Source of the DNA: Blastochloris tepida
Lineage (GTDB): Bacteria > Pseudomonadota > Alphaproteobacteria > Rhizobiales > Xanthobacteraceae
Direction of reading: 5' to 3'
NCBI RefSeq assembly: GCF_003966715.1
Contig: NZ_AP018907.1
Location: 1,724,001 to 1,788,000 of the forward strand
Length of the DNA: 64,000 nt
Part shown: piece after piece, positions 1 through 64,000 of the stretch
Layout: each line of letters starts with the position of its first letter
How positions within the stretch are numbered: the stretch's first letter is position 1
Notes under the pieces: generated by a model
Told to the model about the DNA's origin: nothing
Databases searched by the model: none
What the model saw: the letters and a program-made list of their open reading frames with translations, nothing else
Made by a program: the position numbers and the translations under genes

Positions 1-267
1 GATGGCCAGCGCCGTGAAGGTCAGCGCCGTCAGCAGCGCGGCGATGAGCGAGGGCTCGGTCTCGGCGGCGAAGTAGACCAGGATGCCGATGGCGAAGACG
101 ACCGGCAGCCACAGCGGGCCGCGGGCCGCCTCGCGTTCGCGCCGGGCCCAGGCGGCGAGCGGCGCCAGCAGGCTGGCGGCTCCCGAGAGGGGCCGATAGC
201 CGGCGGCGAGCGCGCGGGCGCGGCCGATCACCGCCACCCGCACCCCTGTCCGCTGCCCGCCCGCCAT
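1..267 (-). CDS. comEC: ComEC/Rec2 family DNA-uptake channel, N-terminal fragment (runs off left edge)
   Basis: An open minus-strand frame of 89 codons begins with ATG at 267 and continues past the window edge. The first 50 residues are basic and are followed by a hydrophobic segment (LWLPVVFAIGILVYFAAE), which matches the start of the DUF4131 region of ComEC/Rec2 proteins, the inner-membrane channel for transforming DNA. In many alphaproteobacteria comEC lies next to gltX and gltA, as here, which supports the call. Only the N-terminus is visible, so the competence and metallo-beta-lactamase domains cannot be checked. Confidence 0.7.
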   Translation of the reverse strand, partial: MAGGQRTGVRVAVIGRARALAAGYRPLSGAASLLAPLAAWARREREAARGPLWLPVVFAIGILVYFAAETEPSLIAALLTALTFTALAI

Positions 268-532
268 GGCGCCCCGAAGGTCCGGGCGGCGGAACGCTCG
301 GTTTCCGGTCAGGCCGCCCGCGCCATGCTACACACTCCGCAGCGGCAGGACAGCCTGGGCGAAGAGGCCAGGGAGTTTTTGCGCACCATCATCCTGTGAG
401 GCGCCACAGGGCACGGACGCACAAGGAAGGTCGCCTTTCTGCCGACGGTCCCGGCTCGGCGCTGCGCGCCGTCCGGGACGACAGGCGGATTGCAGACCAG
501 GCCCGCTCGCTTTGCCCCAAACGGGCCTACGC

Positions 533-582
533 CCCGCTCACCTTGGCCCAAACGGGGCTCAGGCCCCGCTCACCTTGGCCCA
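533..582. repeat. imperfect 30-bp tandem duplication at the glnS stop codon
   Basis: The string CCCGCTCACCTTGGCCCA occurs twice 30 bases apart. One copy encodes the last codons of glnS and the other lies just after the stop. It looks like a local duplication of the gene's 3' end. No function is apparent. Confidence 0.5.
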
Positions 583-2235
583 CGTGTCGCGCAGGCCGAT
601 GGTGCGGTTGAACACCGGGCGGCCGGGCGTCGAATCCTTGTCGCGGACGAAATAGCCCAGGCGCTCGAACTGCACCGGCTCGACGCCGCCCTCGGCCAGC
701 GAGGGCTCCAGTTTGGCACCAGCGACGATCTCCAGCGAGTCCGGGTTGAGGTCGGCGGCGAAGTTGGCGGCGTTGGGCTCGGGGGTCGCGAACAGCGGAT
801 TGTAGAGCCGCACCTCGGCCTCCACCGCATCCGCCGCGTTCACCCAGTGCAGCGTCGCCTTGACCTTGCGGCCGTCCGGCGCGTTGCCGCCCTTGGAGGC
901 CGGATCATAGGTGCAGCGCAGCTCCACCACCTCGCCCGAGGCGTCCTTGACCGCCTCGCGGCAGGTGACGAGATAGGCGTAGCGCAGCCGCACCTCCTTG
1001 CCCGGCGACAGGCGGTAGAAGCCCTTGGACGGGGTCTCCATGAAGTCGTCGCGCTCGACATAGAGCTCGCGGCCGAAGCGCAGGGTGCGGCGGCCGGCGG
1101 CCTCATTGTCGGGGTGGTTCGCCGCTTCGAATTCGTCGGCCTGCCCGTCCGGGTAATTCTCGATCACGATCTTCAGCGGCTTCAGCACCGCCATGCGGCG
1201 TTCCGCCTTGGCGTTGAGCACCTCGCGCACCGCATGGTCGAACATCGCGACATCGACGGTGGAATTGGCCTTGGCCACGCCGATGCGGCGGACGAACTCG
1301 CGCAGCGCCTCCGCCGGCACGCCGCGGCGGGCGAGCCCGGCCAGCGTCGGCATGCGCGGGTCGTCCCAGCCCTTCACATGGCCGTCGCGCACCAGCGTGG
1401 TCAGCACCCGCTTCGACAGCACGGTGTAGGTGAGGTTCAGCCGGGCGAACTCGTACTGGTGCGGCTTGGAGGGCACCGGCAGATTGTCGATGAACCAGTC
1501 GTAGAGCGGCCGGTGATCCTCGAATTCCAGCGTGCAGATCGAGTGGGTGATGTGCTCGATGGCGTCCGACTGGCCGTGGGCGAAGTCGTAGCTGGGATAG
1601 ATGCACCACTCGGTGCCGGTGCGCGGGTGGACGGCGTGGAGGATGCGGTAGAGCACCGGGTCGCGCAGATTGATGTTGCCCGCCGCCATGTCTATCTTGG
1701 CGCGCAGCACGCGGGCGCCATTGGGGAATTCGCCTGAGCGCATGCGGCGGAACAGGTCGAGGTTCTCCTCGACCGAGCGGTTGCGGAACGGACTGTCCTT
1801 GCCCGGCTCGGTCAGCGTGCCGCGGGCCTCGCGCATCTCGTCGGGCGACTGGTCGTCGACATAGGCCTTGCCGGCCTTGATCAGGTATTCCGCCCACTCG
1901 TAAAGCTGCTCGAAATAATCGGAGGCATGATAGAGGTTCTCGCCCCAGTCGAAGCCCAGCCAATGCACGTCGCGCTTGATGGCGTCGATGTATTCCTGCT
2001 CTTCCTTGGTCGGGTTGGTGTCATCGAAGCGCAGGTGGCAGCGGCCGCCGAACTCGTTCGCGATGCCGAAATTCAGGCAGATCGACTTGGCGTGGCCGAT
2101 GTGGAGATAGCCGTTGGGCTCCGGCGGGAAGCGCGTGACCACCGTCTTGTGCCGGTCGGCGTCGAGATCGGCCTGGACGATGTCGCGGATGAAGTCGCGT
2201 CCGGCCTCCGCCGTGCTGGTCTCAAGGGCTGTCAT
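559..2235 (-). CDS. glnS: glutaminyl-tRNA synthetase
   Basis: This 558-residue class Ic aminoacyl-tRNA synthetase charges tRNA-Gln with glutamine in the cytoplasm. The ATP-binding HIGH motif is visible in [15 protein letters not shown] (about residues 37-51) and the KMSKS-type loop as VLSKRVL (about 270). The C-terminal half corresponds to the beta-barrel anticodon-binding domains. Its length is close to the E. coli enzyme (554). It is divergent from gltX with a 241-bp gap. Many alphaproteobacteria lack GlnRS and make Gln-tRNA with a non-discriminating GluRS plus GatCAB, so a true GlnRS beside a GluRS gene is worth noting. The ATG at 2235 gives a normal N-terminus. Confidence 0.95.
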
Positions 2236-2476
2236 GCTGGCGAACTCCGTTGTCGACCGCCTCAGGGGTGTTCATGTGGGCGTCGCATTCAAATCGCAAT
2301 GCGTGTGGTGTGCCAAATTCGCAAGGCCGCGCCAAGGCGGTGCCCCGGCAGACCGCCAATGCGGCCCGGACGGCCGGAGGGCCGCACGGGAAAAGCCGTG
2401 ACAGCCGGCCCCATCGTGCTAAAGGGGCGCCGATCATCATCCCGTTGATTTTGCCCTCCCTCTCGATCCGGCCGAC

Positions 2477-3913
2477 ATGAGCGAACCCGTCGTCACCCGC
2501 TTTGCCCCCTCGCCCACCGGCTTTCTGCACATCGGCGGAGCACGCACCGCGCTGTTCAACTGGCTCTATGCCCGCGCCAAGGGCGGCCGGATGCTGCTCA
2601 GGATCGAGGACACCGACCGGGAACGCTCGACCCAGGCCGCCATCGACGCCATTCTCGACGGCCTGTCCTGGCTCGGCATCGATTGGGACGGCGAGACGAT
2701 CTACCAGTTCGCCCGCGCCCAGCGCCACCGCGAGGTGGCCGAGGCGCTGCTCGCCGCCGGCCGCGCCTATCGCTGCTATGCCAGCCCCGAGGAGCTGGCC
2801 GAGATGCGCGAGACCGCCCGGCGCGAGGGGCGATCCAAGCTCTATGACGGCCGCTGGCGCGACCGCGACCCGGCCGAGGCCCCGGAAGGCGTCAAGCCGG
2901 TGATCCGGCTCAAGGCGCCGCTCGACGGCGAGACGGTGATCGAGGATCTCGTGCAGGGCCGCGTCGCCTGGCAGAACAAGGATCTCGACGACCTCGTGCT
3001 GCTGCGCTCGGACGGCACGCCCACCTATATGCTGGCGGTGGTGGTCGACGATCACGACATGGCGGTGACCCACGTCATCCGCGGCGACGACCACCTCACC
3101 AACGCCGCCCGCCAGAAGCACATCTATGACGCCATGGGCTGGTCGGTGCCGGCGTTCGCGCACATTCCGCTGATCCACGGGCCGGACGGCGCGAAGCTCT
3201 CCAAGCGCCATGGCGCGCTCGGCGTCGATGCCTACCGCGCCATGGGCTATCTGCCGGCGGCGCTGCGAAACTATCTCGTCCGCCTCGGCTGGAGCCATGG
3301 CGACCAGGAGATCTTCTCCACCGAGGAGATGATCGCGGCGTTCGATGTTGCGCGCATCGGCCGCTCGGCGGCGCGCTTCGACTTCGCCAAGCTGGAGAGC
3401 CTGAACGGCCACTACATGCGCAACACCGCCGATGCCGAGCTGCTGGCGGCGCTGGAAGACGCCCTGCCCTATCTGCCGGGCGGGCCGGAGGTGGCGGCGA
3501 AGCTGGACGAGCCGTTGCGCGCGAAACTGCTGGCGGCGATGCCGGGGCTGAAGGATCGCGCCAAGACGCTGATCGACCTCATCACCGGTGCGGCGTTCGT
3601 GCTGGCCGAGCGGCCGATCCCGATCGACGACAAGGCGAAGGCGCTGCTGACGCCCGAGGCCCGCGCGCTGCTCGCCAAACTCGCCGACGCGTTCGAGGCG
3701 GTGGAGCCGTGGTCGGCCGAAGCGCTGGAGCAGACGGTGCGGGCGCACGCCGAGGATGCCGGCCTCAAGCTTGGTCAGGTGGCGCAGCCGCTGCGCGCCG
3801 CATTGACCGGCAAGACCACGTCGCCCGGCATTTTCGACGTGCTGGTGGTGCTCGGCCGGACCGAGAGCGTCGGCCGCATGCGCGACCAGGGCCACGTCGC
3901 GGCCGAAGCCTGA
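2477..3913 (+). CDS. gltX: glutamyl-tRNA synthetase
   Basis: The 478-residue class Ic synthetase attaches glutamate to tRNA-Glu. Motifs are [14 protein letters not shown] (HIGH, residues about 11-24) and GAKLSKRHG (KMSKS, about 240). The C-terminal third is the alpha-helical anticodon-binding cage of bacterial GluRS. Length is typical (about 470). Alphaproteobacteria often carry two GluRS paralogues; whether this one is discriminating cannot be told by eye. Upstream is a divergent glnS, downstream gltA on the same strand after 278 bp. Confidence 0.95.
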
Positions 3914-4191
3914 CGGCACGCGCCCCGGCTCCCCGTACGGCAACTCGGTTGCGGCGACTGGACAAATGCTTTAGCGCTGCCAGTTGGGAACACAGCGTCG
4001 ATATGCGTGAAGCCTCTCGCTCAAGGCTCGGCTTGTTCGAAAGTCGGTCTCGGCGCGAGACGGAGACCGCGCGACATTCGCGCGAGATCGCTGCGCCGGC
4101 CGGTCGAGGCGGACGCGCGAGAGTTTGAGATGTTCTCGTCCCGGCGGAAACCATCGGCCGCCGCATGAATTGACTCGCGAAAGGCTGTTCC

Positions 4192-5499
<1,308 letters not shown>

Positions 5500-5530
5500 G
5501 CGTCCGGGGTCGGTTCCTCCATCGGTTTCG

Positions 5531-5557
5531 AACGGGGCGCTCCGCGCCCCGTTTTCA
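5531..5557 (+). terminator. rho-independent terminator of gltA
   Basis: The stem AACGGGGCG / CGCCCCGTT with a 5-base loop is followed by TTTTC, 31 bases after the gltA stop. Confidence 0.85.
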
Positions 5558-5603
5558 TTGCGGATGCGGGCGCAACAGACCTTGTTCGCGCGGCCGACCG
5601 GGG

Positions 5604-5683
5604 CAAGGTCCTTCCTGCACAAAGTTCGTCTTGCACAGGGTCTGTGCTGCACAAGGTCTGCGTTACACAAGGTCCGTCTTGCA
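5604..5683. repeat. five degenerate 16-bp tandem repeats upstream of galE
   Basis: Five consecutive 16-base units match the pattern CARRGTCYGTSYTGCA (for example CAAGGTCCTTCCTGCA, CAAGGTCCGTCTTGCA). They are exactly 16 bases apart and end 73 bases before the galE start. They lie between the gltA terminator and galE and could hold a regulatory or slippage-prone tract. No spacers are present, so this is not a CRISPR array. Confidence 0.75.
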
Positions 5684-5755
5684 TTTGTCACCTGACGTTG
5701 GGATTTCGCTAACATCGGTGCTGTAGTTGCGACCCCGATGCGGAGGGAGGACGGC

Positions 5756-6745
5756 ATGACGGTTCTGGTGACGGGCGGCGCCGGCTATATCGGCAGCCAC
5801 ATGGTGCTGGCGCTTGTCGATGCCGGCGAGAAGGTCGTGGTGCTGGACAATCTGTCCAACGGCTTCCGCTGGGCGGTCCATCCCGCGGCCGAGCTGATCG
5901 TCGGCGACGTGTCGGACCAGGACCTGGTCGAGCGCATCGTGAAGGCGCGCGGCATCGAGTCCATCGCCCATTTCGCCGCCAAGATCGTGGTGCCGGAGTC
6001 GGTCGCCGACCCGCTGGGCTATTACCTCGCCAACACGGTGAAGACGCGGGCGCTGTTCGCCGCCGCCGTGGCCGCCGGGGTGAAGCACGTCATCTTCTCC
6101 TCGACCGCGGCGGTCTACGGCACGCCCGAGCACAATCCGGTGACCGAGGACGCCCGGCCGCACCCGGAATCGCCCTACGGAACCTCCAAGCTGATGAGCG
6201 AGCTGATGCTCGCCGACACGGCGAAGGCCCACGGCCTCGCTTATGTCGTGCTGCGCTATTTCAACGTCGCCGGCGCCGATCCGGACGGCCGCTCGGGGCA
6301 GTCGACGCCGAACGCCACCCACCTCATCAAGGTGTGCTGCGAGGCGGTACTGGGGCTGCGGCCGGGGGTTTCGGTGTTCGGCACCGATTTTCCGACCCCC
6401 GACGGTACCGGCGTGCGCGACTACATCCAGGTCAGCGACCTCGCCGCCGCCCATCTCGACGCGCTGCGCCATCTGCGCAAAGGCGGCGCCAATCTGACGC
6501 TGAACTGCGGCTATGGCCGCGGCTATTCGGTGCTGGAGGTGATCGAGACGGTGAAGCGGGTCTCGGGCGTCGATTTCCCGGTGACGCTGGGGCCGCGGCG
6601 GCCGGGCGACCCGGCGGCGATCGTCGCCGGTGCCGATCGCATCCGCGCCGAGATCGGCTGGCGGCCGAAGTTCGACGACCTCACCGCCATCGTCGGTCAG
6701 GCGCTGGCCTGGGAACGCACCCTGGCGGCGCGCCGCGCGGGGTGA
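5756..6745 (+). CDS. galE: UDP-glucose/UDP-GlcNAc 4-epimerase (GalE family SDR)
   Basis: The 329-residue extended SDR interconverts UDP-glucose and UDP-galactose, and possibly UDP-GlcNAc and UDP-GalNAc. The NAD-binding motif GGAGYIGSH is at residues 7-15, the SSTAAVYG serine region follows, and the catalytic YxxxK is PYGTSKLM. The ATG at 5756 is preferred over one at 5738, because the upstream codons themselves form the ribosome-binding site (GGAGGGAGG). It sits at the edge of the Pel-like island, so it may supply UDP-GalNAc, the expected PelF substrate. That link is inference. A palindromic repeat follows, shared with the convergent hydrolase gene. Confidence 0.92.
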   Translation: MTVLVTGGAGYIGSHMVLALVDAGEKVVVLDNLSNGFRWAVHPAAELIVGDVSDQDLVERIVKARGIESIAHFAAKIVVPESVADPLGYYLANTVKTRALFAAAVAAGVKHVIFSSTAAVYGTPEHNPVTEDARPHPESPYGTSKLMSELMLADTAKAHGLAYVVLRYFNVAGADPDGRSGQSTPNATHLIKVCCEAVLGLRPGVSVFGTDFPTPDGTGVRDYIQVSDLAAAHLDALRHLRKGGANLTLNCGYGRGYSVLEVIETVKRVSGVDFPVTLGPRRPGDPAAIVAGADRIRAEIGWRPKFDDLTAIVGQALAWERTLAARRAG

Positions 6746-6780
6746 TCGGTGGCGCCGTCACGGTGCGCGGGTCCGGTCAC

Positions 6781-6903
6781 TCGGTTTCCGGACGATCCCT
6801 TCGAGATCCCGGAAACGATCTCGCCGAAAATCCTTGTTCGAAAAGGGGATTTTCGGCGAACGGCATACGATTCTCCGGCCCTGCAGGCCGGAAACCGTAT
6901 CAT
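6781..6903. repeat. cloverleaf-like palindromic repeat, copy A
   Basis: The outer arms CGGTTTCCGG and CCGGAAACCGTAT enclose two further stems: GATCCCTTCGAGATC with GGAAAC, and CGCCGAAAATCC with GGATTTTCGGCG. The same arrangement recurs at 27181, 32390 and (truncated) 52088. It lies between the convergent galE and hydrolase genes, and the stop codon of the latter (6900-6902) is inside the repeat end. Confidence 0.85.
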
Positions 6904-7901
6904 CCCCCCTTCTCTTCGGACGACGGAAGACGGTCGAGCGCCGGGCTGGCGAAGAACGGAACGAAGTTCCAGGCGCGAAGCTGCCGGCGGACGCGATCGA
7001 TGGTGGCCGGCTCGGTCAGGTATTCGGTGGCAAACATCCGCACGCCGGCATCCGCTGCCTGACGCAGATAGGACATGCTCCAGGCCACGTCCTCGGGCAT
7101 GTTGTAGCGGCCATAGCCCTCCAGCCCGGTGAGCAGGCTTTCCTTGTTGTGGGCGTCGATCAACGCCAGATAATCCGGCCGGGTCATCAGGCTCTCGGCG
7201 TTCTGCGCCATCAGCAGGAAGCCGGGGCGGACGCGCCGCGCCTTCTCGGCCAGACGGGTCGCCAGGGTGACCATGTCGTCCTGCGCAGTCGGGCGCTCGG
7301 GCCAGTCCATGAACGCGTCGACATGGTCGAGCACCACGCCGTCGAAACCCGCCTCGAGAATGAGATCGAGGATGGAGGCGTCGCCGGAGAACACCAGCGA
7401 CTGCCAGTCCGGCTGCCAGAACTCGACCTGGCGGACCCCCGGCCGGGTGGGATGAACGCGCTCGGCCCACGCCGGCGGCGTATCCCGCCAAGCCTGCGGC
7501 CAATACCAGCGAGTGACGTTGGCCTCGCCGACACAGAGACGGGCGAACGCCAGCCGGCGCCGGCCGTCGGGCTTGACGCGCAGCCGGTCGCACGCGCTGC
7601 GGCTGATGAAGGCCTGCTCGGTGTCCTTCGGCCTCGGATCGACAACGATCAGATCGAGATCGGACTCGGCGATCGCCGCCACATCGACGTTCCGGTACTG
7701 GGCGCCCCAGGCACGGACCGTCGTCAGCAGCTCCTTGGGCTCGGCCCCCATCGCCGGCGGACTGGCCGCCGCCGCACGCGGCAGCCCGAGCAACGCCAAG
7801 AGCCCGCCCGACAGCAGGGCACGGCGGCCCCAGTCCAGGCGTCCCACGTCCGCGGCCCCTTCCGGGCCATGGCGCCGGGGCGGTGCAGTCAGTGGCTTCA
7901 T
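6900..7901 (-). CDS. exported GH114/TM1410-type endo-alpha-1,4-polygalactosaminidase-like protein (hydrolase 1)
   Basis: This 333-residue protein has a twin-arginine-like leader (WGRRALLSGG plus a hydrophobic stretch to AAAAS, residues 24-47). It is followed by a TIM-barrel-type domain of the TM1410/MJ1477 (GH114-like) family. The family signature GFDGVVLDHVDAF carries D192 and D195, and a later acidic residue, E254 in KESLL, aligns with the two other hydrolases of the window. GH114 enzymes cut alpha-1,4-galactosamine polymers, which fits the Pel-like locus. It is last in the minus-strand run OPX-adhesin-ABC-HlyD-hydrolase. The ATG at 7901 is chosen because it places the leader at the N-terminus; an upstream extension to 8141 would be shadow sequence. 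Likely periplasmic. Substrate is inferred. Confidence 0.75.
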   Translation of the reverse strand: MKPLTAPPRRHGPEGAADVGRLDWGRRALLSGGLLALLGLPRAAAASPPAMGAEPKELLTTVRAWGAQYRNVDVAAIAESDLDLIVVDPRPKDTEQAFISRSACDRLRVKPDGRRRLAFARLCVGEANVTRWYWPQAWRDTPPAWAERVHPTRPGVRQVEFWQPDWQSLVFSGDASILDLILEAGFDGVVLDHVDAFMDWPERPTAQDDMVTLATRLAEKARRVRPGFLLMAQNAESLMTRPDYLALIDAHNKESLLTGLEGYGRYNMPEDVAWSMSYLRQAADAGVRMFATEYLTEPATIDRVRRQLRAWNFVPFFASPALDRLPSSEEKGG

Positions 7902-7956
7902 ATGCAACTCATCGAGTTCCGCATCGGCACCGCCCGGGTGGAGGACGCACGCACGC

Positions 7957-7998
7957 GCGTTTCCCGTAGAAGTGGTTCCTGGTTTTGCCGAACGCGGG
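7957..7998. repeat. degenerate copy of a short Rhizobiales palindrome
   Basis: A decayed version of the 45-bp palindrome seen at 9543 and 11413 (AGAAGTGGTTCCTGGTTTTGCCGAA). It lies in the gap between the HlyD gene and hydrolase 1. Confidence 0.4.
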
Positions 7999-8137
7999 CG
8001 GCTCGTCAAGAACCTGGAGCATCCTGCCGGTTCGTATGCCCGACGGGGGCGAACGATTTTGGGCCTGCTACCCTGCCATCCCGCAAGGATGCCGCCCCGG
8101 CCGGCGGTGAACGCCATCGCCGGGGCCGGCGCTCCCG

Positions 8138-9448
8138 TCACCGTTCGATGAACGTCCGGGCGATCTGCTCGTGCAATGGTTTCATCAGATACTGCAGCGC
8201 CGTGCGCTCGCCGGTCTGCACGAACACCTCGGCGGGCATGCCCGGCACCAGCTTCAGCTCTCCGAGCTTCGCCACCTCGGATGCAGGCAGCGTGACGCGG
8301 ACGAGATAGTGGCTCTGGCCGGTCTGCTGGTCCTTCGTCAGGTCGGCGGCGACCCAGGTCACCTCGCCCTGAAGCTGGGGCGTGGTGCGCTGGTTGCCGG
8401 CCAGGATGCGCACCAGCGTGGCGGACGCGATGGACACTTGGTCGATGTCGGACGGGGCGATCCTCGCCTCGACCACCAGTTCGTCCGCGCGCGGCACGAT
8501 CAGCATGAGCGTCTCGCCCGGGCTGACGACGCCACCCACCGTATGGACGGACATCTGATAGACCACGCCGCGCTGCGGCGCCCGGATCTCGACGCGCTTC
8601 AGCATGTCCTCGGCGGCGGCGACGCGCTCGGTCAGTTCGGCGATCTTGCCCTGGACCTCACGCAGTTCGCGCAGCACCTGGGTGCGGAAATCCTGATCGA
8701 GCTGCAGGATCTGCAGTTCGATCTCGCTGATCTTGGCCTTGGCGCGGGCGCTGTCGGTGACGAGCTGGTTGCGCTCGCCGCTGACGCGGGTTTCCTCGCG
8801 CCGGAGCTGCATCAGCCGCTGAATGCTCACGAGGTTCTTCTTGTAGAGTTCCCCGACGCCCGCGAGCTCCTCGCGGATCAGCGCCAGCTCCCTGTCCTTG
8901 GCCTCGCGCTGGCCGGTCAGGCCGGCGATCTCCTCCCTGGTCTGGCCGATCCGCTCGCGCAGCTGCGCGCGCTGGCCCTCGCGGGATTCGCGGCGGGATT
9001 CCATCAGACGCCGCTCGCTCTCCAGCGCCAGCGTCACCGCCGGCTCGCCGCTGCGGGCCAGCAGGCTTGCGGGAAAGGCGATCTCCTGGCGGTCCTCGTT
9101 CTCCGCATTAAGGCGGGCCTGACGCACGGTGAACTCGTCAAGCTGCGAGCGCACCACACCCAGCGTCGCCCGTGTCACCGTCTCGTCCAGCCGCATCAGA
9201 AGCTGGCCGGTCTCGACCTGGCTGCCGTCCTTGACGAGGATCTCGCCGACCACGCCGCCGCTCGGATGCTGGACCTTCTTGACGTTCGATTCGACAACGA
9301 TCGTGCCTGGGCCGACGACTGCGCCGGACAGCTCGCTGGTGGCCGCCCAGCTTCCGATGCCGCCAACCATCAGCGCGATGCCGATGAAGCCGACGACGTT
9401 CAGCCGCCGGATCGTCGCGCGCAGATCCCCGGTGTCCGTATCCGACAT
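8138..9448 (-). CDS. type I secretion membrane-fusion protein (HlyD/PrtE family)
   Basis: The 436-residue periplasmic adaptor has one N-terminal transmembrane helix (VVGFIGIALMVGGIGSW, about residues 20-36). It is followed by a lipoyl-like half (VQHPSGGVVGEILVKDGSQV), a long coiled-coil hairpin (about 90-270) and the second lipoyl/beta-barrel half (RAPQRGVVYQMSVHTVGGVV). It links an inner-membrane ABC exporter to a TolC-type outer-membrane channel. It is directly downstream of a PrtD-type ABC gene and of the RTX adhesin, so that adhesin is its probable cargo. The ATG at 9448 is preferred to the GTG at 9457. No TolC gene is in the window. Confidence 0.9.
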   Translation of the reverse strand: MSDTDTGDLRATIRRLNVVGFIGIALMVGGIGSWAATSELSGAVVGPGTIVVESNVKKVQHPSGGVVGEILVKDGSQVETGQLLMRLDETVTRATLGVVRSQLDEFTVRQARLNAENEDRQEIAFPASLLARSGEPAVTLALESERRLMESRRESREGQRAQLRERIGQTREEIAGLTGQREAKDRELALIREELAGVGELYKKNLVSIQRLMQLRREETRVSGERNQLVTDSARAKAKISEIELQILQLDQDFRTQVLRELREVQGKIAELTERVAAAEDMLKRVEIRAPQRGVVYQMSVHTVGGVVSPGETLMLIVPRADELVVEARIAPSDIDQVSIASATLVRILAGNQRTTPQLQGEVTWVAADLTKDQQTGQSHYLVRVTLPASEVAKLGELKLVPGMPAEVFVQTGERTALQYLMKPLHEQIARTFIER

Positions 9449-9542
9449 CTTGTCCACTCTCGACCCCGTCCTGATCCGCCAGAGCCCTGAGGCGTCCCGC
9501 CGGTCCTGTTGACCGAAATGAACGCCAAGTCATTGAATTATC

Positions 9543-9588
9543 GAATTCTCTTCCGCAAAACCGGTTCCCACTTTTGCGGAGAATGCTC
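9543..9588. repeat. short intergenic palindrome (Rhizobiales type), copy 2
   Basis: GAATTCTCTTCCGCAAAACC and GGTTCCCACTTTTGCGGAG form an imperfect palindrome of about 46 bases, touching the stop codon of the ABC transporter gene. The CCGGTTNCCACTT core is common in intergenic palindromes of Bradyrhizobium relatives. Confidence 0.7.
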
Positions 9589-11348
9589 TAGCCGACCACC
9601 CGCAACGGCGGCGTGCCGGCCGGCTCGGCCGCCTTCGCCATGACGCGATTGAGCACGTCCTCGGTGCGGCCGAACGCCTGCTGCGCGCCGGCGGCGAGAT
9701 AGAGCAGCTTGTTGCAATGGGTGAGCATGGAGGGCCGCTGGGCGACCATGATGACGATCCGGCCGCGCGCCCGCATGTCGCCGATCGCAGCCTGCAGCGC
9801 CGCTTCGCCCTCGGTGTCGAGGTTGGAGTTCGGCTCGTCCAGCACCACCAGGAAGGGGTCGCCGAACAGCGCCCGGGCGAGCGCCACGCGCTGGCGCTGT
9901 CCGCCCGACAGCACTGCGCCGCCATCGCCGATGCGGGTGTCGTAGCCATCCGGCAGATGCAGGATCATCTCGTGGGCGCCGGCGGCCTTGGCGGCCCGCA
10001 GCACGGCCGCGCTGTCGGGCGCAAGACCCATGCGGGCGATGTTCTCGGCCACCGTGCCGTCGAACAGGTCCACCGTCTGCGACAGATAGCCGACGTGCCG
10101 GCCCAGGCGTGTCATGTCCCATTGGTCGAGGGCCGCGCCGTCGAGACGGATGACGCCGCGCGCCGCCGGCCACACGCCGACCAGCGTGCGCACCAGCGAC
10201 GTCTTGCCCGTTCCGCTCGGTCCGATCACGCCGAGCGCGTCGCCGGCCGACAGCGCGAAGGCGATGTTGGTGACGATCGGCCGGGCGGTGCCGGGCGCAA
10301 CGACCGTCACCTGCTCGACGGCCAGCTCATGGGCCGGTGGCGGCAACTCGGTGGCGGGGCGCGGAACCGCGGTGCGGGCCAGCGCCTGGCTGAGCCGCCG
10401 CACCGAGTCGCGCGCCTGCTGAAAGCCGCGCCAGTTGGCAATCGCCGATTCGACCGGCGCCAGCGCGCGCCCCATCATGATCGACGCCGCGATCATCGCA
10501 CCCGCGCTCAACTCGTTCCGGATCACCAGATAGGCGCCAAGACCGAGAATCGCCGACTGCGCCAGCAGCCGCAGCACCTTGGTGACGCTGCCATAGGACG
10601 ACACGGCATCGGTCGCGCGGCCCATGGCGGTGAGGTAGGTCTGGCTGGCGCTGATCCAGCGGCTCCTGAGATCCTCGCTCATGCCCATGGCGAGCGCGCT
10701 TTCGGCATTGCGGCGCGTCGCCTCGACGAGCGTCTGCCGGGCGCCGGTGTCGCGTGCCACCGTCGAACCGAACTCGCGCGTCTTGCGGGCGGTGAGCACG
10801 GTGGCGCCGACCAGCATGGCGGCGGCGGCAAGCGACAGCAGGCCAAGAGCCGGGTGAATGAGGAAGCAGACACCGAGGAAGATCGGCATCCAGGGCAGAT
10901 CGACGATCGCGATCGGCCCGGCGCCGGTCATGAAGGCGCGGATCTGGTCAAGGTCGCGCACCGGCTGAAGCGCCTCGCCGGAGCGGCCGGCACCGACCGC
11001 GAGCCGGACCACGGCGGCATGAACCTCGCCGCCGACCTGCCGCTCGAACAGCGCGCCGATGCGCAGCACCACCCGGGAGCGAATGATGTCGAGCATGCCC
11101 TGGAAGGCATAGGCCCCGACCAGCAGCACCGTGAGGGCGACCAGGGTCGGCACGCTGCGGCTCACCAGAACCCGGTCGTAGACCTGCAGCATGTAGAGCG
11201 GGCCGGTCAGCATCAACAGGTTCACGACCGCCGAGAACAGCGCGACGCTCCAGAAGGCGCGGCGGCAGCTCGAGAGGGCAGCGGCGACGGCCGGATGGGC
11301 GTCCGCCCTGGCGGCGGCAGAAGACGGAACACCGATAAAGGACTGCAT
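9588..11348 (-). CDS. type I secretion ABC transporter, PrtD type
   Basis: This 586-residue half-transporter has six transmembrane helices (about residues 30-300) and a C-terminal nucleotide-binding domain. The Walker A is GPSGTGKTS, the signature LSGGQRQRVALARAL, and the Walker B FLVVLDEPNSNLD. It lacks the N-terminal C39-like domain of HlyB, which matches the PrtD/LipB/HasD subgroup that exports RTX proteins with short C-terminal signals. The ATG at 11348 has GAGGAGG 5 bases upstream, better than the GTG at 11351. It lies 200 bp downstream of the RTX adhesin gene, its likely substrate. Confidence 0.92.
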   Translation of the reverse strand: MQSFIGVPSSAAARADAHPAVAAALSSCRRAFWSVALFSAVVNLLMLTGPLYMLQVYDRVLVSRSVPTLVALTVLLVGAYAFQGMLDIIRSRVVLRIGALFERQVGGEVHAAVVRLAVGAGRSGEALQPVRDLDQIRAFMTGAGPIAIVDLPWMPIFLGVCFLIHPALGLLSLAAAAMLVGATVLTARKTREFGSTVARDTGARQTLVEATRRNAESALAMGMSEDLRSRWISASQTYLTAMGRATDAVSSYGSVTKVLRLLAQSAILGLGAYLVIRNELSAGAMIAASIMMGRALAPVESAIANWRGFQQARDSVRRLSQALARTAVPRPATELPPPAHELAVEQVTVVAPGTARPIVTNIAFALSAGDALGVIGPSGTGKTSLVRTLVGVWPAARGVIRLDGAALDQWDMTRLGRHVGYLSQTVDLFDGTVAENIARMGLAPDSAAVLRAAKAAGAHEMILHLPDGYDTRIGDGGAVLSGGQRQRVALARALFGDPFLVVLDEPNSNLDTEGEAALQAAIGDMRARGRIVIMVAQRPSMLTHCNKLLYLAAGAQQAFGRTEDVLNRVMAKAAEPAGTPPLRVVG

Positions 11349-11412
11349 CACGGCCTCCTCGGTCGGAGTGGCTTCGCCGGCACCGGCAGAGGGTCATCCG
11401 CTGCCGGCCAGA

Positions 11413-11457
11413 GCATTTTCCGCACAAGTGGATACCGGTTGTGCGAAAGAAAATGCG
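11413..11457. repeat. short intergenic palindrome (Rhizobiales type), copy 1
   Basis: GCATTTTC and GAAAATGC arms bracket CGCACAAGTGGATACCGG and a matching return strand. The element lies between the adhesin and ABC transporter genes on the minus strand, where it could attenuate or stabilise the transcript. Confidence 0.7.
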
Positions 11458-11548
11458 ACAAACCAGAAACTTAGAGCGGAGGGCTGCAGGGCGGGTGACG
11501 GCGTCACCCTGCCCTGCGACACCTCGGCGCCGTCCGCCTGCGGCGCGG

Positions 11549-14500
11549 TCACACGATGTGGAAGTCCGACGGCACGAGCACGCCGGTCGGCGAGATCTTG
11601 GCGATCGCCACCGCGTCGCTGCCCTCCCCACCATTCTCATCCCAATAGAGAGTCCCGGCGTCGGCGCCGGCGTTGGCGAAGATGAAGTAGCCGCCACCGT
11701 CCGCATTCATCGCCGAAGCGATGTTGGCCGCGGTCACCAGCGCCACGGTTTCGCCGGGAGTGAGGCCACCGCCGAACCCGTCCGCGGAGAACTGCAGGCG
11801 ATCGGTGCCCGAGACGAAGTCGGTGATGGTGTCGACGCCGTCCGAGGGGAAGTCGAACACGAACGTATCGGCCCCTGCCCCGCCGGTCAGCCTGTCGTCA
11901 CCGCCGCCGCCTGCGATCACGTTGTCGCCCTTCGTTCCGATGAGCGTGTCGGCATAGTCCGACCCAATCACGTTCTCGAAGCCGGAGAGCAGGTCGCGGC
12001 CGGCGCCCCCCGTGTTCTGCCATTTCGTCGAGGCGAGATTCACCGTGACGCCGGCCGTGGCATTCGCGTAGGAGACGGTGTCGATGCCGAGGCCGCCCAC
12101 CAGGTAGTTGGTGCCGCCATCGCCTTCCAGCGTGTCGTTGAACGCCGAACCGGTGAGGTATTCGATGTTGACGAGGGTGTCGCCCTCGGCATCGCCGCCG
12201 CTGCCCTGCCCCGTCATCAGGCTGACAGTGACGCCCGCGCTTGAGGCCGCATAGCTCGCGGTGTCGATGCCAAGGCCGCCATCCAGATGGTCGGCGCCGC
12301 CAAGACCGGCCAGCACGTTGTTGCCGATGTTGCCGGTGATCTGGTTGTCGAGCGCATTGCCCGTGCCATTGATGCTCGCCTTGCCGGTCAGCGTCAGGTT
12401 CTCGATATCGCCCTTGGCACGAAGAGCATCCGACAGGCTGAACGTCACCGACGACTGCACGAGATCGATGCCGTCGCCTCCGGTCTCGTCGACCACGTCC
12501 TTGGCATTGTCGACCACATAGGTGTCGTTGCCGGTGCCGCCGATCATCGTGTCGGCCCCCGCCCCACCATTGAGCGTGTCGTCGCCGCCCAGGCCGGTCA
12601 GCACGTTGGCGCCGGCATTGCCGATGATGACGTTGGCCAGAGCGTTGCCCGTGCCGTCGATCTTCGCCTTGCCGGTCAGCGTCAGGTTCTCGATGTCGCC
12701 GATGGCATGGACGCCATCCGACAGGCTGAAGGTCACCGACGACTGCACCAGATCGATGCCGTCGCCGCCGGACTCATCGACCACATCCCCGGCATTGTCG
12801 ACCACGTAGGTGTCGTTGCCGGCGCCGCCGATCATCGTGTCGGCTCCAACCCAGCCATTGAGGACGTCGTTGCCGGCGCCGCCGACCAGAACGTTGGCAG
12901 CCTTGCTACCCGTCAGCTTGTCATCGAATGCAGAACCGGTGAGATTCTCGAAGCCGGAGAGCAGGTCGCGGCCGGCGCCGATCGTGTTCTGCCATTTTGT
13001 CGACGCAAGGCTCACCGTCACGCCGGCCGTGGCATTCGCGTAGGAGACGGTGTCGATGCCGAGGCCACCCACCAGGTAGTTGGTGCCGCCATCGCCCTCC
13101 AGCGTGTCGTTGAACGCCGAACCGGTGAGGTATTCGATGCTGACAAGGGTATCGCCCTCGGCATCGCCGCCGCTGGCTGCCCCAGTCATCAGGCTGACAT
13201 TGACGCCCGCGCCTGACGCCGCATAGCTCGCGGTGTCGGTGCCGAGGCCGCCGTCCATGTGGTCGGCGCCGCCAAGGCCGGCCAGCACGTTGTTGCTGAC
13301 ATTGCCGATGATGATGTTGGCCAGGGTGTTGCCCGTGCCGTTGATCTTACCCTTGCCGGTCAGCGTCAGATTCTCGATGTCGCCCTTGGCACGAAGAGCA
13401 TCCGACAGGCTGAACGTCACCGACGAGAGCACGAGATCGGTTCCGTCACCGTCCGTCTCATCGACCACGTCCTTGGCATTGTCGACCACATAGGTGTCGT
13501 TGCCGGTGCCGCCGGTCATCGTGTCGGCGCCCGTGCCGCCATTCAGGATGTCGTTGCCGCCGAGGCCGAAGATGGTGTCGTTGCCGCTGCCGCCATTGAT
13601 TTCGTCTTCCTCGTCGGTCGGCATCGGCTGGCCGGCGACCGGGGTCTTGCCATTGATGACGTTGGCCGCCGACGTTCCGTTGATCGTCACGCCGACGATG
13701 TTCGTCACCGAAACCGCGAGCGTCCGGACACTGGAATTGACGCCATCCGAGGCGGACACCTCGACGACATAGACGTTGTCATGGTCGGCGTCGGCGGGGG
13801 TCTCGTAGTCCGGCGCCTGCTTGAACACCAGACTGCCGTCGACGATCTCGAACAGGTCCGCATCGGCGCCGCCGCTGATCGAGAAGGTTGCCGGCGTGTC
13901 GTCGACCGTGTCGGCGTCTGTTGCCATCAGCGTCGCCACGACGGTCGAATTCTCCGCCACGTTGACCGCGAGGTCGCCGGACGGATCGTTCGGGCCGATG
14001 ATCGGCGCGTTGTCGTTGATGTCGGTGAGCACGACGTTGATGGTCTTGGCGATCGCGTTCACGCCATCGTCCGCCGTGACCTCGACCACATAGCTGTGCG
14101 GATCGGTCTCGAAGTCCGGCGCCGTCTTGAACACCAGATTGCCGCCGACGATCTCGAACAGGTCCGCATCGGCGCCGCCGGTGACGGTGAAGATCGCCGG
14201 GTTGGTGCCCACGGTGTCGGGATCGGTCGAGGCCAGCGCCGCGACGAACGTCCGGGACTCGGCCACCGACTGCGTTTCCGCCGTGGTGATGACCGGCACC
14301 ACATCGTTGAGGTCGGTCACGTCCACCGAGATGGTGCGCGTGTCGGTGCCGCCCTGGCCGTCGGACACCTCCACAGTCACCTGATAGCCTGGCGTCGGGC
14401 CTGCCGCCGGCAGCGTCTCGAAGTCCGGCGCCGACTTGAACACCAGATTGCCGTCGACGATCTCGAACAGCGCCGCATCCTCGCCGCCGGTGATCGCGAA

Positions 14501-17500
14501 GGAGAGCGTCTGCCCCTGGTCGGGATCGGTGGCGGTGAGCGCCGTGATGATCTTCGTATTCTCGGTCACCGACTGCGCCGCCGCCGTGGTGATGGCCGGC
14601 AGCTCATTGACGTCGGTGAGCGTGACGGTGATCGTCTGGGCGGTGGTGTTCGCGCCGTCGCTCGCCGTGACCTGCACCTCATAGCTGTGCGGATCGGTCT
14701 CGTAATTCGGCGCCGCCTTGAACACGAGATTGCCACCGACGATCTTGAACAGATCGGCATCGGCGCCGCCGGTGATGGTGAAGGTCGCCGGTTTGATGCC
14801 GACGGTGTCGGGATCGGTCGAGGTCAGCGCCGCGACGAAGGTGGTGTTCTCAGCCGTCGCCTGCGCCGCCGCCGTGGTGATGGTCGGCGCCACGTCGTTG
14901 AGGTCGGTCACATTGACCGTGATGTCCTGCGTGTCGGTGCCCCCCAGGCCATCGGACGCCTGGACGGTGACCTGATAGCCGGCGGTGGAGCCGGCCGCCG
15001 GCAGCCCCTCGTAGTCGGGCGCCGACTTGAACACCAGATTGCCGTCGACGATGTCGAACAGCGCCGCATCCTCGCCACCGGCGATCGAGAAGCTCAGCGT
15101 CTGCCCCTGGTCGGGATCGGTGGCGGTGAGCGCCGCGACGACGCTCGTGTTCTCGGCCACCGACTGCGTTTCCGCCATGGTGACGGTCGGCGCTTCGTTG
15201 ACGTCGGTCACGTCCACCGTGATGGTGCGCGTGTCGGTTCCGCCCTTGCCGTCCGACACCTGGACCGTGACCTGATAGCCCTGCGTCGCGCCGGCCGCCG
15301 GCAGCGCCTCGAAGTTCGGCGCCGTCTTGAACACCAGATTGCCACCGACGATCTCGAACAGGTCGGCGTCCTCGCCACCGGCGATCGAGAAGCTCAGCGT
15401 CTGCCCCTGGTCGGGATCGGTGGCGGTGAGCGCCGCGACGACGCTGGTGTTCTCGGCCACCGACTGCGCTTCCACCATGGTGACGGTCGGCGGTTCGTTG
15501 ACGTCGGTCACGGCGACGCTGATCGTCTGGACGGTGGCGTTCGTGCCGTCGCTCGCCGTGACCTGCACCTCATAGCTGTGCGGGCCGGTCTCGTAATCCG
15601 GCGCCGAATTGAACACCAGATTGCCGTCGACGATGCTGAACACGGCGGCGTCGGCGCCGCCGGTGATCGAGAAGGTCGCCGGGCTGGTGCCGACCGTGTC
15701 GATATCGGTCGATGTCAGCGCCGCGACGAAGGTCGTGTTCTCGGCCACAGACTGTGTCGCCGCCGTGGTGATGGTCGGCGCGACGTCATTGACGTCGGTC
15801 ACGTTCACCGTGATGGTCTGCGTGTCGACGAAGCCCTTGCCATCCGACACCTGGACCGTGACCTGATAGCCCTGCGTCGCGCCGGCATCCGCCGGCAGCG
15901 CCTCGTAGTCGGGCGCCGCCTTGAACACCAGATTGCCCTCGACGATCTCGAACAGCGCCGCATCCTCGCCGCCGACGATCGAGAAGGTCAGCGTCTGCGG
16001 GTTCAGCGCCAGTCCCAGGTCCGGGTCGGTCGCGGTGAGCGCCGCAACGACTTTGCCGTTCTCGGCCACGCTGGCCGTGGCGGTGTCGCCGCCGCCGAGC
16101 GAGGTGATGGTGGGCGCGGCGTCCTGGATGATGTTCACCGTATGCGTGCCGCTGCCGCCGACATCCAGCACCAGGATGTCGCCCGTCTGGCTCACCACCG
16201 TCGCGCCGCTGACGCTCAGCGTCCGGCCCGCCGTGCCGCCGAGATCGACCGTCAGCTTGCCCTCGCCGACCAGCGAGAAGGACAGGTTGACGCCGTCGCC
16301 GCTGACAGAGACCAGATCCGCGCGCATCGGCAGCGCGGTGATGTGGGTCACGTCGGCAGCGGTGGTGCCGAGATTGATGGTGTAGGTGGCCGTGGCGCCG
16401 CCGAGCGTCGGCGTGAACACGCTGTCGTCGTCGTAGGCGTACCAGCCGGCGACGCTGGCGATCACCTTGCCGCTGAGATTGTCGAGGTCCAGCGCGAACT
16501 TGCCAGCGTCGGCGGAGGTCACCGTCGCGGTGATCGTATCGCCCGACACCGAGTAGCTGATGCTCGACTTCTCGAACGTCGCGATGCGGTTCGCCAGATC
16601 CGCGAGCGTCACGAATTCCGCGCCGGAATTGTACACGTAGGCGATGAAATCGGTGAACATCGCCTCGGTGTAGCCGCCGCCCTGCCAGTTCGTCGGACCG
16701 TAATCGTGCCAGGGCCAGACGATGACCGCCGCCTCGGCGTGGCTGGTCAGGCTGTTGAACTCGCTGATCCACTCGGCGAGCGCGGCTTCGGGCGTGTAGT
16801 GTTGATATCCGACGAGCGTAAAGTCGAACTTCATGTTCGGGGCGAGATAGACCTTGCCTGTCGCGGCGTCGGCGGGCGACAGATAGCCGAACGCGCCGGG
16901 ATAGCCGGCGCCGTAGCTCGAATAGCCGCCCGACAGATAGCTGTAGTACTGCAGGATCTGCTCGGCGGTGCTGGCGTATTCGGTCGCGCCCGGAACCGCC
17001 GCGCCGATGCTGGTGAGCGCCGTCAGGTGCTGCAGGATGGCATCGCGCGACTGGCCGAACTCATACTCGAAGCTGCCCGGCCCCGTGCCGGTGGTCAGGA
17101 TCCGGGTGTCCTCGGCGGGATCGAGATTCAAGAGATGGGTGAGCGAGTGGCTGCCGATCTCGCCGCCCAGCGCCAGAAGCTGCTCATAGTAGGGCAGCGA
17201 CACGGCCCAATTCGTGTATCCGCTCTCCCCCTGATTGTCGCCGATGTTGATGTAGTATGAGCTGACGAAATTGTATTCGGCCTTCCACGCCGTGACGATC
17301 GGAAGCAGAAGGTCGTAAATGCCGGCGCTGCCGTCGGTCGGGTTCACCTCATTCGCGAACTGCGACTGGTCCATGTCGGTCCGCGAGGCGAAGATCGAGT
17401 CCTGGCGGGTGAGCTGCAGCCCGACGGTGGGGCCGCTCGACCCACCGACCGCATACTGGATCGCCTGCGACAGCTGGTTGTTGTCGCCGAGCAGCGCCGT

Positions 17501-18664
17501 GGTCGAGAAGTGGACGTTACGATCGCCATTGGCGTTGCTGGTGACGATGGCGTCATAGGTCCCGGCGCCCGTGCCGCTCACCGTCTGGGTGGCGATCACG
17601 GAAATCGACGCGGTGTCCGGCGTGGCGTCGGTGAAGGCCTGCCAACCGACACCGCCGCTGTTGGCATAGGTGTTGATGGTTTCACCGGCCGTGTAGCCGC
17701 CGACGCCATCGAAGCCCGTGCCGGACGAATTGACCGTCACCTGCGTCGCGCCCAGGAAGCCGCCGTCCTGCGGCGCGAGATCGAAGAACTGCGCCATGCG
17801 CGCATAGGCGTCAGACAGCGCGGCGCCAGTCGCGTCATTAGTCATGAAGTTGCCGGCGGTGATCAGGCTGACGTCGTAATTCTCAGCCAGCAGCGTCAGC
17901 GTTTCGGTGATTGCCGCGACGTCCGCTTCCTTCACGTTCTCGAATGACGGGAACACGATGGCGTCGTAGTTGACCAGCTTCGACAGATCCTTGAGGTCGG
18001 ACTCGGTGATCACATCGAACGGAACCCCGGCCATCGCCGCCTGGTTCTGCGCCGCCAGGAACAGCTGAGTGTAGGCCGTCACAGCAGCGTCACCACCCAG
18101 CCCGAAATAGTTGGCGGCAGTCGTTTCCGAATAGACGATCGCGATCTTGGTGGTGGTGTCGGTGCGCACCGGCAGGGTGCTGGTGTCGGTTACCGAATAG
18201 GAGGTCGCATAGTTTCCCGGCAGGAAGGTCACGTCGTTGACGTCGATCAGCGCCCTGAGGCCGGCGGGGCTGTCGATTGCAGTCTTGGGAACGGCGAACT
18301 CGATGGTGGTGCCGTCCGCGCTCAGCCCGTAGTCGAGAACCTGGATGGCGGAGGCCGTGCCGGAAGCGTCGACCGAATAGAGCGTCAGCGTGCTGTCGCT
18401 GAATTCCACCTTGTACTCGACGCCGCCGGCCCAGTTCCAGATCTGGTAGCCGGTGGCTGCGTCCTGATCGGTGTTGAGCCACGTCGTGGTACCATTTCCG
18501 ATCGTGGTGCTGCTCGGGGCCTTGATCGCGAACACGTAGCTGTCGCCTGCGACCTTGCCGTAGACCTCGTAGTCCGGATTCGCGTTGCCGGTATCGATCC
18601 GATCACTCGCAGTCCAATCCGAGAGAGCCCCATCAAGCGTGACGCTTCCGACCGTGCCGGACAT
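11549..18664 (-). CDS. giant RTX adhesin with N-terminal PelA/Agd3-like deacetylase region, cadherin-like repeats and type I secretion signal
   Basis: A 2371-residue protein without a Sec signal. Residues 1-165 form a DOMON/CBM9-like beta domain (LDGALSDW). Residues 170-290 look like a flavodoxin or amidotransferase-like Rossmann domain (TKIAIVYSE, YDAIVFPSFENV). Residues 412-700 are a polysaccharide-deacetylase-like region with D422, D430/D432, the zinc-type motif HSLTH (H506, H510) and WPWHDYG (650-656). Residues 850-1655 hold eight cadherin-like repeats of about 100 residues (VAENT...ATDPD...GGEDA..FEI). Residues 1690-2290 contain RTX nonapeptides (GGTGNDT, GGAGADT). The end, SDFHIV, is an acidic-plus-hydrophobic type I signal. 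PrtD and HlyD genes follow. The predicted role is an extracellular, surface-anchored deacetylase/adhesin acting on the Pel-like polymer. The domain order resembles PelA minus its hydrolase, or fungal Agd3. RTX and export calls are strong; enzymatic function is inferred. The start ATG has GGAGG 7 bases upstream. Confidence 0.85.
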   Translation of the reverse strand: MSGTVGSVTLDGALSDWTASDRIDTGNANPDYEVYGKVAGDSYVFAIKAPSSTTIGNGTTTWLNTDQDAATGYQIWNWAGGVEYKVEFSDSTLTLYSVDASGTASAIQVLDYGLSADGTTIEFAVPKTAIDSPAGLRALIDVNDVTFLPGNYATSYSVTDTSTLPVRTDTTTKIAIVYSETTAANYFGLGGDAAVTAYTQLFLAAQNQAAMAGVPFDVITESDLKDLSKLVNYDAIVFPSFENVKEADVAAITETLTLLAENYDVSLITAGNFMTNDATGAALSDAYARMAQFFDLAPQDGGFLGATQVTVNSSGTGFDGVGGYTAGETINTYANSGGVGWQAFTDATPDTASISVIATQTVSGTGAGTYDAIVTSNANGDRNVHFSTTALLGDNNQLSQAIQYAVGGSSGPTVGLQLTRQDSIFASRTDMDQSQFANEVNPTDGSAGIYDLLLPIVTAWKAEYNFVSSYYINIGDNQGESGYTNWAVSLPYYEQLLALGGEIGSHSLTHLLNLDPAEDTRILTTGTGPGSFEYEFGQSRDAILQHLTALTSIGAAVPGATEYASTAEQILQYYSYLSGGYSSYGAGYPGAFGYLSPADAATGKVYLAPNMKFDFTLVGYQHYTPEAALAEWISEFNSLTSHAEAAVIVWPWHDYGPTNWQGGGYTEAMFTDFIAYVYNSGAEFVTLADLANRIATFEKSSISYSVSGDTITATVTSADAGKFALDLDNLSGKVIASVAGWYAYDDDSVFTPTLGGATATYTINLGTTAADVTHITALPMRADLVSVSGDGVNLSFSLVGEGKLTVDLGGTAGRTLSVSGATVVSQTGDILVLDVGGSGTHTVNIIQDAAPTITSLGGGDTATASVAENGKVVAALTATDPDLGLALNPQTLTFSIVGGEDAALFEIVEGNLVFKAAPDYEALPADAGATQGYQVTVQVSDGKGFVDTQTITVNVTDVNDVAPTITTAATQSVAENTTFVAALTSTDIDTVGTSPATFSITGGADAAVFSIVDGNLVFNSAPDYETGPHSYEVQVTASDGTNATVQTISVAVTDVNEPPTVTMVEAQSVAENTSVVAALTATDPDQGQTLSFSIAGGEDADLFEIVGGNLVFKTAPNFEALPAAGATQGYQVTVQVSDGKGGTDTRTITVDVTDVNEAPTVTMAETQSVAENTSVVAALTATDPDQGQTLSFSIAGGEDAALFDIVDGNLVFKSAPDYEGLPAAGSTAGYQVTVQASDGLGGTDTQDITVNVTDLNDVAPTITTAAAQATAENTTFVAALTSTDPDTVGIKPATFTITGGADADLFKIVGGNLVFKAAPNYETDPHSYEVQVTASDGANTTAQTITVTLTDVNELPAITTAAAQSVTENTKIITALTATDPDQGQTLSFAITGGEDAALFEIVDGNLVFKSAPDFETLPAAGPTPGYQVTVEVSDGQGGTDTRTISVDVTDLNDVVPVITTAETQSVAESRTFVAALASTDPDTVGTNPAIFTVTGGADADLFEIVGGNLVFKTAPDFETDPHSYVVEVTADDGVNAIAKTINVVLTDINDNAPIIGPNDPSGDLAVNVAENSTVVATLMATDADTVDDTPATFSISGGADADLFEIVDGSLVFKQAPDYETPADADHDNVYVVEVSASDGVNSSVRTLAVSVTNIVGVTINGTSAANVINGKTPVAGQPMPTDEEDEINGGSGNDTIFGLGGNDILNGGTGADTMTGGTGNDTYVVDNAKDVVDETDGDGTDLVLSSVTFSLSDALRAKGDIENLTLTGKGKINGTGNTLANIIIGNVSNNVLAGLGGADHMDGGLGTDTASYAASGAGVNVSLMTGAASGGDAEGDTLVSIEYLTGSAFNDTLEGDGGTNYLVGGLGIDTVSYANATAGVTVSLASTKWQNTIGAGRDLLSGFENLTGSAFDDKLTGSKAANVLVGGAGNDVLNGWVGADTMIGGAGNDTYVVDNAGDVVDESGGDGIDLVQSSVTFSLSDGVHAIGDIENLTLTGKAKIDGTGNALANVIIGNAGANVLTGLGGDDTLNGGAGADTMIGGTGNDTYVVDNAKDVVDETGGDGIDLVQSSVTFSLSDALRAKGDIENLTLTGKASINGTGNALDNQITGNIGNNVLAGLGGADHLDGGLGIDTASYAASSAGVTVSLMTGQGSGGDAEGDTLVNIEYLTGSAFNDTLEGDGGTNYLVGGLGIDTVSYANATAGVTVNLASTKWQNTGGAGRDLLSGFENVIGSDYADTLIGTKGDNVIAGGGGDDRLTGGAGADTFVFDFPSDGVDTITDFVSGTDRLQFSADGFGGGLTPGETVALVTAANIASAMNADGGGYFIFANAGADAGTLYWDENGGEGSDAVAIAKISPTGVLVPSDFHIV
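11960..12559 (-). repeat. duplicated RTX module, copy 2 (within adhesin)
   Basis: About 200 residues (2036-2235) nearly repeat residues 1711-1911 of the same protein, including GDIENLTLTGK, SYANATAGVTV and STKWQNT. DNA similarity is also high by eye, which suggests a recent internal duplication or gene conversion. Confidence 0.8.
12932..13534 (-). repeat. duplicated RTX module, copy 1 (within adhesin)
   Basis: Partner of the module at 11960-12559. A shorter third module (residues about 1945-2035) lies between them. Confidence 0.8.
13700..16117 (-). repeat. eight cadherin-like repeats (within adhesin)
   Basis: Eight units of about 96-102 residues each begin near VAENT/SVAES and contain DPD-type calcium-binding loops and a VTDVNE/VTDLND linker. 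They form the stalk between the enzymatic head and the RTX region. Neighbouring units such as those starting near residues 1058 and 1159 are almost identical. Confidence 0.85.
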
Positions 18665-18916
18665 AACTCAACCTCCGAGATTAACGACGTGATCGTTTCG
18701 CGATCATTCCGGGAATGAATGTCCACCACGGTCTCAAACTGGCCGGCCCGAGCGGCGCTGCGGCGTGGTCTGTGCATCTCGGGCACGGCTGGCTTCGGGC
18801 AATATCCGGCCGTGAGGGCGAAGCGCCCTTCGTGACCCGCTCGCCGACGGTGGACAGGCGGCGACAGGCCTCGGATGGGGACTGCGTCCCCATCCGACCT
18901 GAAAAGGGGGAAAGCG

Positions 18917-20335
18917 CTAGAAACCTTGCTTCAAAAGATTCGCGACCGGCTGTTCGGGCAGGATCGCGTCCTCGTCTTCGCCGACCTTCAGCACGTCGCC
19001 CGGCATCAGCACCGTCGTGTCGGTGGCGGACACGACCTTCGGGCCGTCCTTCGTCTGCCGGACGATCGAGTGGCTCGGCGGCTTGCTTCCGAACGTCATG
19101 GCTACCAGCCGCTTGGCCTTGTCGAGCACGCCCGGAAGCATGTCGGCGGAAGCCATCACCGAGATCTGCACGTCGCCGATGGACTGCTTCACTTCGGCGA
19201 TCGACTTGGTGAGAATCGCCGTCCGCTCGGCCGCGAGACCGGCCTTGGCGCGCTCGGCCTGCTCCAGGCGACTCTTGGCGTGCAGCACCGCAAGCAGGTG
19301 GTCCTGCCAGCGGACCTCGATGTCCGACAGTTCGGTGCGCAGCGTCACGAGCGTGTTGCTCGACACCATCGCCCGCTCCTTGAGCTTCATGATGGTGTCG
19401 ATCCGCTCGAGCCGAAGCTCCTTCTGCTTCTCGATCTGCGCCGACTTGCGCTCGAGCGCCTCGATCTCGTTCTGCGCCGACTTGATGGCCGCCGTCGCCT
19501 CGTCCACGCGCTGCTGATGCTTGACGCGGTCGAGCTGGCTCGCCGCCATCTCCGCCGACAGTGCGAGCCGCGCATCATTCTCGCCGACCAGCGACAGAAG
19601 CTGTGCGGGCGGACGCGGCACGCCGCCATCGCGTTCCGATTCCAGCACGGCCTGGCGCGCAAGAAGCCGCTTCAACTGGTCCGCCGCCCGGCGAAGCTTC
19701 TCGAACTCCTGGACGCGGTCGCCCTTGTCCGCGCCCATGAAACCCAGCCTGTCGAGGCCACCGGCAAGCGCGATCGCCTGAAGCGCCGTCATTCCGGGCG
19801 TGTGCTTGTAGGCGCCGGGCTTGCGGAGCGGTCCCACCACATAGACCGGCGCCCGGTCGACGATGGTGATGTTGACATCGGCGCCGCGGCCCATCGCCTT
19901 GGAGAACGCCTTCACCAGATCGCGCTGCACCTCGTCGAGCCGGCGGTCCTGCACGACGAATCGCCCGAGCCGCGGAAACGAGATCGAGCCGTCCACCTCG
20001 ACCGCATACTCGCCGGAGAAATCCATGCGCTGATAGAATGTGCGCAGCGCCGACCGCGCGCCGGCATCCGACGCGCCGTTCGCGGGAACGTCCATCGTCT
20101 CGAAGAACGAGATCTTGAGTCGGTCGCCGATCGCCACGGTCGAACCGCCGAGAGACTCAGCGTCCGAGCGGGAGGCGGGAATCGACGAGGTCGGTCGATC
20201 GTCCGTGCCGGCACTGTACTCCTGTGCCTTTCCGCTCTCGCCAACGCCGACGATGACCGCGAAGATTGCAAGTGCCGCAGCGCTCCCAACGAGCGCTCCC
20301 CGGCCCGATAGGCTGCGCGGATAAAAATCGAGCAT
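18917..20335 (-). CDS. polysaccharide export protein, ExoF/Wza (OPX) family
   Basis: This 472-residue protein has an N-terminal hydrophobic leader (residues about 12-35). A Poly_export domain follows (VAIGDRLKISFFE ... VDGSISFPRLGRFVVQ, about 65-170), then an SLBB-type segment (APVYVVGPLRKPGAYKHTPGMTALQAI, about 175-200), a long coiled coil (about 220-380) and a C-terminal SLBB-like end (VLMPGDVLKVGED). The order is closest to ExoF-type proteins of rhizobia. It would help carry polysaccharide across the envelope and may replace the PelB/PelC exit. It is first in the minus-strand operon leading to the adhesin, 252 bp before it. Two Crp/Fnr-like dyads lie 185 and 249 bp upstream. ATG at 20335 has GAGGAG upstream. 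Confidence 0.85.
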   Translation of the reverse strand: MLDFYPRSLSGRGALVGSAAALAIFAVIVGVGESGKAQEYSAGTDDRPTSSIPASRSDAESLGGSTVAIGDRLKISFFETMDVPANGASDAGARSALRTFYQRMDFSGEYAVEVDGSISFPRLGRFVVQDRRLDEVQRDLVKAFSKAMGRGADVNITIVDRAPVYVVGPLRKPGAYKHTPGMTALQAIALAGGLDRLGFMGADKGDRVQEFEKLRRAADQLKRLLARQAVLESERDGGVPRPPAQLLSLVGENDARLALSAEMAASQLDRVKHQQRVDEATAAIKSAQNEIEALERKSAQIEKQKELRLERIDTIMKLKERAMVSSNTLVTLRTELSDIEVRWQDHLLAVLHAKSRLEQAERAKAGLAAERTAILTKSIAEVKQSIGDVQISVMASADMLPGVLDKAKRLVAMTFGSKPPSHSIVRQTKDGPKVVSATDTTVLMPGDVLKVGEDEDAILPEQPVANLLKQGF

Positions 20336-20519
20336 TATTCCCGCTCCTCTTCTTCAGACGCCGCAACCAACCCACACGCCTTCACCCAAAGGCGCCTCAC
20401 TTGCTTTCGTCAGATATGTCTTGATTGCGCTGTGTTGTGGTGGTTAATTTTTCGTTAACTTACAATGTTCTACAAGAAATGATTGTATCAAAGCGACTAT
20501 GACCGGGCTATTCCTAATG

Positions 20520-20535
20520 TCTGACCCAAATCAGA
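20520..20535. promoter_or_regulatory. candidate Crp/Fnr-type operator 1
   Basis: TCTGA-CCCAAA-TCAGA is a perfect 5-bp dyad with a 6-bp spacer, the TGA-N6-TCA geometry of Crp/Fnr sites. It lies 185 bp upstream of the OPX gene. Confidence 0.55.
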
Positions 20536-20583
20536 CTTGCCCTTCAGATGGGACCGATCGCAATCAACGTTAATTCCGCGAAG

Positions 20584-20599
20584 TCTGACCTGGATCAGA
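20584..20599. promoter_or_regulatory. candidate Crp/Fnr-type operator 2
   Basis: TCTGA-CCTGGA-TCAGA is a second perfect copy, 64 bp (about six helical turns) from the first, so both would lie on the same DNA face. Confidence 0.55.
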
Positions 20600-21568
20600 C
20601 TATGGATACTTGAGTTACCTATCGTCACAGACGTAGATTCCATGCAGGAAAGTCGGCCCGCGCAGGGTGCGCGTGAGAGCTTCGGCCCGCCGGAGCGGCG
20701 CCCCGAGAGGAGACTGTCGGCTGCGCGGCGTGGTGTCGGCGACCCGCAGTCGGCCTGGGCGTGCGAGCGGACGCTGCGAGGCGTCAATGGAGGGCAAAAT
20801 TGCCGTCAGGCGGCAACTGACGGCATGACGCGATCCGGCCGCTTTTGTTGTGGACAAGCTTCCGTTGCAAACGCGCGTTGCAACGTCGCCTGCCAGTCCG
20901 CCGGCACCGGGCCGGTCTGGGAGTGGCGGTCGACGGAGTTGCCGTCTTGGGAATCCCCGTCCCCAGGGACGCCATCCACCCGGCGCGGCTTGGCGGATTT
21001 CAGTTTCGGGGGCTTCGCCTCGAGATTCGGGTTTCGCGGTTCTGTCGGCGAACAGCGTCGACACAAAGATGAATGAACGATTTGTCGCGCAGTCCGCGCG
21101 GCGTGGAGGCCGTCGGTCATGTCGATCGGCGGCCTGCTGCGTCTTGCCAGCATTTCTGCCAGGATCTCGCTCACCGTGCGTAAGCATCCGCGTCCGCATT
21201 TCTCAACGATACCCTGCGATGTCAAGGACTCACGCACATGCGAGATCCCTGTTGACTGCCAGTTCTCTTGCTGGATCCGATAGCGACTCGCTCATGACTC
21301 TGAAATATCATCACGACTTCGAGCGACCGCAGAGGCAGACGATCAAATAGCGACTCGCACGATCACCAAACTCATTTTTCAAGCTATTTCGAAATACATT
21401 ATGGTTAACACAGTTAACAACCGTATACCGCTACATTGTTTATTGATGCGGCACTTGGCGGTTTTATTATTTTCGACATTCATAGGCATACTTTTGACAT
21501 TATACGAAGATAATTTTGCCCTAGGTGTCGGCGACGCTTGAGTGCCATTGTTTGAGGGAGCCTCCGTT

Positions 21569-22927
21569 ATGGCAGTGACAGGCATGTACGTTCTGCAAGG
21601 TGTCGTACCGTCCGAGGTGGCATCTGCGCCGTTTGATGTAAAAGTCGTTGAAACATACAACGACAATGGGACTGCTTTTTCCAAAGCAGACGTCGCCAAG
21701 ATGACGGCCGGCGCCGGTGACGTTCTTGGATATTTCTGTCTCGGAGAGGCGGAAAATTATCGCAGCTACTTCAAATCCCTGCCCAAGTCCGTATTGGGTC
21801 CGGTCGATCCCGATTGGGCTGGCAATTACCAAGTCGCCTATTGGTCGACGGAGTGGAAGTCGGTCGCCAAGGCGGAAATCGCCCGGATGGTCCAGGCTGG
21901 CTATGACGGCGTCTATTTCGACGTCATCGACGAATACGAGATGGCCTGGGCGAAGAAGAATGCCCCGGGCGGCGATGCCGCCGGCGCGATGAAGTCTCTC
22001 GTCAAGGAGCTGTCAGCTTACGCCAAGAGCCTGGATCCCGACTTCAAGGTCTGGGTCAATGGCGGCGAGGGTCTGCTGACGGACGCGAGCTACGTCAAGG
22101 CCGTCGACGGCTTGTTCAAAGAAAACCTGTTCTACGACTTCGACGGCAGCAACAAGATTGCGGCCGCTGATACCCAGTACTCGCTCGATCTGCTGAAATA
22201 CGCGACCAATGCCGGAAAGCCGGTGGTCGCCATCGAATATGTGGCCGGCAACGCGACCAAGGTCGCCGACGTTCACGCCAAGGCGGCCAAGGCCGGAATC
22301 GGAAGCTACGTCGCCGAGCTGGAGCTCGACGGCATCAATCTGGCCGACAACCCCGTCACCACGTCGGGCGGCAGCACCGGCAGCTCGACCGGCACGGGCA
22401 CCGGCGGCACCGTGACCACGAACCCCGGCTCCACCGACTCGGGCTCGGACAGCGGCTCCACCGATGCCGGCTCGGGCACCGGTACCGGCACCAACGGCTC
22501 CGGCACCCGGCGGAATTCCGGCTCGGGCTCCACGAGCTTCGGCCGCCGCAACGGCTCATCGGCCACCGACACCGACTCCGGCACGTCGTCGTCCGGCGGC
22601 GGCTCCTCGACGCGGCGAACCTCTCTCGGGTCGTCGCGCAGCAGCCCGTCCGTCACTTCGTCCGGCGACAGTACCCGCACCACCACGTCCTCCGGCACCA
22701 GCAGCCGCCTGCTCGGCACCCCCACCACGCTGGGCTATTCGTCCGACACGACGTCATCGGACACCACGTCGGCGGCCAGCGCCGGCACCGGCCGCTCGCG
22801 CCTCGCTTTGCTGAACCAGTACGCGGCGTCGAGCTTCGACACGGCTGGCGCCTTCCAGAGCCGGACCGCGTCGCAGGACCGGGCCTCGGAGAGCCTGATC
22901 CAGATTACCCAGTCGCAGCACAGGTGA
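21569..22927 (+). CDS. leaderless GH114/TM1410-type polygalactosaminidase-like protein with Ser/Thr/Gly-rich tail (hydrolase 2)
   Basis: This 452-residue protein has no signal peptide (MAVTGMYVLQG). Residues 5-260 form a TM1410-type barrel with GYDGVYFDVIDEYE (D118, D121) and KENLF (E185) at the positions shared with the two other hydrolases. Residues 263-405 are low-complexity Ser/Thr/Gly with many DS/TD steps, and the last 45 residues form a distinct end (LNQYAASSF to ITQSQHR). Genes for a HlyB-type ABC transporter and a HlyD-type adaptor follow directly on the same strand, so the protein is probably exported by type I secretion with its signal in the tail. It would cut the Pel-like polymer outside the cell. 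ATG at 21569 is chosen over a GTG at 21542 because GAGGGAG lies just before it. Confidence 0.75.
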   Translation: MAVTGMYVLQGVVPSEVASAPFDVKVVETYNDNGTAFSKADVAKMTAGAGDVLGYFCLGEAENYRSYFKSLPKSVLGPVDPDWAGNYQVAYWSTEWKSVAKAEIARMVQAGYDGVYFDVIDEYEMAWAKKNAPGGDAAGAMKSLVKELSAYAKSLDPDFKVWVNGGEGLLTDASYVKAVDGLFKENLFYDFDGSNKIAAADTQYSLDLLKYATNAGKPVVAIEYVAGNATKVADVHAKAAKAGIGSYVAELELDGINLADNPVTTSGGSTGSSTGTGTGGTVTTNPGSTDSGSDSGSTDAGSGTGTGTNGSGTRRNSGSGSTSFGRRNGSSATDTDSGTSSSGGGSSTRRTSLGSSRSSPSVTSSGDSTRTTTSSGTSSRLLGTPTTLGYSSDTTSSDTTSAASAGTGRSRLALLNQYAASSFDTAGAFQSRTASQDRASESLIQITQSQHR

Positions 22928-23035
22928 CGCACCGGAGGCATCGCCCGCCGCGGCGATCGCCGGCCTGGATCGAGACGGTGCGGCCTTGCGGGCCGCACCG
23001 TCGCCTGCCGAACCCGGAGGACGAGGCACGCCGCA

Positions 23036-25198
23036 GTGACTGACAGCAACGAGGTGGCCTGCTCGTCCGAACCCGGGATCCCCCACGATCCCGGGCTGAT
23101 CGCGCTGGTCATGATGCTGGGGTTCCACGGGTTCGGGGTCGATCCCGAGCAGGTCCGCCATCAGTTCGGCGCCCGGCCGATCGGCGTCGCCGAGATGATT
23201 CGCGGCGCCCAGCAGTTCGGGCTGAAGGCACGGGCGGTCCGCAGCAATTGGAGCCGTCTGGCGAAGACGCCGCTGCCGGCCGTCGCCACGCTCAATGACG
23301 GCAGCTTCCTGCTGCTCGGCAAGGTGGGCGAGAGCGAGATCCTGGTGCAGGCGCCGGATCGCGCCCGGCCGGCGATGATGACGCGCGAGGAATTGGAGCG
23401 GGTCTGGAGCGGCCAGCTCGTGCTGATGACGAAGCGCAGCTCGCTCACCGACCTGACCCGCCGCTTCGACATCACCTGGTTCTTCGGCGCAATCCACAAG
23501 TACCGGTTCCTGCTGGGCGAGGTGCTGGTCGCCTCGTTCTTCCTCCAACTCCTGGCGCTGGTCTCGCCGCTGTTCTTCCAGGTGGTGATCGACAAGGTTC
23601 TGGTGCACCAGAGCATGCGCACGCTCGACGTGCTGGTGATGGGGCTCGTGGCCATCGCCGTGTTCGAGACGGTGCTCGGCATCCTGCGCACCTATCTGTT
23701 CGCGCACACCACCAACCGGATCGACGTCGAACTCGGGGCGCGGCTGTTCCGGCATCTGCTGGCGCTGCCCATCGCCTATTTCCAGGCGCGGCGCGTCGGC
23801 GATTCGGTGGCGCGCGTCCGCGAATTGGAGAACATCCGGAACTTTCTCACCAGTTCCGGGCTGACGCTGGTCATCGACCTGTTCTTCACCTTCGTGTTCA
23901 TCGCGGTGATGTTCTTCTATTCGCCGCTGCTGACCATGGTCGTGCTGGCGTCGCTTCCCATCTATGTCGGCATCTCGGCGGCGGCGACGCCGCTGTTCCA
24001 GAAGCGTCTCGACGAGAAGTTCGCCCGCGGCGCCGAGAACCAGGCGTTCCTGGTCGAGAGCGTCACCGGGGTCGAGACGCTCAAGGCGATGGCGGTCGAG
24101 CCGCAGATGCAGCAGCGCTGGGAGGAGCAGCTTGCCGCCTATGTGAGCGCGAGCTTCAAGGTGCTGAGCCTCGGCAACACCGCCAGCGAGAGCGTCCAGC
24201 TTGTCAGCAAGCTGGTCACCGCCGCCCTGCTCTATCTCGGCGCGCAGCTCGTCATCGAGGGCCGGCTCACGGTCGGCGAGCTGGTGGCGTTCAACCTGCT
24301 GGCCGGGCGGGTCAGCGCGCCGGTGTTGCGGCTCGCGCAAATCTGGCAGGACTTCCATCAGGCGCGGCTGTCCATCGCCCGTCTCGGCGACATCCTCAAC
24401 ACCGCGCCCGAGCCGCTCTACAGCCCCGGGCGGATGACGCTGCCGATGATTCGCGGCGATGTCAGCTTCGAGCACGTCACCTTCCGTTATCGCATCGACG
24501 GACCGGAGATCCTGCACGACATCAATCTGCACGTTCCCGCCGGCCAGGTGATCGGCGTGGTCGGCCGCTCGGGCTCGGGAAAAAGCACGCTCGCCAAGCT
24601 CGTCCAGCGGCTCTACGTGCCCGAATCAGGCCGGGTGCTGGTCGATGGAATCGACGTGGCGCAGGTCGATCCGGCCTGGCTGCGGCGCCAGATCGGCGTG
24701 GTGCTGCAGGACAATATCCTGTTCAACCGCACGGTGCGCGACAACATCGCGCTGGCCGATCCGGCGCTGCCGACCGGGCGCGTCATCGCCGCCGCGACGC
24801 TGGCGGGCGCGCACGAGTTCATCATGCAGCTTCCGCAGGGCTACGACACCATCGTCGGCGAGCGCGGCAGCAGCCTGTCCGGCGGTCAGCGCCAGCGAAT
24901 CGCCATCGCCCGCGCGCTGATCACCGATCCGCGCATCCTGATCTTCGATGAAGCGACCAGCGCGCTGGATTATGAGAGCGAGAGCATCATCCAGCAGAAC
25001 ATGGCGCAGATCGCCGAAGGGCGGACGGTGTTCATCATCGCCCACCGGCTGTCGGCGCTGCGGCAGGCCGACCGCATCATCACCATCGAGCGCGGACGGC
25101 TGATCGAGGACGGCACGCACCACGAGCTGATGCTCAAGGCCGGCGGGCGCTATGCGACGCTGTACCGGCTGCAGGCCGGGCTGCACGAGGTGATCTGA
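23036..25198 (+). CDS. type I secretion ABC transporter, HlyB type with inactive C39-like domain
   Basis: The 720-residue exporter begins with a C39-peptidase-like domain (residues about 14-130, DPGLIALVMM ... LNDGSFLLLGKV). The catalytic Cys is absent, so it is a substrate-binding domain as in HlyB. Six transmembrane helices (about 155-440) and the nucleotide-binding domain follow: Walker A GRSGSGKST, signature LSGGQRQRIAIARAL, Walker B ILIFDEATSALD, H-loop IAHRL. The GTG start at 23036 follows CCCGGAGGACGAGG. Its neighbours are the leaderless hydrolase upstream and a HlyD protein 8 bp downstream, which together form one export operon. Confidence 0.93.
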   Translation: MTDSNEVACSSEPGIPHDPGLIALVMMLGFHGFGVDPEQVRHQFGARPIGVAEMIRGAQQFGLKARAVRSNWSRLAKTPLPAVATLNDGSFLLLGKVGESEILVQAPDRARPAMMTREELERVWSGQLVLMTKRSSLTDLTRRFDITWFFGAIHKYRFLLGEVLVASFFLQLLALVSPLFFQVVIDKVLVHQSMRTLDVLVMGLVAIAVFETVLGILRTYLFAHTTNRIDVELGARLFRHLLALPIAYFQARRVGDSVARVRELENIRNFLTSSGLTLVIDLFFTFVFIAVMFFYSPLLTMVVLASLPIYVGISAAATPLFQKRLDEKFARGAENQAFLVESVTGVETLKAMAVEPQMQQRWEEQLAAYVSASFKVLSLGNTASESVQLVSKLVTAALLYLGAQLVIEGRLTVGELVAFNLLAGRVSAPVLRLAQIWQDFHQARLSIARLGDILNTAPEPLYSPGRMTLPMIRGDVSFEHVTFRYRIDGPEILHDINLHVPAGQVIGVVGRSGSGKSTLAKLVQRLYVPESGRVLVDGIDVAQVDPAWLRRQIGVVLQDNILFNRTVRDNIALADPALPTGRVIAAATLAGAHEFIMQLPQGYDTIVGERGSSLSGGQRQRIAIARALITDPRILIFDEATSALDYESESIIQQNMAQIAEGRTVFIIAHRLSALRQADRIITIERGRLIEDGTHHELMLKAGGRYATLYRLQAGLHEVI

Positions 25199-25206
25199 GG
25201 CGCGAC

Positions 25207-27177
25207 ATGAAGACCAAACCGCACGCCGCCAATGATCCGGGACTGCTCGTTCTCGGCATGCTGTTTCGCCTGCGCAACATCCCCGCCGATTTCGACATGC
25301 TGGCACCGTCGGCGGGCGCGGTGGATGTGCCGGCCATGCTGCGCTTCGCCCGCGCGCACGGCCTCAAAGCCCGCGCCGCCAATATGGGCTGGAAGCAGCT
25401 TCAGGGCGCGCCGCTCCCCGCCATCGCCGCACTCACGGACGGCAGCTTCCTGCTGGTCGGCCGGGTGGCGGACGACCGGGCGATCGTGGTGGCGCCGACC
25501 GCCACGCGGCCGGCGATGATGACGCGGGACGAATTCGAGGCGGCCTGGAGCGGGCAGATCGTGCTGATCACACCGCGCAGCGCCGCCGACGCCCGGCTGC
25601 GACGCTGGGCCAGTGCCGCCATTGCCGCGCCGGCGCGCCTCGTCCAAACCCTCGCCGGCCGTATCCGCCGCCTCGCCAATCCCATGGCGGCGCGCGAGGC
25701 GGCGCAGCGCGGCGCGACGGCCGCAAGCGGCGTGATCATCGATTTCGCCGAGCGGGCCCGCAAGCTGCAGAACGCCGTGGCGCCGAAACCCCGGACTTCC
25801 TCCCGCCGCACTGCCGAGGAACTGGCCTTCCTGCCGGCGGCGCTGGAGATCGTCGAGACGCCGCCCTCCCCGATCGGCCGCGGCATCATCTTCAGCCTCA
25901 TCGCCATCATCGTCGCGGCGCTGGCGTGGTCCAGCCTCGGCACGGTCGATATCGTCGCGGTGGCCCAGGGCAAGATCATCCCGAGCGGCCGCACCAAGAC
26001 GATCCAGCCGTTCGAGACCGGCATCGTGCGGGCGATCCATGTCAGCGACGGCCAGCGGGTGAAGGCCGGCGACGTGCTGATCGAGCTCGACCCGACGATG
26101 AACGCGGCCGAACTCGGGCGCCTGCGCGCCGATCTGCTGGCGGCGCGCCTGGAGGTTGCGCGCCTCCACGCGGCGCTGAACGGCGGCGACGACCCGGTGG
26201 CGGCGTTCGCGCCGCCTGCCGATGCGCCAGCCGATCTGGTGCAGATGCAGCGCCGCTTCCTGCTCAGCCAGATCACCGAGCAGAAGGCCAAGATCGCCGC
26301 CATCGACCGGCAGGTGGCGCAGCGGGAGGCCGAGCGCGCCACGATTCGCGCCTCGATCGACAAGCTCAAGGCGACCATGACGCCGCTGCAGCAGCGCGTC
26401 GAGATCCGCGAACACCTGTTCCAGAAGGAGCTGGGCTCGAAGATCGTCTATCTCTCCGAAATGCAGGAGCTGATCGGCCAGCGCCAGGAGATCCTGGTGC
26501 AGGAGAGCCGCTACAGCGAGGCGGAGGCCGCCATCGCCTCGCTGGTGGAGACGCGAAACCGGGCCGTGGCCGAATACGAGCGCGGCCTGTTCGACGAATT
26601 CGCCAGGGCCGAGCAGCGGGTCGCAGGGCTCGCGCAGGACATCATCAAGGCCGAGCAGCGCACCAGCCTGCAGAAGCTCACCGCGCCGGTCGACGGCAAG
26701 GTGCAGCAGCTCGCCGTTCACACCATCGGCGGCGTGGTGACGCCGGCGCAGACCCTGATGCTGATCGTGCCGGCGGAAAGCCGGCTCGAGATCGAGGCCA
26801 TGATCTCGAACCGGGATATCGGCTTCGTCGAGGTCGGCCAGGAGGTGGCGATCAAGGTCGACGCCTTCAACTTCACCCGCTACGGGCTGCTGCACGGCCG
26901 GATCCTGTCGATCTCCCAGGACTCCATCACCCGCGACCGGGGCCACGACCGCGATGCGGCGAGCAGCGAGCCCAGCAGCGAACCGAAGGGGCAGGAACTG
27001 GCCTACGCCGCCCACATCTCGCTCGACCGGACCGAGATGGATCTCGGCGACAAGCGCGTCAGCCTGTCGCCGGGCATGGCGATCACCGCCGAGGTCAAGA
27101 CCGGCTCGCGCCGGATCATCAGCTATCTGCTGTCGCCGCTGGTTCGCTACAAGCAGGAAAGCCTGCGCGAGCGCTGA
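25207..27177 (+). CDS. type I secretion membrane-fusion protein (HlyD) with an N-terminal C39-like domain
   Basis: This 656-residue protein is longer than usual HlyD (about 480). Residues 8-125 are clearly homologous to the C39-like domain of the preceding ABC transporter (DPGLLVLGM, LTDGSFLLVGRV, RPAMMTRDEFEAAWSGQIVL). It again lacks a catalytic Cys. A basic linker (130-220) precedes the single transmembrane helix (about 222-242). The periplasmic lipoyl, coiled-coil and beta-barrel parts follow (IQPFETGIVRAIHVSDGQRV, VDGKVQQLAVHTIGGVV). The predicted cytoplasmic C39-like domain would give the adaptor its own cargo-binding site next to that of the transporter. The gene ends at palindromic repeat B and is convergent with the disrupted regulator. 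Confidence 0.9.
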   Translation: MKTKPHAANDPGLLVLGMLFRLRNIPADFDMLAPSAGAVDVPAMLRFARAHGLKARAANMGWKQLQGAPLPAIAALTDGSFLLVGRVADDRAIVVAPTATRPAMMTRDEFEAAWSGQIVLITPRSAADARLRRWASAAIAAPARLVQTLAGRIRRLANPMAAREAAQRGATAASGVIIDFAERARKLQNAVAPKPRTSSRRTAEELAFLPAALEIVETPPSPIGRGIIFSLIAIIVAALAWSSLGTVDIVAVAQGKIIPSGRTKTIQPFETGIVRAIHVSDGQRVKAGDVLIELDPTMNAAELGRLRADLLAARLEVARLHAALNGGDDPVAAFAPPADAPADLVQMQRRFLLSQITEQKAKIAAIDRQVAQREAERATIRASIDKLKATMTPLQQRVEIREHLFQKELGSKIVYLSEMQELIGQRQEILVQESRYSEAEAAIASLVETRNRAVAEYERGLFDEFARAEQRVAGLAQDIIKAEQRTSLQKLTAPVDGKVQQLAVHTIGGVVTPAQTLMLIVPAESRLEIEAMISNRDIGFVEVGQEVAIKVDAFNFTRYGLLHGRILSISQDSITRDRGHDRDAASSEPSSEPKGQELAYAAHISLDRTEMDLGDKRVSLSPGMAITAEVKTGSRRIISYLLSPLVRYKQESLRER

Positions 27178-27180
27178 GCG

Positions 27181-27307
27181 TGATACGGTTTCCGGTATCC
27201 CGAAGGGATCAACCGGAAACGGCCTCGCCGAAAACCCCTCGTTCAGAAGTGGGATTTTCGGCGATCTGACTACGGTTCTCCGGCCCTGGAGACCGGAAAC
27301 CGTATCA
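27181..27307. repeat. cloverleaf-like palindromic repeat, copy B
   Basis: The outer arms ATACGGTTTCCGG and CCGGAAACCGTAT enclose an inner stem TATCCCGAAGGGAT with CCGGAAAC and a second stem CGCCGAAAA with TTTTCGGCG. It fills the gap between the convergent HlyD and Crp-family genes, and the latter's stop (27305-27307) lies in its end. Confidence 0.9.
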
Positions 27308-27545
27308 TTTCTCCTTGACGGCGCGCCTCAGGATGCCGGCGATCGTCGATGCCTGCATCAGCGCATCAACGTCCTTGATCATGACGTCGTTGCGGCCCGC
27401 GCGCTCGATGATCCCGGCTGTCGCGAGCTGGACCATGATCCGACTCAAGGTATCGGCATTGATCGCCAGATAGCTCGCAATATCGTCCCGCGAGGGAAGC
27501 TTGATGACCGGCTGCCGCTCATCATGGCGCAGCGACAGATAAAGC
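27305..27545 (-). pseudogene. Crp/Fnr-family regulator, 3' fragment (HTH domain), separated by IS66 insertion
   Basis: This fragment encodes the C-terminal winged-helix domain. It includes LPSRDDIASYLAINADTLSR, in which D-x-x-S-R matches the E-x-x-S-R recognition helix of Fnr, and ends AVKEK-stop. Removing the IS and one target-duplication copy joins it in frame to the 5' fragment (30333-30927), giving a 275-residue protein (595 + 233 bases, divisible by three). Confidence 0.85.
27538..27545. repeat. 8-bp target-site duplication, left
   Basis: GATAAAGC directly abuts the left inverted repeat of the IS66 element and is repeated at 30333-30340. An 8-bp duplication is characteristic of IS66. 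Confidence 0.95.
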
Positions 27546-27578
27546 GTATCCCTCCGGCGTGGGCCGCAGGTGGGGCGC

Positions 27579-27821
27579 TTACGGCTCTGAAGGTCCGAGG
27601 AGCGCCGGGTTTGCTTTGTGGATTTTGATGAGTTCGACCAGGGTCTCGATTCCGAAGTCGGTGAACGCCCTGACGGCGGCGTCGCCGACGCCGTAGACCC
27701 AGATGATGCCGTCCTCGACGTCCATTTCGTTGGCGACCTGGTGCAGCCAATCTTCGTCTTCGCCGAGGTCCTCGGCGACGCGAGCGATCGTGGTGACGCG
27801 GGAGACCTTGTTGACGTGCAT
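27579..27821 (-). CDS. small IS66 accessory protein of unknown function
   Basis: An 80-residue acidic protein starts MHVNKVSRVTT, 2 bases after the tnpC stop, and ends near the left inverted repeat. Such a fourth gene follows tnpC in several IS66-family elements, and its role is unknown. The ATG at 27821 is preferred to an upstream in-frame ATG at 27866, which would overlap tnpC. Confidence 0.65.
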   Translation of the reverse strand: MHVNKVSRVTTIARVAEDLGEDEDWLHQVANEMDVEDGIIWVYGVGDAAVRAFTDFGIETLVELIKIHKANPALLGPSEP

Positions 27822-27823
27822 GC

Positions 27824-29473
27824 TCACGCCGCCCGAGCGGAGAGTGCCGAGGGCCGTGGCGCCCAATTCCAGGGCAGGAGGTCATCGAGCCTATGCGCCG
27901 GGTGGCTTGGCAGGCGCGCCAGGACGTCGGCCAGCCAGGCCTGCGGATCGATGCCGTTCATCTTGGCCGTGACAATCAGGCTGTACATGGCGGCGGCGCG
28001 GTGCCCGCCCCGATCGGACCCGCAGAACAGCCACGACTTGCGACCAAGAGCGATGCCGCGAAGCCCGCGTTCGGCGGCGTTGTTCGACAGGCAAACCCGC
28101 CCATCCTCGAGGAACAGCGTGAAGCTCGCCCAGCGCTTCAGGATGTAATTGAACGCCTTGGCGAGGTCGTGCCCGCGCGCGAGCTTGGCAAGCTCCTCGC
28201 GCATGTGGCGATGAAGATCCTCGACCAGGGGGCGGCTTCGCTCCTGGCGAACGGCGAGGCGCTGCTGCGCGCTGGTGCCGGTGATCGACCGCTCGATCTC
28301 GAACAGCTCGTCGATCCGGCGCACCATCTCGATGGCGATCGGCGAGAGCACGGCGTCCGTCCTGCCGGCGGCCCGGCGCCGCGCCGTCCCCTCGATGTCG
28401 GCCATGGCGAAGAACGGCCGCCGCGCGTGGGCCCAACAGGCCGCCTCCCGGATCGGCCCAGGGGCGCGTCCGACCAGGTAGAGCGGGGCGTAGCCGTCAT
28501 AGGCGTCGGCCTGCAGGATGCCCGCGTAGCCGGCGAGATGCCCCTGGGGGTGCTCGCCCCGGCGGTCGCGCGAATAGTAGAACATCGCCGCCGGAGGATC
28601 GGTGCCGCCGAAGGGCCGGTCGTCGCGGACATAGACCCAGCAGCGCCCGGTGTCGGTCTTGCCCTTGGCCAGCACCGGCACGGTCGTGTCATCCGCGTGC
28701 AGCCGCTCTGCCGCCATCACATGAGCCTCCAGGCGGCGGAGCAGCGGAGCGAGCTCGCTGCAGACCGCCCCCACGGCGTCCGCCATCGTCGACAGCGCGA
28801 TCGGCACGCCCTCCAGCGCGTAACGCTCGGCCTGCCGGTTCAGCGGCTGATGCTGGCCGAACTTGTCGACCATGATCATGGCCAGCAGGCTGGGACCGGC
28901 CCAGCCCCGCGGGATGCTATGGAACGGCGCCGGCGCCTGGGAGACCGTCTCGCAGTCGCGGCAGCTGAACCTCTCCCGCACCGTCTCGATCACCTTCCAC
29001 TGGCGCGGGATCACCTCCAGCGTCCGCGTCACGTCCTCGCCGATCTTGCGCAGCCGCGTGCCGCCACAGCACGCGCAGGCCGCCGGGGGATCGATCACCA
29101 CGCGCTCCCGCGGCAGATGCTCGGGGAAGGTCTGGCGCTCGGCGCGCTTGCGGGTAAAGCCCCGCACGGTCGTCGTCTGGGCGGCGGCCTGTTCGGCCGC
29201 GCGTTCGTCCTCGGTCGCGCCCGCTTCGAGCTCCTCGAACGCCAGCGCCAGCTGCTCGATCAGCCGTGCCGCACGTTCCGACCGCTGGCCGTAAATCTGC
29301 CGCTCGAGCTTGGCGATCTGCAGCTTCTGATAGGCGATCAGCGCCTGATCTTCCGAGGCCTTGGCGCGCGCCACCGCAAGGTCTGCGGCGACCTCCAGCG
29401 TCTTTGCGCGCTCAGCCGCCAACGCCTCCTTCAGCGCGGCGAGTTCGGCGGCAGCATCACCATCGGCGTCCAT
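27824..29473 (-). CDS. tnpC: IS66-family transposase TnpC
   Basis: This 549-residue transposase has an N-terminal leucine-zipper-like coiled coil (about residues 5-60), a zinc-finger-like region (CACCGGTRLRKIGEDV and FSCRDCETV) and the DDE catalytic domain (LHADDTTVPVL, ILQADAYDGYAPLY). The C-terminal IS66 signature is NNAAERGLRGIALGRKSWLFCGSDRGG. Appears full length. The ATG at 29473 is chosen for the start of the coiled coil. Confidence 0.95.
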   Translation of the reverse strand: MDADGDAAAELAALKEALAAERAKTLEVAADLAVARAKASEDQALIAYQKLQIAKLERQIYGQRSERAARLIEQLALAFEELEAGATEDERAAEQAAAQTTTVRGFTRKRAERQTFPEHLPRERVVIDPPAACACCGGTRLRKIGEDVTRTLEVIPRQWKVIETVRERFSCRDCETVSQAPAPFHSIPRGWAGPSLLAMIMVDKFGQHQPLNRQAERYALEGVPIALSTMADAVGAVCSELAPLLRRLEAHVMAAERLHADDTTVPVLAKGKTDTGRCWVYVRDDRPFGGTDPPAAMFYYSRDRRGEHPQGHLAGYAGILQADAYDGYAPLYLVGRAPGPIREAACWAHARRPFFAMADIEGTARRRAAGRTDAVLSPIAIEMVRRIDELFEIERSITGTSAQQRLAVRQERSRPLVEDLHRHMREELAKLARGHDLAKAFNYILKRWASFTLFLEDGRVCLSNNAAERGLRGIALGRKSWLFCGSDRGGHRAAAMYSLIVTAKMNGIDPQAWLADVLARLPSHPAHRLDDLLPWNWAPRPSALSARAA

Positions 29474-29541
29474 GCATCCTATGGAATCACATCTTCGCCG
29501 CGGTGTGACGTGCAAAGTGGAGCGTCGCCGCAATTATTTGA

Positions 29542-29889
29542 TCAGCCCGCGCTCTGCGGCCGCCATGTGTGCTGGGGATTGCGCCAGTCGATCGCCTCGA
29601 GCAGATAACTCATTTGCGCCGCCGTCAGCGCCACCGCGCCGTCGACCGTGGCCGGCCACACGAAGCGCCCGCGGTCGAGCCGCTTGGCGTAGAGCGACAA
29701 GCCGATGCCGTCGTGCCACAACGCCTTGATCAAGGTCCCGGCGCGGCCCCGGAACACGAAGACGTCGCCGCCGAACGGGTCGCGGCCGAGCCCTTCCTGC
29801 ACCAGCAGCGCCAGGCCCTGCATGCCCTTGCGCATGTCCGTATGTCCGGTCGCGATCCAGATCCGCACGCCCGCCGGAACCGGGATCAT
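29542..29889 (-). CDS. tnpB: IS66 family protein TnpB (IS66 Orf2)
   Basis: This 115-residue protein has the family signature GHTDMRKGMQGLALLVQE and VFVFRGRAGTLIKALWHDGIGL. It overlaps the tnpA stop by 4 bases, so the two are translationally coupled. Confidence 0.95.
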   Translation of the reverse strand: MIPVPAGVRIWIATGHTDMRKGMQGLALLVQEGLGRDPFGGDVFVFRGRAGTLIKALWHDGIGLSLYAKRLDRGRFVWPATVDGAVALTAAQMSYLLEAIDWRNPQHTWRPQSAG

Positions 29890-30236
29890 CGCAGCGCCTT
29901 GAGGGTTGCCGTCACCAACGCCGCCGGCGCAGACGCGCCGATCTCAACCCGCACGCCGCCGGCCAATTCCACGACGATCGCGGCGCCGTCTTCCCTCGTG
30001 GCCGCGGCCGTCCCACCGGCCTCCACGACGATCGCGCGGGCGAACCCAACCCCGCTCGTCCCGTCGCCAACCTCGTGCCGCCATTTGTAGATCAGGCTGG
30101 TCGATACCCCGTAGCGCCGTGCTACGTCCGCCACGATCGCCTCCGGCGCAAACGCCGCCGCCACGATCTCCCGCCGTTCCTCGCCGCTCCACCGCCGGCG
30201 CCGCTCCGGCCCCGTCAGCACCGTCATCTGGCTCAT
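29886..30236 (-). CDS. tnpA: IS66 family protein TnpA (IS66 Orf1)
   Basis: This 116-residue protein has a transposase helix-turn-helix (RRWSGEERREIVAAAF, VADVARRYGVSTSLIYKWR, residues about 13-52). It is the first gene after the right end of the element. Confidence 0.93.
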   Translation of the reverse strand: MSQMTVLTGPERRRRWSGEERREIVAAAFAPEAIVADVARRYGVSTSLIYKWRHEVGDGTSGVGFARAIVVEAGGTAAATREDGAAIVVELAGGVRVEIGASAPAALVTATLKALR

Positions 30237-30332
30237 GCTGCGCTCTTACGCGCGCTCGTAAGAGCGCTCCTATGCGCGCAGCATCCGCGAAGCGCGAGGT
30301 CCCACACAAGGCGGCCCACGCCGGAGGGATAC

Positions 30333-30340
30333 GATAAAGC
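30333..30340. repeat. 8-bp target-site duplication, right
   Basis: GATAAAGC is identical to 27538-27545 and adjoins the right inverted repeat. Confidence 0.95.
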
Positions 30341-30927
30341 AGGAAGGAACACACCCTCTGCTTCGAGTCGAGGACGCTGACGATGAGCTGGTGCAGGAAC
30401 GACCGGTACAGATGCTGCTTCACGAAAAGCTGGTTGGCCGCAAACACGTCGCGGACGAACTCGCTTTCGGTACTGTCGTCATTGTCGAAGTAGAATAGCT
30501 GGACAGGTGTCGAGGCACGGAAGAAGAAATCCCGCCAGTATTGAGCGCCCGGAATAACCAACGTGTCGTTCGGAAGCAGGAAGTCGATGATGTGCGACTT
30601 CCCCTCGCCGAGCGTCGCGCCGAACGCGAGCATTCCCTTGCGAATGACGATGGTGCTCATGGACGAGCTGGGAAGGATCGACAGGGACTGATTTTTGCGC
30701 AGATCCAGCGCGCGACCATACTTGTCGATCGTCGCATCCAGAAGTGGGGCTTCCGGCGTGAGCTGAACGGCCTCGTCGTCGTGCAGCAGGTTGAGGGGCG
30801 CAGCCCGCCGACCAACCTCAGGTTTTGCCAGATCGCCCTTCGGTTGAATATTTCGCCGCTCCCCAACGGCGGCACCAGTCTTGGTTGCCTTGATGTGCTT
30901 GTTTCCGTGGGTTGTGTGCGCACGCAT
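30333..30927 (-). pseudogene. Crp/Fnr-family regulator, 5' fragment (sensor domain), cut by IS66
   Basis: The first 198 codons of a Crp/Fnr-type regulator are present: a 60-residue N-terminal tail, then the cNMP-type beta-roll (SILPSSSMSTIVIRKGMLAFG, GEGKSHIIDFLLPNDTLVIPG) and the dimerisation helix (VFAANQLFVKQHLYRSFLHQLI). The frame then runs into the IS and gives a meaningless fused tail. No Fnr-type N-terminal cysteine cluster is visible, so the effector is unknown. It sits between hydrolase 3 and the secretion operon, so it probably regulated the polysaccharide island. In this strain it should be inactive. Confidence 0.85.
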
Positions 30928-31299
30928 CTCAATGCCCCAGCAATTGTTTCAAATTTTCTAAAACAGAGAATGAGCACGCCGACTCGCGCCGTAAAGGGCC
31001 TCATCTGAACATCTCTGATGATACCTAACCACTGTACTTAAAATTTGAGATTAATTTCGCTCGCGCTGCTATGTTTAACATTAATGCTTAACATCGCGGC
31101 CTTTGGCCCCAATGGGCTCCGCCAGCGGCCGGTTGTGGTCCCAGCCGTGCGGTGCCGGTCATTTCGATAGTGTGGGGCACCTGCACCGGGTCCGCCGGCC
31201 CCACGCGCCATGCACCGCTCGTGATGGCCGGGCCGGTTCTCAGACCAGGGACCCGCCGCGTCGCAGGCGAGCGTCACATTCGGCTTCGGATTGCGGGCT
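30928..31299. other. intergenic region upstream of the disrupted regulator
   Basis: An AT-rich patch at 31015-31095 is the probable promoter area of the Crp-family gene. The rest is GC-rich without a supported gene. No clear promoter boxes or dyads. Confidence 0.5.
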
Positions 31300-32211
31300 T
31301 CAGATGCGGGCTTCACACGCAGGCTGGGGCACGACCCGATCGAGGAGGCGTGTCGCCACATAGGGGTGATGGCCCAGCGCGCGCTCCCGGCCATAGATCC
31401 TGCACACACCGTCCCTGTCCGCTAGATCCCAGTAGTCGAGGGTCAGAATGGGCACGGCCGGGTGGCGCGTCCGCGCGGGCTCGAGCAATCGCAGCTGGAA
31501 CTCGACACTCTGCCCGTCGGCCAGCACGAAGCCGGTGCCGGCAGAATTGGGCGTCGTCAGCAGGCTCTCGGCGATGACGGCGTCGATGCTCTCGACCAAG
31601 CGCGGAAGGATGGCGTAGCCACGGTTGGCGATGATCGAGATCTCCGGCCAGCGCTTGCGGATCGACTGCACGATATCGACCGCGGCGTCCGTCATGCCCT
31701 TGTAGCGGTCCGGATTCGTTTCCTCGAGATATGGCGGCGTGTCGAGCGTATCCAGCATGAGCCCCTTGAAGCCCAGGGACAGCAGGGACGGGATCTGCTC
31801 ATCGAGAAGCGAGGCGCGCCATGCGGGATGCCGGACGTCGACCCGCCGCGTTCCCGGCCAATCGGGATTCTCCTCAAGCAGCGCGGCGCGATCCAGGCTT
31901 GCAAACGCCGGACTGCCGGTGCGGACCTCGCCAATGCTGAGATAGCCGCAGACGGACGCCCGCCCCATGCCGATGCGCGCCAGCGAGCCTTTGAAGGCCG
32001 GGTCGAGAATGACGATGTCGTAGCCGGCGAGAACGTCCTCGTTTGCGGTCTGACCGTAGAACACCACCCATCGCAATGGCGATTCGCCATCGAACGCTGC
32101 GCGCGCGGCAGCCGGGCGCCGCGCCAGAAGCGACGACACCGCAACCCCGGCACCGCCGCCAAGAACCGTCCGTCTGGTCAGCAGGGAGGACACCGTCTCA
32201 CACCCTCTCAT
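31300..32211 (-). CDS. Tat-exported GH114/TM1410-type polygalactosaminidase-like protein (hydrolase 3)
   Basis: This 303-residue protein begins with a twin-arginine leader (TRRTVLGGGAGVAVSSLLA, residues 12-30). The barrel domain carries WVVFYGQ and YDIVILDP at its start, GFKGLMLDTLDTPPY with D154 and D157, and AESLL with E215, matching the acidic residues of hydrolases 1 and 2. The predicted location is the periplasm. It is upstream of, and co-directional with, the disrupted Crp-family gene. Family assignment is good; the substrate (a galactosamine-containing Pel-like polymer) is inferred from the family and context. Confidence 0.78.
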   Translation of the reverse strand: MRGCETVSSLLTRRTVLGGGAGVAVSSLLARRPAAARAAFDGESPLRWVVFYGQTANEDVLAGYDIVILDPAFKGSLARIGMGRASVCGYLSIGEVRTGSPAFASLDRAALLEENPDWPGTRRVDVRHPAWRASLLDEQIPSLLSLGFKGLMLDTLDTPPYLEETNPDRYKGMTDAAVDIVQSIRKRWPEISIIANRGYAILPRLVESIDAVIAESLLTTPNSAGTGFVLADGQSVEFQLRLLEPARTRHPAVPILTLDYWDLADRDGVCRIYGRERALGHHPYVATRLLDRVVPQPACEARI

Positions 32212-32389
32212 CCGGTTTGCGGCGATCGCCGCGCGATCGGCAGCGGCAGCCTCGCCGGGATTCCACCATGGAGAACAGTCGTCTCGGCAATGGAATATTC
32301 AGACAATGGAATATTCGTCCGATGGAAAATGAAGCTCCGCTTGATTGGCCGGACTTGAATCCGTTCGCGCACACAACTCAGACGGTTTC

Positions 32390-32507
32390 CGGTTGATCCC
32401 TTCGGGATACCGGAAACGTCCTCGCCGAAAAATCCTTGCGTTGGAAGGGATTTTTCGGCGATCGGAATACGGCTCGAAGGCTTGATCAGCGGGAGAACCG
32501 TATCAGA
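32390..32507. repeat. cloverleaf-like palindromic repeat, copy C
   Basis: It has the same plan as copies A and B: GACGGTTTCCGG, an inner stem GATCCCTTCGGGATACC, a second stem CGCCGAAAAATCC with GGATTTTTCGGCG, and the end GAACCGTATC. The 3' outer arm is less well conserved. Unlike the others it lies between divergent genes. Confidence 0.8.
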
Positions 32508-33129
32508 CGCGGCCTTCGCCCCGCAGCCGAAGCGTGCCCTCAAACCGCTCGCCCTGTCGACGGATTTATCCTGATGCAGCAAGCCGTCCCGGTCCGGAGG
32601 CCGGATTCGGGAAGCGACCGAACAACCGATCATGACCGATTTTGGCCCGGTCTCGAAGCCAGCGGGACATGCGCCTGCGCTCTATTCGGCGGGCCTTCCG
32701 CTCAGCGCGTGTCCACGCCGCGGCAGGCAGAGCCGGCCCCGGGCCCGCTCGTCTTCGACGCCCTCCAGCCCCCGTCGCCACCGTATCCAGCCCGTCAAAT
32801 CGTGACCCCGGAAACACACACGGTAAGAATCCGCGCCCGTTAACCGAGTTCTGGGCGAGCGAAGGATGAGATTTTGGCCCTTCTGCCGGTTCATTTCATC
32901 GCGCCCGGGAAACTTAGCCTTCAGCGTTTCGATGCCTGAAACCAGCCCGTTCCGCCGCCTTCCTGCCGGTCGCGGAGCGTGATTGTGCGTGCGATTCACA
33001 AATGATTTCAACGACCAACAGAATCACCCCGGCCCTTCCATGCCTCGGCCTGCCCTTGTCCTGCGCCATTAACGTTAGGATTGGATAGGTCCGGTTTGCA
33101 GTGTGGATATTGGCGCAGGCGGCCGCTTC

Positions 33130-33145
33130 TCTGACCCACGTCAGG
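33130..33145. promoter_or_regulatory. candidate Crp/Fnr-type operator 3
   Basis: TCTGA-CCCACG-TCAGG matches the two sites at 20520 and 20584 at 9 of 10 arm positions with the same 6-bp spacing. It lies 159 bp upstream of the first gene of the pelDEFG operon. Confidence 0.5.
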
Positions 33146-33303
33146 CTTTTGTATTGGCGCGTCATTACTCCGATCTCTAAAATAAGTACAAAATCGCAGT
33201 AAAAACACATGACTTTCCGAAGCGGGCACGAATTTCTCGGTCCCGTAAACGTTTCCGACCCAGTTCAGCTTTCGGATTACTGCGCAAGCAGGAGGAACTT
33301 GAT

Positions 33304-34164
33304 ATGAATGAACATGCCTCGAGGCTTGGATCATTTACCCTTCTCGAGCGGGGCGATGCTACGCAAGAATTTGCGCCAGCATGCGGCACATCGACCGTCC
33401 GCAGCGCCAAGGAATCCGGGGCGAAGGTCCGCCAGGCGGTGATCATGGCCGGCGGCAAGGGCACGCGGTTGCACCCCTATTCGGCCGTGTTTCCGAAGCC
33501 GCTGATGCCGCTCGGCGACATGCCCATTCTCGAACTGCTGCTGCGGCGCCTGAAGGCGGCCGGCGTGAACGACGTGATCGTCGCCGTGAATCATCTCGGC
33601 CACCTGATCGAGACCTATTTCGGCGACGGGTCCAATCTCGACATGCGCATCCGCTATTCCAATGAAAGCAAGCCATTGGGAACGGCCGGCGCTCTCGGCA
33701 ACATGCTCGACATGCTCGACGAGAACTTCTTCCTGGCCAATGGCGATCTTCTGACGACGATGGACCTGTCGCGCATGGCGCAGACCCATCTCGCCGACGA
33801 CGCCGACGCCTCGGTCGGCATCTACGAGCGCGAGAACAAGATCGATTTCGGTCTCATCGAGTTCGACCAGGCCAACCGCCTGCGCGCCTACCGCGAAAAG
33901 CCGGTCACCAAATATTATGTCAGCATGGGCATCTACGTGCTCCGCCGCGAGGCGATCCGCGAGTTCGTGCACGATGTCGACTATCTCGACATGCCGACGC
34001 TGCTGGTGAAGATGAAGGACCGCGACACCAACGTCGTGTGCTTCCGCGACGATTGCGTGTGGCTCGACATCGGCCGCCCGGACGACTTCGCGCTCGCGCA
34101 GCAGATGTTCGAGCAGAACCGCAACATTTTCCTGGGACAGCCCGAATGCGGCGCGCCCTTGTAA
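33304..34164 (+). CDS. sugar-1-phosphate nucleotidyltransferase
   Basis: A 286-residue NTP_transferase-family enzyme that makes an NDP-sugar from an NTP and a sugar-1-phosphate. The signature AIMAGGKGTRLHPYSAVFPKPLMPLGD-like segment begins near residue 47 (MAGGKGTRL), with LANGDLLTTMD as the metal site. It resembles the mannose-1-phosphate guanylyltransferase/RmlA group; the exact sugar is unknown. The 45-residue N-terminal extension is real by frame, and AGGAGG lies 8 bases before the ATG at 33304. It overlaps the next gene by 19 bases and leads the pel operon. Confidence 0.88.
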   Translation: MNEHASRLGSFTLLERGDATQEFAPACGTSTVRSAKESGAKVRQAVIMAGGKGTRLHPYSAVFPKPLMPLGDMPILELLLRRLKAAGVNDVIVAVNHLGHLIETYFGDGSNLDMRIRYSNESKPLGTAGALGNMLDMLDENFFLANGDLLTTMDLSRMAQTHLADDADASVGIYERENKIDFGLIEFDQANRLRAYREKPVTKYYVSMGIYVLRREAIREFVHDVDYLDMPTLLVKMKDRDTNVVCFRDDCVWLDIGRPDDFALAQQMFEQNRNIFLGQPECGAPL

Positions 34165-35069
34165 CCGGGGGGCGCGGGTTCATCGGTCGGCATTTGGTCC
34201 GCACTCTGAGAGGGCTCGGATGCAGGGCGGCGGCCATCGGCCGCTCCCCCGCATCCGATCCGTCCGACATCGTTCTCGACGAGGCGTCCTGGACGCCCCG
34301 GGCGCTCGGCGACATCCTCGAACGCGAAGAGCCGGACTTGATCTTCCATCTCGCCGGATCGGCGACCGGAACGCGCGAGCAACTCGACCGCGCGAATGTC
34401 GGCACGACCCGCGCGATTCTCGAAGCGCTCGCCCACACCGGGCAGAAGCCGCTGCTGGTCTCGGCCGGCAGCGCCGCCGAATACGGCGCGGCGATCCGTG
34501 ACGGCGAACCGGTGGAGGAGACGCTGGCGTGCGCGCCCGTGTCGGACTACGGCGTCAGCAAGCATGCGCAGAGCTGCGCGGTGCTGCGGTTCGCCGAAGA
34601 GACCGGGCATCGCGTGATCGTGGCGCGGGTGTTCAACCCCATCGGCGCGGGCATGCCCGCGCATCTCGCGTTGGGTAGTTTCGCCCGCCAGATCGCAGCG
34701 AGTTCCGGAGGATCATGCTGCCTGCGGGTTGGGAATCTTAACGTCCAGCGGGATATGATCGATGTCGAACATGCCGCGAAAGTTCTAATTGATCTGGCGT
34801 TTACCGAAAATGCATGCGGTGTTGTTAATATCTGCAGCGGTCAGGCACCACTCCTGCGGGATCTGGTAGACTGCATGATCTCGTCCAGCGGCCGCGATGT
34901 GTCGTTGGAAGTCGATCCTGCGCGTGTGCGCCCGGGCGAGATTCGGACCATTGTGGGAAGTACGGCGCGGCTTGCGGAGTTCGGCTGCCTGCCGCCGCCG
35001 ACGGATTTCCCGGGGGTCGTCGCCCGAATCTGGGAGGCGGCTGCCGACAGCGCGGGCCCTCCAAACTAA
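34146..35069 (+). CDS. NAD(P)-dependent sugar-nucleotide reductase/epimerase (extended SDR)
   Basis: This 307-residue protein has a Rossmann motif at its start (ALVTGGRGFIGRHL), a catalytic YGVSK (in SDYGVSKHAQS) and an upstream serine in SAGSAAEYG. It resembles GDP-6-deoxy-D-mannose reductases (RMD), which reduce the 4-keto group formed by a 4,6-dehydratase. Such a dehydratase is encoded at 40135, so together they could make a 6-deoxy sugar nucleotide. The start is inside the preceding gene, and pelD begins 15 bp after the stop. Codons around 34720-34860 are less GC-rich than the neighbours. Confidence 0.8.
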   Translation: MRRALVTGGRGFIGRHLVRTLRGLGCRAAAIGRSPASDPSDIVLDEASWTPRALGDILEREEPDLIFHLAGSATGTREQLDRANVGTTRAILEALAHTGQKPLLVSAGSAAEYGAAIRDGEPVEETLACAPVSDYGVSKHAQSCAVLRFAEETGHRVIVARVFNPIGAGMPAHLALGSFARQIAASSGGSCCLRVGNLNVQRDMIDVEHAAKVLIDLAFTENACGVVNICSGQAPLLRDLVDCMISSSGRDVSLEVDPARVRPGEIRTIVGSTARLAEFGCLPPPTDFPGVVARIWEAAADSAGPPN

Positions 35070-35083
35070 GCGGCGATCATTCC

Positions 35084-36169
35084 ATGGTTTCCATTCGGAC
35101 CTCCGGTGCGCGAGACGACAAGGCTCACAGCACGGGAGCGGCTGGTGCTCGCGCCTCGCATCCCCAGCAGCCGAGCCTGATCGAGCTGCTGTCCGTCGAA
35201 AGCTGGCGTCGGTTCGTGCTTGAGACGCTGCTGCTGGTGGCGGCGGCGACGGCGTTCCAGCTGATGGTGTACGGCAGCACCGTCGTGCCGGCCGGCGCCT
35301 TCCACCCCTATTGGGTGCCCGTGCTGCTGATCGCCTGCCAGCATGGCGTGATGGCCGGCATGTTCGCCACAGTGGTCTGCTGCGTCGGCTATTTCGGCTT
35401 CGGCATACCGAGCTATCTCGTTTCCGAGGACTTCCACGTCAATGCCGCCGCAATTGCCGCGCAGCCCGCGGCTTGGCTTGCGGCGACGCTGGTCCTTGGC
35501 GGCCTGCGCACGTTGCACATGCACCGCCAGACCGAGCTCGCCGAACGCCTGAAGATGGCCGAGCATCGGACCGAGGACTTCGCCGACGCGCTGGAGCGCG
35601 CGACGGAAGAGATCCGTTCGCTCGAGGCGCGCATCGCGGCGCAGCTTGCCGATGCGGCAACGGTGTCGCACACACTCGCCAATCTCGATCTCACCAGCCG
35701 GCGGCGCGCCGTCGCGAGCTTCTGCGACCTGCTGCGCTTCTGCGGCGGGGCATCCACGTTCACGCTCTATCTGATCGAGGGGCGCGAAGCGCCCGTCGCT
35801 CTCGCCGTGGTCGATGACGTGGTCTGTCCGGTGGAGCCGTTCGCGCCGTTGGACGCCGCCGCGCTGCAGGCCGCGCTGACGCGCGCCGCAAGCCGTCTCC
35901 CCATGGGTCAGGATCCGGCATCGGGCAGCCAGCAGGCGCATGTGTCGATCCTCGCGCTCGACGAGCCGGGGGCTCAGCCTCTCGGCCTCATCGTCTGCAG
36001 CGCGTTCCGCACCAATGAGGATGTCGGCCACGCCCGGCAGCGGCTCGACGAGCTGTGCCGCGCCCTGGCGAAAATCCTCAGCATGTGCCCGCCCGCCCAG
36101 GCCGGCGGATACGTCCGCGACCGGCTCCAGACCGAGCGGCTGCAGGTCGTGCGGGAGGCCGTGCGATGA
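35084..36169 (+). CDS. pelD: PelD-like membrane protein, truncated (GAF only, no GGDEF)
   Basis: The 361-residue protein has an N-terminal membrane region of about four helices (residues about 43-145), a coiled coil (150-205) and a GAF-like domain (about 210-345) ending RLDELCRALAKIL. P. aeruginosa PelD is about 455 residues and ends in a degenerate GGDEF domain whose RxxD site binds c-di-GMP to switch on polymerisation. That domain is missing here, as the reading frame closes right after GAF. Identity as PelD rests on topology and on the immediately following pelE, pelF and pelG, with an ATGA overlap to pelE. Confidence 0.8.
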   Translation: MVSIRTSGARDDKAHSTGAAGARASHPQQPSLIELLSVESWRRFVLETLLLVAAATAFQLMVYGSTVVPAGAFHPYWVPVLLIACQHGVMAGMFATVVCCVGYFGFGIPSYLVSEDFHVNAAAIAAQPAAWLAATLVLGGLRTLHMHRQTELAERLKMAEHRTEDFADALERATEEIRSLEARIAAQLADAATVSHTLANLDLTSRRRAVASFCDLLRFCGGASTFTLYLIEGREAPVALAVVDDVVCPVEPFAPLDAAALQAALTRAASRLPMGQDPASGSQQAHVSILALDEPGAQPLGLIVCSAFRTNEDVGHARQRLDELCRALAKILSMCPPAQAGGYVRDRLQTERLQVVREAVR

Positions 36170-37128
36170 TGCCCCGGCTGGAGCAATCGGGTTTCGCCGC
36201 GGCGGCCACGCTCGGGCGGCATGCGCTGACGGCGGTGCCCGGCGGCGTTCCGGCCGCGGTCGCGGTCGCCGCCGTCCTGCTCCAATCGATGCTGCTGATC
36301 GGCCTCGCGCGCGGTCTCTTCGGGCTTGCGGTCTATGTCGCCCTGCAGTGCCTAGCCGGCCTCGCGGCCTGGCTGGCTTTTCGCCGCTGGGTCACCTCCG
36401 GCGACGGGCCGCAGGGACGCCTGTTCGCGGCGCTGAGGCTCCAGGTGATCGTGTGGTCGATCCTCGCCGGGCCGTTCGGAGCGCTCGTCCTTCTCGCCTA
36501 CACGCTCGCGCGCAAGGACCCCTCCCTCAAGCTGCCCGGAATGGAAGACTTGGCCGAACCGCCCTCCGCCGAGGAGGACCGCAGCGAGCAGCTCCACAGC
36601 GCCCTGCTCGACAACCGGCTGCGCATCTCCGATGTCCACGGCATCCGGCCGCTCGGCGAAGTCATCGCGCAGGGCACGCAGGCCGAGAAGCTCGCCGCGC
36701 TGAGCATCATCGCCCGCAACTATCGTGCGCCGTTCGCCGCCGTCCTCAAGCGCGCTTTGGCCGATTCCGAGGCGCCGGTGCGCGTGCTGTCGTCGACCGT
36801 GCTGGCCGAACTCAACAGCCGCTTCATGCGCGCCATCGGCCAGCGGCTGGCGGCGGTGGAGCAGGATCCCGGCTCGGCGGCGGCGTGGGTCGAGCTTGCC
36901 GACGCGCGCCTCGACTATGCCGCGAGCGGGCTGCTCGACCTGTCGCGTGCCCAAACGGAAACCGCGGGTGCGGCGGAGGCTTTGTCGCGCGCCGCTGGCA
37001 TCGCACCGAACGACCACGACCTGCACGCGCGTCTCGACGGCGTCCGCCAGCGCCTCGCCCGCTTTCCCGATCTGAGCGCCGCGTCCGAGAACACCGACGG
37101 CCAGCCGGCAACAGGGGGCGGTCGATGA
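36166..37128 (+). CDS. pelE: PelE-like inner-membrane protein
   Basis: This 320-residue protein has two N-terminal transmembrane segments (about residues 32-60 and 80-115). A cytoplasmic helical, TPR-like region follows (LHSALLDNRLRISDVHGIRPLGEVI; later AAWVELADARLDYAASGLLDL). The length matches PelE (about 330). It overlaps both neighbours by ATGA. PelD, PelE and PelG form the inner-membrane synthase complex in Pel systems. The start is ATG 36166 inside the pelD stop. Confidence 0.85.
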   Translation: MMPRLEQSGFAAAATLGRHALTAVPGGVPAAVAVAAVLLQSMLLIGLARGLFGLAVYVALQCLAGLAAWLAFRRWVTSGDGPQGRLFAALRLQVIVWSILAGPFGALVLLAYTLARKDPSLKLPGMEDLAEPPSAEEDRSEQLHSALLDNRLRISDVHGIRPLGEVIAQGTQAEKLAALSIIARNYRAPFAAVLKRALADSEAPVRVLSSTVLAELNSRFMRAIGQRLAAVEQDPGSAAAWVELADARLDYAASGLLDLSRAQTETAGAAEALSRAAGIAPNDHDLHARLDGVRQRLARFPDLSAASENTDGQPATGGGR

Positions 37129-38615
37129 CACAAGCGGCCGATGTCTGCCTGCTCATCGAAGGCGGCTACCCCTATCTGCTGGGAGGCGTCGCCTCATGGA
37201 CAGACGCCTATATTCGCACCTCGCCGCAGCTCAAATTCCATGTCGTCTCGATCATGGTGTCGAGCCAGCCGCGCGTCCCGCGCTTCAAGCTGCCCGAGAA
37301 CGTCACCGGCGTCACCGACGTTCTGCTGGACAAGTGCCGTCCCGGCACCGCGCCCTCGCCCTGGGACTGGCGCCGCGTCGCCGAGCTCAGCCAGGCGGCC
37401 GAGGAGACGCTGGCGACGGGCGACGCCACAGCCTTCGCATCCCTGGTCGACGGCCTGAAGGAGACCGGCTACGGCCAGGAGGCGCTGCTCGATTCCCGCC
37501 CGGCGTGGCGCGCCTTCGAAGCCGCCTATGAGCGGTTCCTGCCGGGCGGCTCGTTCCTCGGCTTCTTCTGGTCGTGGCGGTTTCTGCTTCAGGCCCTGCT
37601 CTCCATTTCCACCGCGCCCGTGGCGAATGCGCGGGTGTTCCACGCTCTGGGGACGGGATTTGCCGGCCTGATGGGCAGCTACGCCAAGGTCGCGAGCGGA
37701 CGGCCGCTCGTCATCACCGAGCACGGCATCTACACCAACGAGCGGCGCATCGACATGGCGACCGCCGACTGGCTGTTCGATTCCGGCAAGGGCGGCTTCG
37801 ATGCGGCGACCCAGGCGCCCGAGCTGCGGCGCGTCTGGCTGCAGGCCTACAATTCGCTGTCGCGGCTCGCCTACGCCAACGCCGACATCATCACCTCGCA
37901 ATACAAGGCGAACCAGCACATCCAGCGCCAGGACGGCGCGCCCGAGGAGAAGCTGCGCATCATCCCGAACGGCATCGATGTCGAACGCCTCGCCGCCATG
38001 GCGCGCGACACCAAGGCACGGCGGCCGACCGTTCTGATGATCGGCCGGATCGTGCCGATCAAGGACACCCGGACATTCCTGATGGCGGTCGCCCAGCTCA
38101 AGGCGATGGTGCCCGATGTGGTGGCCGTGGTGATCGGCCCCGAGGAGGAGGATCCGGCCTACGCATCCGAGTGCCGCCAGCTCGTGACCCAGCTCGATAT
38201 CGAAGCGAACGTGCGCTTCCTCGGCCGCGTTCCCGATGTCTTCGAATACCTGCTCGCCGCCGACGTGATCGTGCTGACCAGCATCAGCGAGGCGCAGCCG
38301 ATCGTCATTCTCGAAGCGGGCGCCATCGGCGTGCCGGTGGTGTCGACCGATGTCGGATCCTGCCGCGAGGTGATCGAGGGCTTCGACGAGGATCCGGTCA
38401 AGGGAGCCGGCGGCATCGTCGTCGACCCCTGCGATCCCACCGCCACGGCGAAGGCGCTGGCGACGATCCTGCGCGATGCCGAGATGCGCCAGAGCATGGG
38501 CGACGTGATGCGGCGCCGCATGTCCTGCTACTACCACCGCAACCGGGTCCGCGGGCTTTACGAAGGGCTCTATGACGAGCTGAACGCCGCAAGCGAACAA
38601 GGGCGGCCGCAATGA
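37125..38615 (+). CDS. pelF: PelF glycosyltransferase (GT4)
   Basis: This 496-residue cytoplasmic GT-B glycosyltransferase polymerises the Pel backbone from a UDP-hexosamine. The diagnostic N-terminus LLIEGGYPYLLGGVASW (residues 8-24) and ITEHGIYTNER are typical of PelF. The C-terminal Rossmann half has IIPNGIDVERL and the donor-binding E-x7-E type segment around SEAQPIVILEAGA. The start at 37125 overlaps the pelE stop; the frame is open further upstream but that part is shadow sequence. Confidence 0.95.
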   Translation: MTQAADVCLLIEGGYPYLLGGVASWTDAYIRTSPQLKFHVVSIMVSSQPRVPRFKLPENVTGVTDVLLDKCRPGTAPSPWDWRRVAELSQAAEETLATGDATAFASLVDGLKETGYGQEALLDSRPAWRAFEAAYERFLPGGSFLGFFWSWRFLLQALLSISTAPVANARVFHALGTGFAGLMGSYAKVASGRPLVITEHGIYTNERRIDMATADWLFDSGKGGFDAATQAPELRRVWLQAYNSLSRLAYANADIITSQYKANQHIQRQDGAPEEKLRIIPNGIDVERLAAMARDTKARRPTVLMIGRIVPIKDTRTFLMAVAQLKAMVPDVVAVVIGPEEEDPAYASECRQLVTQLDIEANVRFLGRVPDVFEYLLAADVIVLTSISEAQPIVILEAGAIGVPVVSTDVGSCREVIEGFDEDPVKGAGGIVVDPCDPTATAKALATILRDAEMRQSMGDVMRRRMSCYYHRNRVRGLYEGLYDELNAASEQGRPQ

Positions 38616-39991
38616 CGAGCATCAATGAAACGCTCGAGGCGATGACGCGCCGGCCGATGCTGACCAGCATCGCCCTCGCCTATCTCTACAGCGCGCTCAT
38701 CGTCGCCGGACCCTGGATCTTCACGGTTCTCGGGCTGGTCGGCCTGTCGATGGCCCCTTGCGGATCGTTCTGCGACCAGCTCCCGGTGTTCCGCTCGATC
38801 GTCATCTACAATTCCGCCTTCGCGCTCATCGTCACCAGCCCGCTCGCCTTTCTCTGCGGGCGCTACGTGTCCGGCAATCTGTTCGAGGGGCGGCATGACA
38901 CCATCATGTACGCCCTGGCCTTCGGCCTCCTGGTTTTCGGCGCGGTCGTCATCGTGCTGGCGGTGCCGTTCTATCTGTTCGCGACCACGCTCCAGCCCTC
39001 CGAGAAGATCGCCGCCATCCAGAATGTCGCGCTGATCGGCGCGTCGTGGCTGCTGGTGCCGTTCTGCAGCGTGCTGCGGGCCCACAACACCGTGCTCGTC
39101 GCTTTCGGCGTCAGCAGCGTCGCGATGTTCCTCGGCAGCGGCCTGCTGCACGATCCCTCGGTGACGTCGCTGCTGTCGACGCTCAATGCAGGCTTTGCGA
39201 TCACCGACGCGATCATGCTGGTCGGGCTGGTGCGCCGGCTCGGCCCGAGCATCGTGCCCGACGAGGGGCTGTTCGCATTCCTGCGCCGGGCGTGGGAGAT
39301 TCCCGCGGCGGGGCTGGCGTTCGCGCTCGGCCTGTGGATCGACAAGATCATCATGTGGCACGCCGCACCGGACGACAATCTCGTCGTCGCCGGCGTGCTG
39401 CGCACCATGCCGAGCTACGATACCGCGATGTTCTGGGCGCAGATGTCGGCGATCCCGGTCATCTCGGTGTTCTTCGTCCACGTCGAGACGCGCTTCTCCT
39501 CCTCGGTCGAGCGCGCGCATGAGCGGTTGCGGAACCATGCGAGCCTGCGCGAGATCAAGCTCCGGATCAACGACGTGAGGACGGCGGCGCTCTCCGGCAT
39601 CGTGACGATGTTCTCGGGGCTGGTGATCGTCGGCATCCTCGTCATTCTGTCGTCGTTCGTCTTCATGAACGAGCTCGGGCTCCGGCCGAGCTACATGGGC
39701 GCACTGCGAACGGCGGTGATCGCCACCACGTTCTACACCAGCGCGATGTTCTGCTTCTATTTCCTGATGCACTTCGACCTGAGGCGGCAGGCGTTGGTGG
39801 TCGTCGTCACCTATGCGCTCCTGAACGCCAGCCTGACCCTCGCCTTCGTCGGGGCCGGCGAGGATTTTTACGGTTACGGCAACCTCCTCGCCTCGGCGAT
39901 CGGCTTTCTCTTCAGTTTTGCCGTTGTGCTGCGTGAGCTTTCGTGGCTGCCATTCCATGTCTTCATCACCAACAACGCGTCTATTCGGTGA
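38612..39991 (+). CDS. pelG: PelG polysaccharide flippase-like membrane protein
   Basis: The 459-residue polytopic protein has about 12 predicted transmembrane helices and belongs to the PelG/MOP flippase-like family (LAYLYSALIVAGPWIFTVLGL, AGLAFALGLWIDKIIMWHA). It would move the growing chain across the inner membrane together with PelD and PelE. Length matches PelG (about 456). ATGA overlap with pelF; the operon then pauses for 143 bp. Confidence 0.94.
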   Translation: MTSINETLEAMTRRPMLTSIALAYLYSALIVAGPWIFTVLGLVGLSMAPCGSFCDQLPVFRSIVIYNSAFALIVTSPLAFLCGRYVSGNLFEGRHDTIMYALAFGLLVFGAVVIVLAVPFYLFATTLQPSEKIAAIQNVALIGASWLLVPFCSVLRAHNTVLVAFGVSSVAMFLGSGLLHDPSVTSLLSTLNAGFAITDAIMLVGLVRRLGPSIVPDEGLFAFLRRAWEIPAAGLAFALGLWIDKIIMWHAAPDDNLVVAGVLRTMPSYDTAMFWAQMSAIPVISVFFVHVETRFSSSVERAHERLRNHASLREIKLRINDVRTAALSGIVTMFSGLVIVGILVILSSFVFMNELGLRPSYMGALRTAVIATTFYTSAMFCFYFLMHFDLRRQALVVVVTYALLNASLTLAFVGAGEDFYGYGNLLASAIGFLFSFAVVLRELSWLPFHVFITNNASIR

Positions 39992-40062
39992 TTGGACTTA
40001 ACCATGATGCGGCAATTCTTTGCATCCGGATACGCCAGGGGCTCACCTTTAGGTCGTTATTC

Positions 40063-40068
40063 TATAAT
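40063..40068 (+). promoter_or_regulatory. possible -10 box upstream of the dehydratase gene
   Basis: TATAAT occurs in an AT-rich patch 66 bp before the start at 40135. There is no good -35 box, so this is weak. Confidence 0.25.
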
Positions 40069-40134
40069 ATTTCTCCACCGAGGGTGCTTGCGGCCAGTTC
40101 GGCGTAAGCTTCAACACTGATCGGATAGGCAAAC

Positions 40135-41121
40135 ATGTTGAACGGTAAGAAGGTCGTTGTGACCGGTGCGGGCGGCTTCATCGGCAGCCACCTCGTCGAA
40201 GCTCTTGTCGCCGCGGGCGCGAACGTGACCGCCATGGTCCGCTACAACTCGTCGTCCTCGATCGGCAATCTCGCATTCCTGCCGCCGGACATGCGGCGCT
40301 CGGTGCGGATCGCCAGCGGCAATGTCGAGGACAGCGATTTCGTGTTCGGCGTGGCGAAGGGGCAGGACGTCATCTTCCACCTCGCGGCGCTGATCGCGAT
40401 TCCCTATTCCTACGAGGCGCCGCGCAGCTATGTCCGCGCCAATGTCGAGGGCACGCTGAACGTGCTCGAGGCGGTGCGCCGGTTCGATATCCCGCGCATG
40501 GTCCACACCAGCACGTCGGAGGTCTACGGCACCGCGCTCTATGCGCCGATCGACGAGAAGCATCCGCTGCAGGGCCAATCGCCCTACTCCGCCACCAAGA
40601 TCGGCGCCGACAAGCTGGCCGAGAGCTATTTCCGCTCGTTTGAGACGCCGGTGGTCACCGTGCGGCCGTTCAACACGTTCGGCCCGCGCCAGAGCGCGCG
40701 CGCGTTCATCCCGACCATCATCTCGCAGGCCCTGGCGCGCGACGAGATCCATCTCGGCTCGCTGACGCCCGAGCGGGACATGACGTTCGTGACCGACACC
40801 GTCGCGGGCTTCCTGGCCGCGGCGACGGCGCCCGGCGTTCCCGGCATGACCCTCAATCTCGGGACCGGCGTCACACACTCGGTCGGCTGGTTCGCCAAGC
40901 GCATTCTCGAACTTATGAAGCTGGACAAACCGATCGTTCAGGACGAAGACCGTCTGCGTCCGGCGCTCAGCGAGGTCATGAAGCTCGTCTCGGACAATTC
41001 GCTGGCCAAGACGGCCATGGGCTGGACGCCGACCGTGTCGATCGACGACGGACTGCTGCGGACCATCGAGTTCGTGACGGAAAACCTGGGGCGGTACGAC
41101 ACGAGCGCGTACGTGCGTTGA
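40135..41121 (+). CDS. LegB-like NDP-sugar 4,6-dehydratase (extended SDR)
   Basis: The 328-residue SDR has the motif VTGAGGFIGSH at residues 7-17 and characteristic segments of the LegB/NDP-HexNAc 4,6-dehydratase group: FHLAALIAIPYSYEAP, HTSTSEVYGTA, PYSATKIGADKLAESY (catalytic Tyr and Lys) and RPFNTFGPRQSARA. These enzymes convert an NDP-hexosamine to its 4-keto-6-deoxy form. With the nucleotidyltransferase (33304) and the RMD-like reductase (34146) it could make a 6-deoxy amino sugar. It lies between pelG and a TPR gene on the same strand. Confidence 0.85.
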   Translation: MLNGKKVVVTGAGGFIGSHLVEALVAAGANVTAMVRYNSSSSIGNLAFLPPDMRRSVRIASGNVEDSDFVFGVAKGQDVIFHLAALIAIPYSYEAPRSYVRANVEGTLNVLEAVRRFDIPRMVHTSTSEVYGTALYAPIDEKHPLQGQSPYSATKIGADKLAESYFRSFETPVVTVRPFNTFGPRQSARAFIPTIISQALARDEIHLGSLTPERDMTFVTDTVAGFLAAATAPGVPGMTLNLGTGVTHSVGWFAKRILELMKLDKPIVQDEDRLRPALSEVMKLVSDNSLAKTAMGWTPTVSIDDGLLRTIEFVTENLGRYDTSAYVR

Positions 41122-41233
41122 TCATCGGCCGGGGTCGTCCCGGCCCCGACCGGCCACACCGCAAGGCGGTCGACCGGCAGAGCAGAGCGGTGGAGGCGGC
41201 GACGTCTCGCATTCGGAAATCGAGGGCGCACTC

Positions 41234-42613
41234 ATGAAGGCATCCGTCGCGTTCGGTGTTCTCGTTTTCACGTTGCTGGGCATCGCCGTCGCGACCCTGT
41301 CGCCGCGCGGCGACGAGCGCATCGCGATTCTGCTCGACAAGCACCGGTTCAGCGAGGCAGCCGCGGCGCTTGAGAAGAAGATCAAGGCCGATCCCGGCGA
41401 TCAGGCGGCGCAGCGGGCGCTGGCCCAGGCCTATGCCGGCCTGGGCAAGTACGACCATGCCGCGTCCCTGTTCGACAAATACCTCGCCGACCACCCGGAC
41501 GACGTCGCCGCCCGCGAGATGCTGGCCGAGGTGCTGCGGAAGCTCGGGGCGAGCGAGCGCCATATTGCCGAGCTTTCGCGCGTGGTCGCGGCGCAGCCGA
41601 CCGGAGCGCGCGTCGGCGCCCTCGCCGATGCCTATCGCGACGCCGGCCGGTCGCAGGACGAACTGGCTCTCCTGCGGGCTCATTCGGAGCCGGATTTTCT
41701 CAGTCTCACCCACGCCGCGCGACTCGGGCAGCTCCTGGCGGACGGCAACGAACTCGAGGCCGCCCGGCAGCTTCTCGAGCGCATCGATGCACGGGCGCCG
41801 CTGGCCCTGAGCGAACCGCGTCTGGTGCTGCTCGATGTGCTTGTTCGGCTGGGCCGCACCGACGAGGCGGCGACGAAGGCGGCGGCCTGGCTGCAATCCT
41901 GGAAGACGCCCTATCTCGCGACCGGGGTTCTGACCCGGCTCGCCCGCTCCCAGACCCGGACGAAGGCCTACGAGGTGGCGCGGCTCTGCGCCAATGCGCT
42001 GCCGGACAACGTGTTCGACATTGCCGGCCAGCTCACGGCGGACGGCTACGGCGACGTGTCCCGCGAGATGCTGATCCAGTGGTCGGAAACCCACCCCAAC
42101 CCGCGCGGCCCGCAACTGAAGACCTTCATGTTCGCGGCAAGCCAGATCGGCGACGCGGCGCTGCCCTTCCGGATGTTCACGCGGCTGGTGAACATGGGCA
42201 AGGATCCGGCCGCCGAGGCGCAGATGGCGGAGGAGATCGCCGCGGTGTTCGGCATGACGGCGCTTGAGCCGCTGCGGCCGATGCTGTCGTTCGACGCGCT
42301 GCTGGCCCGCCCGCTGTTCGCCGCCGAGCTCATGGTCTACGAGCAGAGCCTCGAGCTGGCCCGCTGGTATCTCGCCCAGGCCGATCCGTCGCAGCTCGAT
42401 TCGGACGGGCTGACCACTTGGCTCACGCTGTCGCAGCGTCTGGAGCCGCGCGCCACCACGTTCGAACGCATGGTCAAGCTGTGGCGGGCCGGCACCCTGC
42501 CCGTCGAGCTGCTGCGCCCGCTGGCAAACGAGGCGCTGAGCCTGGGCGACTACCGCACCCACGATCTGGTGCTGCATTCCATGAGCCGCCTGGAATCGAC
42601 GCAGGAACACTGA
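41234..42613 (+). CDS. TPR-repeat protein, possibly a barrel-less PelB equivalent
   Basis: This 459-residue protein has an N-terminal membrane anchor (VAFGVLVFTLLGIAVATLS, residues 5-23). A helical repeat array follows, with TPR-like units (HRFSEAAAALEKKIKADPGDQAAQRALAQAY split at about 37-67, then GKYDHAASLFDKYLADHPDD at about 71-90) extending to the end. PelB in P. aeruginosa has a membrane anchor, many TPRs and a C-terminal 16-strand barrel. Here no beta-barrel follows. Its position at the end of the pel region suggests a periplasmic scaffold; PelB relatedness is inference. Confidence 0.7.
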   Translation: MKASVAFGVLVFTLLGIAVATLSPRGDERIAILLDKHRFSEAAAALEKKIKADPGDQAAQRALAQAYAGLGKYDHAASLFDKYLADHPDDVAAREMLAEVLRKLGASERHIAELSRVVAAQPTGARVGALADAYRDAGRSQDELALLRAHSEPDFLSLTHAARLGQLLADGNELEAARQLLERIDARAPLALSEPRLVLLDVLVRLGRTDEAATKAAAWLQSWKTPYLATGVLTRLARSQTRTKAYEVARLCANALPDNVFDIAGQLTADGYGDVSREMLIQWSETHPNPRGPQLKTFMFAASQIGDAALPFRMFTRLVNMGKDPAAEAQMAEEIAAVFGMTALEPLRPMLSFDALLARPLFAAELMVYEQSLELARWYLAQADPSQLDSDGLTTWLTLSQRLEPRATTFERMVKLWRAGTLPVELLRPLANEALSLGDYRTHDLVLHSMSRLESTQEH

Positions 42614-42646
42614 TCGCCGCCGCCCCGAGTGTTGGGGCCGGTCTGG

Positions 42647-43846
42647 TCAGTTTCGCTCGATCACCGTGGCGATGCCCTGGCCGACGCCGATGCACATCGC
42701 CACCAGCGCAAATCGGCCGCCGCTCAAGGCGAGCTGGCGCGCCGCAGTCAGCATCAGCCGCGCGCCGGTGGCGCCGAGCGGATGGCCGAGCGCGATGGCG
42801 CCGCCATTGGGATTGAGCCGGGAATCCGCCGCATCGAGCCCCATCATTTGGCAGCAGCCCAACACCTGGACGGCGAACGCCTCGTTGATCTCGATGACGT
42901 CCATGTCGGCCAGCGTCAGCCCGGCGCGGGCCAGCGCCTTGGCGGCGGCCGGTGCCGGGCCGATGCCCATGATGCGCGGCGGCACGCCGGCCACCGCCGC
43001 GGCGCGGATGGTGGCGAGTGGCGCGGCACCTGATCGCTCGCCCAGCATGCGCGATCCGATCACCAGCGCTGCGGCGCCGTCATTGATGCCCGACGCATTG
43101 CCCGCCGTGACGGTGCCGCCCTCAGCCAGCGGCCTGAGCTTGGCAAGCTGCTCCAGCGTGGCGTCGGGACGCGGGTGCTCGTCCTCCGCCACCGTGACGG
43201 CCGCGCCCTTGCGCCCCGGCACCGTCACCGGCGCGATCTCACCGGCGAAGAAGCCTTCGCGCCGGGCCCGCTCCACCCGCTGCTGCGACACCAGCGCAAA
43301 GCGGTCGGCCGCGTCGCGGCCGATGCCGAGTTCGCGCGCCACATTGTCGGCGGTCTCGGGCATGGCGTCGTTGCCGTGCGCCGCCACCAATCGCGGATTG
43401 GCGAAGCGGGCGCCGATGGTGGTGTCGAACACCGCGACCTCGCGGCCGAACGGTGCCGCCGACTTCGCCATCACGAACGGGGCGCGGGTCATCGATTCGA
43501 CGCCGCCGGCGACGATCAGATCGGCCTCGCCCAAAGTGACGGCGCGCGCGGCGTCCGCCACCGCGTTGAGACCGCTGCCGCAGAGCCGGTTGACGGTGGC
43601 GCCGGCCACCTCGACCGGCAGGCCGGCGAGCAGCGCGGCGTGGCGGCCGATGTTGCGGCCGTCCTCGCCGGCCTGGCAGGCGCAGCCGAGGATGACGTCC
43701 TCGACCTGATCCGGGGTGAACGGCACGCCGGCCAGCGCGGCACGGATGATTTGGGCGGCCATGTCGTCCGGCCTCAGGGGGGCGAGCGCACCGCCGTGGC
43801 GGGCGAACGGCGTGCGCACGCCGCCATAGATGCAGGCGTCGAGCAC
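42647..43846 (-). CDS. acetyl-CoA acyltransferase (thiolase)
   Basis: The 399-residue thiolase cleaves 3-ketoacyl-CoA with CoA. Visible are the acyl-enzyme Cys in VNRLCGSGLNAV (about residue 90), the EINEAF motif, GGAIALGHPLGATGARL (catalytic His) and the C-terminal CIGVGQG Cys. It resembles the PcaF/beta-ketoadipyl-CoA thiolase group. It begins with GTG 3 bases after the badA stop, so the two are cotranscribed and it likely works in aromatic-acid beta-oxidation. Confidence 0.93.
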   Translation of the reverse strand: MLDACIYGGVRTPFARHGGALAPLRPDDMAAQIIRAALAGVPFTPDQVEDVILGCACQAGEDGRNIGRHAALLAGLPVEVAGATVNRLCGSGLNAVADAARAVTLGEADLIVAGGVESMTRAPFVMAKSAAPFGREVAVFDTTIGARFANPRLVAAHGNDAMPETADNVARELGIGRDAADRFALVSQQRVERARREGFFAGEIAPVTVPGRKGAAVTVAEDEHPRPDATLEQLAKLRPLAEGGTVTAGNASGINDGAAALVIGSRMLGERSGAAPLATIRAAAVAGVPPRIMGIGPAPAAAKALARAGLTLADMDVIEINEAFAVQVLGCCQMMGLDAADSRLNPNGGAIALGHPLGATGARLMLTAARQLALSGGRFALVAMCIGVGQGIATVIERN

Positions 43847-43849
43847 GGC

Positions 43850-45442
<1,593 letters not shown>

Positions 45443-45776
45443 GGCCTTCCCCCCCCCTCGTCGCTTTTCGCGCCACCCGCTTTTTTTCCACCCCTGGCGG
45501 AACGGAGGCTTCGCGCATGCACGGCGTTCGTACGATCGAGACGTTCGTCGCACGCGCTTTGCGAGACGCATTCTGGTACTTTTTTGCTGATTTTCACGGC
45601 GGGCCGCCGCGCTGTCAAGCCGACCTGCGTCTGCCCATGGCCATGGACGGCATCATGCGGCTTGCGGCGAGCCTTTGGAGATCGGCGAAACCGGACTTGC
45701 CGACACGTCTCGTTCGAAGCAGGTCTTCCGCGAACGGACTTCGAGACCCCGGCCCGTACGGCCGCCGGAGGCCACG
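45443..45776. other. intergenic region between badR and badA
   Basis: A 334-bp region containing the presumed badA promoter on the minus strand. Near 45565-45600 there is a T-rich run (CTTTTTTGCTGATTTTC). No dyad matching the BadR-like sites was found and no gene is supported. Confidence 0.4.
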
Positions 45777-46316
45777 TCACATCAGCCGCTGCAGCAGCGC
45801 CACCAGCATCTCGCGGCCGCCGGGACCAAGCTTCTGGGCGAGCTCGCGCTCCTGCTCGTCCTGCATCGCGCGGGCGCGGGCCAGCAGAGCGCTGCCGGAC
45901 TTGGTCAGCACCAGCGCGTGCGAGCGGCGGTCGGTGGCGGACGGCAGGCGCTCGGCCAGCCCGCGCCGCTCAAGCTCGTCGAGCATGTTGACGAAGTTCG
46001 GACGCTGGATGCCGAGCGCGGCGGCAATCTCGGCCTGCTTGCGTCCGGGATTGTTGCCGATCACCAGCAGCACCGAATATTGCGCCGGGGTGAGATCGAG
46101 CGTCGCGAAGCGGGCGATGAAATCCTCGAACACCGCCAACTGTGCGCGCCGCAGCGCGTAGCCCACCACCGCGTTCAGGCCGGACAGATCGAGCGCATCC
46201 GGACCGGCGTTCGCCTCCTCGGCCTCATCGGCCGTCGCGCTGCGGGCCGTGCCGCGTCCGCGCCGCGTTCCCTCCGTTGAGGAGGCCACGTCACGATTGC
46301 TCTTTCTCACACCCAT
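45777..46316 (-). CDS. badR: MarR-family regulator, BadR-like
   Basis: This 179-residue MarR protein has a winged helix-turn-helix (LTPAQYSVLLVIGNNPGRKQ, AEIAAALGIQRPNFVNMLDEL, residues about 85-130) and the wing ERLPSATDRRSHALVLTKSG. A 50-residue basic and acidic N-terminal extension precedes it. In R. palustris, BadR controls benzoyl-CoA reductase genes in response to a ring-reduction intermediate. The location beside badA supports the name. It is divergent from the ABC transporter operon, with a TTGTTAT/ATAACAA dyad between them. Confidence 0.8.
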   Translation of the reverse strand: MGVRKSNRDVASSTEGTRRGRGTARSATADEAEEANAGPDALDLSGLNAVVGYALRRAQLAVFEDFIARFATLDLTPAQYSVLLVIGNNPGRKQAEIAAALGIQRPNFVNMLDELERRGLAERLPSATDRRSHALVLTKSGSALLARARAMQDEQERELAQKLGPGGREMLVALLQRLM

Positions 46317-46383
46317 TTTCCGCCCCGGAGGCCGTGATCCGTTCACATTGCCGGCCACGTCACGCCTTGCTCTTATAGTCGAT

Positions 46384-46410
46384 AATTGTTATGTCATATA
46401 CCAATAACAA
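46384..46410. promoter_or_regulatory. candidate MarR/BadR operator, badR-liv divergent promoter
   Basis: TTGTTAT-N11-ATAACAA dyad preceded by AA and overlapping a TATA-like step, 68 bp upstream of badR. The arm AATTGTTAT is shared with a perfect palindrome at 58813. Confidence 0.45.
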
Positions 46411-46529
46411 GCTCGCCGGAAGGGACTGCCGCAATGCCTGCGGACGTCCCCTGGATCAAAACGAATCCAGCCGCTGCGCTCGCGCGCGGCGAACCGAGCG
46501 AGGGGGGAAACCACGGGAGACCACGGGCG

Positions 46530-47570
46530 GTGGACGGCACGATTCTGCTCTTTCTCCTCCAGGATGGTATCACGAACGGGGCAATCTACGCCCTGCTCGG
46601 CATAGCCCTCGTCCTGGTGTTCGCGGTCACTCGGGTGATCTTCATTCCGCAAGGTGAGTTCATCGCCTTCGGAGCCCTCACCTATGCGCTTCTCGAAGCG
46701 GGACGGCTGCCGGGCACGGTGTGGCTGCTCATCGTCTTCGGCGCGGTGGCGTTCATCTTCGACCTCGTGGCCATTCTGAAGGATGGCGGCGGCGCGCGGC
46801 GGCTCGCCAAGGCGGCGTTGCTCGATCTCTCTTTGCCGGCGGCGATTGCCGGCGCCGCGGTGCTGGTCGCCGGGCGCGGTTTCGGCCCGGTGGCGCACGC
46901 GGCCCTCACGCTGGCGCTCGTCACCCCGCTCGGGCCGCTGCTCTACCGCGTCGCCTTCATGCCGATCGCCTCGGCCTCGGTGCTGACGCTGCTGATCACA
47001 GCGGTCGGCGTGCATCTGGTGCTGGTCGGGCTCGGCCTCGCCTTCTTCGGCGCCGAGGGCCTGCGCGCGCCGGCCATATCCGATCTGATGATCGAGGTTG
47101 GGCCGCTGCTGGTGTCGGGCCAGAACCTCGCGGTCTATGCGCTGACCGCGGCCTCCATCGTGGCGCTGTGGCTGTTCTTCGAGCGCTCGCTGTGGGGCAA
47201 GGCGCTGCGCGCCACCGCCGTCAACCGGCTGGGTGCGCGGCTGGTCGGCATCCGCACCAGCTTCGCCGGTGCTCTTGCATTCGGTCTCGCGGCGCTGGTG
47301 GGCGCGCTCTCCGGCATCCTCGTCGCGCCCATGACCACGATCTATTACGACACCGGCTTCCTGATCGGCCTCAAGGGGTTCGTCGCCGCCATCATCGGCG
47401 GGCTCGCGAGCCATCCGATCACGGCGCTGGCGGCGCTGGCGGTCGGCGTGGTGGAATCGATCGCCTCGTTCTTCGCCTCGGATCTGAAGGAGGTCATCGT
47501 CTTCAGCCTCATCCTCCCCGTCCTGATGTGGCGTTCGTTCACCCAGACGCATGTCGAAGAGGAGGACTGA
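46530..47570 (+). CDS. branched-chain-type ABC transporter permease (LivH family)
   Basis: A polytopic permease of about 346 residues from the GTG start. It has the LivH signature DGITNGAIYALLGIALVLVFAVTRVIFIPQGEF near the N-terminus (split at the family's Q-x-x-F region) and the GFVAAIIGGLASHP loop near the C-terminus. The GTG at 46530 with GGGAGA upstream is preferred because family members start at DxTILLFLLQDG. An ATG at 46434 would add 32 residues of unlike composition. It is first in an uptake operon next to bad genes, so an aromatic acid is the likely substrate (inference). Confidence 0.88.
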   Translation: MDGTILLFLLQDGITNGAIYALLGIALVLVFAVTRVIFIPQGEFIAFGALTYALLEAGRLPGTVWLLIVFGAVAFIFDLVAILKDGGGARRLAKAALLDLSLPAAIAGAAVLVAGRGFGPVAHAALTLALVTPLGPLLYRVAFMPIASASVLTLLITAVGVHLVLVGLGLAFFGAEGLRAPAISDLMIEVGPLLVSGQNLAVYALTAASIVALWLFFERSLWGKALRATAVNRLGARLVGIRTSFAGALAFGLAALVGALSGILVAPMTTIYYDTGFLIGLKGFVAAIIGGLASHPITALAALAVGVVESIASFFASDLKEVIVFSLILPVLMWRSFTQTHVEEED

Positions 47571-47573
47571 CCG

Positions 47574-49364
47574 ATGAACCAGCGTCTTGTGCTCGTCGCC
47601 TTTGCCGCCCTCCTCGCCATCGTTCCGCTCATTCCCGGCATGCCGGTGTTCTGGGTGACGCTGCTCGGCAATGTCGGGCTCGCCGCGCTCGTCGCCATCG
47701 GCCTCGTGCTGCTCACCGGCGTCGGCGGCATGACCTCGTTCGGCCAGGCGGCGTTCTGCGGCTTCGGCGCCTACGCCACCGCGGTGCTCACCGCGACGCA
47801 TGGCTGGTCGCCCTGGCAGGCCCTGCCGGTGGCGCTCGTCGTCTCGGGCTTTGCTGCGGTGGTGCTGGGGCTGATCACGGTCCGGCTCTCCGGCCACTTC
47901 CTGCCGCTCGGCACCATGGCCTGGGGCCTCAGCCTCTATTACCTGTTCGGCAAGATCGAGATGCTCGGCCGCCACGACGGCATCTCCGGCATTCCGCCGC
48001 TGTCGGTGTTCGGCATCAGCCTCGCCGACCCGCGCGCGGCGCATTACCTGATCTGGACGGTGGTGATCGGCGCCGCCATCCTCACCACCCATCTGCTCGA
48101 CAGCCGCATCGGCCGCGCCATCCGGGCGCTGCGGCGCGGCCAGATCGCGGCGGAGTCGTTCGGCATCGATGTCGCGCGCACCAAGCTCATCGTGTTCGTC
48201 TATGCCGCGCTGCTCGCCGGCCTCTCCGGCTGGCTCTATGCCCATGTCCAGCGCACGGTGACGCCGGCGCCCTTCGGGCTCAATGCCGGCATCGAGTATC
48301 TGTTCATGGCGGTGGTCGGCGGCGCCGGCCAGATCTGGGGTGCCATCGTCGGCGCCGGTCTGGTGACGCTGCTGAAGGAGGCGCTTCAGCGCGTCGTGCC
48401 CTCGCTGTTCGGCACATCGGTGCAGCTCGAAGGCGTGGTGTTCGGCATCGCGCTGGTGGCGTTGCTGCAGGTGGCGCGCGAGGGGCTGTGGCCGCACCTC
48501 GTGCGCCTGCTGCCGGCAAGGCAACGCGCGGCCCCCAGGCCTGCCGATCCTCTGGCCCGGCGCGCGCCTGTCGCCGGTACGGATTCCGCGCTTGAGACCG
48601 GCCGCGGCGAAGCGCTGCTGGTGCTCGATCAGGCCCGCAAGCAGTTCGGCGGCCTGGTCGCGGTGAACGACGTGTCGTTCAAGGTCCGCCGCGGCGAGAT
48701 CGTGGCGCTGATCGGCCCGAACGGCGCGGGCAAGAGCACCACTTTCAACCTGATCACCGGCGTCGCGGCGCTCACCGCCGGCACGGTGCGCTATGACGGC
48801 GTGGAGATCAGCGGCACGTCGCCGCGGGTCATCGCCCGCCACGGCGTCGCCCGCACCTTCCAGCACGTCAAGCTCAACCCGGACATGACCGTGCTGGAGA
48901 ACGTCGCGCTCGGCGCCCATCTGCGCGGACGCGCCGGCATCCTCGCCGCCATGCTGCGGCTCGACCGCCGCGACGAGGCGCGCCTGCTCGCCGAAGCCGC
49001 GCACCAGATCGAGCGGATCGGCCTTGCCGAGCACATGATGAAGCCGGCCGGCAGTCTCGCGCTCGGCCAGCAGCGCATGGTCGAGATCGCCCGCGCGCTG
49101 GCGATGGATCCCGAGCTGCTGCTGCTCGACGAGCCGGCGGCGGGCCTGCGCCACTTCGAGAAGACAGCGCTCGCCGACCTGCTCGACCGCCTGCGGGCCG
49201 AGGGCATGAGCGTGCTGCTGGTCGAGCACGACATGGGCTTCGTCATGGGGCTCACCGACCACATCGTGGTGCTCGATTTCGGCACCAAGATCGCCGAAGG
49301 CCCGCCCGAGGCGATCAAGACCCATCCCGCGGTGCTGGAAGCCTATCTCGGAGGCGCGGCATGA
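47574..49364 (+). CDS. fused ABC transporter permease-ATPase (LivM-LivG)
   Basis: A 596-residue fusion. Residues 1-320 are a LivM permease ([37 protein letters not shown]-like loop). A short linker of about 30 residues leads to a LivG ATPase (about 350-596) with Walker [10 protein letters not shown], signature [15 protein letters not shown], Walker [12 protein letters not shown] and VLLVEHDM. In the signature motif the usual SGG is ALG. Fusion keeps permease and ATPase stoichiometry at one to one. It starts 3 bp after livH, and livF overlaps its stop. Confidence 0.92.
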
Positions 49365-50074
49365 CCGAAACCCTGCTCGCCATCGAAACCGTCTCCGTCG
49401 CCTACGGCAAGGTGCAGGCGGTGCGCGGCGTCTCGCTCAACGTCAAGGCCGGCGAGATCGTCACCGTGATCGGCGCCAACGGCGCCGGCAAGTCGACGCT
49501 GCTCAACGCCACCATCGGCGCGTTTGCCGCGCAAGGGTCCATCCGGTTCCTCGGCGAGGACATCACCCGGCTCGATGTCGAGGACCGGGTGGCGCGCGGC
49601 CTGCTCCTGGTACCCGAGCGGCGCGAGCTGTTCTCCACCATGACGGTGGAGGACAATCTGGTGCTCGGCGGTTTCCGCGTGCCGCGCGGCGTCGCCCGCG
49701 ACACCATGGCCGAGGTCTATGACCGGTTCCCGCGCCTCAAGGAGCGGCGCGACCAGCTTGCCGGCACCATGTCCGGCGGCGAGCGGCAGATGCTGGCGAT
49801 CGGCCGGGCGCTGATGAGCCGGCCGAAGCTGCTGATGCTCGACGAGCCGAGCCTGGGGCTGGCGCCGCGCATCGTCGCCGACATCTTCCGCATCATCGCC
49901 GACCTGCGCGCAGGCGGCGTGTCGATCCTGCTGGTGGAGCAGAATGCGCGCGCGGCGCTGGCCGCCGCCGACCATGCACACGTCATGGAGCTCGGCGAGG
50001 TCAGCGTGTCGGGCCCGGCGGCGGAGCTCGCCCGCGACGAGCGCATCGTCCAGAGCTATCTCGGCTTTCACTGA
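49361..50074 (+). CDS. branched-chain-type ABC transporter ATPase (LivF family)
   Basis: The 237-residue ATPase has Walker A GANGAGKST, signature MSGGERQMLAIGRAL, Walker B LLMLDEPSLGLAP and VEQNA, the LivF hallmark. It overlaps the preceding fused gene by ATGA and completes the transporter. A solute-binding protein is encoded separately at 52130. Confidence 0.94.
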   Translation: MTETLLAIETVSVAYGKVQAVRGVSLNVKAGEIVTVIGANGAGKSTLLNATIGAFAAQGSIRFLGEDITRLDVEDRVARGLLLVPERRELFSTMTVEDNLVLGGFRVPRGVARDTMAEVYDRFPRLKERRDQLAGTMSGGERQMLAIGRALMSRPKLLMLDEPSLGLAPRIVADIFRIIADLRAGGVSILLVEQNARAALAAADHAHVMELGEVSVSGPAAELARDERIVQSYLGFH

Positions 50075-50088
50075 TCAAGGACACGGCC

Positions 50089-51822
50089 ATGAGCTGGCGC
50101 GCACCGATCGACGACATCCTGTTCACCCTCACCCAGGTCGCGCCCGGCCCCGACGGCGAAAGCCCGATGGACCGCGACGATCTGGCGATCATTCTCGACG
50201 AGGCCGGCCGCTTCGCCGAGGAGCGCATCGCGCCGCTCGACCGCGCCTCCGACATCACCGGCGCGCACTGGCAGGATGGCGCCGTGACCACGCCGCCGGG
50301 CTTCCGCGAGGCCTATGCCGATTGGGCGGCGGCGGGCTGGAACGCGGTGTCGCAGCCGGAGGATTTCGGCGGCTCCGGCCTGCCCACGGCGGTCGGCACC
50401 GCGACGATGGAGATGATGACCTCGGCCTGCATGGCGCTGTCGACGCTGCCGGTGCTGTCGCAGGGCGCGGCCGACGCGCTGGAGGCGCACGCCACCGCCG
50501 AGATGAAGGCGCTCTATCTGCCCAAGCTGATTTCCGGCGAGTGGACCGGAACCATGAACCTCACCGAGCCGCAGGCGGGCTCCGACCTCGCGCTGCTGCG
50601 GACCAAGGCGGTGCCGGCCGGTGACGGTACGTTCCGCATCACCGGCTCGAAGATCTTCATCACCTTCGGCGAGCACGATCTCGCTGCCAACATCATTCAT
50701 CTGGTGCTGGCCCGCCTGCCCGATGCGCCCCCCGGCGTGAAGGGCATTTCGCTGTTCCTGGTGCCGAAATTCCTGCCCAATCCGGACGGCACGCCGGGCC
50801 GGCCCAACGACGTGCGTTGCGCCGGGATCGAGCACAAGCTCGGCATCAAGGGCTCGCCGACCTGCACCATGGTGTTCGGCGACGCTGGCGGCGCCATCGG
50901 CTGGCTGGTCGGCGAAGCCAACAAGGGCCTCGCCTGCATGTTCACGATGATGAACAAGGCGCGCCTGCTCACCGGCCTGCAGGGCATCGCCATTGCCGAG
51001 AAGGCGACGCAGATGGCGCAGGCCTATGCGCTCGAACGGCGCCAGGGCCGGGCGGCGGGGTTCGACGGCGCGGCGCCGATCGCCGCCCATCCCGACGTCG
51101 CCCGCACGCTGGCGCGCATGAAGGCGCTCACCCTGTCGTCGCGCGCCATCGCCTATGCGGCGGCGGCGGCGATCGACCGCGCCGCGACATCGCCCACCGC
51201 CGAGGAGCGCGTGCGGGCCGAGATGCGGGCGAGCCTGCTCACCCCGGTCGTCAAGGCGTTCTGCACTGATGCCGGCTGCGAGGTGGCCTCAAGCTGTGTA
51301 CAGGTGCATGGCGGCATGGGCTTCATCGAGGAGACGGGCGCGGCGCAGCTCTTCCGCGACATCCGGATCGCGCCGATCTATGAGGGCACCAACGCGATCC
51401 AGGCGATCGATCTGGTGACGCGCAAGATCGGCCGCGAGGGCGGCGCCGAGGTCGCGCAGGTGATCGCGGAAGCGCGGGCCGATCTCGCCGCGGCGGCCGG
51501 CCTGCTCGGCGGCTCCGCCCGGCGGCTCGCGGAGGCGATCGACGCGCTGGAGTCCGCCACCGCCCATCTGCTGGCGTCCACCACCGCCGATACCGACCGG
51601 CTGCTCGTCGCCTCGAACTATCTGCGGCTGTTCGGCCTCGTGCTCGGCGGCGCGCTCTTGGCGCGCGGCGCGACGCAGGCCGGCGACGCCCAGGCGCACT
51701 GGCCTCGGCTCGCCCGCGTCCATGCCGAGGATCTGGCGGCCGAGGCGCCGGCACTGCTCAACCAGATCCTGTCGCCGAACCGCCGGGCCGAAGACTACCG
51801 CGCGCTCGCCGGCCTCGCCTGA
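50089..51822 (+). CDS. acyl-CoA dehydrogenase
   Basis: This 577-residue FAD enzyme has the long form with an extra C-terminal domain. N-terminal, middle (MNLTEPQAGSDLALLRTKA; FITFGEHD) and C-terminal domains are present, with CVQVHGGMGFIEETGAAQLFRDIRIAPIYEGTNAIQ near 400-435 as the flavin and substrate region. It would oxidise an acyl-CoA intermediate after ring cleavage. It is 14 bp downstream of livF, so uptake and oxidation are coupled. Confidence 0.92.
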   Translation: MSWRAPIDDILFTLTQVAPGPDGESPMDRDDLAIILDEAGRFAEERIAPLDRASDITGAHWQDGAVTTPPGFREAYADWAAAGWNAVSQPEDFGGSGLPTAVGTATMEMMTSACMALSTLPVLSQGAADALEAHATAEMKALYLPKLISGEWTGTMNLTEPQAGSDLALLRTKAVPAGDGTFRITGSKIFITFGEHDLAANIIHLVLARLPDAPPGVKGISLFLVPKFLPNPDGTPGRPNDVRCAGIEHKLGIKGSPTCTMVFGDAGGAIGWLVGEANKGLACMFTMMNKARLLTGLQGIAIAEKATQMAQAYALERRQGRAAGFDGAAPIAAHPDVARTLARMKALTLSSRAIAYAAAAAIDRAATSPTAEERVRAEMRASLLTPVVKAFCTDAGCEVASSCVQVHGGMGFIEETGAAQLFRDIRIAPIYEGTNAIQAIDLVTRKIGREGGAEVAQVIAEARADLAAAAGLLGGSARRLAEAIDALESATAHLLASTTADTDRLLVASNYLRLFGLVLGGALLARGATQAGDAQAHWPRLARVHAEDLAAEAPALLNQILSPNRRAEDYRALAGLA

Positions 51823-51854
51823 TCCTCGCGCCGCTCGGCGTTGACCCGTCATCG

Positions 51855-51886
51855 GCATGGCCGGGCTTTGTCCCGGCCATGCGGTT
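51855..51886. terminator. hairpin downstream of the acyl-CoA dehydrogenase
   Basis: GCATGGCCGGG and CCCGGCCATGC form a strong stem with the loop CTTTGT. It has no T-run and may be a bidirectional processing signal. Confidence 0.5.
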
Positions 51887-51913
51887 TCAGGTTTACCGGC
51901 CCTGGAAAGACAC

Positions 51914-51946
51914 GAAATCCGGCCCACAGGGCCGGATTTTCGTTTT
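51914..51946 (+). terminator. rho-independent terminator of the liv/acyl-CoA dehydrogenase operon
   Basis: AAATCCGGCCC and GGGCCGGATTT with a 3-base loop are followed by TCGTTTT. Confidence 0.75.
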
Positions 51947-52087
51947 CCGCTCGATGATGCCGCGACAAAAAAGGGGGCGCCCGTTCGGAGGCCCGGGCGC
52001 CCCAAGGGCTCGTCACCTTGAGGAACGACTCTCAGGGTACGAGAGGAAACCCGCGTCGTACGGCAAGCCGGCGACCCGGTGATCGGT

Positions 52088-52133
52088 CATACGGTTTCCG
52101 GTATCCCAAAGGGATCGCCGAAAACCGCATCAC
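52088..52133. repeat. cloverleaf-like palindromic repeat, copy D (truncated)
   Basis: Only the first arm (CATACGGTTTCCGGTATCCC), the AAAGGGATCG step and the end CGCCGAAAACCGCATCA remain; the middle is deleted. The stop of the solute-binding protein gene (52130-52132) lies in its end, as in copies A and B. Confidence 0.75.
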
Positions 52134-53311
52134 TGGACAATCGCCCAGTCGCCATCCTTGACGGTGACGAGGATGCGGCCGCGCCCGTCGACTCCGTAGT
52201 GATTGCCCGGCCCGTAGCTGTAGACGGCCTGCGACGCCGCCATCTCCTTCTCGGATTCGAGCGCATCGCGCAGCGCATCGCGGAACGCCTGGGTGCCGGG
52301 CTCGGCCGACTTCAGCGCCACCGGCACGGCACGCTTCAAGAGCTCGAACACGTCGTACATGTGCGCGCCGAACTGGGTGATGGTGCCGGGGCCGAACTTC
52401 GCCTCATAGGCCGCCGTGTAGGCGACGCCGGGCGCCTTGGTCAGCGCATCGTCGGGCTGCTTGGCGGCGGCGATCACCGGGCCGGACACGAAGATCACGC
52501 CCTCGGCCGCCTTGCCGGCGATACGGATGAAGTCGCGCGTCACGGCGCCGTGGGTCTGGTAGATCGGCCCGGTATAGCCGCGCTGGCGCAGCGCGATCAC
52601 CGGCAGCGCCGCGGCGGTGCCCGACGCGCCCACCAGCACCGCGTCCGGCTTCGCCGCCAGGAGCTTGAGCACCTGCCCGGCCACCGAGGTGTCGGCGCGG
52701 GCGTAGCGCTCGTCGGCGACCATCTTGAGCCCCATCGGCTCGCCCGACGCCTTGAACTCCTTCACCCACAAGTCGCCCCAGCTGTCCGAGAAGCCGATGA
52801 TGCCGACGGTCTTGACGCCCTTCGCCGTCATGTTCTCGAACAGGCCCTTGGCCATCAGCGGGACCGGCTGCGGCATCACGAAGGTCCACGTGTCGCGGCC
52901 GGGCTGGAAGGCCATCGGCGACAGCGCGAAGTGCGGCACCGCGGACTCGAACGCCACATTGGCCACGGCGATGGTGGCCGGCGTCACCGACGAGCCGATC
53001 AGCACATCGACCTTGTCCTCGGTGGCGAGGCGGCGCGCATTGGTCGTGGCGTTGGTCGGATCGCCGGCATCGTCGAGCTGGATGATCTCCAGCCTGGTGC
53101 CGCCGATCTCGCGCGCGATCACATCCAATGTGTTCTTCTCGGGGATGCCGAGCGCGGCACCCTGCCCGGTCGTCGAGATCGTCACGCCGATGCGCAAGGC
53201 CGGCGGATCGGCGAATGCCGGCCCGCCAAACCCGGCAACGCCAAACCCCGCAACGGCAAGCGCCGACCCGGCGACGAGGCGGCCCAAGGTACGTCGGCAG
53301 ATGGTCTTCAT
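52130..53311 (-). CDS. periplasmic solute-binding protein of the branched-chain/aromatic ABC transporter family
   Basis: This 393-residue Peripla_BP_6-type protein has a Sec signal peptide (residues 1-35, ending AFADPP). LRIGVTISTTGQGAALG and DDAGDPTNATTNARRLATED follow, as is typical of LivJ-like receptors. It is the probable binding partner of the permease/ATPase genes at 46530-50074, although it is on the opposite strand and 173 bp downstream of the thioesterase gene. An aromatic acid ligand is inferred from context. Confidence 0.9.
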   Translation of the reverse strand: MKTICRRTLGRLVAGSALAVAGFGVAGFGGPAFADPPALRIGVTISTTGQGAALGIPEKNTLDVIAREIGGTRLEIIQLDDAGDPTNATTNARRLATEDKVDVLIGSSVTPATIAVANVAFESAVPHFALSPMAFQPGRDTWTFVMPQPVPLMAKGLFENMTAKGVKTVGIIGFSDSWGDLWVKEFKASGEPMGLKMVADERYARADTSVAGQVLKLLAAKPDAVLVGASGTAAALPVIALRQRGYTGPIYQTHGAVTRDFIRIAGKAAEGVIFVSGPVIAAAKQPDDALTKAPGVAYTAAYEAKFGPGTITQFGAHMYDVFELLKRAVPVALKSAEPGTQAFRDALRDALESEKEMAASQAVYSYGPGNHYGVDGRGRILVTVKDGDWAIVQ

Positions 53312-53484
53312 GTCGAACTCCTGGTTGGTCGCTTCCTCGAAGGCGTCCGCGTCTTGGCCGCGCGGATCGCCACCTTCTTCAGCCTGAGTGCGATCCGATC
53401 CGACGGCATCGGATCGGCGCTCTCAGCATTCCCGTCGTCGCAGTCTCCCTCGCAAGGCCGGTCTCAGCGCTTGCGGAGACGGCT

Positions 53485-53916
53485 CTAGCCGGCGGACAAG
53501 CGCCGGATCACCTCTTCGGGGATCGGGCGTGACTTGATGCGGCTGGGATCCTCGGGATGCTTCGCCACCCACACCCGCGTCTCGTATCCTTCGATCGCCA
53601 GCACCTCGCCCTGCGGATCGGGCTTGAACACCTTATGAATCACATCGAAGCTCGACTTGCGGAACTCCGTCACCTGGGTCTCGATGATGATGTCGTCGCC
53701 CGCGGTCGACGGCACCAGGAACTTCCCCCTGGTGTCGACCATCGGATAGCCGACGATGTCGAATTCGCGGATCAGCTCGCGTTTCTTCCAGCCCGCCTTC
53801 TCGAACAGGTGGTGGGTCGAGGTGTCGAACATCTCGAAATAGCGTGGATAGAACACAATGCCGGCCATATCGCAGTCGGCCCATTCGATGCGGACGGTTC
53901 GGCGGTTGACAAGCAT
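53485..53916 (-). CDS. 4-hydroxybenzoyl-CoA thioesterase family protein
   Basis: The 143-residue hotdog thioesterase has the active-site segment EWADCDMAGIVFYPRYFEMFD (split: EWADCDMAGIV, residues 10-20, and FYPRYFEMFD). The catalytic Asp is in the DxxGIVFYP motif of the 4HBT family. It hydrolyses an aroyl- or acyl-CoA, perhaps to rescue CoA in the aromatic pathway. It is last in a tight minus-strand operon, 8 bp after the SDR. Confidence 0.88.
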   Translation of the reverse strand: MLVNRRTVRIEWADCDMAGIVFYPRYFEMFDTSTHHLFEKAGWKKRELIREFDIVGYPMVDTRGKFLVPSTAGDDIIIETQVTEFRKSSFDVIHKVFKPDPQGEVLAIEGYETRVWVAKHPEDPSRIKSRPIPEEVIRRLSAG

Positions 53917-53924
53917 GGAACACC

Positions 53925-54686
53925 TCAGCGGGGTGGCAGGCGAAGCGCGCCGTCGAGACGCACCACTTCGCCGTTGAGAAACGAATTTTCGATCATGTGG
54001 AGAGCGAGCGCGGCAAACTCCGCCGGCTCCCCAAGGCGGGGCGGAAACGGGATCGATTTCGCCAGCGACGCCTGAACCTCATCCGGAAGGCCGCCCAGTA
54101 ACGGCGTCAGAAACAGGCCGGGCGCGATGGCAATGACGCGGATGCCAAACTGCGCCAGCTCGCGGGCGATCGGCAGCGTCATGGCGACGATGCCGCCCTT
54201 CGAGGCCGAATAGGCCGCCTGCCCCACCTGCCCTTCGAAAGCGGCGACGGAGGCGGTGTTGATCACCACGCCGCGCTCACCGGTTTCCAGCGGTTCGAGC
54301 TTCGCCATCGCCGCCGCGGCAAGGCGCAGCGTGTTGAACGAGCCGAGCAGATTGACGCGCACCACCTGCTCGAAATCGGCCAGCGGCTGCGGACCGTCCT
54401 TGCCGAGCACGCGCTTGGCGACGCCGATGCCGGCGCAGTTGACGAGAATGCGCGGCGTGCCAAGCTCCGCCGCGACGCGCGCGAACGCCGCTTCGGCCGC
54501 GCTGGCGTCGGCGACGTCGAACGCCAGCGCCAGCCCGCCGATGGCGCCGGCCACCTCCTGTGCCGCCGCCGCGTTGCGGTCGGCGACCGCGACGCGTGCG
54601 CCGCGCGCGGCGAGCGCCTCGGTAACAGCGCGTCCCAGTCCCGATCCGCCACCGGTGACGATGGCGACCTTGCCCTGAATATCCAT
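53925..54686 (-). CDS. 3-hydroxyacyl-CoA dehydrogenase-like SDR
   Basis: This 253-residue SDR has the cofactor motif TGGGSGLGRAV (residues 12-22), an NNAG variant (NCAGIG) and catalytic S/Y/K as INTASVAAFEGQVGQAAYSASKGG. It is similar to the HSD17B10/type II 3-hydroxyacyl-CoA dehydrogenases, so it probably does the NAD-dependent oxidation step of beta-oxidation before the thiolase. ATG 54686 with GGAGG 6 bases before it is preferred over the two GTG codons upstream. Confidence 0.88.
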   Translation of the reverse strand: MDIQGKVAIVTGGGSGLGRAVTEALAARGARVAVADRNAAAAQEVAGAIGGLALAFDVADASAAEAAFARVAAELGTPRILVNCAGIGVAKRVLGKDGPQPLADFEQVVRVNLLGSFNTLRLAAAAMAKLEPLETGERGVVINTASVAAFEGQVGQAAYSASKGGIVAMTLPIARELAQFGIRVIAIAPGLFLTPLLGGLPDEVQASLAKSIPFPPRLGEPAEFAALALHMIENSFLNGEVVRLDGALRLPPR

Positions 54687-54699
54687 CACCACCTCCCGG

Positions 54700-55953
54700 T
54701 CACGCCGCCGGATTCTCGACCAGCATGGCGATCCCCTGCCCGCCGCCGATGCAGGCGGAGGCGATGCCGTATCGCAGTCCGCGCCGCTTGAGCTCGCGCG
54801 ACACCGTCAGCACCAGCCGCACGCCGGTGGCGCCCAGCGGATGGCCAATGGCGATGGCGCCGCCATTGACGTTGAGCTTGTCCTCGTCGAGCCCGAGTTC
54901 GCGCGCGCAGGCCATCACCTGGGCACCGAACGCCTCGTTGATCTCGATGCGATCAATGTTCGCCAACGGAATGCCGGCCTTGTCGCACGCCGCGCGGATG
55001 GCCGGCACCGGGCCGATGCCCATGATGTGGGGCGGCACACCGACCGACGCGGCGGCGATGATGCGGGCGAGCGGCCGCGCACCCGATGCGGCGAGCCAAT
55101 CCTGCGACGCCAGCACCACGGCCGCCGCGCCATCCACCACCGCCGAGGAATTGCCACCGGTCTGGACGCCGCCGAAGGCGGGGCGAATCTTGGCCAGCGC
55201 CTCGATCGGCGAAGGCCGCACGTGGCTATCCTCGCGCACCGTCTCGCCGCGGCTCTTGAGACGGATCGAGCGTGTCACGAATCCCGGGCGCTCGAACGCC
55301 TCATCGACCACCGGCACGATCTCGTCGTCGAAGAAGCCGTCCTCGCGCGCCTTGAGCGCACGGGCGAACGAGCGGGCGGCGAAGGCATCGACCTCCTCGC
55401 GGCTGATGGCGTGTTCCTTCGCGAGGTTCTCCGCCGTGCCGCCCATGGTGGTGTCGCACGAGGTGTCGCGCAGGCTCTCCCACAGGAAGTCGGCGAACTC
55501 GATCTGGCCGAGGCGGAAGCCGCCGCGATGGGTGTAGGCGGCCACCGGGTTGCGGCTCATCGACTCGGTGCCGACGGCGAGCGCCACGCGGGCACGGCCG
55601 AGCGCCACGGCATCGGCCGCCTGCGACACCGCCTCGATGCCGGAGCCGCAGATGCGCTGCACCAGATGGGCCGGCACCTCGATCGGCGCGCCGCAATAGA
55701 TGCCGACATGGCGTGGCAGGAAATAGGCGTCGAAGCTCGCCTGCGCCATGTTCCCGGCGACCACCGTGCCGATCTCGGCCGGATCGACATTGGCGCGGGC
55801 GATGGCTGCACGTCCGGCCTTGATGCCGAGATCGATCGGCGACACGCCGGACAGCGCGCCATTGTAATCGACGAACGGTGTGCGGGCGCCGTCAACGACG
55901 TACACGTCGTCGAATGCGAGAGCGATCGCTCCCGCAACAGGTGTCGTACTCAT
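54700..55953 (-). CDS. acetyl-CoA acetyltransferase (thiolase)
   Basis: This 417-residue thiolase has the acyl-enzyme Cys in QRICGSGIEAV, EINEAFGAQV, GGAIAIGHPLGATGVRL and the C-terminal ACIGGGQG. It is a second thiolase, distinct from the one at 42647. It is tightly spaced (13 bp) between the CoA ligase and SDR genes. ATG 55953 with GAGGAAG upstream is chosen over an upstream extension. Confidence 0.92.
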   Translation of the reverse strand: MSTTPVAGAIALAFDDVYVVDGARTPFVDYNGALSGVSPIDLGIKAGRAAIARANVDPAEIGTVVAGNMAQASFDAYFLPRHVGIYCGAPIEVPAHLVQRICGSGIEAVSQAADAVALGRARVALAVGTESMSRNPVAAYTHRGGFRLGQIEFADFLWESLRDTSCDTTMGGTAENLAKEHAISREEVDAFAARSFARALKAREDGFFDDEIVPVVDEAFERPGFVTRSIRLKSRGETVREDSHVRPSPIEALAKIRPAFGGVQTGGNSSAVVDGAAAVVLASQDWLAASGARPLARIIAAASVGVPPHIMGIGPVPAIRAACDKAGIPLANIDRIEINEAFGAQVMACARELGLDEDKLNVNGGAIAIGHPLGATGVRLVLTVSRELKRRGLRYGIASACIGGGQGIAMLVENPAA

Positions 55954-55966
55954 CTCGTGAACTTCC

Positions 55967-57820
55967 TCAGAGCCTGATGACGTGCGGCTTGATCTCGGCG
56001 GCGTAGAGCGCCTCGACATCCTTGGCGCGGTTGGCGAGCACGGCGCGCTGGTTCAGCGAACCCTTGTCGGTCGACTCGCCGAGGTCGATCGAGGCCGGCT
56101 CGGCCAGCAGCGCGATGCGGGTGACGCGGGTCGATGAGCCGGTCGCGCCGCGTGCGATCGCCGCCAGACGTTGCTGGAACACGTCCTTCACCATCTGGTC
56201 GACCACCACCTCGGCGAACGGCGTGTCGGGCTCCAGATGCGGTGCCAGCTTGCGGGTTTCGGCCTCGTCCGGGAACACCAGCATGCCGACATCGTCGCGG
56301 TCGTGACCGGTGACCACGGCGTCGCGCACCAGGGGATCGAACTTGCCGATGAAATCGACCCGGAGCGGGCCGACGCTGACCCAGGTGCCGGTGGCAAGCT
56401 TGAAGTCCTCGGCGACGCGGCCGTCGAACTCGAATCCGGCGGCGAAATTGTTGGGCTCGGCGAGCCGCAGCGCATCGCCCATCAGATAGAAGCCCTCGGA
56501 GTCGAACACCGTCTGCGTCAGATCCGGCCGGCGCCAATAGCCGGGCGTGATGTTGGGTCCGCGCAGCCGGGCCTCCAGCTTGCCGGCGTTCGGCACCAGC
56601 TTCAGCTCCACGCCCTTGTGCGGCACGCCGACAATGCCGGGGCGGTCGGCATCGCGGACGCCGATCAGCGCGCCGGGCGAAGTCTCGGTCGAGCCGAGCG
56701 AGGTGGTGAACACCACCGGGCGGCCGACCGTCTCGATGGCAAGCTCGCGGTAGGCGTCCCACACCGGCTTGGAGAGGCCGGCGCCGGCATAGAACAGCAG
56801 CTTGAGGCGCGAGAAGAAGTGGCGGCGCAGCGCGACGTCGTCCTCGAGGTGCGGCAGCAACGCCTCGAAGCCCTTGGGCACGTTGAAATAGATGGTCGGC
56901 GCGACCTCGCGCAGATTGGCGATGGTGGCGCCGATGCCGTCCGGCACCGGCTTGCCCTCGTCGATATAGAGGGTGCCACCATTGTAGAGGGCAATGCCGA
57001 AATTGTGGTTGGAGCCGAAGGTGTGCGCCCACGGCAGCCAGTCGACCAGCACCGGCGGCTCGTCCTTGAGGAAGGCCAGCGCCTCCGCCAGCATGGCCTG
57101 ATTGGCGCACAGCATGCGCTGGGTGTTGGTGACGGCCTTGGGAAAGCCGGTCGAGCCCGAGGTGAGCAGGAACTTGGCGATGGTGTCGGGCCCGACCTGG
57201 GTGCGGGCGGACACCACGGCCGAGGAGATCGGCCGCTCCAGCAGGCTGGAGAACGGCGTGGCGCCGAGTTCGTCGGCAGTGTCGTCCGACACCACGATCT
57301 CGATGCCGCGCTCCTTGACCTTCTTCAGGGCGCGGCCGAACACCCGGCCGTTCGATGCGAACACCAGCCGCGGCGTCAGCAGATCAAGCGCGTAGGTGAG
57401 CTTGCCGAGATCCTGCGAGATGGTCGAATAGGCGGTGGACATCGGGCAGGTCGGCACGCCGACCGCCATGCCGGCCAACGACAGCAGCGCGTGATCGATG
57501 CTGTTGCCGGACAGGATCAGCGCCGGCTCCTCTTCCGAGAGATCGCGCGCCAGCAGGGCCGCACCGATGTGCAGGATCTGCTCGAAGGCGGCGCCGTACG
57601 TCAGCTCGCGCCAGCCGCCGGAGCCGTCACGCTCGGCGAGGAAGGTGCGGTGCGGCGTCACCTTGGCCCAGTGTTCGAGACGATCGACCAGCGAGGCCGA
57701 ATAGTGCGGCAGCGGCCGAGCAGAGCGGACGACGATGACCCCGTCCGGCCGGGTCTCCACCACGGGGTCGAGCTTGCCGAACAGGCGCAAGGGTGCCGTC
57801 GCCGGAATGATGGCGTGCAT
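55967..57820 (-). CDS. feruloyl-CoA synthase-like acyl-CoA ligase
   Basis: The 617-residue ANL ligase has the P-loop LLTSGSTGFPKAVTNT (about residue 205), DWLPWAHTFGSNHNF, TTSLGSTETSPG and YLMGDALR. DWLPWxHTFGxNHNF is typical of feruloyl-CoA synthases. It would activate a phenylpropenoid or related aromatic acid. The usual C-terminal PKTxxGK lysine is replaced by a GSLNQRAVL segment, as in this subfamily. Start ATG 57820 follows GGGGAGA. Confidence 0.87.
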   Translation of the reverse strand: MHAIIPATAPLRLFGKLDPVVETRPDGVIVVRSARPLPHYSASLVDRLEHWAKVTPHRTFLAERDGSGGWRELTYGAAFEQILHIGAALLARDLSEEEPALILSGNSIDHALLSLAGMAVGVPTCPMSTAYSTISQDLGKLTYALDLLTPRLVFASNGRVFGRALKKVKERGIEIVVSDDTADELGATPFSSLLERPISSAVVSARTQVGPDTIAKFLLTSGSTGFPKAVTNTQRMLCANQAMLAEALAFLKDEPPVLVDWLPWAHTFGSNHNFGIALYNGGTLYIDEGKPVPDGIGATIANLREVAPTIYFNVPKGFEALLPHLEDDVALRRHFFSRLKLLFYAGAGLSKPVWDAYRELAIETVGRPVVFTTSLGSTETSPGALIGVRDADRPGIVGVPHKGVELKLVPNAGKLEARLRGPNITPGYWRRPDLTQTVFDSEGFYLMGDALRLAEPNNFAAGFEFDGRVAEDFKLATGTWVSVGPLRVDFIGKFDPLVRDAVVTGHDRDDVGMLVFPDEAETRKLAPHLEPDTPFAEVVVDQMVKDVFQQRLAAIARGATGSSTRVTRIALLAEPASIDLGESTDKGSLNQRAVLANRAKDVEALYAAEIKPHVIRL

Positions 57821-57946
57821 GATGGTCTCCCCAAGACGGCCCCGACCTGGCGGGCGCCGCCCCCGACGTTTCCTCGGCATCGGCCGGTTGGTCCGGCCCT
57901 TTTCATTCGCGGCCGGTGGTCCGGCTCGCGGGATTTGCCGTCCGGT

Positions 57947-58786
57947 TCAGGCCGGACGCGCAACCTTGGCGGCGCGCTTCTCCAGGAAGTCGCGCACGCG
58001 GGCCTTGGCTTCGGAATCCCCCTGGGCGACCGCCGACACCAGCGCCTCCATCAGGTAGCCGACGCGCGGGTCGGCATCGGCGATGCGCGGCAGGGCCTGG
58101 ATCACCGCGAAATTGGTGAGCGGCGCATTGGCGGCGACCCGCCCGGCAAGCTCCAGCGCATGCGCCATCCCCTCGCCTTCGCCGACCAGATACTGGGCGA
58201 TGCCGAGCGAAACCGCATCGGCCGCCGCGTAGGTGCGGCCGGTCAGCATCATGTCCGCCATGCGGGCCACCCCGATCAGGCGCGGCAGCCGTACCGAGCC
58301 GCCGCCGCCGACGAAGATGCCGCGCTGGCCCTCGGGCAGCGCGAAGAAGGCCGACGGCTCGGCGACGCGAATGTGCGCGGCACAGGCCAGCTCAAGCCCG
58401 CCGCCGATCACCGCGCCCTTCAGCACCGCGATCACCGGCACGCGGCCGAACTCGATCTTCTCGAAGCAGCGATGCCAAGCCCGCGAATGGAATACGCCCG
58501 CCGTCACGTCGCGCTCGGAGATCTCCGACAGGTCGAGGCCGGCGGAGAAGTTCGGTCCGTGGCCGTGCAGCACCACTGCGCGCACGTCGTCCGGAATCGC
58601 CGAGAAGCAGTCGTCCAAGGCCGCGACGGCCTCGTCATTGATGGCGTTGCGTTTGGACTGGCGGTCGAGACCGACGACCAGGACCGCGTCCCGCCGCTCC
58701 AGCTTCAGCGGACCGTGGTCGAAGACGTCGGCGACTCCAGCCGGTGCGGCCGTTGCCCCGTTCCGCGCTGCGCTGTCCTTCGCCAT
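57947..58786 (-). CDS. crotonase-family enoyl-CoA hydratase/isomerase
   Basis: This 279-residue protein has crotonase oxyanion-hole segments HGPNFSAGLDLSE (about residues 74-86) and KGAVIGGGLELACAAHIRVAE (about 117-137). The second catalytic region, LPEGQRGIFVGGGGSVRLPRLIG, shows the family Glu. It is the first gene of the minus-strand operon, 126 bp before the CoA ligase. A perfect AATTGTTAT palindrome lies in its promoter region. The exact reaction (hydratase, isomerase or a hydrolase such as BadI) cannot be told by eye. Confidence 0.87.
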   Translation of the reverse strand: MAKDSAARNGATAAPAGVADVFDHGPLKLERRDAVLVVGLDRQSKRNAINDEAVAALDDCFSAIPDDVRAVVLHGHGPNFSAGLDLSEISERDVTAGVFHSRAWHRCFEKIEFGRVPVIAVLKGAVIGGGLELACAAHIRVAEPSAFFALPEGQRGIFVGGGGSVRLPRLIGVARMADMMLTGRTYAAADAVSLGIAQYLVGEGEGMAHALELAGRVAANAPLTNFAVIQALPRIADADPRVGYLMEALVSAVAQGDSEAKARVRDFLEKRAAKVARPA

Positions 58787-58812
58787 CAGGCCCTCCCGTT
58801 TGTCGTTCTTAT

Positions 58813-58835
58813 AATTGTTATTCTGTATAACAATT
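58813..58835. promoter_or_regulatory. candidate MarR/BadR operator upstream of the crotonase operon
   Basis: AATTGTTAT-N5-ATAACAATT is a perfect palindrome with 9-bp arms, ending 27 bp upstream of the crotonase start codon. The arm matches the site in front of badR. Confidence 0.6.
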
Positions 58836-59023
58836 TGGTGGTGTCAAGCGCAACAATTCATCGTCACGCACCGGCATCGCGAAAATCGCGTCCGGCCCAG
58901 CTTCGCTGCGGGAGGGCGCACTGGAGCGCCGGCGCTGCGGGAGTTGAAGCAACGGCAAACTGGTACTAATTTGTGCAAAGGAATGGCCGCGCGCTCCGCC
59001 GCGGCGCTCAACGACAGCGAAGA

Positions 59024-59506
59024 ATGCCGCGCCACAAAGCCGCTCCGGCTGCCACCACCCTCATTGAGAACGTCTCCATCGGCCCGGTCACGGCCGACGA
59101 TCTCGTGCATGTGACGAAGCTCGACGCGCGGATCACCGGCACGGCGAAACCCGACTACTGGAACCGCCTGTTCGAGGGCGCCAAGGCCGATCCGCCGACA
59201 CAGGTTTTCCTGGTCGCCAAGTGCGAAGCCCGGCTGATCGGCTTCATCGTCGGCGAGATTCGCGCCTGGGAGTTCGGCTCGGCGCCGTGCGGCTGGATCT
59301 TCGCGATCACGGTGGAGCCGGATGCGCGGCTCGCGTCGATCGGCAGCCGGCTGTTCGATGCGGTCTGCGCGCGGTTCCGCGATGCCGGCGTGACCAAGGT
59401 GCGGACCATGATCGCGCGCGACTCCCAGCTCATCCTGTCGTTCTTCCGCAGCCAGGGCATGATGGCAGGCCCCTTCGTCGAGCTGGAGAAGGATCTCGAC
59501 GAATGA
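59024..59506 (+). CDS. badL: GNAT-family N-acetyltransferase, BadL-like
   Basis: A 160-residue GNAT protein. Visible are the N-terminal helix segment LDARITGTAKPDYWNRLF, the beta4 strand WIFAITVEPDARLASIGSRLFDAV (acetyl-CoA binding, although the usual RxxGxG/A is IGSRL) and RSQGM in the C-terminal part. It overlaps the BadM-like regulator gene by ATGA, as badL and badM are paired in R. palustris. There BadL is reported to acetylate aminobenzoates and to affect BadM control. Two more GNAT genes lie within 2.4 kb. Confidence 0.7.
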   Translation: MPRHKAAPAATTLIENVSIGPVTADDLVHVTKLDARITGTAKPDYWNRLFEGAKADPPTQVFLVAKCEARLIGFIVGEIRAWEFGSAPCGWIFAITVEPDARLASIGSRLFDAVCARFRDAGVTKVRTMIARDSQLILSFFRSQGMMAGPFVELEKDLDE

Positions 59507-59952
59507 AGCTGCAGATCGCCACGCGGCACGCGCTGTTCGCGATTCTCGAACTCGCCTCGCAGCCGGACCGCCAGATGTCCGCGGCGGAGATTGCCGACAA
59601 GTATGAGCTGTCACCGAATCACCTCGCCAAGGTGCTGCGTACGCTGGGCCGGGCCGGGATGGTCGAGGCCTCCCGCGGCGTCGGCGGCGGCTATCGCTTC
59701 TGCGGCAACGCCAAGCGGCTGAACCTGCTCGACATCATCGCCATCTTTGAGCCGATCGGCCCGACCGCTGCCGGCGCCCGCGAAGCCGGCGACGACACCC
59801 GCGAAGGACAGGCGTTGCGGCAGGTGCTGAACGAGATCGAGGACTCGACCCGCGCCACGCTGTCGTCGATCACCGTCGACACCATGCTCAAGCTCGTCCG
59901 CCGCACGCCGGCCGAGGGCGCCACACAGCGCAAGGCCGCCGGCGCACGCTGA
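59503..59952 (+). CDS. badM: Rrf2-family repressor, BadM-like
   Basis: This 149-residue Rrf2 protein has a winged helix-turn-helix (ATRHALFAILELA, MSAAEIADKYELSPNHLAKVL, VEASRGVGGGYRF, residues 6-68). The three-cysteine cluster of iron-sulfur Rrf2 proteins is absent; a single Cys is seen in YRFCGNA. BadM represses benzoyl-CoA reductase genes in R. palustris, and the badF/badG genes are 2-4 kb away. Start ATG 59503 overlaps the stop of the acetyltransferase. Confidence 0.8.
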   Translation: MKLQIATRHALFAILELASQPDRQMSAAEIADKYELSPNHLAKVLRTLGRAGMVEASRGVGGGYRFCGNAKRLNLLDIIAIFEPIGPTAAGAREAGDDTREGQALRQVLNEIEDSTRATLSSITVDTMLKLVRRTPAEGATQRKAAGAR

Positions 59953-59962
59953 GCCATTCGCC

Positions 59963-60757
59963 TCAGATGTACTGGCCGGCATCGACCTTCAGCACCTGCC
60001 CGGTGATGAAGGCGGCGTGCCCGGACAGCAGGAACAGCACCGCAGCCGCGATATCCTCGACACCGGGCAGACGCTTCAGCACGCTTTCGTCCAGCGCCTT
60101 CTGGCGATGCTCCTCGGCGAGCTTAAGCGTCATCTCGGTCAGCACCATGCCCGGCGCCACGGCATTGACGGTGACGCCGCGCGGGCCGAACTCGCGCGCC
60201 GCGGTCTTGGTCAGCGCCACCAGCCCGGCCTTCGAAGCGGCGTAGTTGGCCTGGCCGAACTTGCCGCGCAGGCCGTTGATCGACACCACATTGACGATGC
60301 GGCCGAAGCCCGCCGCCATCATGCCCGGCCCGACCGCCCGGACCATGTTGAAGGCGCCGGTCAAATTGACGTCGAGCACCGCCTGCCATTCGTCATCCGA
60401 CATCCGGGCGATGGTGCGGTCGCGGGTGATGCCGGCATTGTTGACCAGGAGATCGACGCCCGCCCCGAGTTCCTTCAGCGCCGCCGCCACCGACGCGGAG
60501 TCGGCGACGTCAACGGCGTGCAGATCGATGCCAGGGAGGTCCGGCTCGGCCGCCCGATCAAACACGTGGACGCGCGCGCCGCCGGCCTTCAGCCCCTCGG
60601 CGATGGCGCGGCCGATGCCACGGCCGCCGCCCGTCACGACGGCGGTGCGCCCCGCGAAATTCCACACCGGCGCGGTCGAAGCCCGCGCGTCAGGGGCTGC
60701 AACGTCCGGGGAACCAAAGCCCGGGGCCGCAACGTCCAAGTCCGGAACACCCGTCAT
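59963..60757 (-). CDS. FabG-like SDR oxidoreductase
   Basis: This 264-residue SDR has a 30-residue Ala/Pro-rich N-terminal extension, cofactor motif TGGGRGIGRAI, NNAGITRD, and catalytic VSINGLRGKFGQANYAASKAG. It would act as a 3-oxoacyl or alicyclic hydroxyacyl-CoA dehydrogenase. It is convergent with badM (10 bp apart at stops) and divergent from the next GNAT gene. It might fill the role of BadH, but similarity by eye is only family-level. Confidence 0.82.
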   Translation of the reverse strand: MTGVPDLDVAAPGFGSPDVAAPDARASTAPVWNFAGRTAVVTGGGRGIGRAIAEGLKAGGARVHVFDRAAEPDLPGIDLHAVDVADSASVAAALKELGAGVDLLVNNAGITRDRTIARMSDDEWQAVLDVNLTGAFNMVRAVGPGMMAAGFGRIVNVVSINGLRGKFGQANYAASKAGLVALTKTAAREFGPRGVTVNAVAPGMVLTEMTLKLAEEHRQKALDESVLKRLPGVEDIAAAVLFLLSGHAAFITGQVLKVDAGQYI

Positions 60758-60788
60758 ATCCCCCCGCCGCAGCTTGACTTCCCGTATT

Positions 60789-60802
60789 TACGCATTAGCG
60801 TA
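60789..60802. promoter_or_regulatory. small dyad in the SDR-GNAT divergent promoter
   Basis: TACGC-ATTA-GCGTA sits midway between divergent start codons at 60757 and 60829, where it could serve as a shared operator. Confidence 0.35.
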
Positions 60803-60828
60803 CCTTAATATTGTTTTCAAGCGGGGGG

Positions 60829-61296
60829 ATGACTGTGGGGAGCACCATCGAGGTCCGATCGATCGAGGCTGGCGACATCGAAGCGGTGATCGCGCTCGAC
60901 CAGCACGCCAGCGGCCAGTCGCGCCGGGGCTTCTTCCACAAGCGCTACGCCAGCCTTGCGGCCCATCCCGAGCGCTTCGCCTGGCTGGTGGCGGTGGAGG
61001 CCGGCGGCGTTGCCGGCTTCGTCTCCGCGCACGTGCTGGACGGCGAATATGGCGGGCGGGCGCGCACCGCGGTGATCGATGCCATCGCCACCCGCCACGA
61101 TCTGCGCGGCACCGGCGTCGGCGCGGCCCTGATCGCCGCGCTGGAAGCCGAGCTGCGCCGCCGCGGCGTCGCCGAGATCCGCTCCGAGGCGGATTGGACC
61201 GAGCAGGACATGGTGGCGTTCTTTGCCCGCGCCGGCTTCCAGCTCGCGCCGCAGCTCGTGCTGCACCGTCCCTGCCGCGCCGCCACCGAGTACTGA
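60829..61296 (+). CDS. GNAT-family N-acetyltransferase (second)
   Basis: A 155-residue GNAT. The N-terminal IALDQHASGQSRRGFFHKRY is paralogous to the corresponding segment of the other two GNATs. The acetyl-CoA site is RHDLRGTGVGAALIAALEAEL (R-x-x-G-x-G/A). ATG 60829 is directly preceded by GCGGGGGG; a GTG at 60835 would have better spacing. The substrate is unknown: small molecules (BadL-like) or CoA-ligase lysines are options. Confidence 0.8.
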   Translation: MTVGSTIEVRSIEAGDIEAVIALDQHASGQSRRGFFHKRYASLAAHPERFAWLVAVEAGGVAGFVSAHVLDGEYGGRARTAVIDAIATRHDLRGTGVGAALIAALEAELRRRGVAEIRSEADWTEQDMVAFFARAGFQLAPQLVLHRPCRAATEY

Positions 61297-61304
61297 GGCC
61301 GCAC

Positions 61305-61805
61305 ATGACCATGCTCGAGACCGATTTCAGCGATGCCTCCAGCGACGACATCGAGGCGCTGGCGCGCGACCGCATCCCCGTGCGGTCGATGACCGAAGCC
61401 GACCTGCCGGCGATCATCGACATCGACCGCAAGCTCACCGGCACCGCCCGCCCCGCCTACTATCACGGCAAGCTGACCGAGATGCTGGAGGAGAGCGGCG
61501 TGCGCATCTCGCTCGTCGCGGAAGTCGATGGCGTGTTCGCCGGCTTCGCCATGGCGCGCGTCGATTTCGGCGAATACGGGCGCACCATGCCCGCCGCCGT
61601 GCTCGACACCATCGGCGTCGCACCCGAGCATCACCAGCGCGGCGTCGGCGCGGCGCTGATCAGCCAGCTTCTCGCAAATCTGCGATCGCTCAATGTCGAG
61701 ACGCTCTACACGCGGGTGGAGTGGAACGCCCTGCCGCTTCTCGCCTTTTTCGAGCGCTCCGGCTTCCAGCCGGCCCAGCGTCTGAGCTTCCAGCGCAAAC
61801 TCTGA
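61305..61805 (+). CDS. GNAT-family N-acetyltransferase (third)
   Basis: A 166-residue GNAT that is paralogous to the previous two (IDIDRKLTGTARPAYYHGKL), with acetyl-CoA motif PEHHQRGVGAALISQLL and a C-terminal FFERSGFQPAQRL. It follows the second GNAT by 8 bp, so they are cotranscribed. Strong terminators follow. In R. palustris, GNATs inactivate aromatic acyl-CoA ligases such as BadA by lysine acetylation; a similar role is a hypothesis. Confidence 0.82.
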   Translation: MTMLETDFSDASSDDIEALARDRIPVRSMTEADLPAIIDIDRKLTGTARPAYYHGKLTEMLEESGVRISLVAEVDGVFAGFAMARVDFGEYGRTMPAAVLDTIGVAPEHHQRGVGAALISQLLANLRSLNVETLYTRVEWNALPLLAFFERSGFQPAQRLSFQRKL

Positions 61806-61832
61806 CCGTTCGCCGTCGCGGGCTCCTCCTTC

Positions 61833-61867
61833 GGTGGCCGGAACGCTGTTCTGGCCACCCTTTTTTT
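61833..61867 (+). terminator. rho-independent terminator of the GNAT operon
   Basis: GGTGGCC and GGCCACC form a stem followed by a run of seven T, 28 bases after the GNAT stop. Confidence 0.85.
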
Positions 61868-61890
61868 GTGTGCCCATCACCGCAAAGCAG

Positions 61891-61922
61891 AAGGCTGCGC
61901 AGGTTCGCACCTGCGCAGCCTT
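61891..61922. terminator. perfect hairpin between convergent GNAT and badG, bidirectional terminator
   Basis: AAGGCTGCGCAGG and CCTGCGCAGCCTT are perfect 13-bp arms with a 6-base loop, close to the badG stop at 61943. Confidence 0.8.
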
Positions 61923-61942
61923 GTCCAAAGTCCGCTTTGGCG

Positions 61943-62785
61943 TCAGGCCGCCAGCGATTCAAGCCGCGACAGCTTCTCGAAGCGAAACGCACCCCACAGC
62001 GCGGCACCGATGGCGCCGGCATGGATCGCGTCCGGGTGGCTCGACACCACTAGGCCGACCTTCTCCTGCGCCAGCGCCTCGCTCAGCGCATCGACCAAAC
62101 CGGCGTCGAGCGCGAGCCCGCCGGTCATCTGCACCACGCCATCGCGGGCGCCGATCGATTTCAGGAGCTTGGCGAGGCGCGCCGCCATCGAGACATGGAT
62201 GCCCTTGAGGATGTTGGAGGCCGAGATGCCGCGCGACACCATGTTGATGACGTCGGTTTCCGCCAGCACCGCGCAGATCGAGGACACCTTTTCCGGATTG
62301 TCGGCAGCCTGCGACAGCGTGCCGATCTCGTCCTGGGCGATGCCGAGATAGCGCGCGATGTTCTCCAGGAACTGGCCGGAGCCCGACGCGCACTGGCTGG
62401 TCATCTTGTAGCTCAGCACCTTGCCGCTGCCATCGACCTTGATCGCCCGGCCGTTGAGCGCGCCGATGTCCAGCACCGCGCGCGCCTCCGGATTGAGGAA
62501 CACCGCGCCGCGGCCGTGCGTCGTCATCGAATAGAAATGGCCGGTGGCGAAGCGCAACGCCTCGGCATCGCCGGTGGAAGCGACATAGGCGACCTCCGAC
62601 CGGGCAATCCCCGCGCGCTTCAGCATCGCATCATAGATCTCGTCCGCAAGCTGGAACGGATCGCGATTGCGGATGCGGGCGGTTTCCTTATCGAGCCACT
62701 CGATATTGTCGCCGTTCACCCGGAACAGCACCGTCTTGACGCAGCCCGAGCCGATGTCGATGCCTGCGGTGATGATCTCGCTCAT
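61943..62785 (-). CDS. badG: benzoyl-CoA reductase subunit BadG (BcrD-type ATPase)
   Basis: The 280-residue BadF/BadG/BcrA/BcrD ATPase belongs to the class I benzoyl-CoA reductase, which couples ATP hydrolysis to low-potential electron transfer into the aromatic ring. Nucleotide-binding ASKHA motifs are AGIDIGSGCVKTVL (residues 7-20), LDIGALNGRAIKV and MTGGLALDAGL. C132 (SQCASGSG) and C171 (SSICAVLAE) are the Cys pair expected to hold the cluster shared between subunits. The length fits the smaller ATPase subunit. It is 18 bp downstream of badF. Confidence 0.92.
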   Translation of the reverse strand: MSEIITAGIDIGSGCVKTVLFRVNGDNIEWLDKETARIRNRDPFQLADEIYDAMLKRAGIARSEVAYVASTGDAEALRFATGHFYSMTTHGRGAVFLNPEARAVLDIGALNGRAIKVDGSGKVLSYKMTSQCASGSGQFLENIARYLGIAQDEIGTLSQAADNPEKVSSICAVLAETDVINMVSRGISASNILKGIHVSMAARLAKLLKSIGARDGVVQMTGGLALDAGLVDALSEALAQEKVGLVVSSHPDAIHAGAIGAALWGAFRFEKLSRLESLAA

Positions 62786-62803
62786 GTCGGCTGTCCCGCT
62801 TGC

Positions 62804-64000
62804 TCAGTTGACCACCGCGCGCACCGCGAAGGTGGCGGCGCCCAAGGCGCCGGTGTAGATCGAGTCCGGATTGATGTTGATCTGCACGTCGCCGTAATTC
62901 TCCTTGATCAGCTTCCGCAGCTCGCGCACCGCCGCCTCGTTCTTGGCGACGCCGCCGGTGAAGGTGAACTGATCCTTGACGCCGCCGGCGCGCGACAGGA
63001 TCGACATGGCGCGCAGGATGATGGCGCGGTGCAGACCGGCCAGGATGTCCTCGCGCTTCTCGCCCAGCGCCAGCCGGTCGCGCAGCTCGGCGCCGGCAAA
63101 CACCGTGCAGGTGGAGTTGATGCGCACCTGCTTGGTGGAGGCCATCGCCAGCGGCCCCAATTCGTGCAGGCCCATGTTCATCTCGTCGGCGATGTAGCCG
63201 AGATAACGGCCGCAGCCGGCGGCACAGCGGTCGTTCATCTGGAAGTTCTCGACGATGCCGGCACCATCGACCTGGATGCCCTTGGTGTCCTGGCCGCCGA
63301 TGTCGAGCACCGTGCGCGTGCCGGGATACATCATGTGGGCGCCGAGCCCGTGGCACAGGATCTCCGAGCGGATGTGCTCCTTCGGGAACGGCAGCCGCAC
63401 CCGGCCATAGCCGGTGCCGACGACGTAGGTTTCCTCCAGCGGAATGGCCAGCGCCGCGCGCACCGGTTCGGCGATCGCGCCGGCATCCATGGTGCCCTTC
63501 TCCAGCGCCCGGATGAACTTGCCCTCCATGTCGCCGGCGGGGGGACGGTTCTCCACTTCGAGGATCGACTTGTCGTAGACGTTGAGGATGGAATCGAAGC
63601 CGATCCCCGCCTCGCGGCATACCGCCTCGCCGACCTGCATGAAGTCGGAACCGGCGAGATCGCGGAAGAAATCGGACTTCCTCCGCGCGCCGGGCTGGAA
63701 CAGCGCCGCCGATTGCGCCCGCAGGCGGCGGAACGTCTCCTCCAGCACCTCGACCACCGCCCGCTCGCGGCCGGCATAACGCGGTCCCTTGATGTTGGCG
63801 ATCGCGGTGCGCTCCAGATCGTCGAGCTGTTCCAGAAACTGGATGTGGCGGAAGTTGCGCTCGAGGTCGGCCAGGATGGCGTCGACCTCACCCGCCACCG
63901 CCGGCACGCCGCCCAGCGCGCGGCGGAACAGCGTGAGGCGCGCATCGATCAGCGCCTCCTGCTTGGAGACCGCGGCGGCAGTGTCGTAATTGGAGCGCGA
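62804..64000 (-). CDS. badF: benzoyl-CoA reductase subunit BadF (BcrA-type ATPase), partial at right edge
   Basis: 398 residues are visible and the frame is open to the window edge, so the N-terminus lies outside. The ASKHA motifs are [26 protein letters not shown] and [11 protein letters not shown]. The Cys motifs are [18 protein letters not shown] and NSTCTVFAG. It is the larger partner of BadG in the ATP-hydrolysing half of the enzyme. badD and badE, encoding the ring-reducing half, should lie further right on the minus strand if the R. palustris order badDEFG holds. An internal GTG at 63907 is not the true start, because similarity continues upstream. Confidence 0.92.

Follow-up and report, generated by a model that had tools for sequence, protein, structure and literature searches.

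The window, a 64,000-nt stretch of the Blastochloris tepida chromosome (NZ_AP018907.1, positions 1,724,001 to 1,788,000), contains a Pel-like exopolysaccharide locus in which pelD, pelE, pelF and pelG follow one another in order and with overlapping coordinates (35084-39991), PelF and PelG being identified by curated models and PelD and PelE by profiles (Table 1). The initial annotation, made from the sequence alone, had reported this order and placed the locus at 18917..42613. The gene content given there was retained, but the 5′ limit was not, because the gene of a giant RTX protein, one pair of type I secretion system (T1SS) genes (pair 2) and a third GH114 gene lie beyond these coordinates and the true locus covers ca. 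6900-42613. The three GH114 glycosidases, the Wza/ExoF exporter, the barrel-less TPR protein and the two T1SS pairs that had been listed were all recovered with Pfam and NCBIfam models.

Table 1. Features of the Pel-like locus of Blastochloris, in positions of the 64,000-nt window.
Feature	Coordinates	Strand	Evidence
GH114 glycosidase, third copy	6900..8141	-	PF03537 48.7 bits, cut-off 27
T1SS adaptor, HlyD family, pair 2	8138..9457	-	PF13437 E 9e-16
T1SS ABC transporter, pair 2	9588..11351	-	PF00005, PF00664
Giant RTX/cadherin protein, 2371 aa	11549..18664	-	Pfam RTX, Cadherin, Big_9
Predicted deacetylase domain of RTX protein, aa 411-700	16565..17434	-	Conserved residues and domain model
Wza/ExoF-type polysaccharide export protein	18917..20335	-	PF02563 E 4e-10, PF10531 (SLBB) E 2e-6, above cut-off
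GH114 glycosidase	21542..22927	+	PF03537 E 3e-25
T1SS ABC transporter, HlyB type with C39-like domain, pair 1	23036..25198	+	TIGR01846 1027 bits, cut-off 725.55
T1SS adaptor HlyD with N-terminal C39-like domain, pair 1	25207..27177	+	TIGR01843 407.5 bits, cut-off 208.65; PF03412
IS66-family insertion, not part of the system	27545..30333	-	IS66 transposase domains
ORF, first part a regulator interrupted by IS66	29944..30927	-	Residues 1-198 88.9% identical to sister species (G297)
GH114 glycosidase, N-terminal twin-arginine-like motif	31300..32211	-	PF03537 E 1.5e-17
Sugar nucleotidyltransferase	33304..34164	+	PF00483 E 6e-42
NDP-sugar epimerase/dehydratase	34149..35069	+	PF01370 E 5e-33 (ORF from 34038; start set by G297 homologue)
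PelD-like protein, short	35084..36169	+	Profile of relatives
PelE-like protein	36166..37128	+	Position and profile built from relatives
PelF glycosyltransferase	37125..38615	+	NF038011 E 8e-120, 401 bits, cut-off 100; PF11997 E 1e-65
PelG polymer transporter	38612..39991	+	PF16933 E 4e-78, 263.8 bits, cut-off 29
NDP-sugar epimerase/dehydratase	40135..41121	+	PF16363 E 1e-61
TPR protein, N-terminal hydrophobic segment, no beta-barrel	41234..42613	+	TPR families only

Among the GH114 genes, the third copy has a hydrophobic twin-arginine-like stretch ca. 100 residues into the ORF, the copy at 21542 ends in a long Ser/Gly/Thr-rich tail and has no signal peptide that is clear from its sequence, and the copy at 31300 is the counterpart of the GH114 gene adjoining the pel genes in relatives. 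The pair 2 ABC transporter belongs to the family found in T1SS adjacent to the same deacetylase region in Sphingobium and a Hyphomicrobiaceae MAG, and the sugar nucleotidyltransferase occupies an equivalent position in Roseiarcus and Bradyrhizobium loci. The IS66 element is bounded by perfect 23-bp inverted repeats (27545 and 30311), and the intact homologue of the interrupted regulator in the sister species (G297) carries a Crp-type helix-turn-helix (HTH_Crp_2). The cluster recurs in this species without IS66, 17 of the genes queried sharing 83-98% identity at the protein level; the contig ends inside the RTX gene, where the comparison stops short of T1SS pair 2 and the third GH114 gene.

The RTX protein consists, in order, of an N-terminal beta domain (aa 1-170), a mixed alpha/beta domain, the deacetylase region, a beta-rich domain, cadherin/Ig-like repeats and RTX repeats near the C-terminus (PF00353, 156 bits, cut-off 23). 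Its N-terminal predicted polysaccharide deacetylase region is hereafter referred to as DEAC. The structure model of aa 1-838 had a pLDDT of 87.1, and that of the deacetylase domain alone (pLDDT 84.3) matched polysaccharide deacetylases in a fold search, in agreement with the deacetylase-like region noted initially. Pfam deacetylase families gave no match in the Blastochloris copy; one orthologue (L080) passed PF01522 (23.6 bits, cut-off 23.1), and two further orthologues were just under the cut-off (19.1 and 18.5 bits). Residues D430, D432, H506, H510 and H653, with roles assigned by motif and not by superposition, were kept in all 24 aligned sequences, taken from 43 DEAC ORFs. On the basis of the fold and the Asp-His-His metal set, DEAC is predicted to be a metal-dependent polysaccharide deacetylase of the CE4 superfamily in the wide sense.

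Searched against PDB sequences, the single DEAC sequence of the window returned no match, and a DEAC profile (A2) returned weak matches (E 0.012 to 0.77), all eight of which were carbohydrate deacetylases or esterases aligned over the HxxxH region, with no PelA up to E 5. Direct comparison of the DEAC and PelA profiles gave a probability of 18% with metal motifs not aligned, and PelA was not among the 50 Foldseek matches listed for DEAC. Agd3 ranked first in Foldseek (E 3.8e-14), but with TM 0.34/0.40 and rmsd of 10.8, and it was absent from the 50 VIA matches listed for the whole region and from the 50 matches listed for the deacetylase domain alone; DEAC is accordingly assigned to neither CE18 nor CE21. 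With PelA it has in common a predicted fold made up of an alpha/beta, a deacetylase and a beta-rich domain. Since the profiles do not align in the catalytic region and only the overall fold is similar, DEAC looks like a different enzyme from PelA, and the exchange looks like replacement rather than the dispersal of PelA functions proposed in the initial annotation; literal dispersed pieces of PelA were rejected on the profile comparison together with the locus maps.

Neither pelD nor pelE had a pel-specific Pfam or NCBIfam match. Profiles made from the loci of relatives identified both (PelD E 6.8e-29, the PelD profile matches covering 24 chosen loci), and Blastochloris PelD matched only positions 39-224 of the 463-position profile from the longer alphaproteobacterial PelD. 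Standard pelA, pelB and pelC, claimed to be missing, went undetected in the complete 3.95 Mb chromosome (G000) as well, and pelA or pelB homologues elsewhere in the genome were not found by whole-chromosome profile search. The PelA C-terminal profile (A1), which finds PelA 9cgy at E 1.3e-94, had no match in this chromosome. As the Pfam model of the PelB barrel (PF24604) misses bona fide alphaproteobacterial PelB (no match in G000; one of 41 genomes matched, below cut-off), a home-made profile (A3) was used. In the chromosome its match was confined to TPR positions 144-235 of 527, with 23.9 bits at best, against 430-648 bits in six further genomes searched alongside, at least four of which had contributed rows to the profile; the likeness of the TPR protein to PelB is limited to the TPR part. 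The PelC profile was likewise without a match in the complete chromosome, and its reach is limited, as it also misses four DEAC-less PelG genomes; PelC was undetected in DEAC genomes and in several PelA-type genomes alike. Homologues of the Wza-type protein occur in other Rhizobiales and in Rubellimicrobium DEAC loci, and this protein is a candidate replacement for PelB/PelC, while sphingomonad DEAC loci retain a PelB barrel.

The genome scan for DEAC relied on exact matches to six peptide patterns taken from a single protein, by which only close relatives are found (38 of 47 stretches confirmed). PelG was present in all 37 DEAC-bearing genomes, of which 23 were Sphingomonas or Sphingobium, versus 21 of 385 in the class sample, and DEAC and pel genes shared one stretch or contig in 33 of the 37; the co-occurrence anticipated initially was thus observed. 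Per-genome counts merge 38 loci into 35 genomes. In the 33 linked loci, the PelA (CE21) deacetylase was undetected in 25 and had lost both metal-binding histidines in eight; among the 21 PelG genomes without DEAC, 18 had it intact. Methylobacterium is among the bacteria with an inactive PelA. The exchange has exceptions, since three DEAC genomes (G377, G702, G703) retain intact PelA and PelA gave no match in one complete genome devoid of DEAC (G411).

Of the wider combination of RTX-deacetylase, GH114 and type I genes proposed initially, the tie between DEAC and pel genes held, and the secretion genes were less constant. An RTX motif was found in 35 of 43 DEAC ORFs and in eight there was none. 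The ABC/HlyD pair 2 is directly downstream of the RTX gene in Blastochloris, the genes for ABC, HlyD and the outer-membrane protein are immediately upstream of DEAC in Sphingobium, and a T1SS pair lay beside DEAC in only five of the 37 genomes, for which reason it was rejected as a constant part of the system. RTX motifs are a hallmark of T1SS export, a route by which the alginate modifier AlgE is also exported. The DEAC N-terminus is of low hydrophobicity with no clear Sec or Tat-like signal in a crude test. From this, the RTX repeats, the C-terminal ends and the adjacent T1SS in five genomes, we infer that the DEAC protein is secreted via T1SS and would act extracellularly. Three separate GH114 genes are present as annotated, though they are not peculiar to this locus, as many pel loci of alphaproteobacteria have a GH114 gene apart from that of the PelA deacetylase (L046, L054, L063, G271 and G274, among others). 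GH114 accompanied pel genes in 32 of 33 linked genomes (tblastn) and also adjoins DEAC-less loci, and the GH114 count was rejected as a special feature.

In the mechanism considered probable, on evidence that is computational throughout, deacetylation has moved from the periplasm to a secreted DEAC, PelA being lost or turned into a pseudoenzyme, with the polymer built and exported by PelD-E-F-G. The genes of the latter are seen in the locus, and their Pel-like product is presumed from them. DEAC (CE4/CE18/CE21 superfamily), which forms the N-terminal part of a large protein that in most cases bears RTX repeats, would replace the periplasmic PelA; the protein would leave the cell unfolded by type I secretion, fold outside on calcium, and work on the polymer either at the cell surface or within the matrix, where one or more GH114 enzymes may trim the polymer. 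Once DEAC was linked to the pel genes, the old CE21 deacetylase could have lost its metal site and stayed as a pseudoenzyme, or vanished, and in Rhizobiales-type loci a Wza-type exporter and the barrel-less TPR protein would stand in place of PelB/PelC. A fuller version is slightly favoured: the Pel-type polymer is exported acetylated and then deacetylated beyond the outer membrane by the T1SS-secreted RTX enzyme. The periplasmic PelA deacetylase, freed by this, would have degenerated by several independent routes to a structural pseudoenzyme or disappeared altogether, and one branch would also have exchanged PelB/PelC for a Wza-type exporter and lost the C-terminal portion of PelD that probably senses c-di-GMP. 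Because a deacetylase point mutant of Pseudomonas aeruginosa PelA is described as having no extracellular Pel (PMC10269871), export of an acetylated polymer would need different exporter behaviour.

The large cadherin/RTX adhesin architecture, further DEAC copies outside the pel loci of G000 and G297, and a DEAC unlinked to pel genes in G377 would suit an adhesin or general exo-enzyme, acting on e.g. peptidoglycan or a host or neighbour polysaccharide, which merely lies near pel genes and does not have the polymer as its substrate. This is unlikely, given the presence of PelG in every DEAC genome, the frequent linkage and the loss of the PelA metal site throughout the linked loci. It is less probable still that PelA deacetylation was simply lost, the polymer being neutral and fully acetylated and DEAC having another or a regulatory role: all aligned DEAC sequences keep the full metal-deacetylase residue set, and pure loss leaves the tie of DEAC to pel loci unexplained. 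In its favour are the absence of a PelC match and, in sphingomonad DEAC loci, PelB barrels with little net charge (median net charge 0.00 in DEAC loci versus -2.41 per 100 aa in others; n=21 and 16), a difference confounded by PelD. The less acidic barrel, predicted beforehand, was rejected as evidence for a neutral polymer, as the control PelD shifts more (2.97 versus -2.58); PelG shifted slightly and only PelF did not.

Little probability is likewise given to a DEAC that works in the same pathway but reaches the periplasm via an unrecognised route, with the site of modification unmoved. The scarcity of adjacent T1SS pairs and the ORFs devoid of RTX motifs would fit such a route, against which stand the N-terminus without a clear Sec or Tat-like signal and the RTX motifs of the majority. 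Equally doubtful is an accident of shared ancestry, in which a few clusters spread by transfer and PelA decayed by chance. On the PelG tree (54 rows, where Bradyrhizobium row L179 counts as DEAC-linked despite an intervening contig end), four changes suffice to account for DEAC linkage, in about four lineages, and the sign test, with only two independent pairs on well-supported branches, could not reach significance. Against chance, PelA has been inactivated in three distinct ways, every one of them associated with DEAC, its inactive forms are kept as open, conserved proteins across species, and the contrast is seen within one genome (G693), which has one DEAC-linked and one PelA-type locus.

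Relocated deacetylation, the preferred reading, departs from current models of Gram-negative Pel, where deacetylation is periplasmic and a condition for export. The export of fully acetylated Pel has been stated to be unresolved (PMC10269871), and PelA active sites were concluded to be conserved across phyla (PMC12022489). Agd3 homologues near Pel genes and T1SS-borne polysaccharide processors have already been reported. What is new here is that PelA is undetected or without its metal histidines in the linked loci, and intact in most DEAC-less PelG genomes; subscription papers and supplements aside, neither an RTX-borne Pel deacetylase nor a dead PelA in pel loci was described among the papers listed by the literature searches. 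These soil and water bacteria are natural systems that lack the PelA metal site but have kept the pel synthase genes next to another deacetylase, one that appears to be secreted, and thereby the order of deacetylation and export becomes directly testable in non-pathogenic organisms. DEAC represents a new family of candidate GalNAc-polymer deacetylases, and the data suggest that a Pel-like sugar is finished outside the cell in these bacteria.

Compared with P. aeruginosa Pel (pelABCDEFG, PelA being GH166 and CE21), the Blastochloris locus is alike in PelF and PelG by curated models, in PelD and PelE by position and profile, and in the GalNAc-polymer hydrolase, deacetylase and TPR protein accompanying the synthase genes. 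It differs in that its chromosome yielded no match to CE21 PelA, the PelB barrel or PelC, in its separate GH114, Wza-type exporter and short PelD, and in having a deacetylase from a different sequence family carried by an RTX protein. Aspergillus fumigatus Agd3 (CE18/CBM87) is secreted, deacetylates a polymer of the alpha-1,4-GalNAc type and is accompanied by GH114, as proposed for DEAC, and Gram-negative homologues near Pel-like genes are described in Burkholderia, Moritella and Stigmatella; the available portion of that paper makes no mention of RTX carriers, T1SS or dead PelA (PMC7229062). The first motif is D-x-D in DEAC versus the adjacent D377-D378 in Agd3 (PMC7229062), and the HxxxH expected for CE18 as second motif is present in DEAC (H506, H510). 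PelADA of Bacillus cereus (CE26) is also a Pel deacetylase separate from the hydrolase, outside the cytoplasmic membrane and distantly CE4/CE18/CE21-like; unlike DEAC, it belongs to a Gram-positive with no outer membrane, is a predicted partner of the PelDEFG membrane complex and, in the accessible text, has no RTX or T1SS (PMC13254593). The alginate modifiers AlgE and PsmE, the latter with an acetyl-removing module, are enzymes fused to calcium-binding RTX-type modules which finish the polymer outside the cell, with the differences that alginate is not a hexosamine polymer and that periplasmic modifiers are also kept (PMC4444821). PlyA and PlyB of Rhizobium leguminosarum (PrsDE T1SS) are T1SS-exported polysaccharide processors with cadherin-like domains, and differ as glycanases on an acidic exopolysaccharide, outside any Pel locus (PMC9298526).

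The window comes from a complete chromosome of 3.95 Mb (bases 1724001-1788000), and three species of its genus are in the collection. The initial annotation had read an atypical Pel-like locus, with PelA functions dispersed and secretion machinery added, and each part it named was located in the window; its interval was drawn too narrowly, leaving outside the RTX protein, the second type I secretion (T1SS) pair and the third GH114 gene. One GH114 protein, which has no clear signal, precedes T1SS genes. The C39-like domains of the adjacent HlyB and HlyD (N-terminal in HlyD) are related, with 42.5% identity in the sister species, and this double arrangement is unfamiliar to us.

Features of the Pel-type locus and the second DEAC proteins, in order within each series
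Feature	Coordinates	Strand	Placement
Wza/ExoF-type export protein	from 20335	-	first of minus-strand series (20335 down to 6900)
2371-aa RTX/cadherin protein	11549-18664	-	after Wza/ExoF-type protein
T1SS ABC transporter, then its HlyD adaptor		-	after RTX/cadherin protein
GH114 protein	to 6900	-	end of minus-strand series
GH114 protein with Ser/Gly/Thr-rich tail		+	first of plus-strand series
HlyB-type ABC transporter		+	after tailed GH114
HlyD with own C39-like domain	25207-27177	+	just after HlyB-type transporter
IS66 insertion	27545-30333		between HlyD and nucleotidyltransferase
GH114		-	past IS66, ahead of plus-strand nucleotidyltransferase
Sugar nucleotidyltransferase, epimerase, pelD (35084-36169), pelE, pelF, pelG, second epimerase, TPR protein		+	in this order
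Second DEAC protein, window's genome (L175)	G000:C1:744897-747407		
Second DEAC protein, sister species (L176)	G297:C55		

The profile of the C-terminal half of PelA, which detects the solved PelA 9cgy at E 1.3e-94, had no match anywhere in the window's genome. The alphaproteobacterial PelB-barrel profile matched there at its TPR positions only. The PelC profile gave no match, which carries little weight because several genomes of the PelA type escape this profile too.

The predicted deacetylase domain of the RTX/cadherin protein (DEAC), used alone as query against 84,980 species genomes, returned 38 loci, by title all alphaproteobacterial (Blastochloris, Sphingomonas, Sphingobium, Methylobacterium, Bradyrhizobium, Roseiarcus, Rubellimicrobium and MAGs). 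The 35 genomes with these loci, together with that of the window and the class-sample genome G377, make 37 DEAC genomes, and all 37 have PelG. PelG was found in 21 of 385 genomes in the even class sample, two of the 21 bearing DEAC, and exceeded the cut-off in 3/297 genomes of the order; the sister species G298 has neither PelG nor DEAC. Fisher's test of co-occurrence, counting related genomes as independent, gave p 7e-39. On the PelG tree the DEAC-linked state is explained by only four changes, and both independent pairs with firm branch support agree with the prediction, a result that does not reach significance. DEAC and pel genes share a stretch or contig in 33 of the 37 genomes; linkage was not shown in G377, G702 and G703, and in Bradyrhizobium lablabi the contig ends at the critical place.

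Two DEAC proteins per genome occur in B. lablabi (L082, in tandem), Methylobacterium soli (L183, L184), Sphingobium sp. Sx8-8 (L084, L088) and Roseiarcus fermentans (L101, L103). Both pelG-bearing Blastochloris genomes have a second, shorter one (about 1230-1290 aa; 72% identity for L175), with no pel gene in the surroundings fetched.

The portion of PelA that comprises the alpha/beta and deacetylase domains is often encoded separately in alphaproteobacterial loci, as a protein of about 750 aa. Of 21 PelG genomes without DEAC, 18 contain it, every copy found retaining the D-x-D and HxxxH metal motifs; it was not found in G325 (fragmented PelG), G362 (68% complete) and G411, which is complete and shows that PelA may go undetected without DEAC. 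Among the 37 DEAC genomes, 25 gave no PelA match; in eight, every copy lacks the two histidines; G693 combines one copy of that kind with an intact one; and in three (G377, G702, G703) the only copy is intact. These three are exactly the genomes without shown linkage, apart from B. lablabi, in which PelA has the deleted form; therefore none of the 33 linked loci (33/33) has an intact PelA deacetylase. G693 serves as an internal control, its DEAC-linked locus carrying deleted PelA and its DEAC-less locus the intact copy. Inactivation is of three kinds: ASYTRP-type substitutions (three Methylobacterium), different substitutions (Rubellimicrobium) and internal deletion (G692, G693, G700, G701, G709). 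Because the inactive proteins stay open and alike between species, a retained role, e.g. as a scaffold, is suggested.

The inactive PelA proteins of the three Methylobacterium loci (L071, L080, L098) have the same replaced metal motif, although, judged by PelG, only M. soli falls within the Blastochloris/Roseiarcus clade and the other two lie elsewhere, which suggests mosaic loci.

Sphingomonads have the order DEAC-pelG-GH114-TPR protein-PelB barrel-pelD-pelE-pelF, preceded in two Sphingobium by a complete ABC-HlyD-outer-membrane protein set. The Roseiarcus locus (DEAC-PelA(inactive)-nucleotidyltransferase-epimerase-GH114-pelD-pelF-pelG-epimerase-TPR-Wza) has the same gene set as the window.

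PelD was judged on a 463-position profile of longer alphaproteobacterial PelD, and in all 17 DEAC-type loci listed (the window and L179 among them) it ends at position 334 or earlier; it is short as well in three DEAC-less Rhizobiales loci (G271, G274, L186). The absent part would presumably, with the domain order of P. aeruginosa, hold the c-di-GMP-binding domain, and the usual c-di-GMP control may therefore be absent where PelD is short.

The IS66 element, which has perfect 23-bp inverted repeats, disrupts a regulator gene; the homologue of this regulator in the sister species contains a Crp-type helix-turn-helix, and the Hyphomicrobiaceae DEAC locus (L187) also includes a relative. The stretch with IS66 and a GH114 gene lies between the copies of a 67-bp repeat (27212-27278 and 32409-32475, 76% identical) and is flanked by a 26-bp inverted repeat as well.

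In Pel systems, PelD-E-F-G synthesise the chain and move it through the inner membrane, and gene content points to the same here; its further passage, via the periplasm and the outer membrane, would probably fall to the TPR and Wza-type proteins. DEAC probably leaves by T1SS and folds outside the cell, because no clear N-terminal signal was found in it, RTX repeats are present in 35 of 43 DEAC ORFs (certain Methylobacterium and Roseiarcus proteins have other C-terminal repeats, DUF4214 and Ig-like), and a T1SS pair lies beside DEAC in five genomes, an uncommon linkage. Outside, DEAC would deacetylate the chain and render it cationic, and GH114 enzymes would trim it; a net-charge test devised here failed its control. 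The cadherin-like and RTX repeats could anchor the enzyme to the surface or polymer, as has been described in Rhizobium for glycanases exported by T1SS and for cadherin-like lectins (PMC9298526).

Kindred systems are already known. Bacterial Agd3 homologues with GH114 partners have been reported, with genes resembling Pel outer-membrane parts nearby in Gram-negatives (PMC7229062); B. cereus has an extracellular PelADA, the founding member of CE26 (PMC13254593); RTX-type extracellular modifiers act on alginate, one of them carrying an acetyl-removing module (PMC4444821); and the pel operon survey of Bundalovic-Torma and others describes pelB fission and pelA rearrangement (PMC7112194). The literature searches found neither a Pel-type locus whose deacetylase is borne on an RTX protein nor a tie between such a deacetylase and an inactivated PelA.
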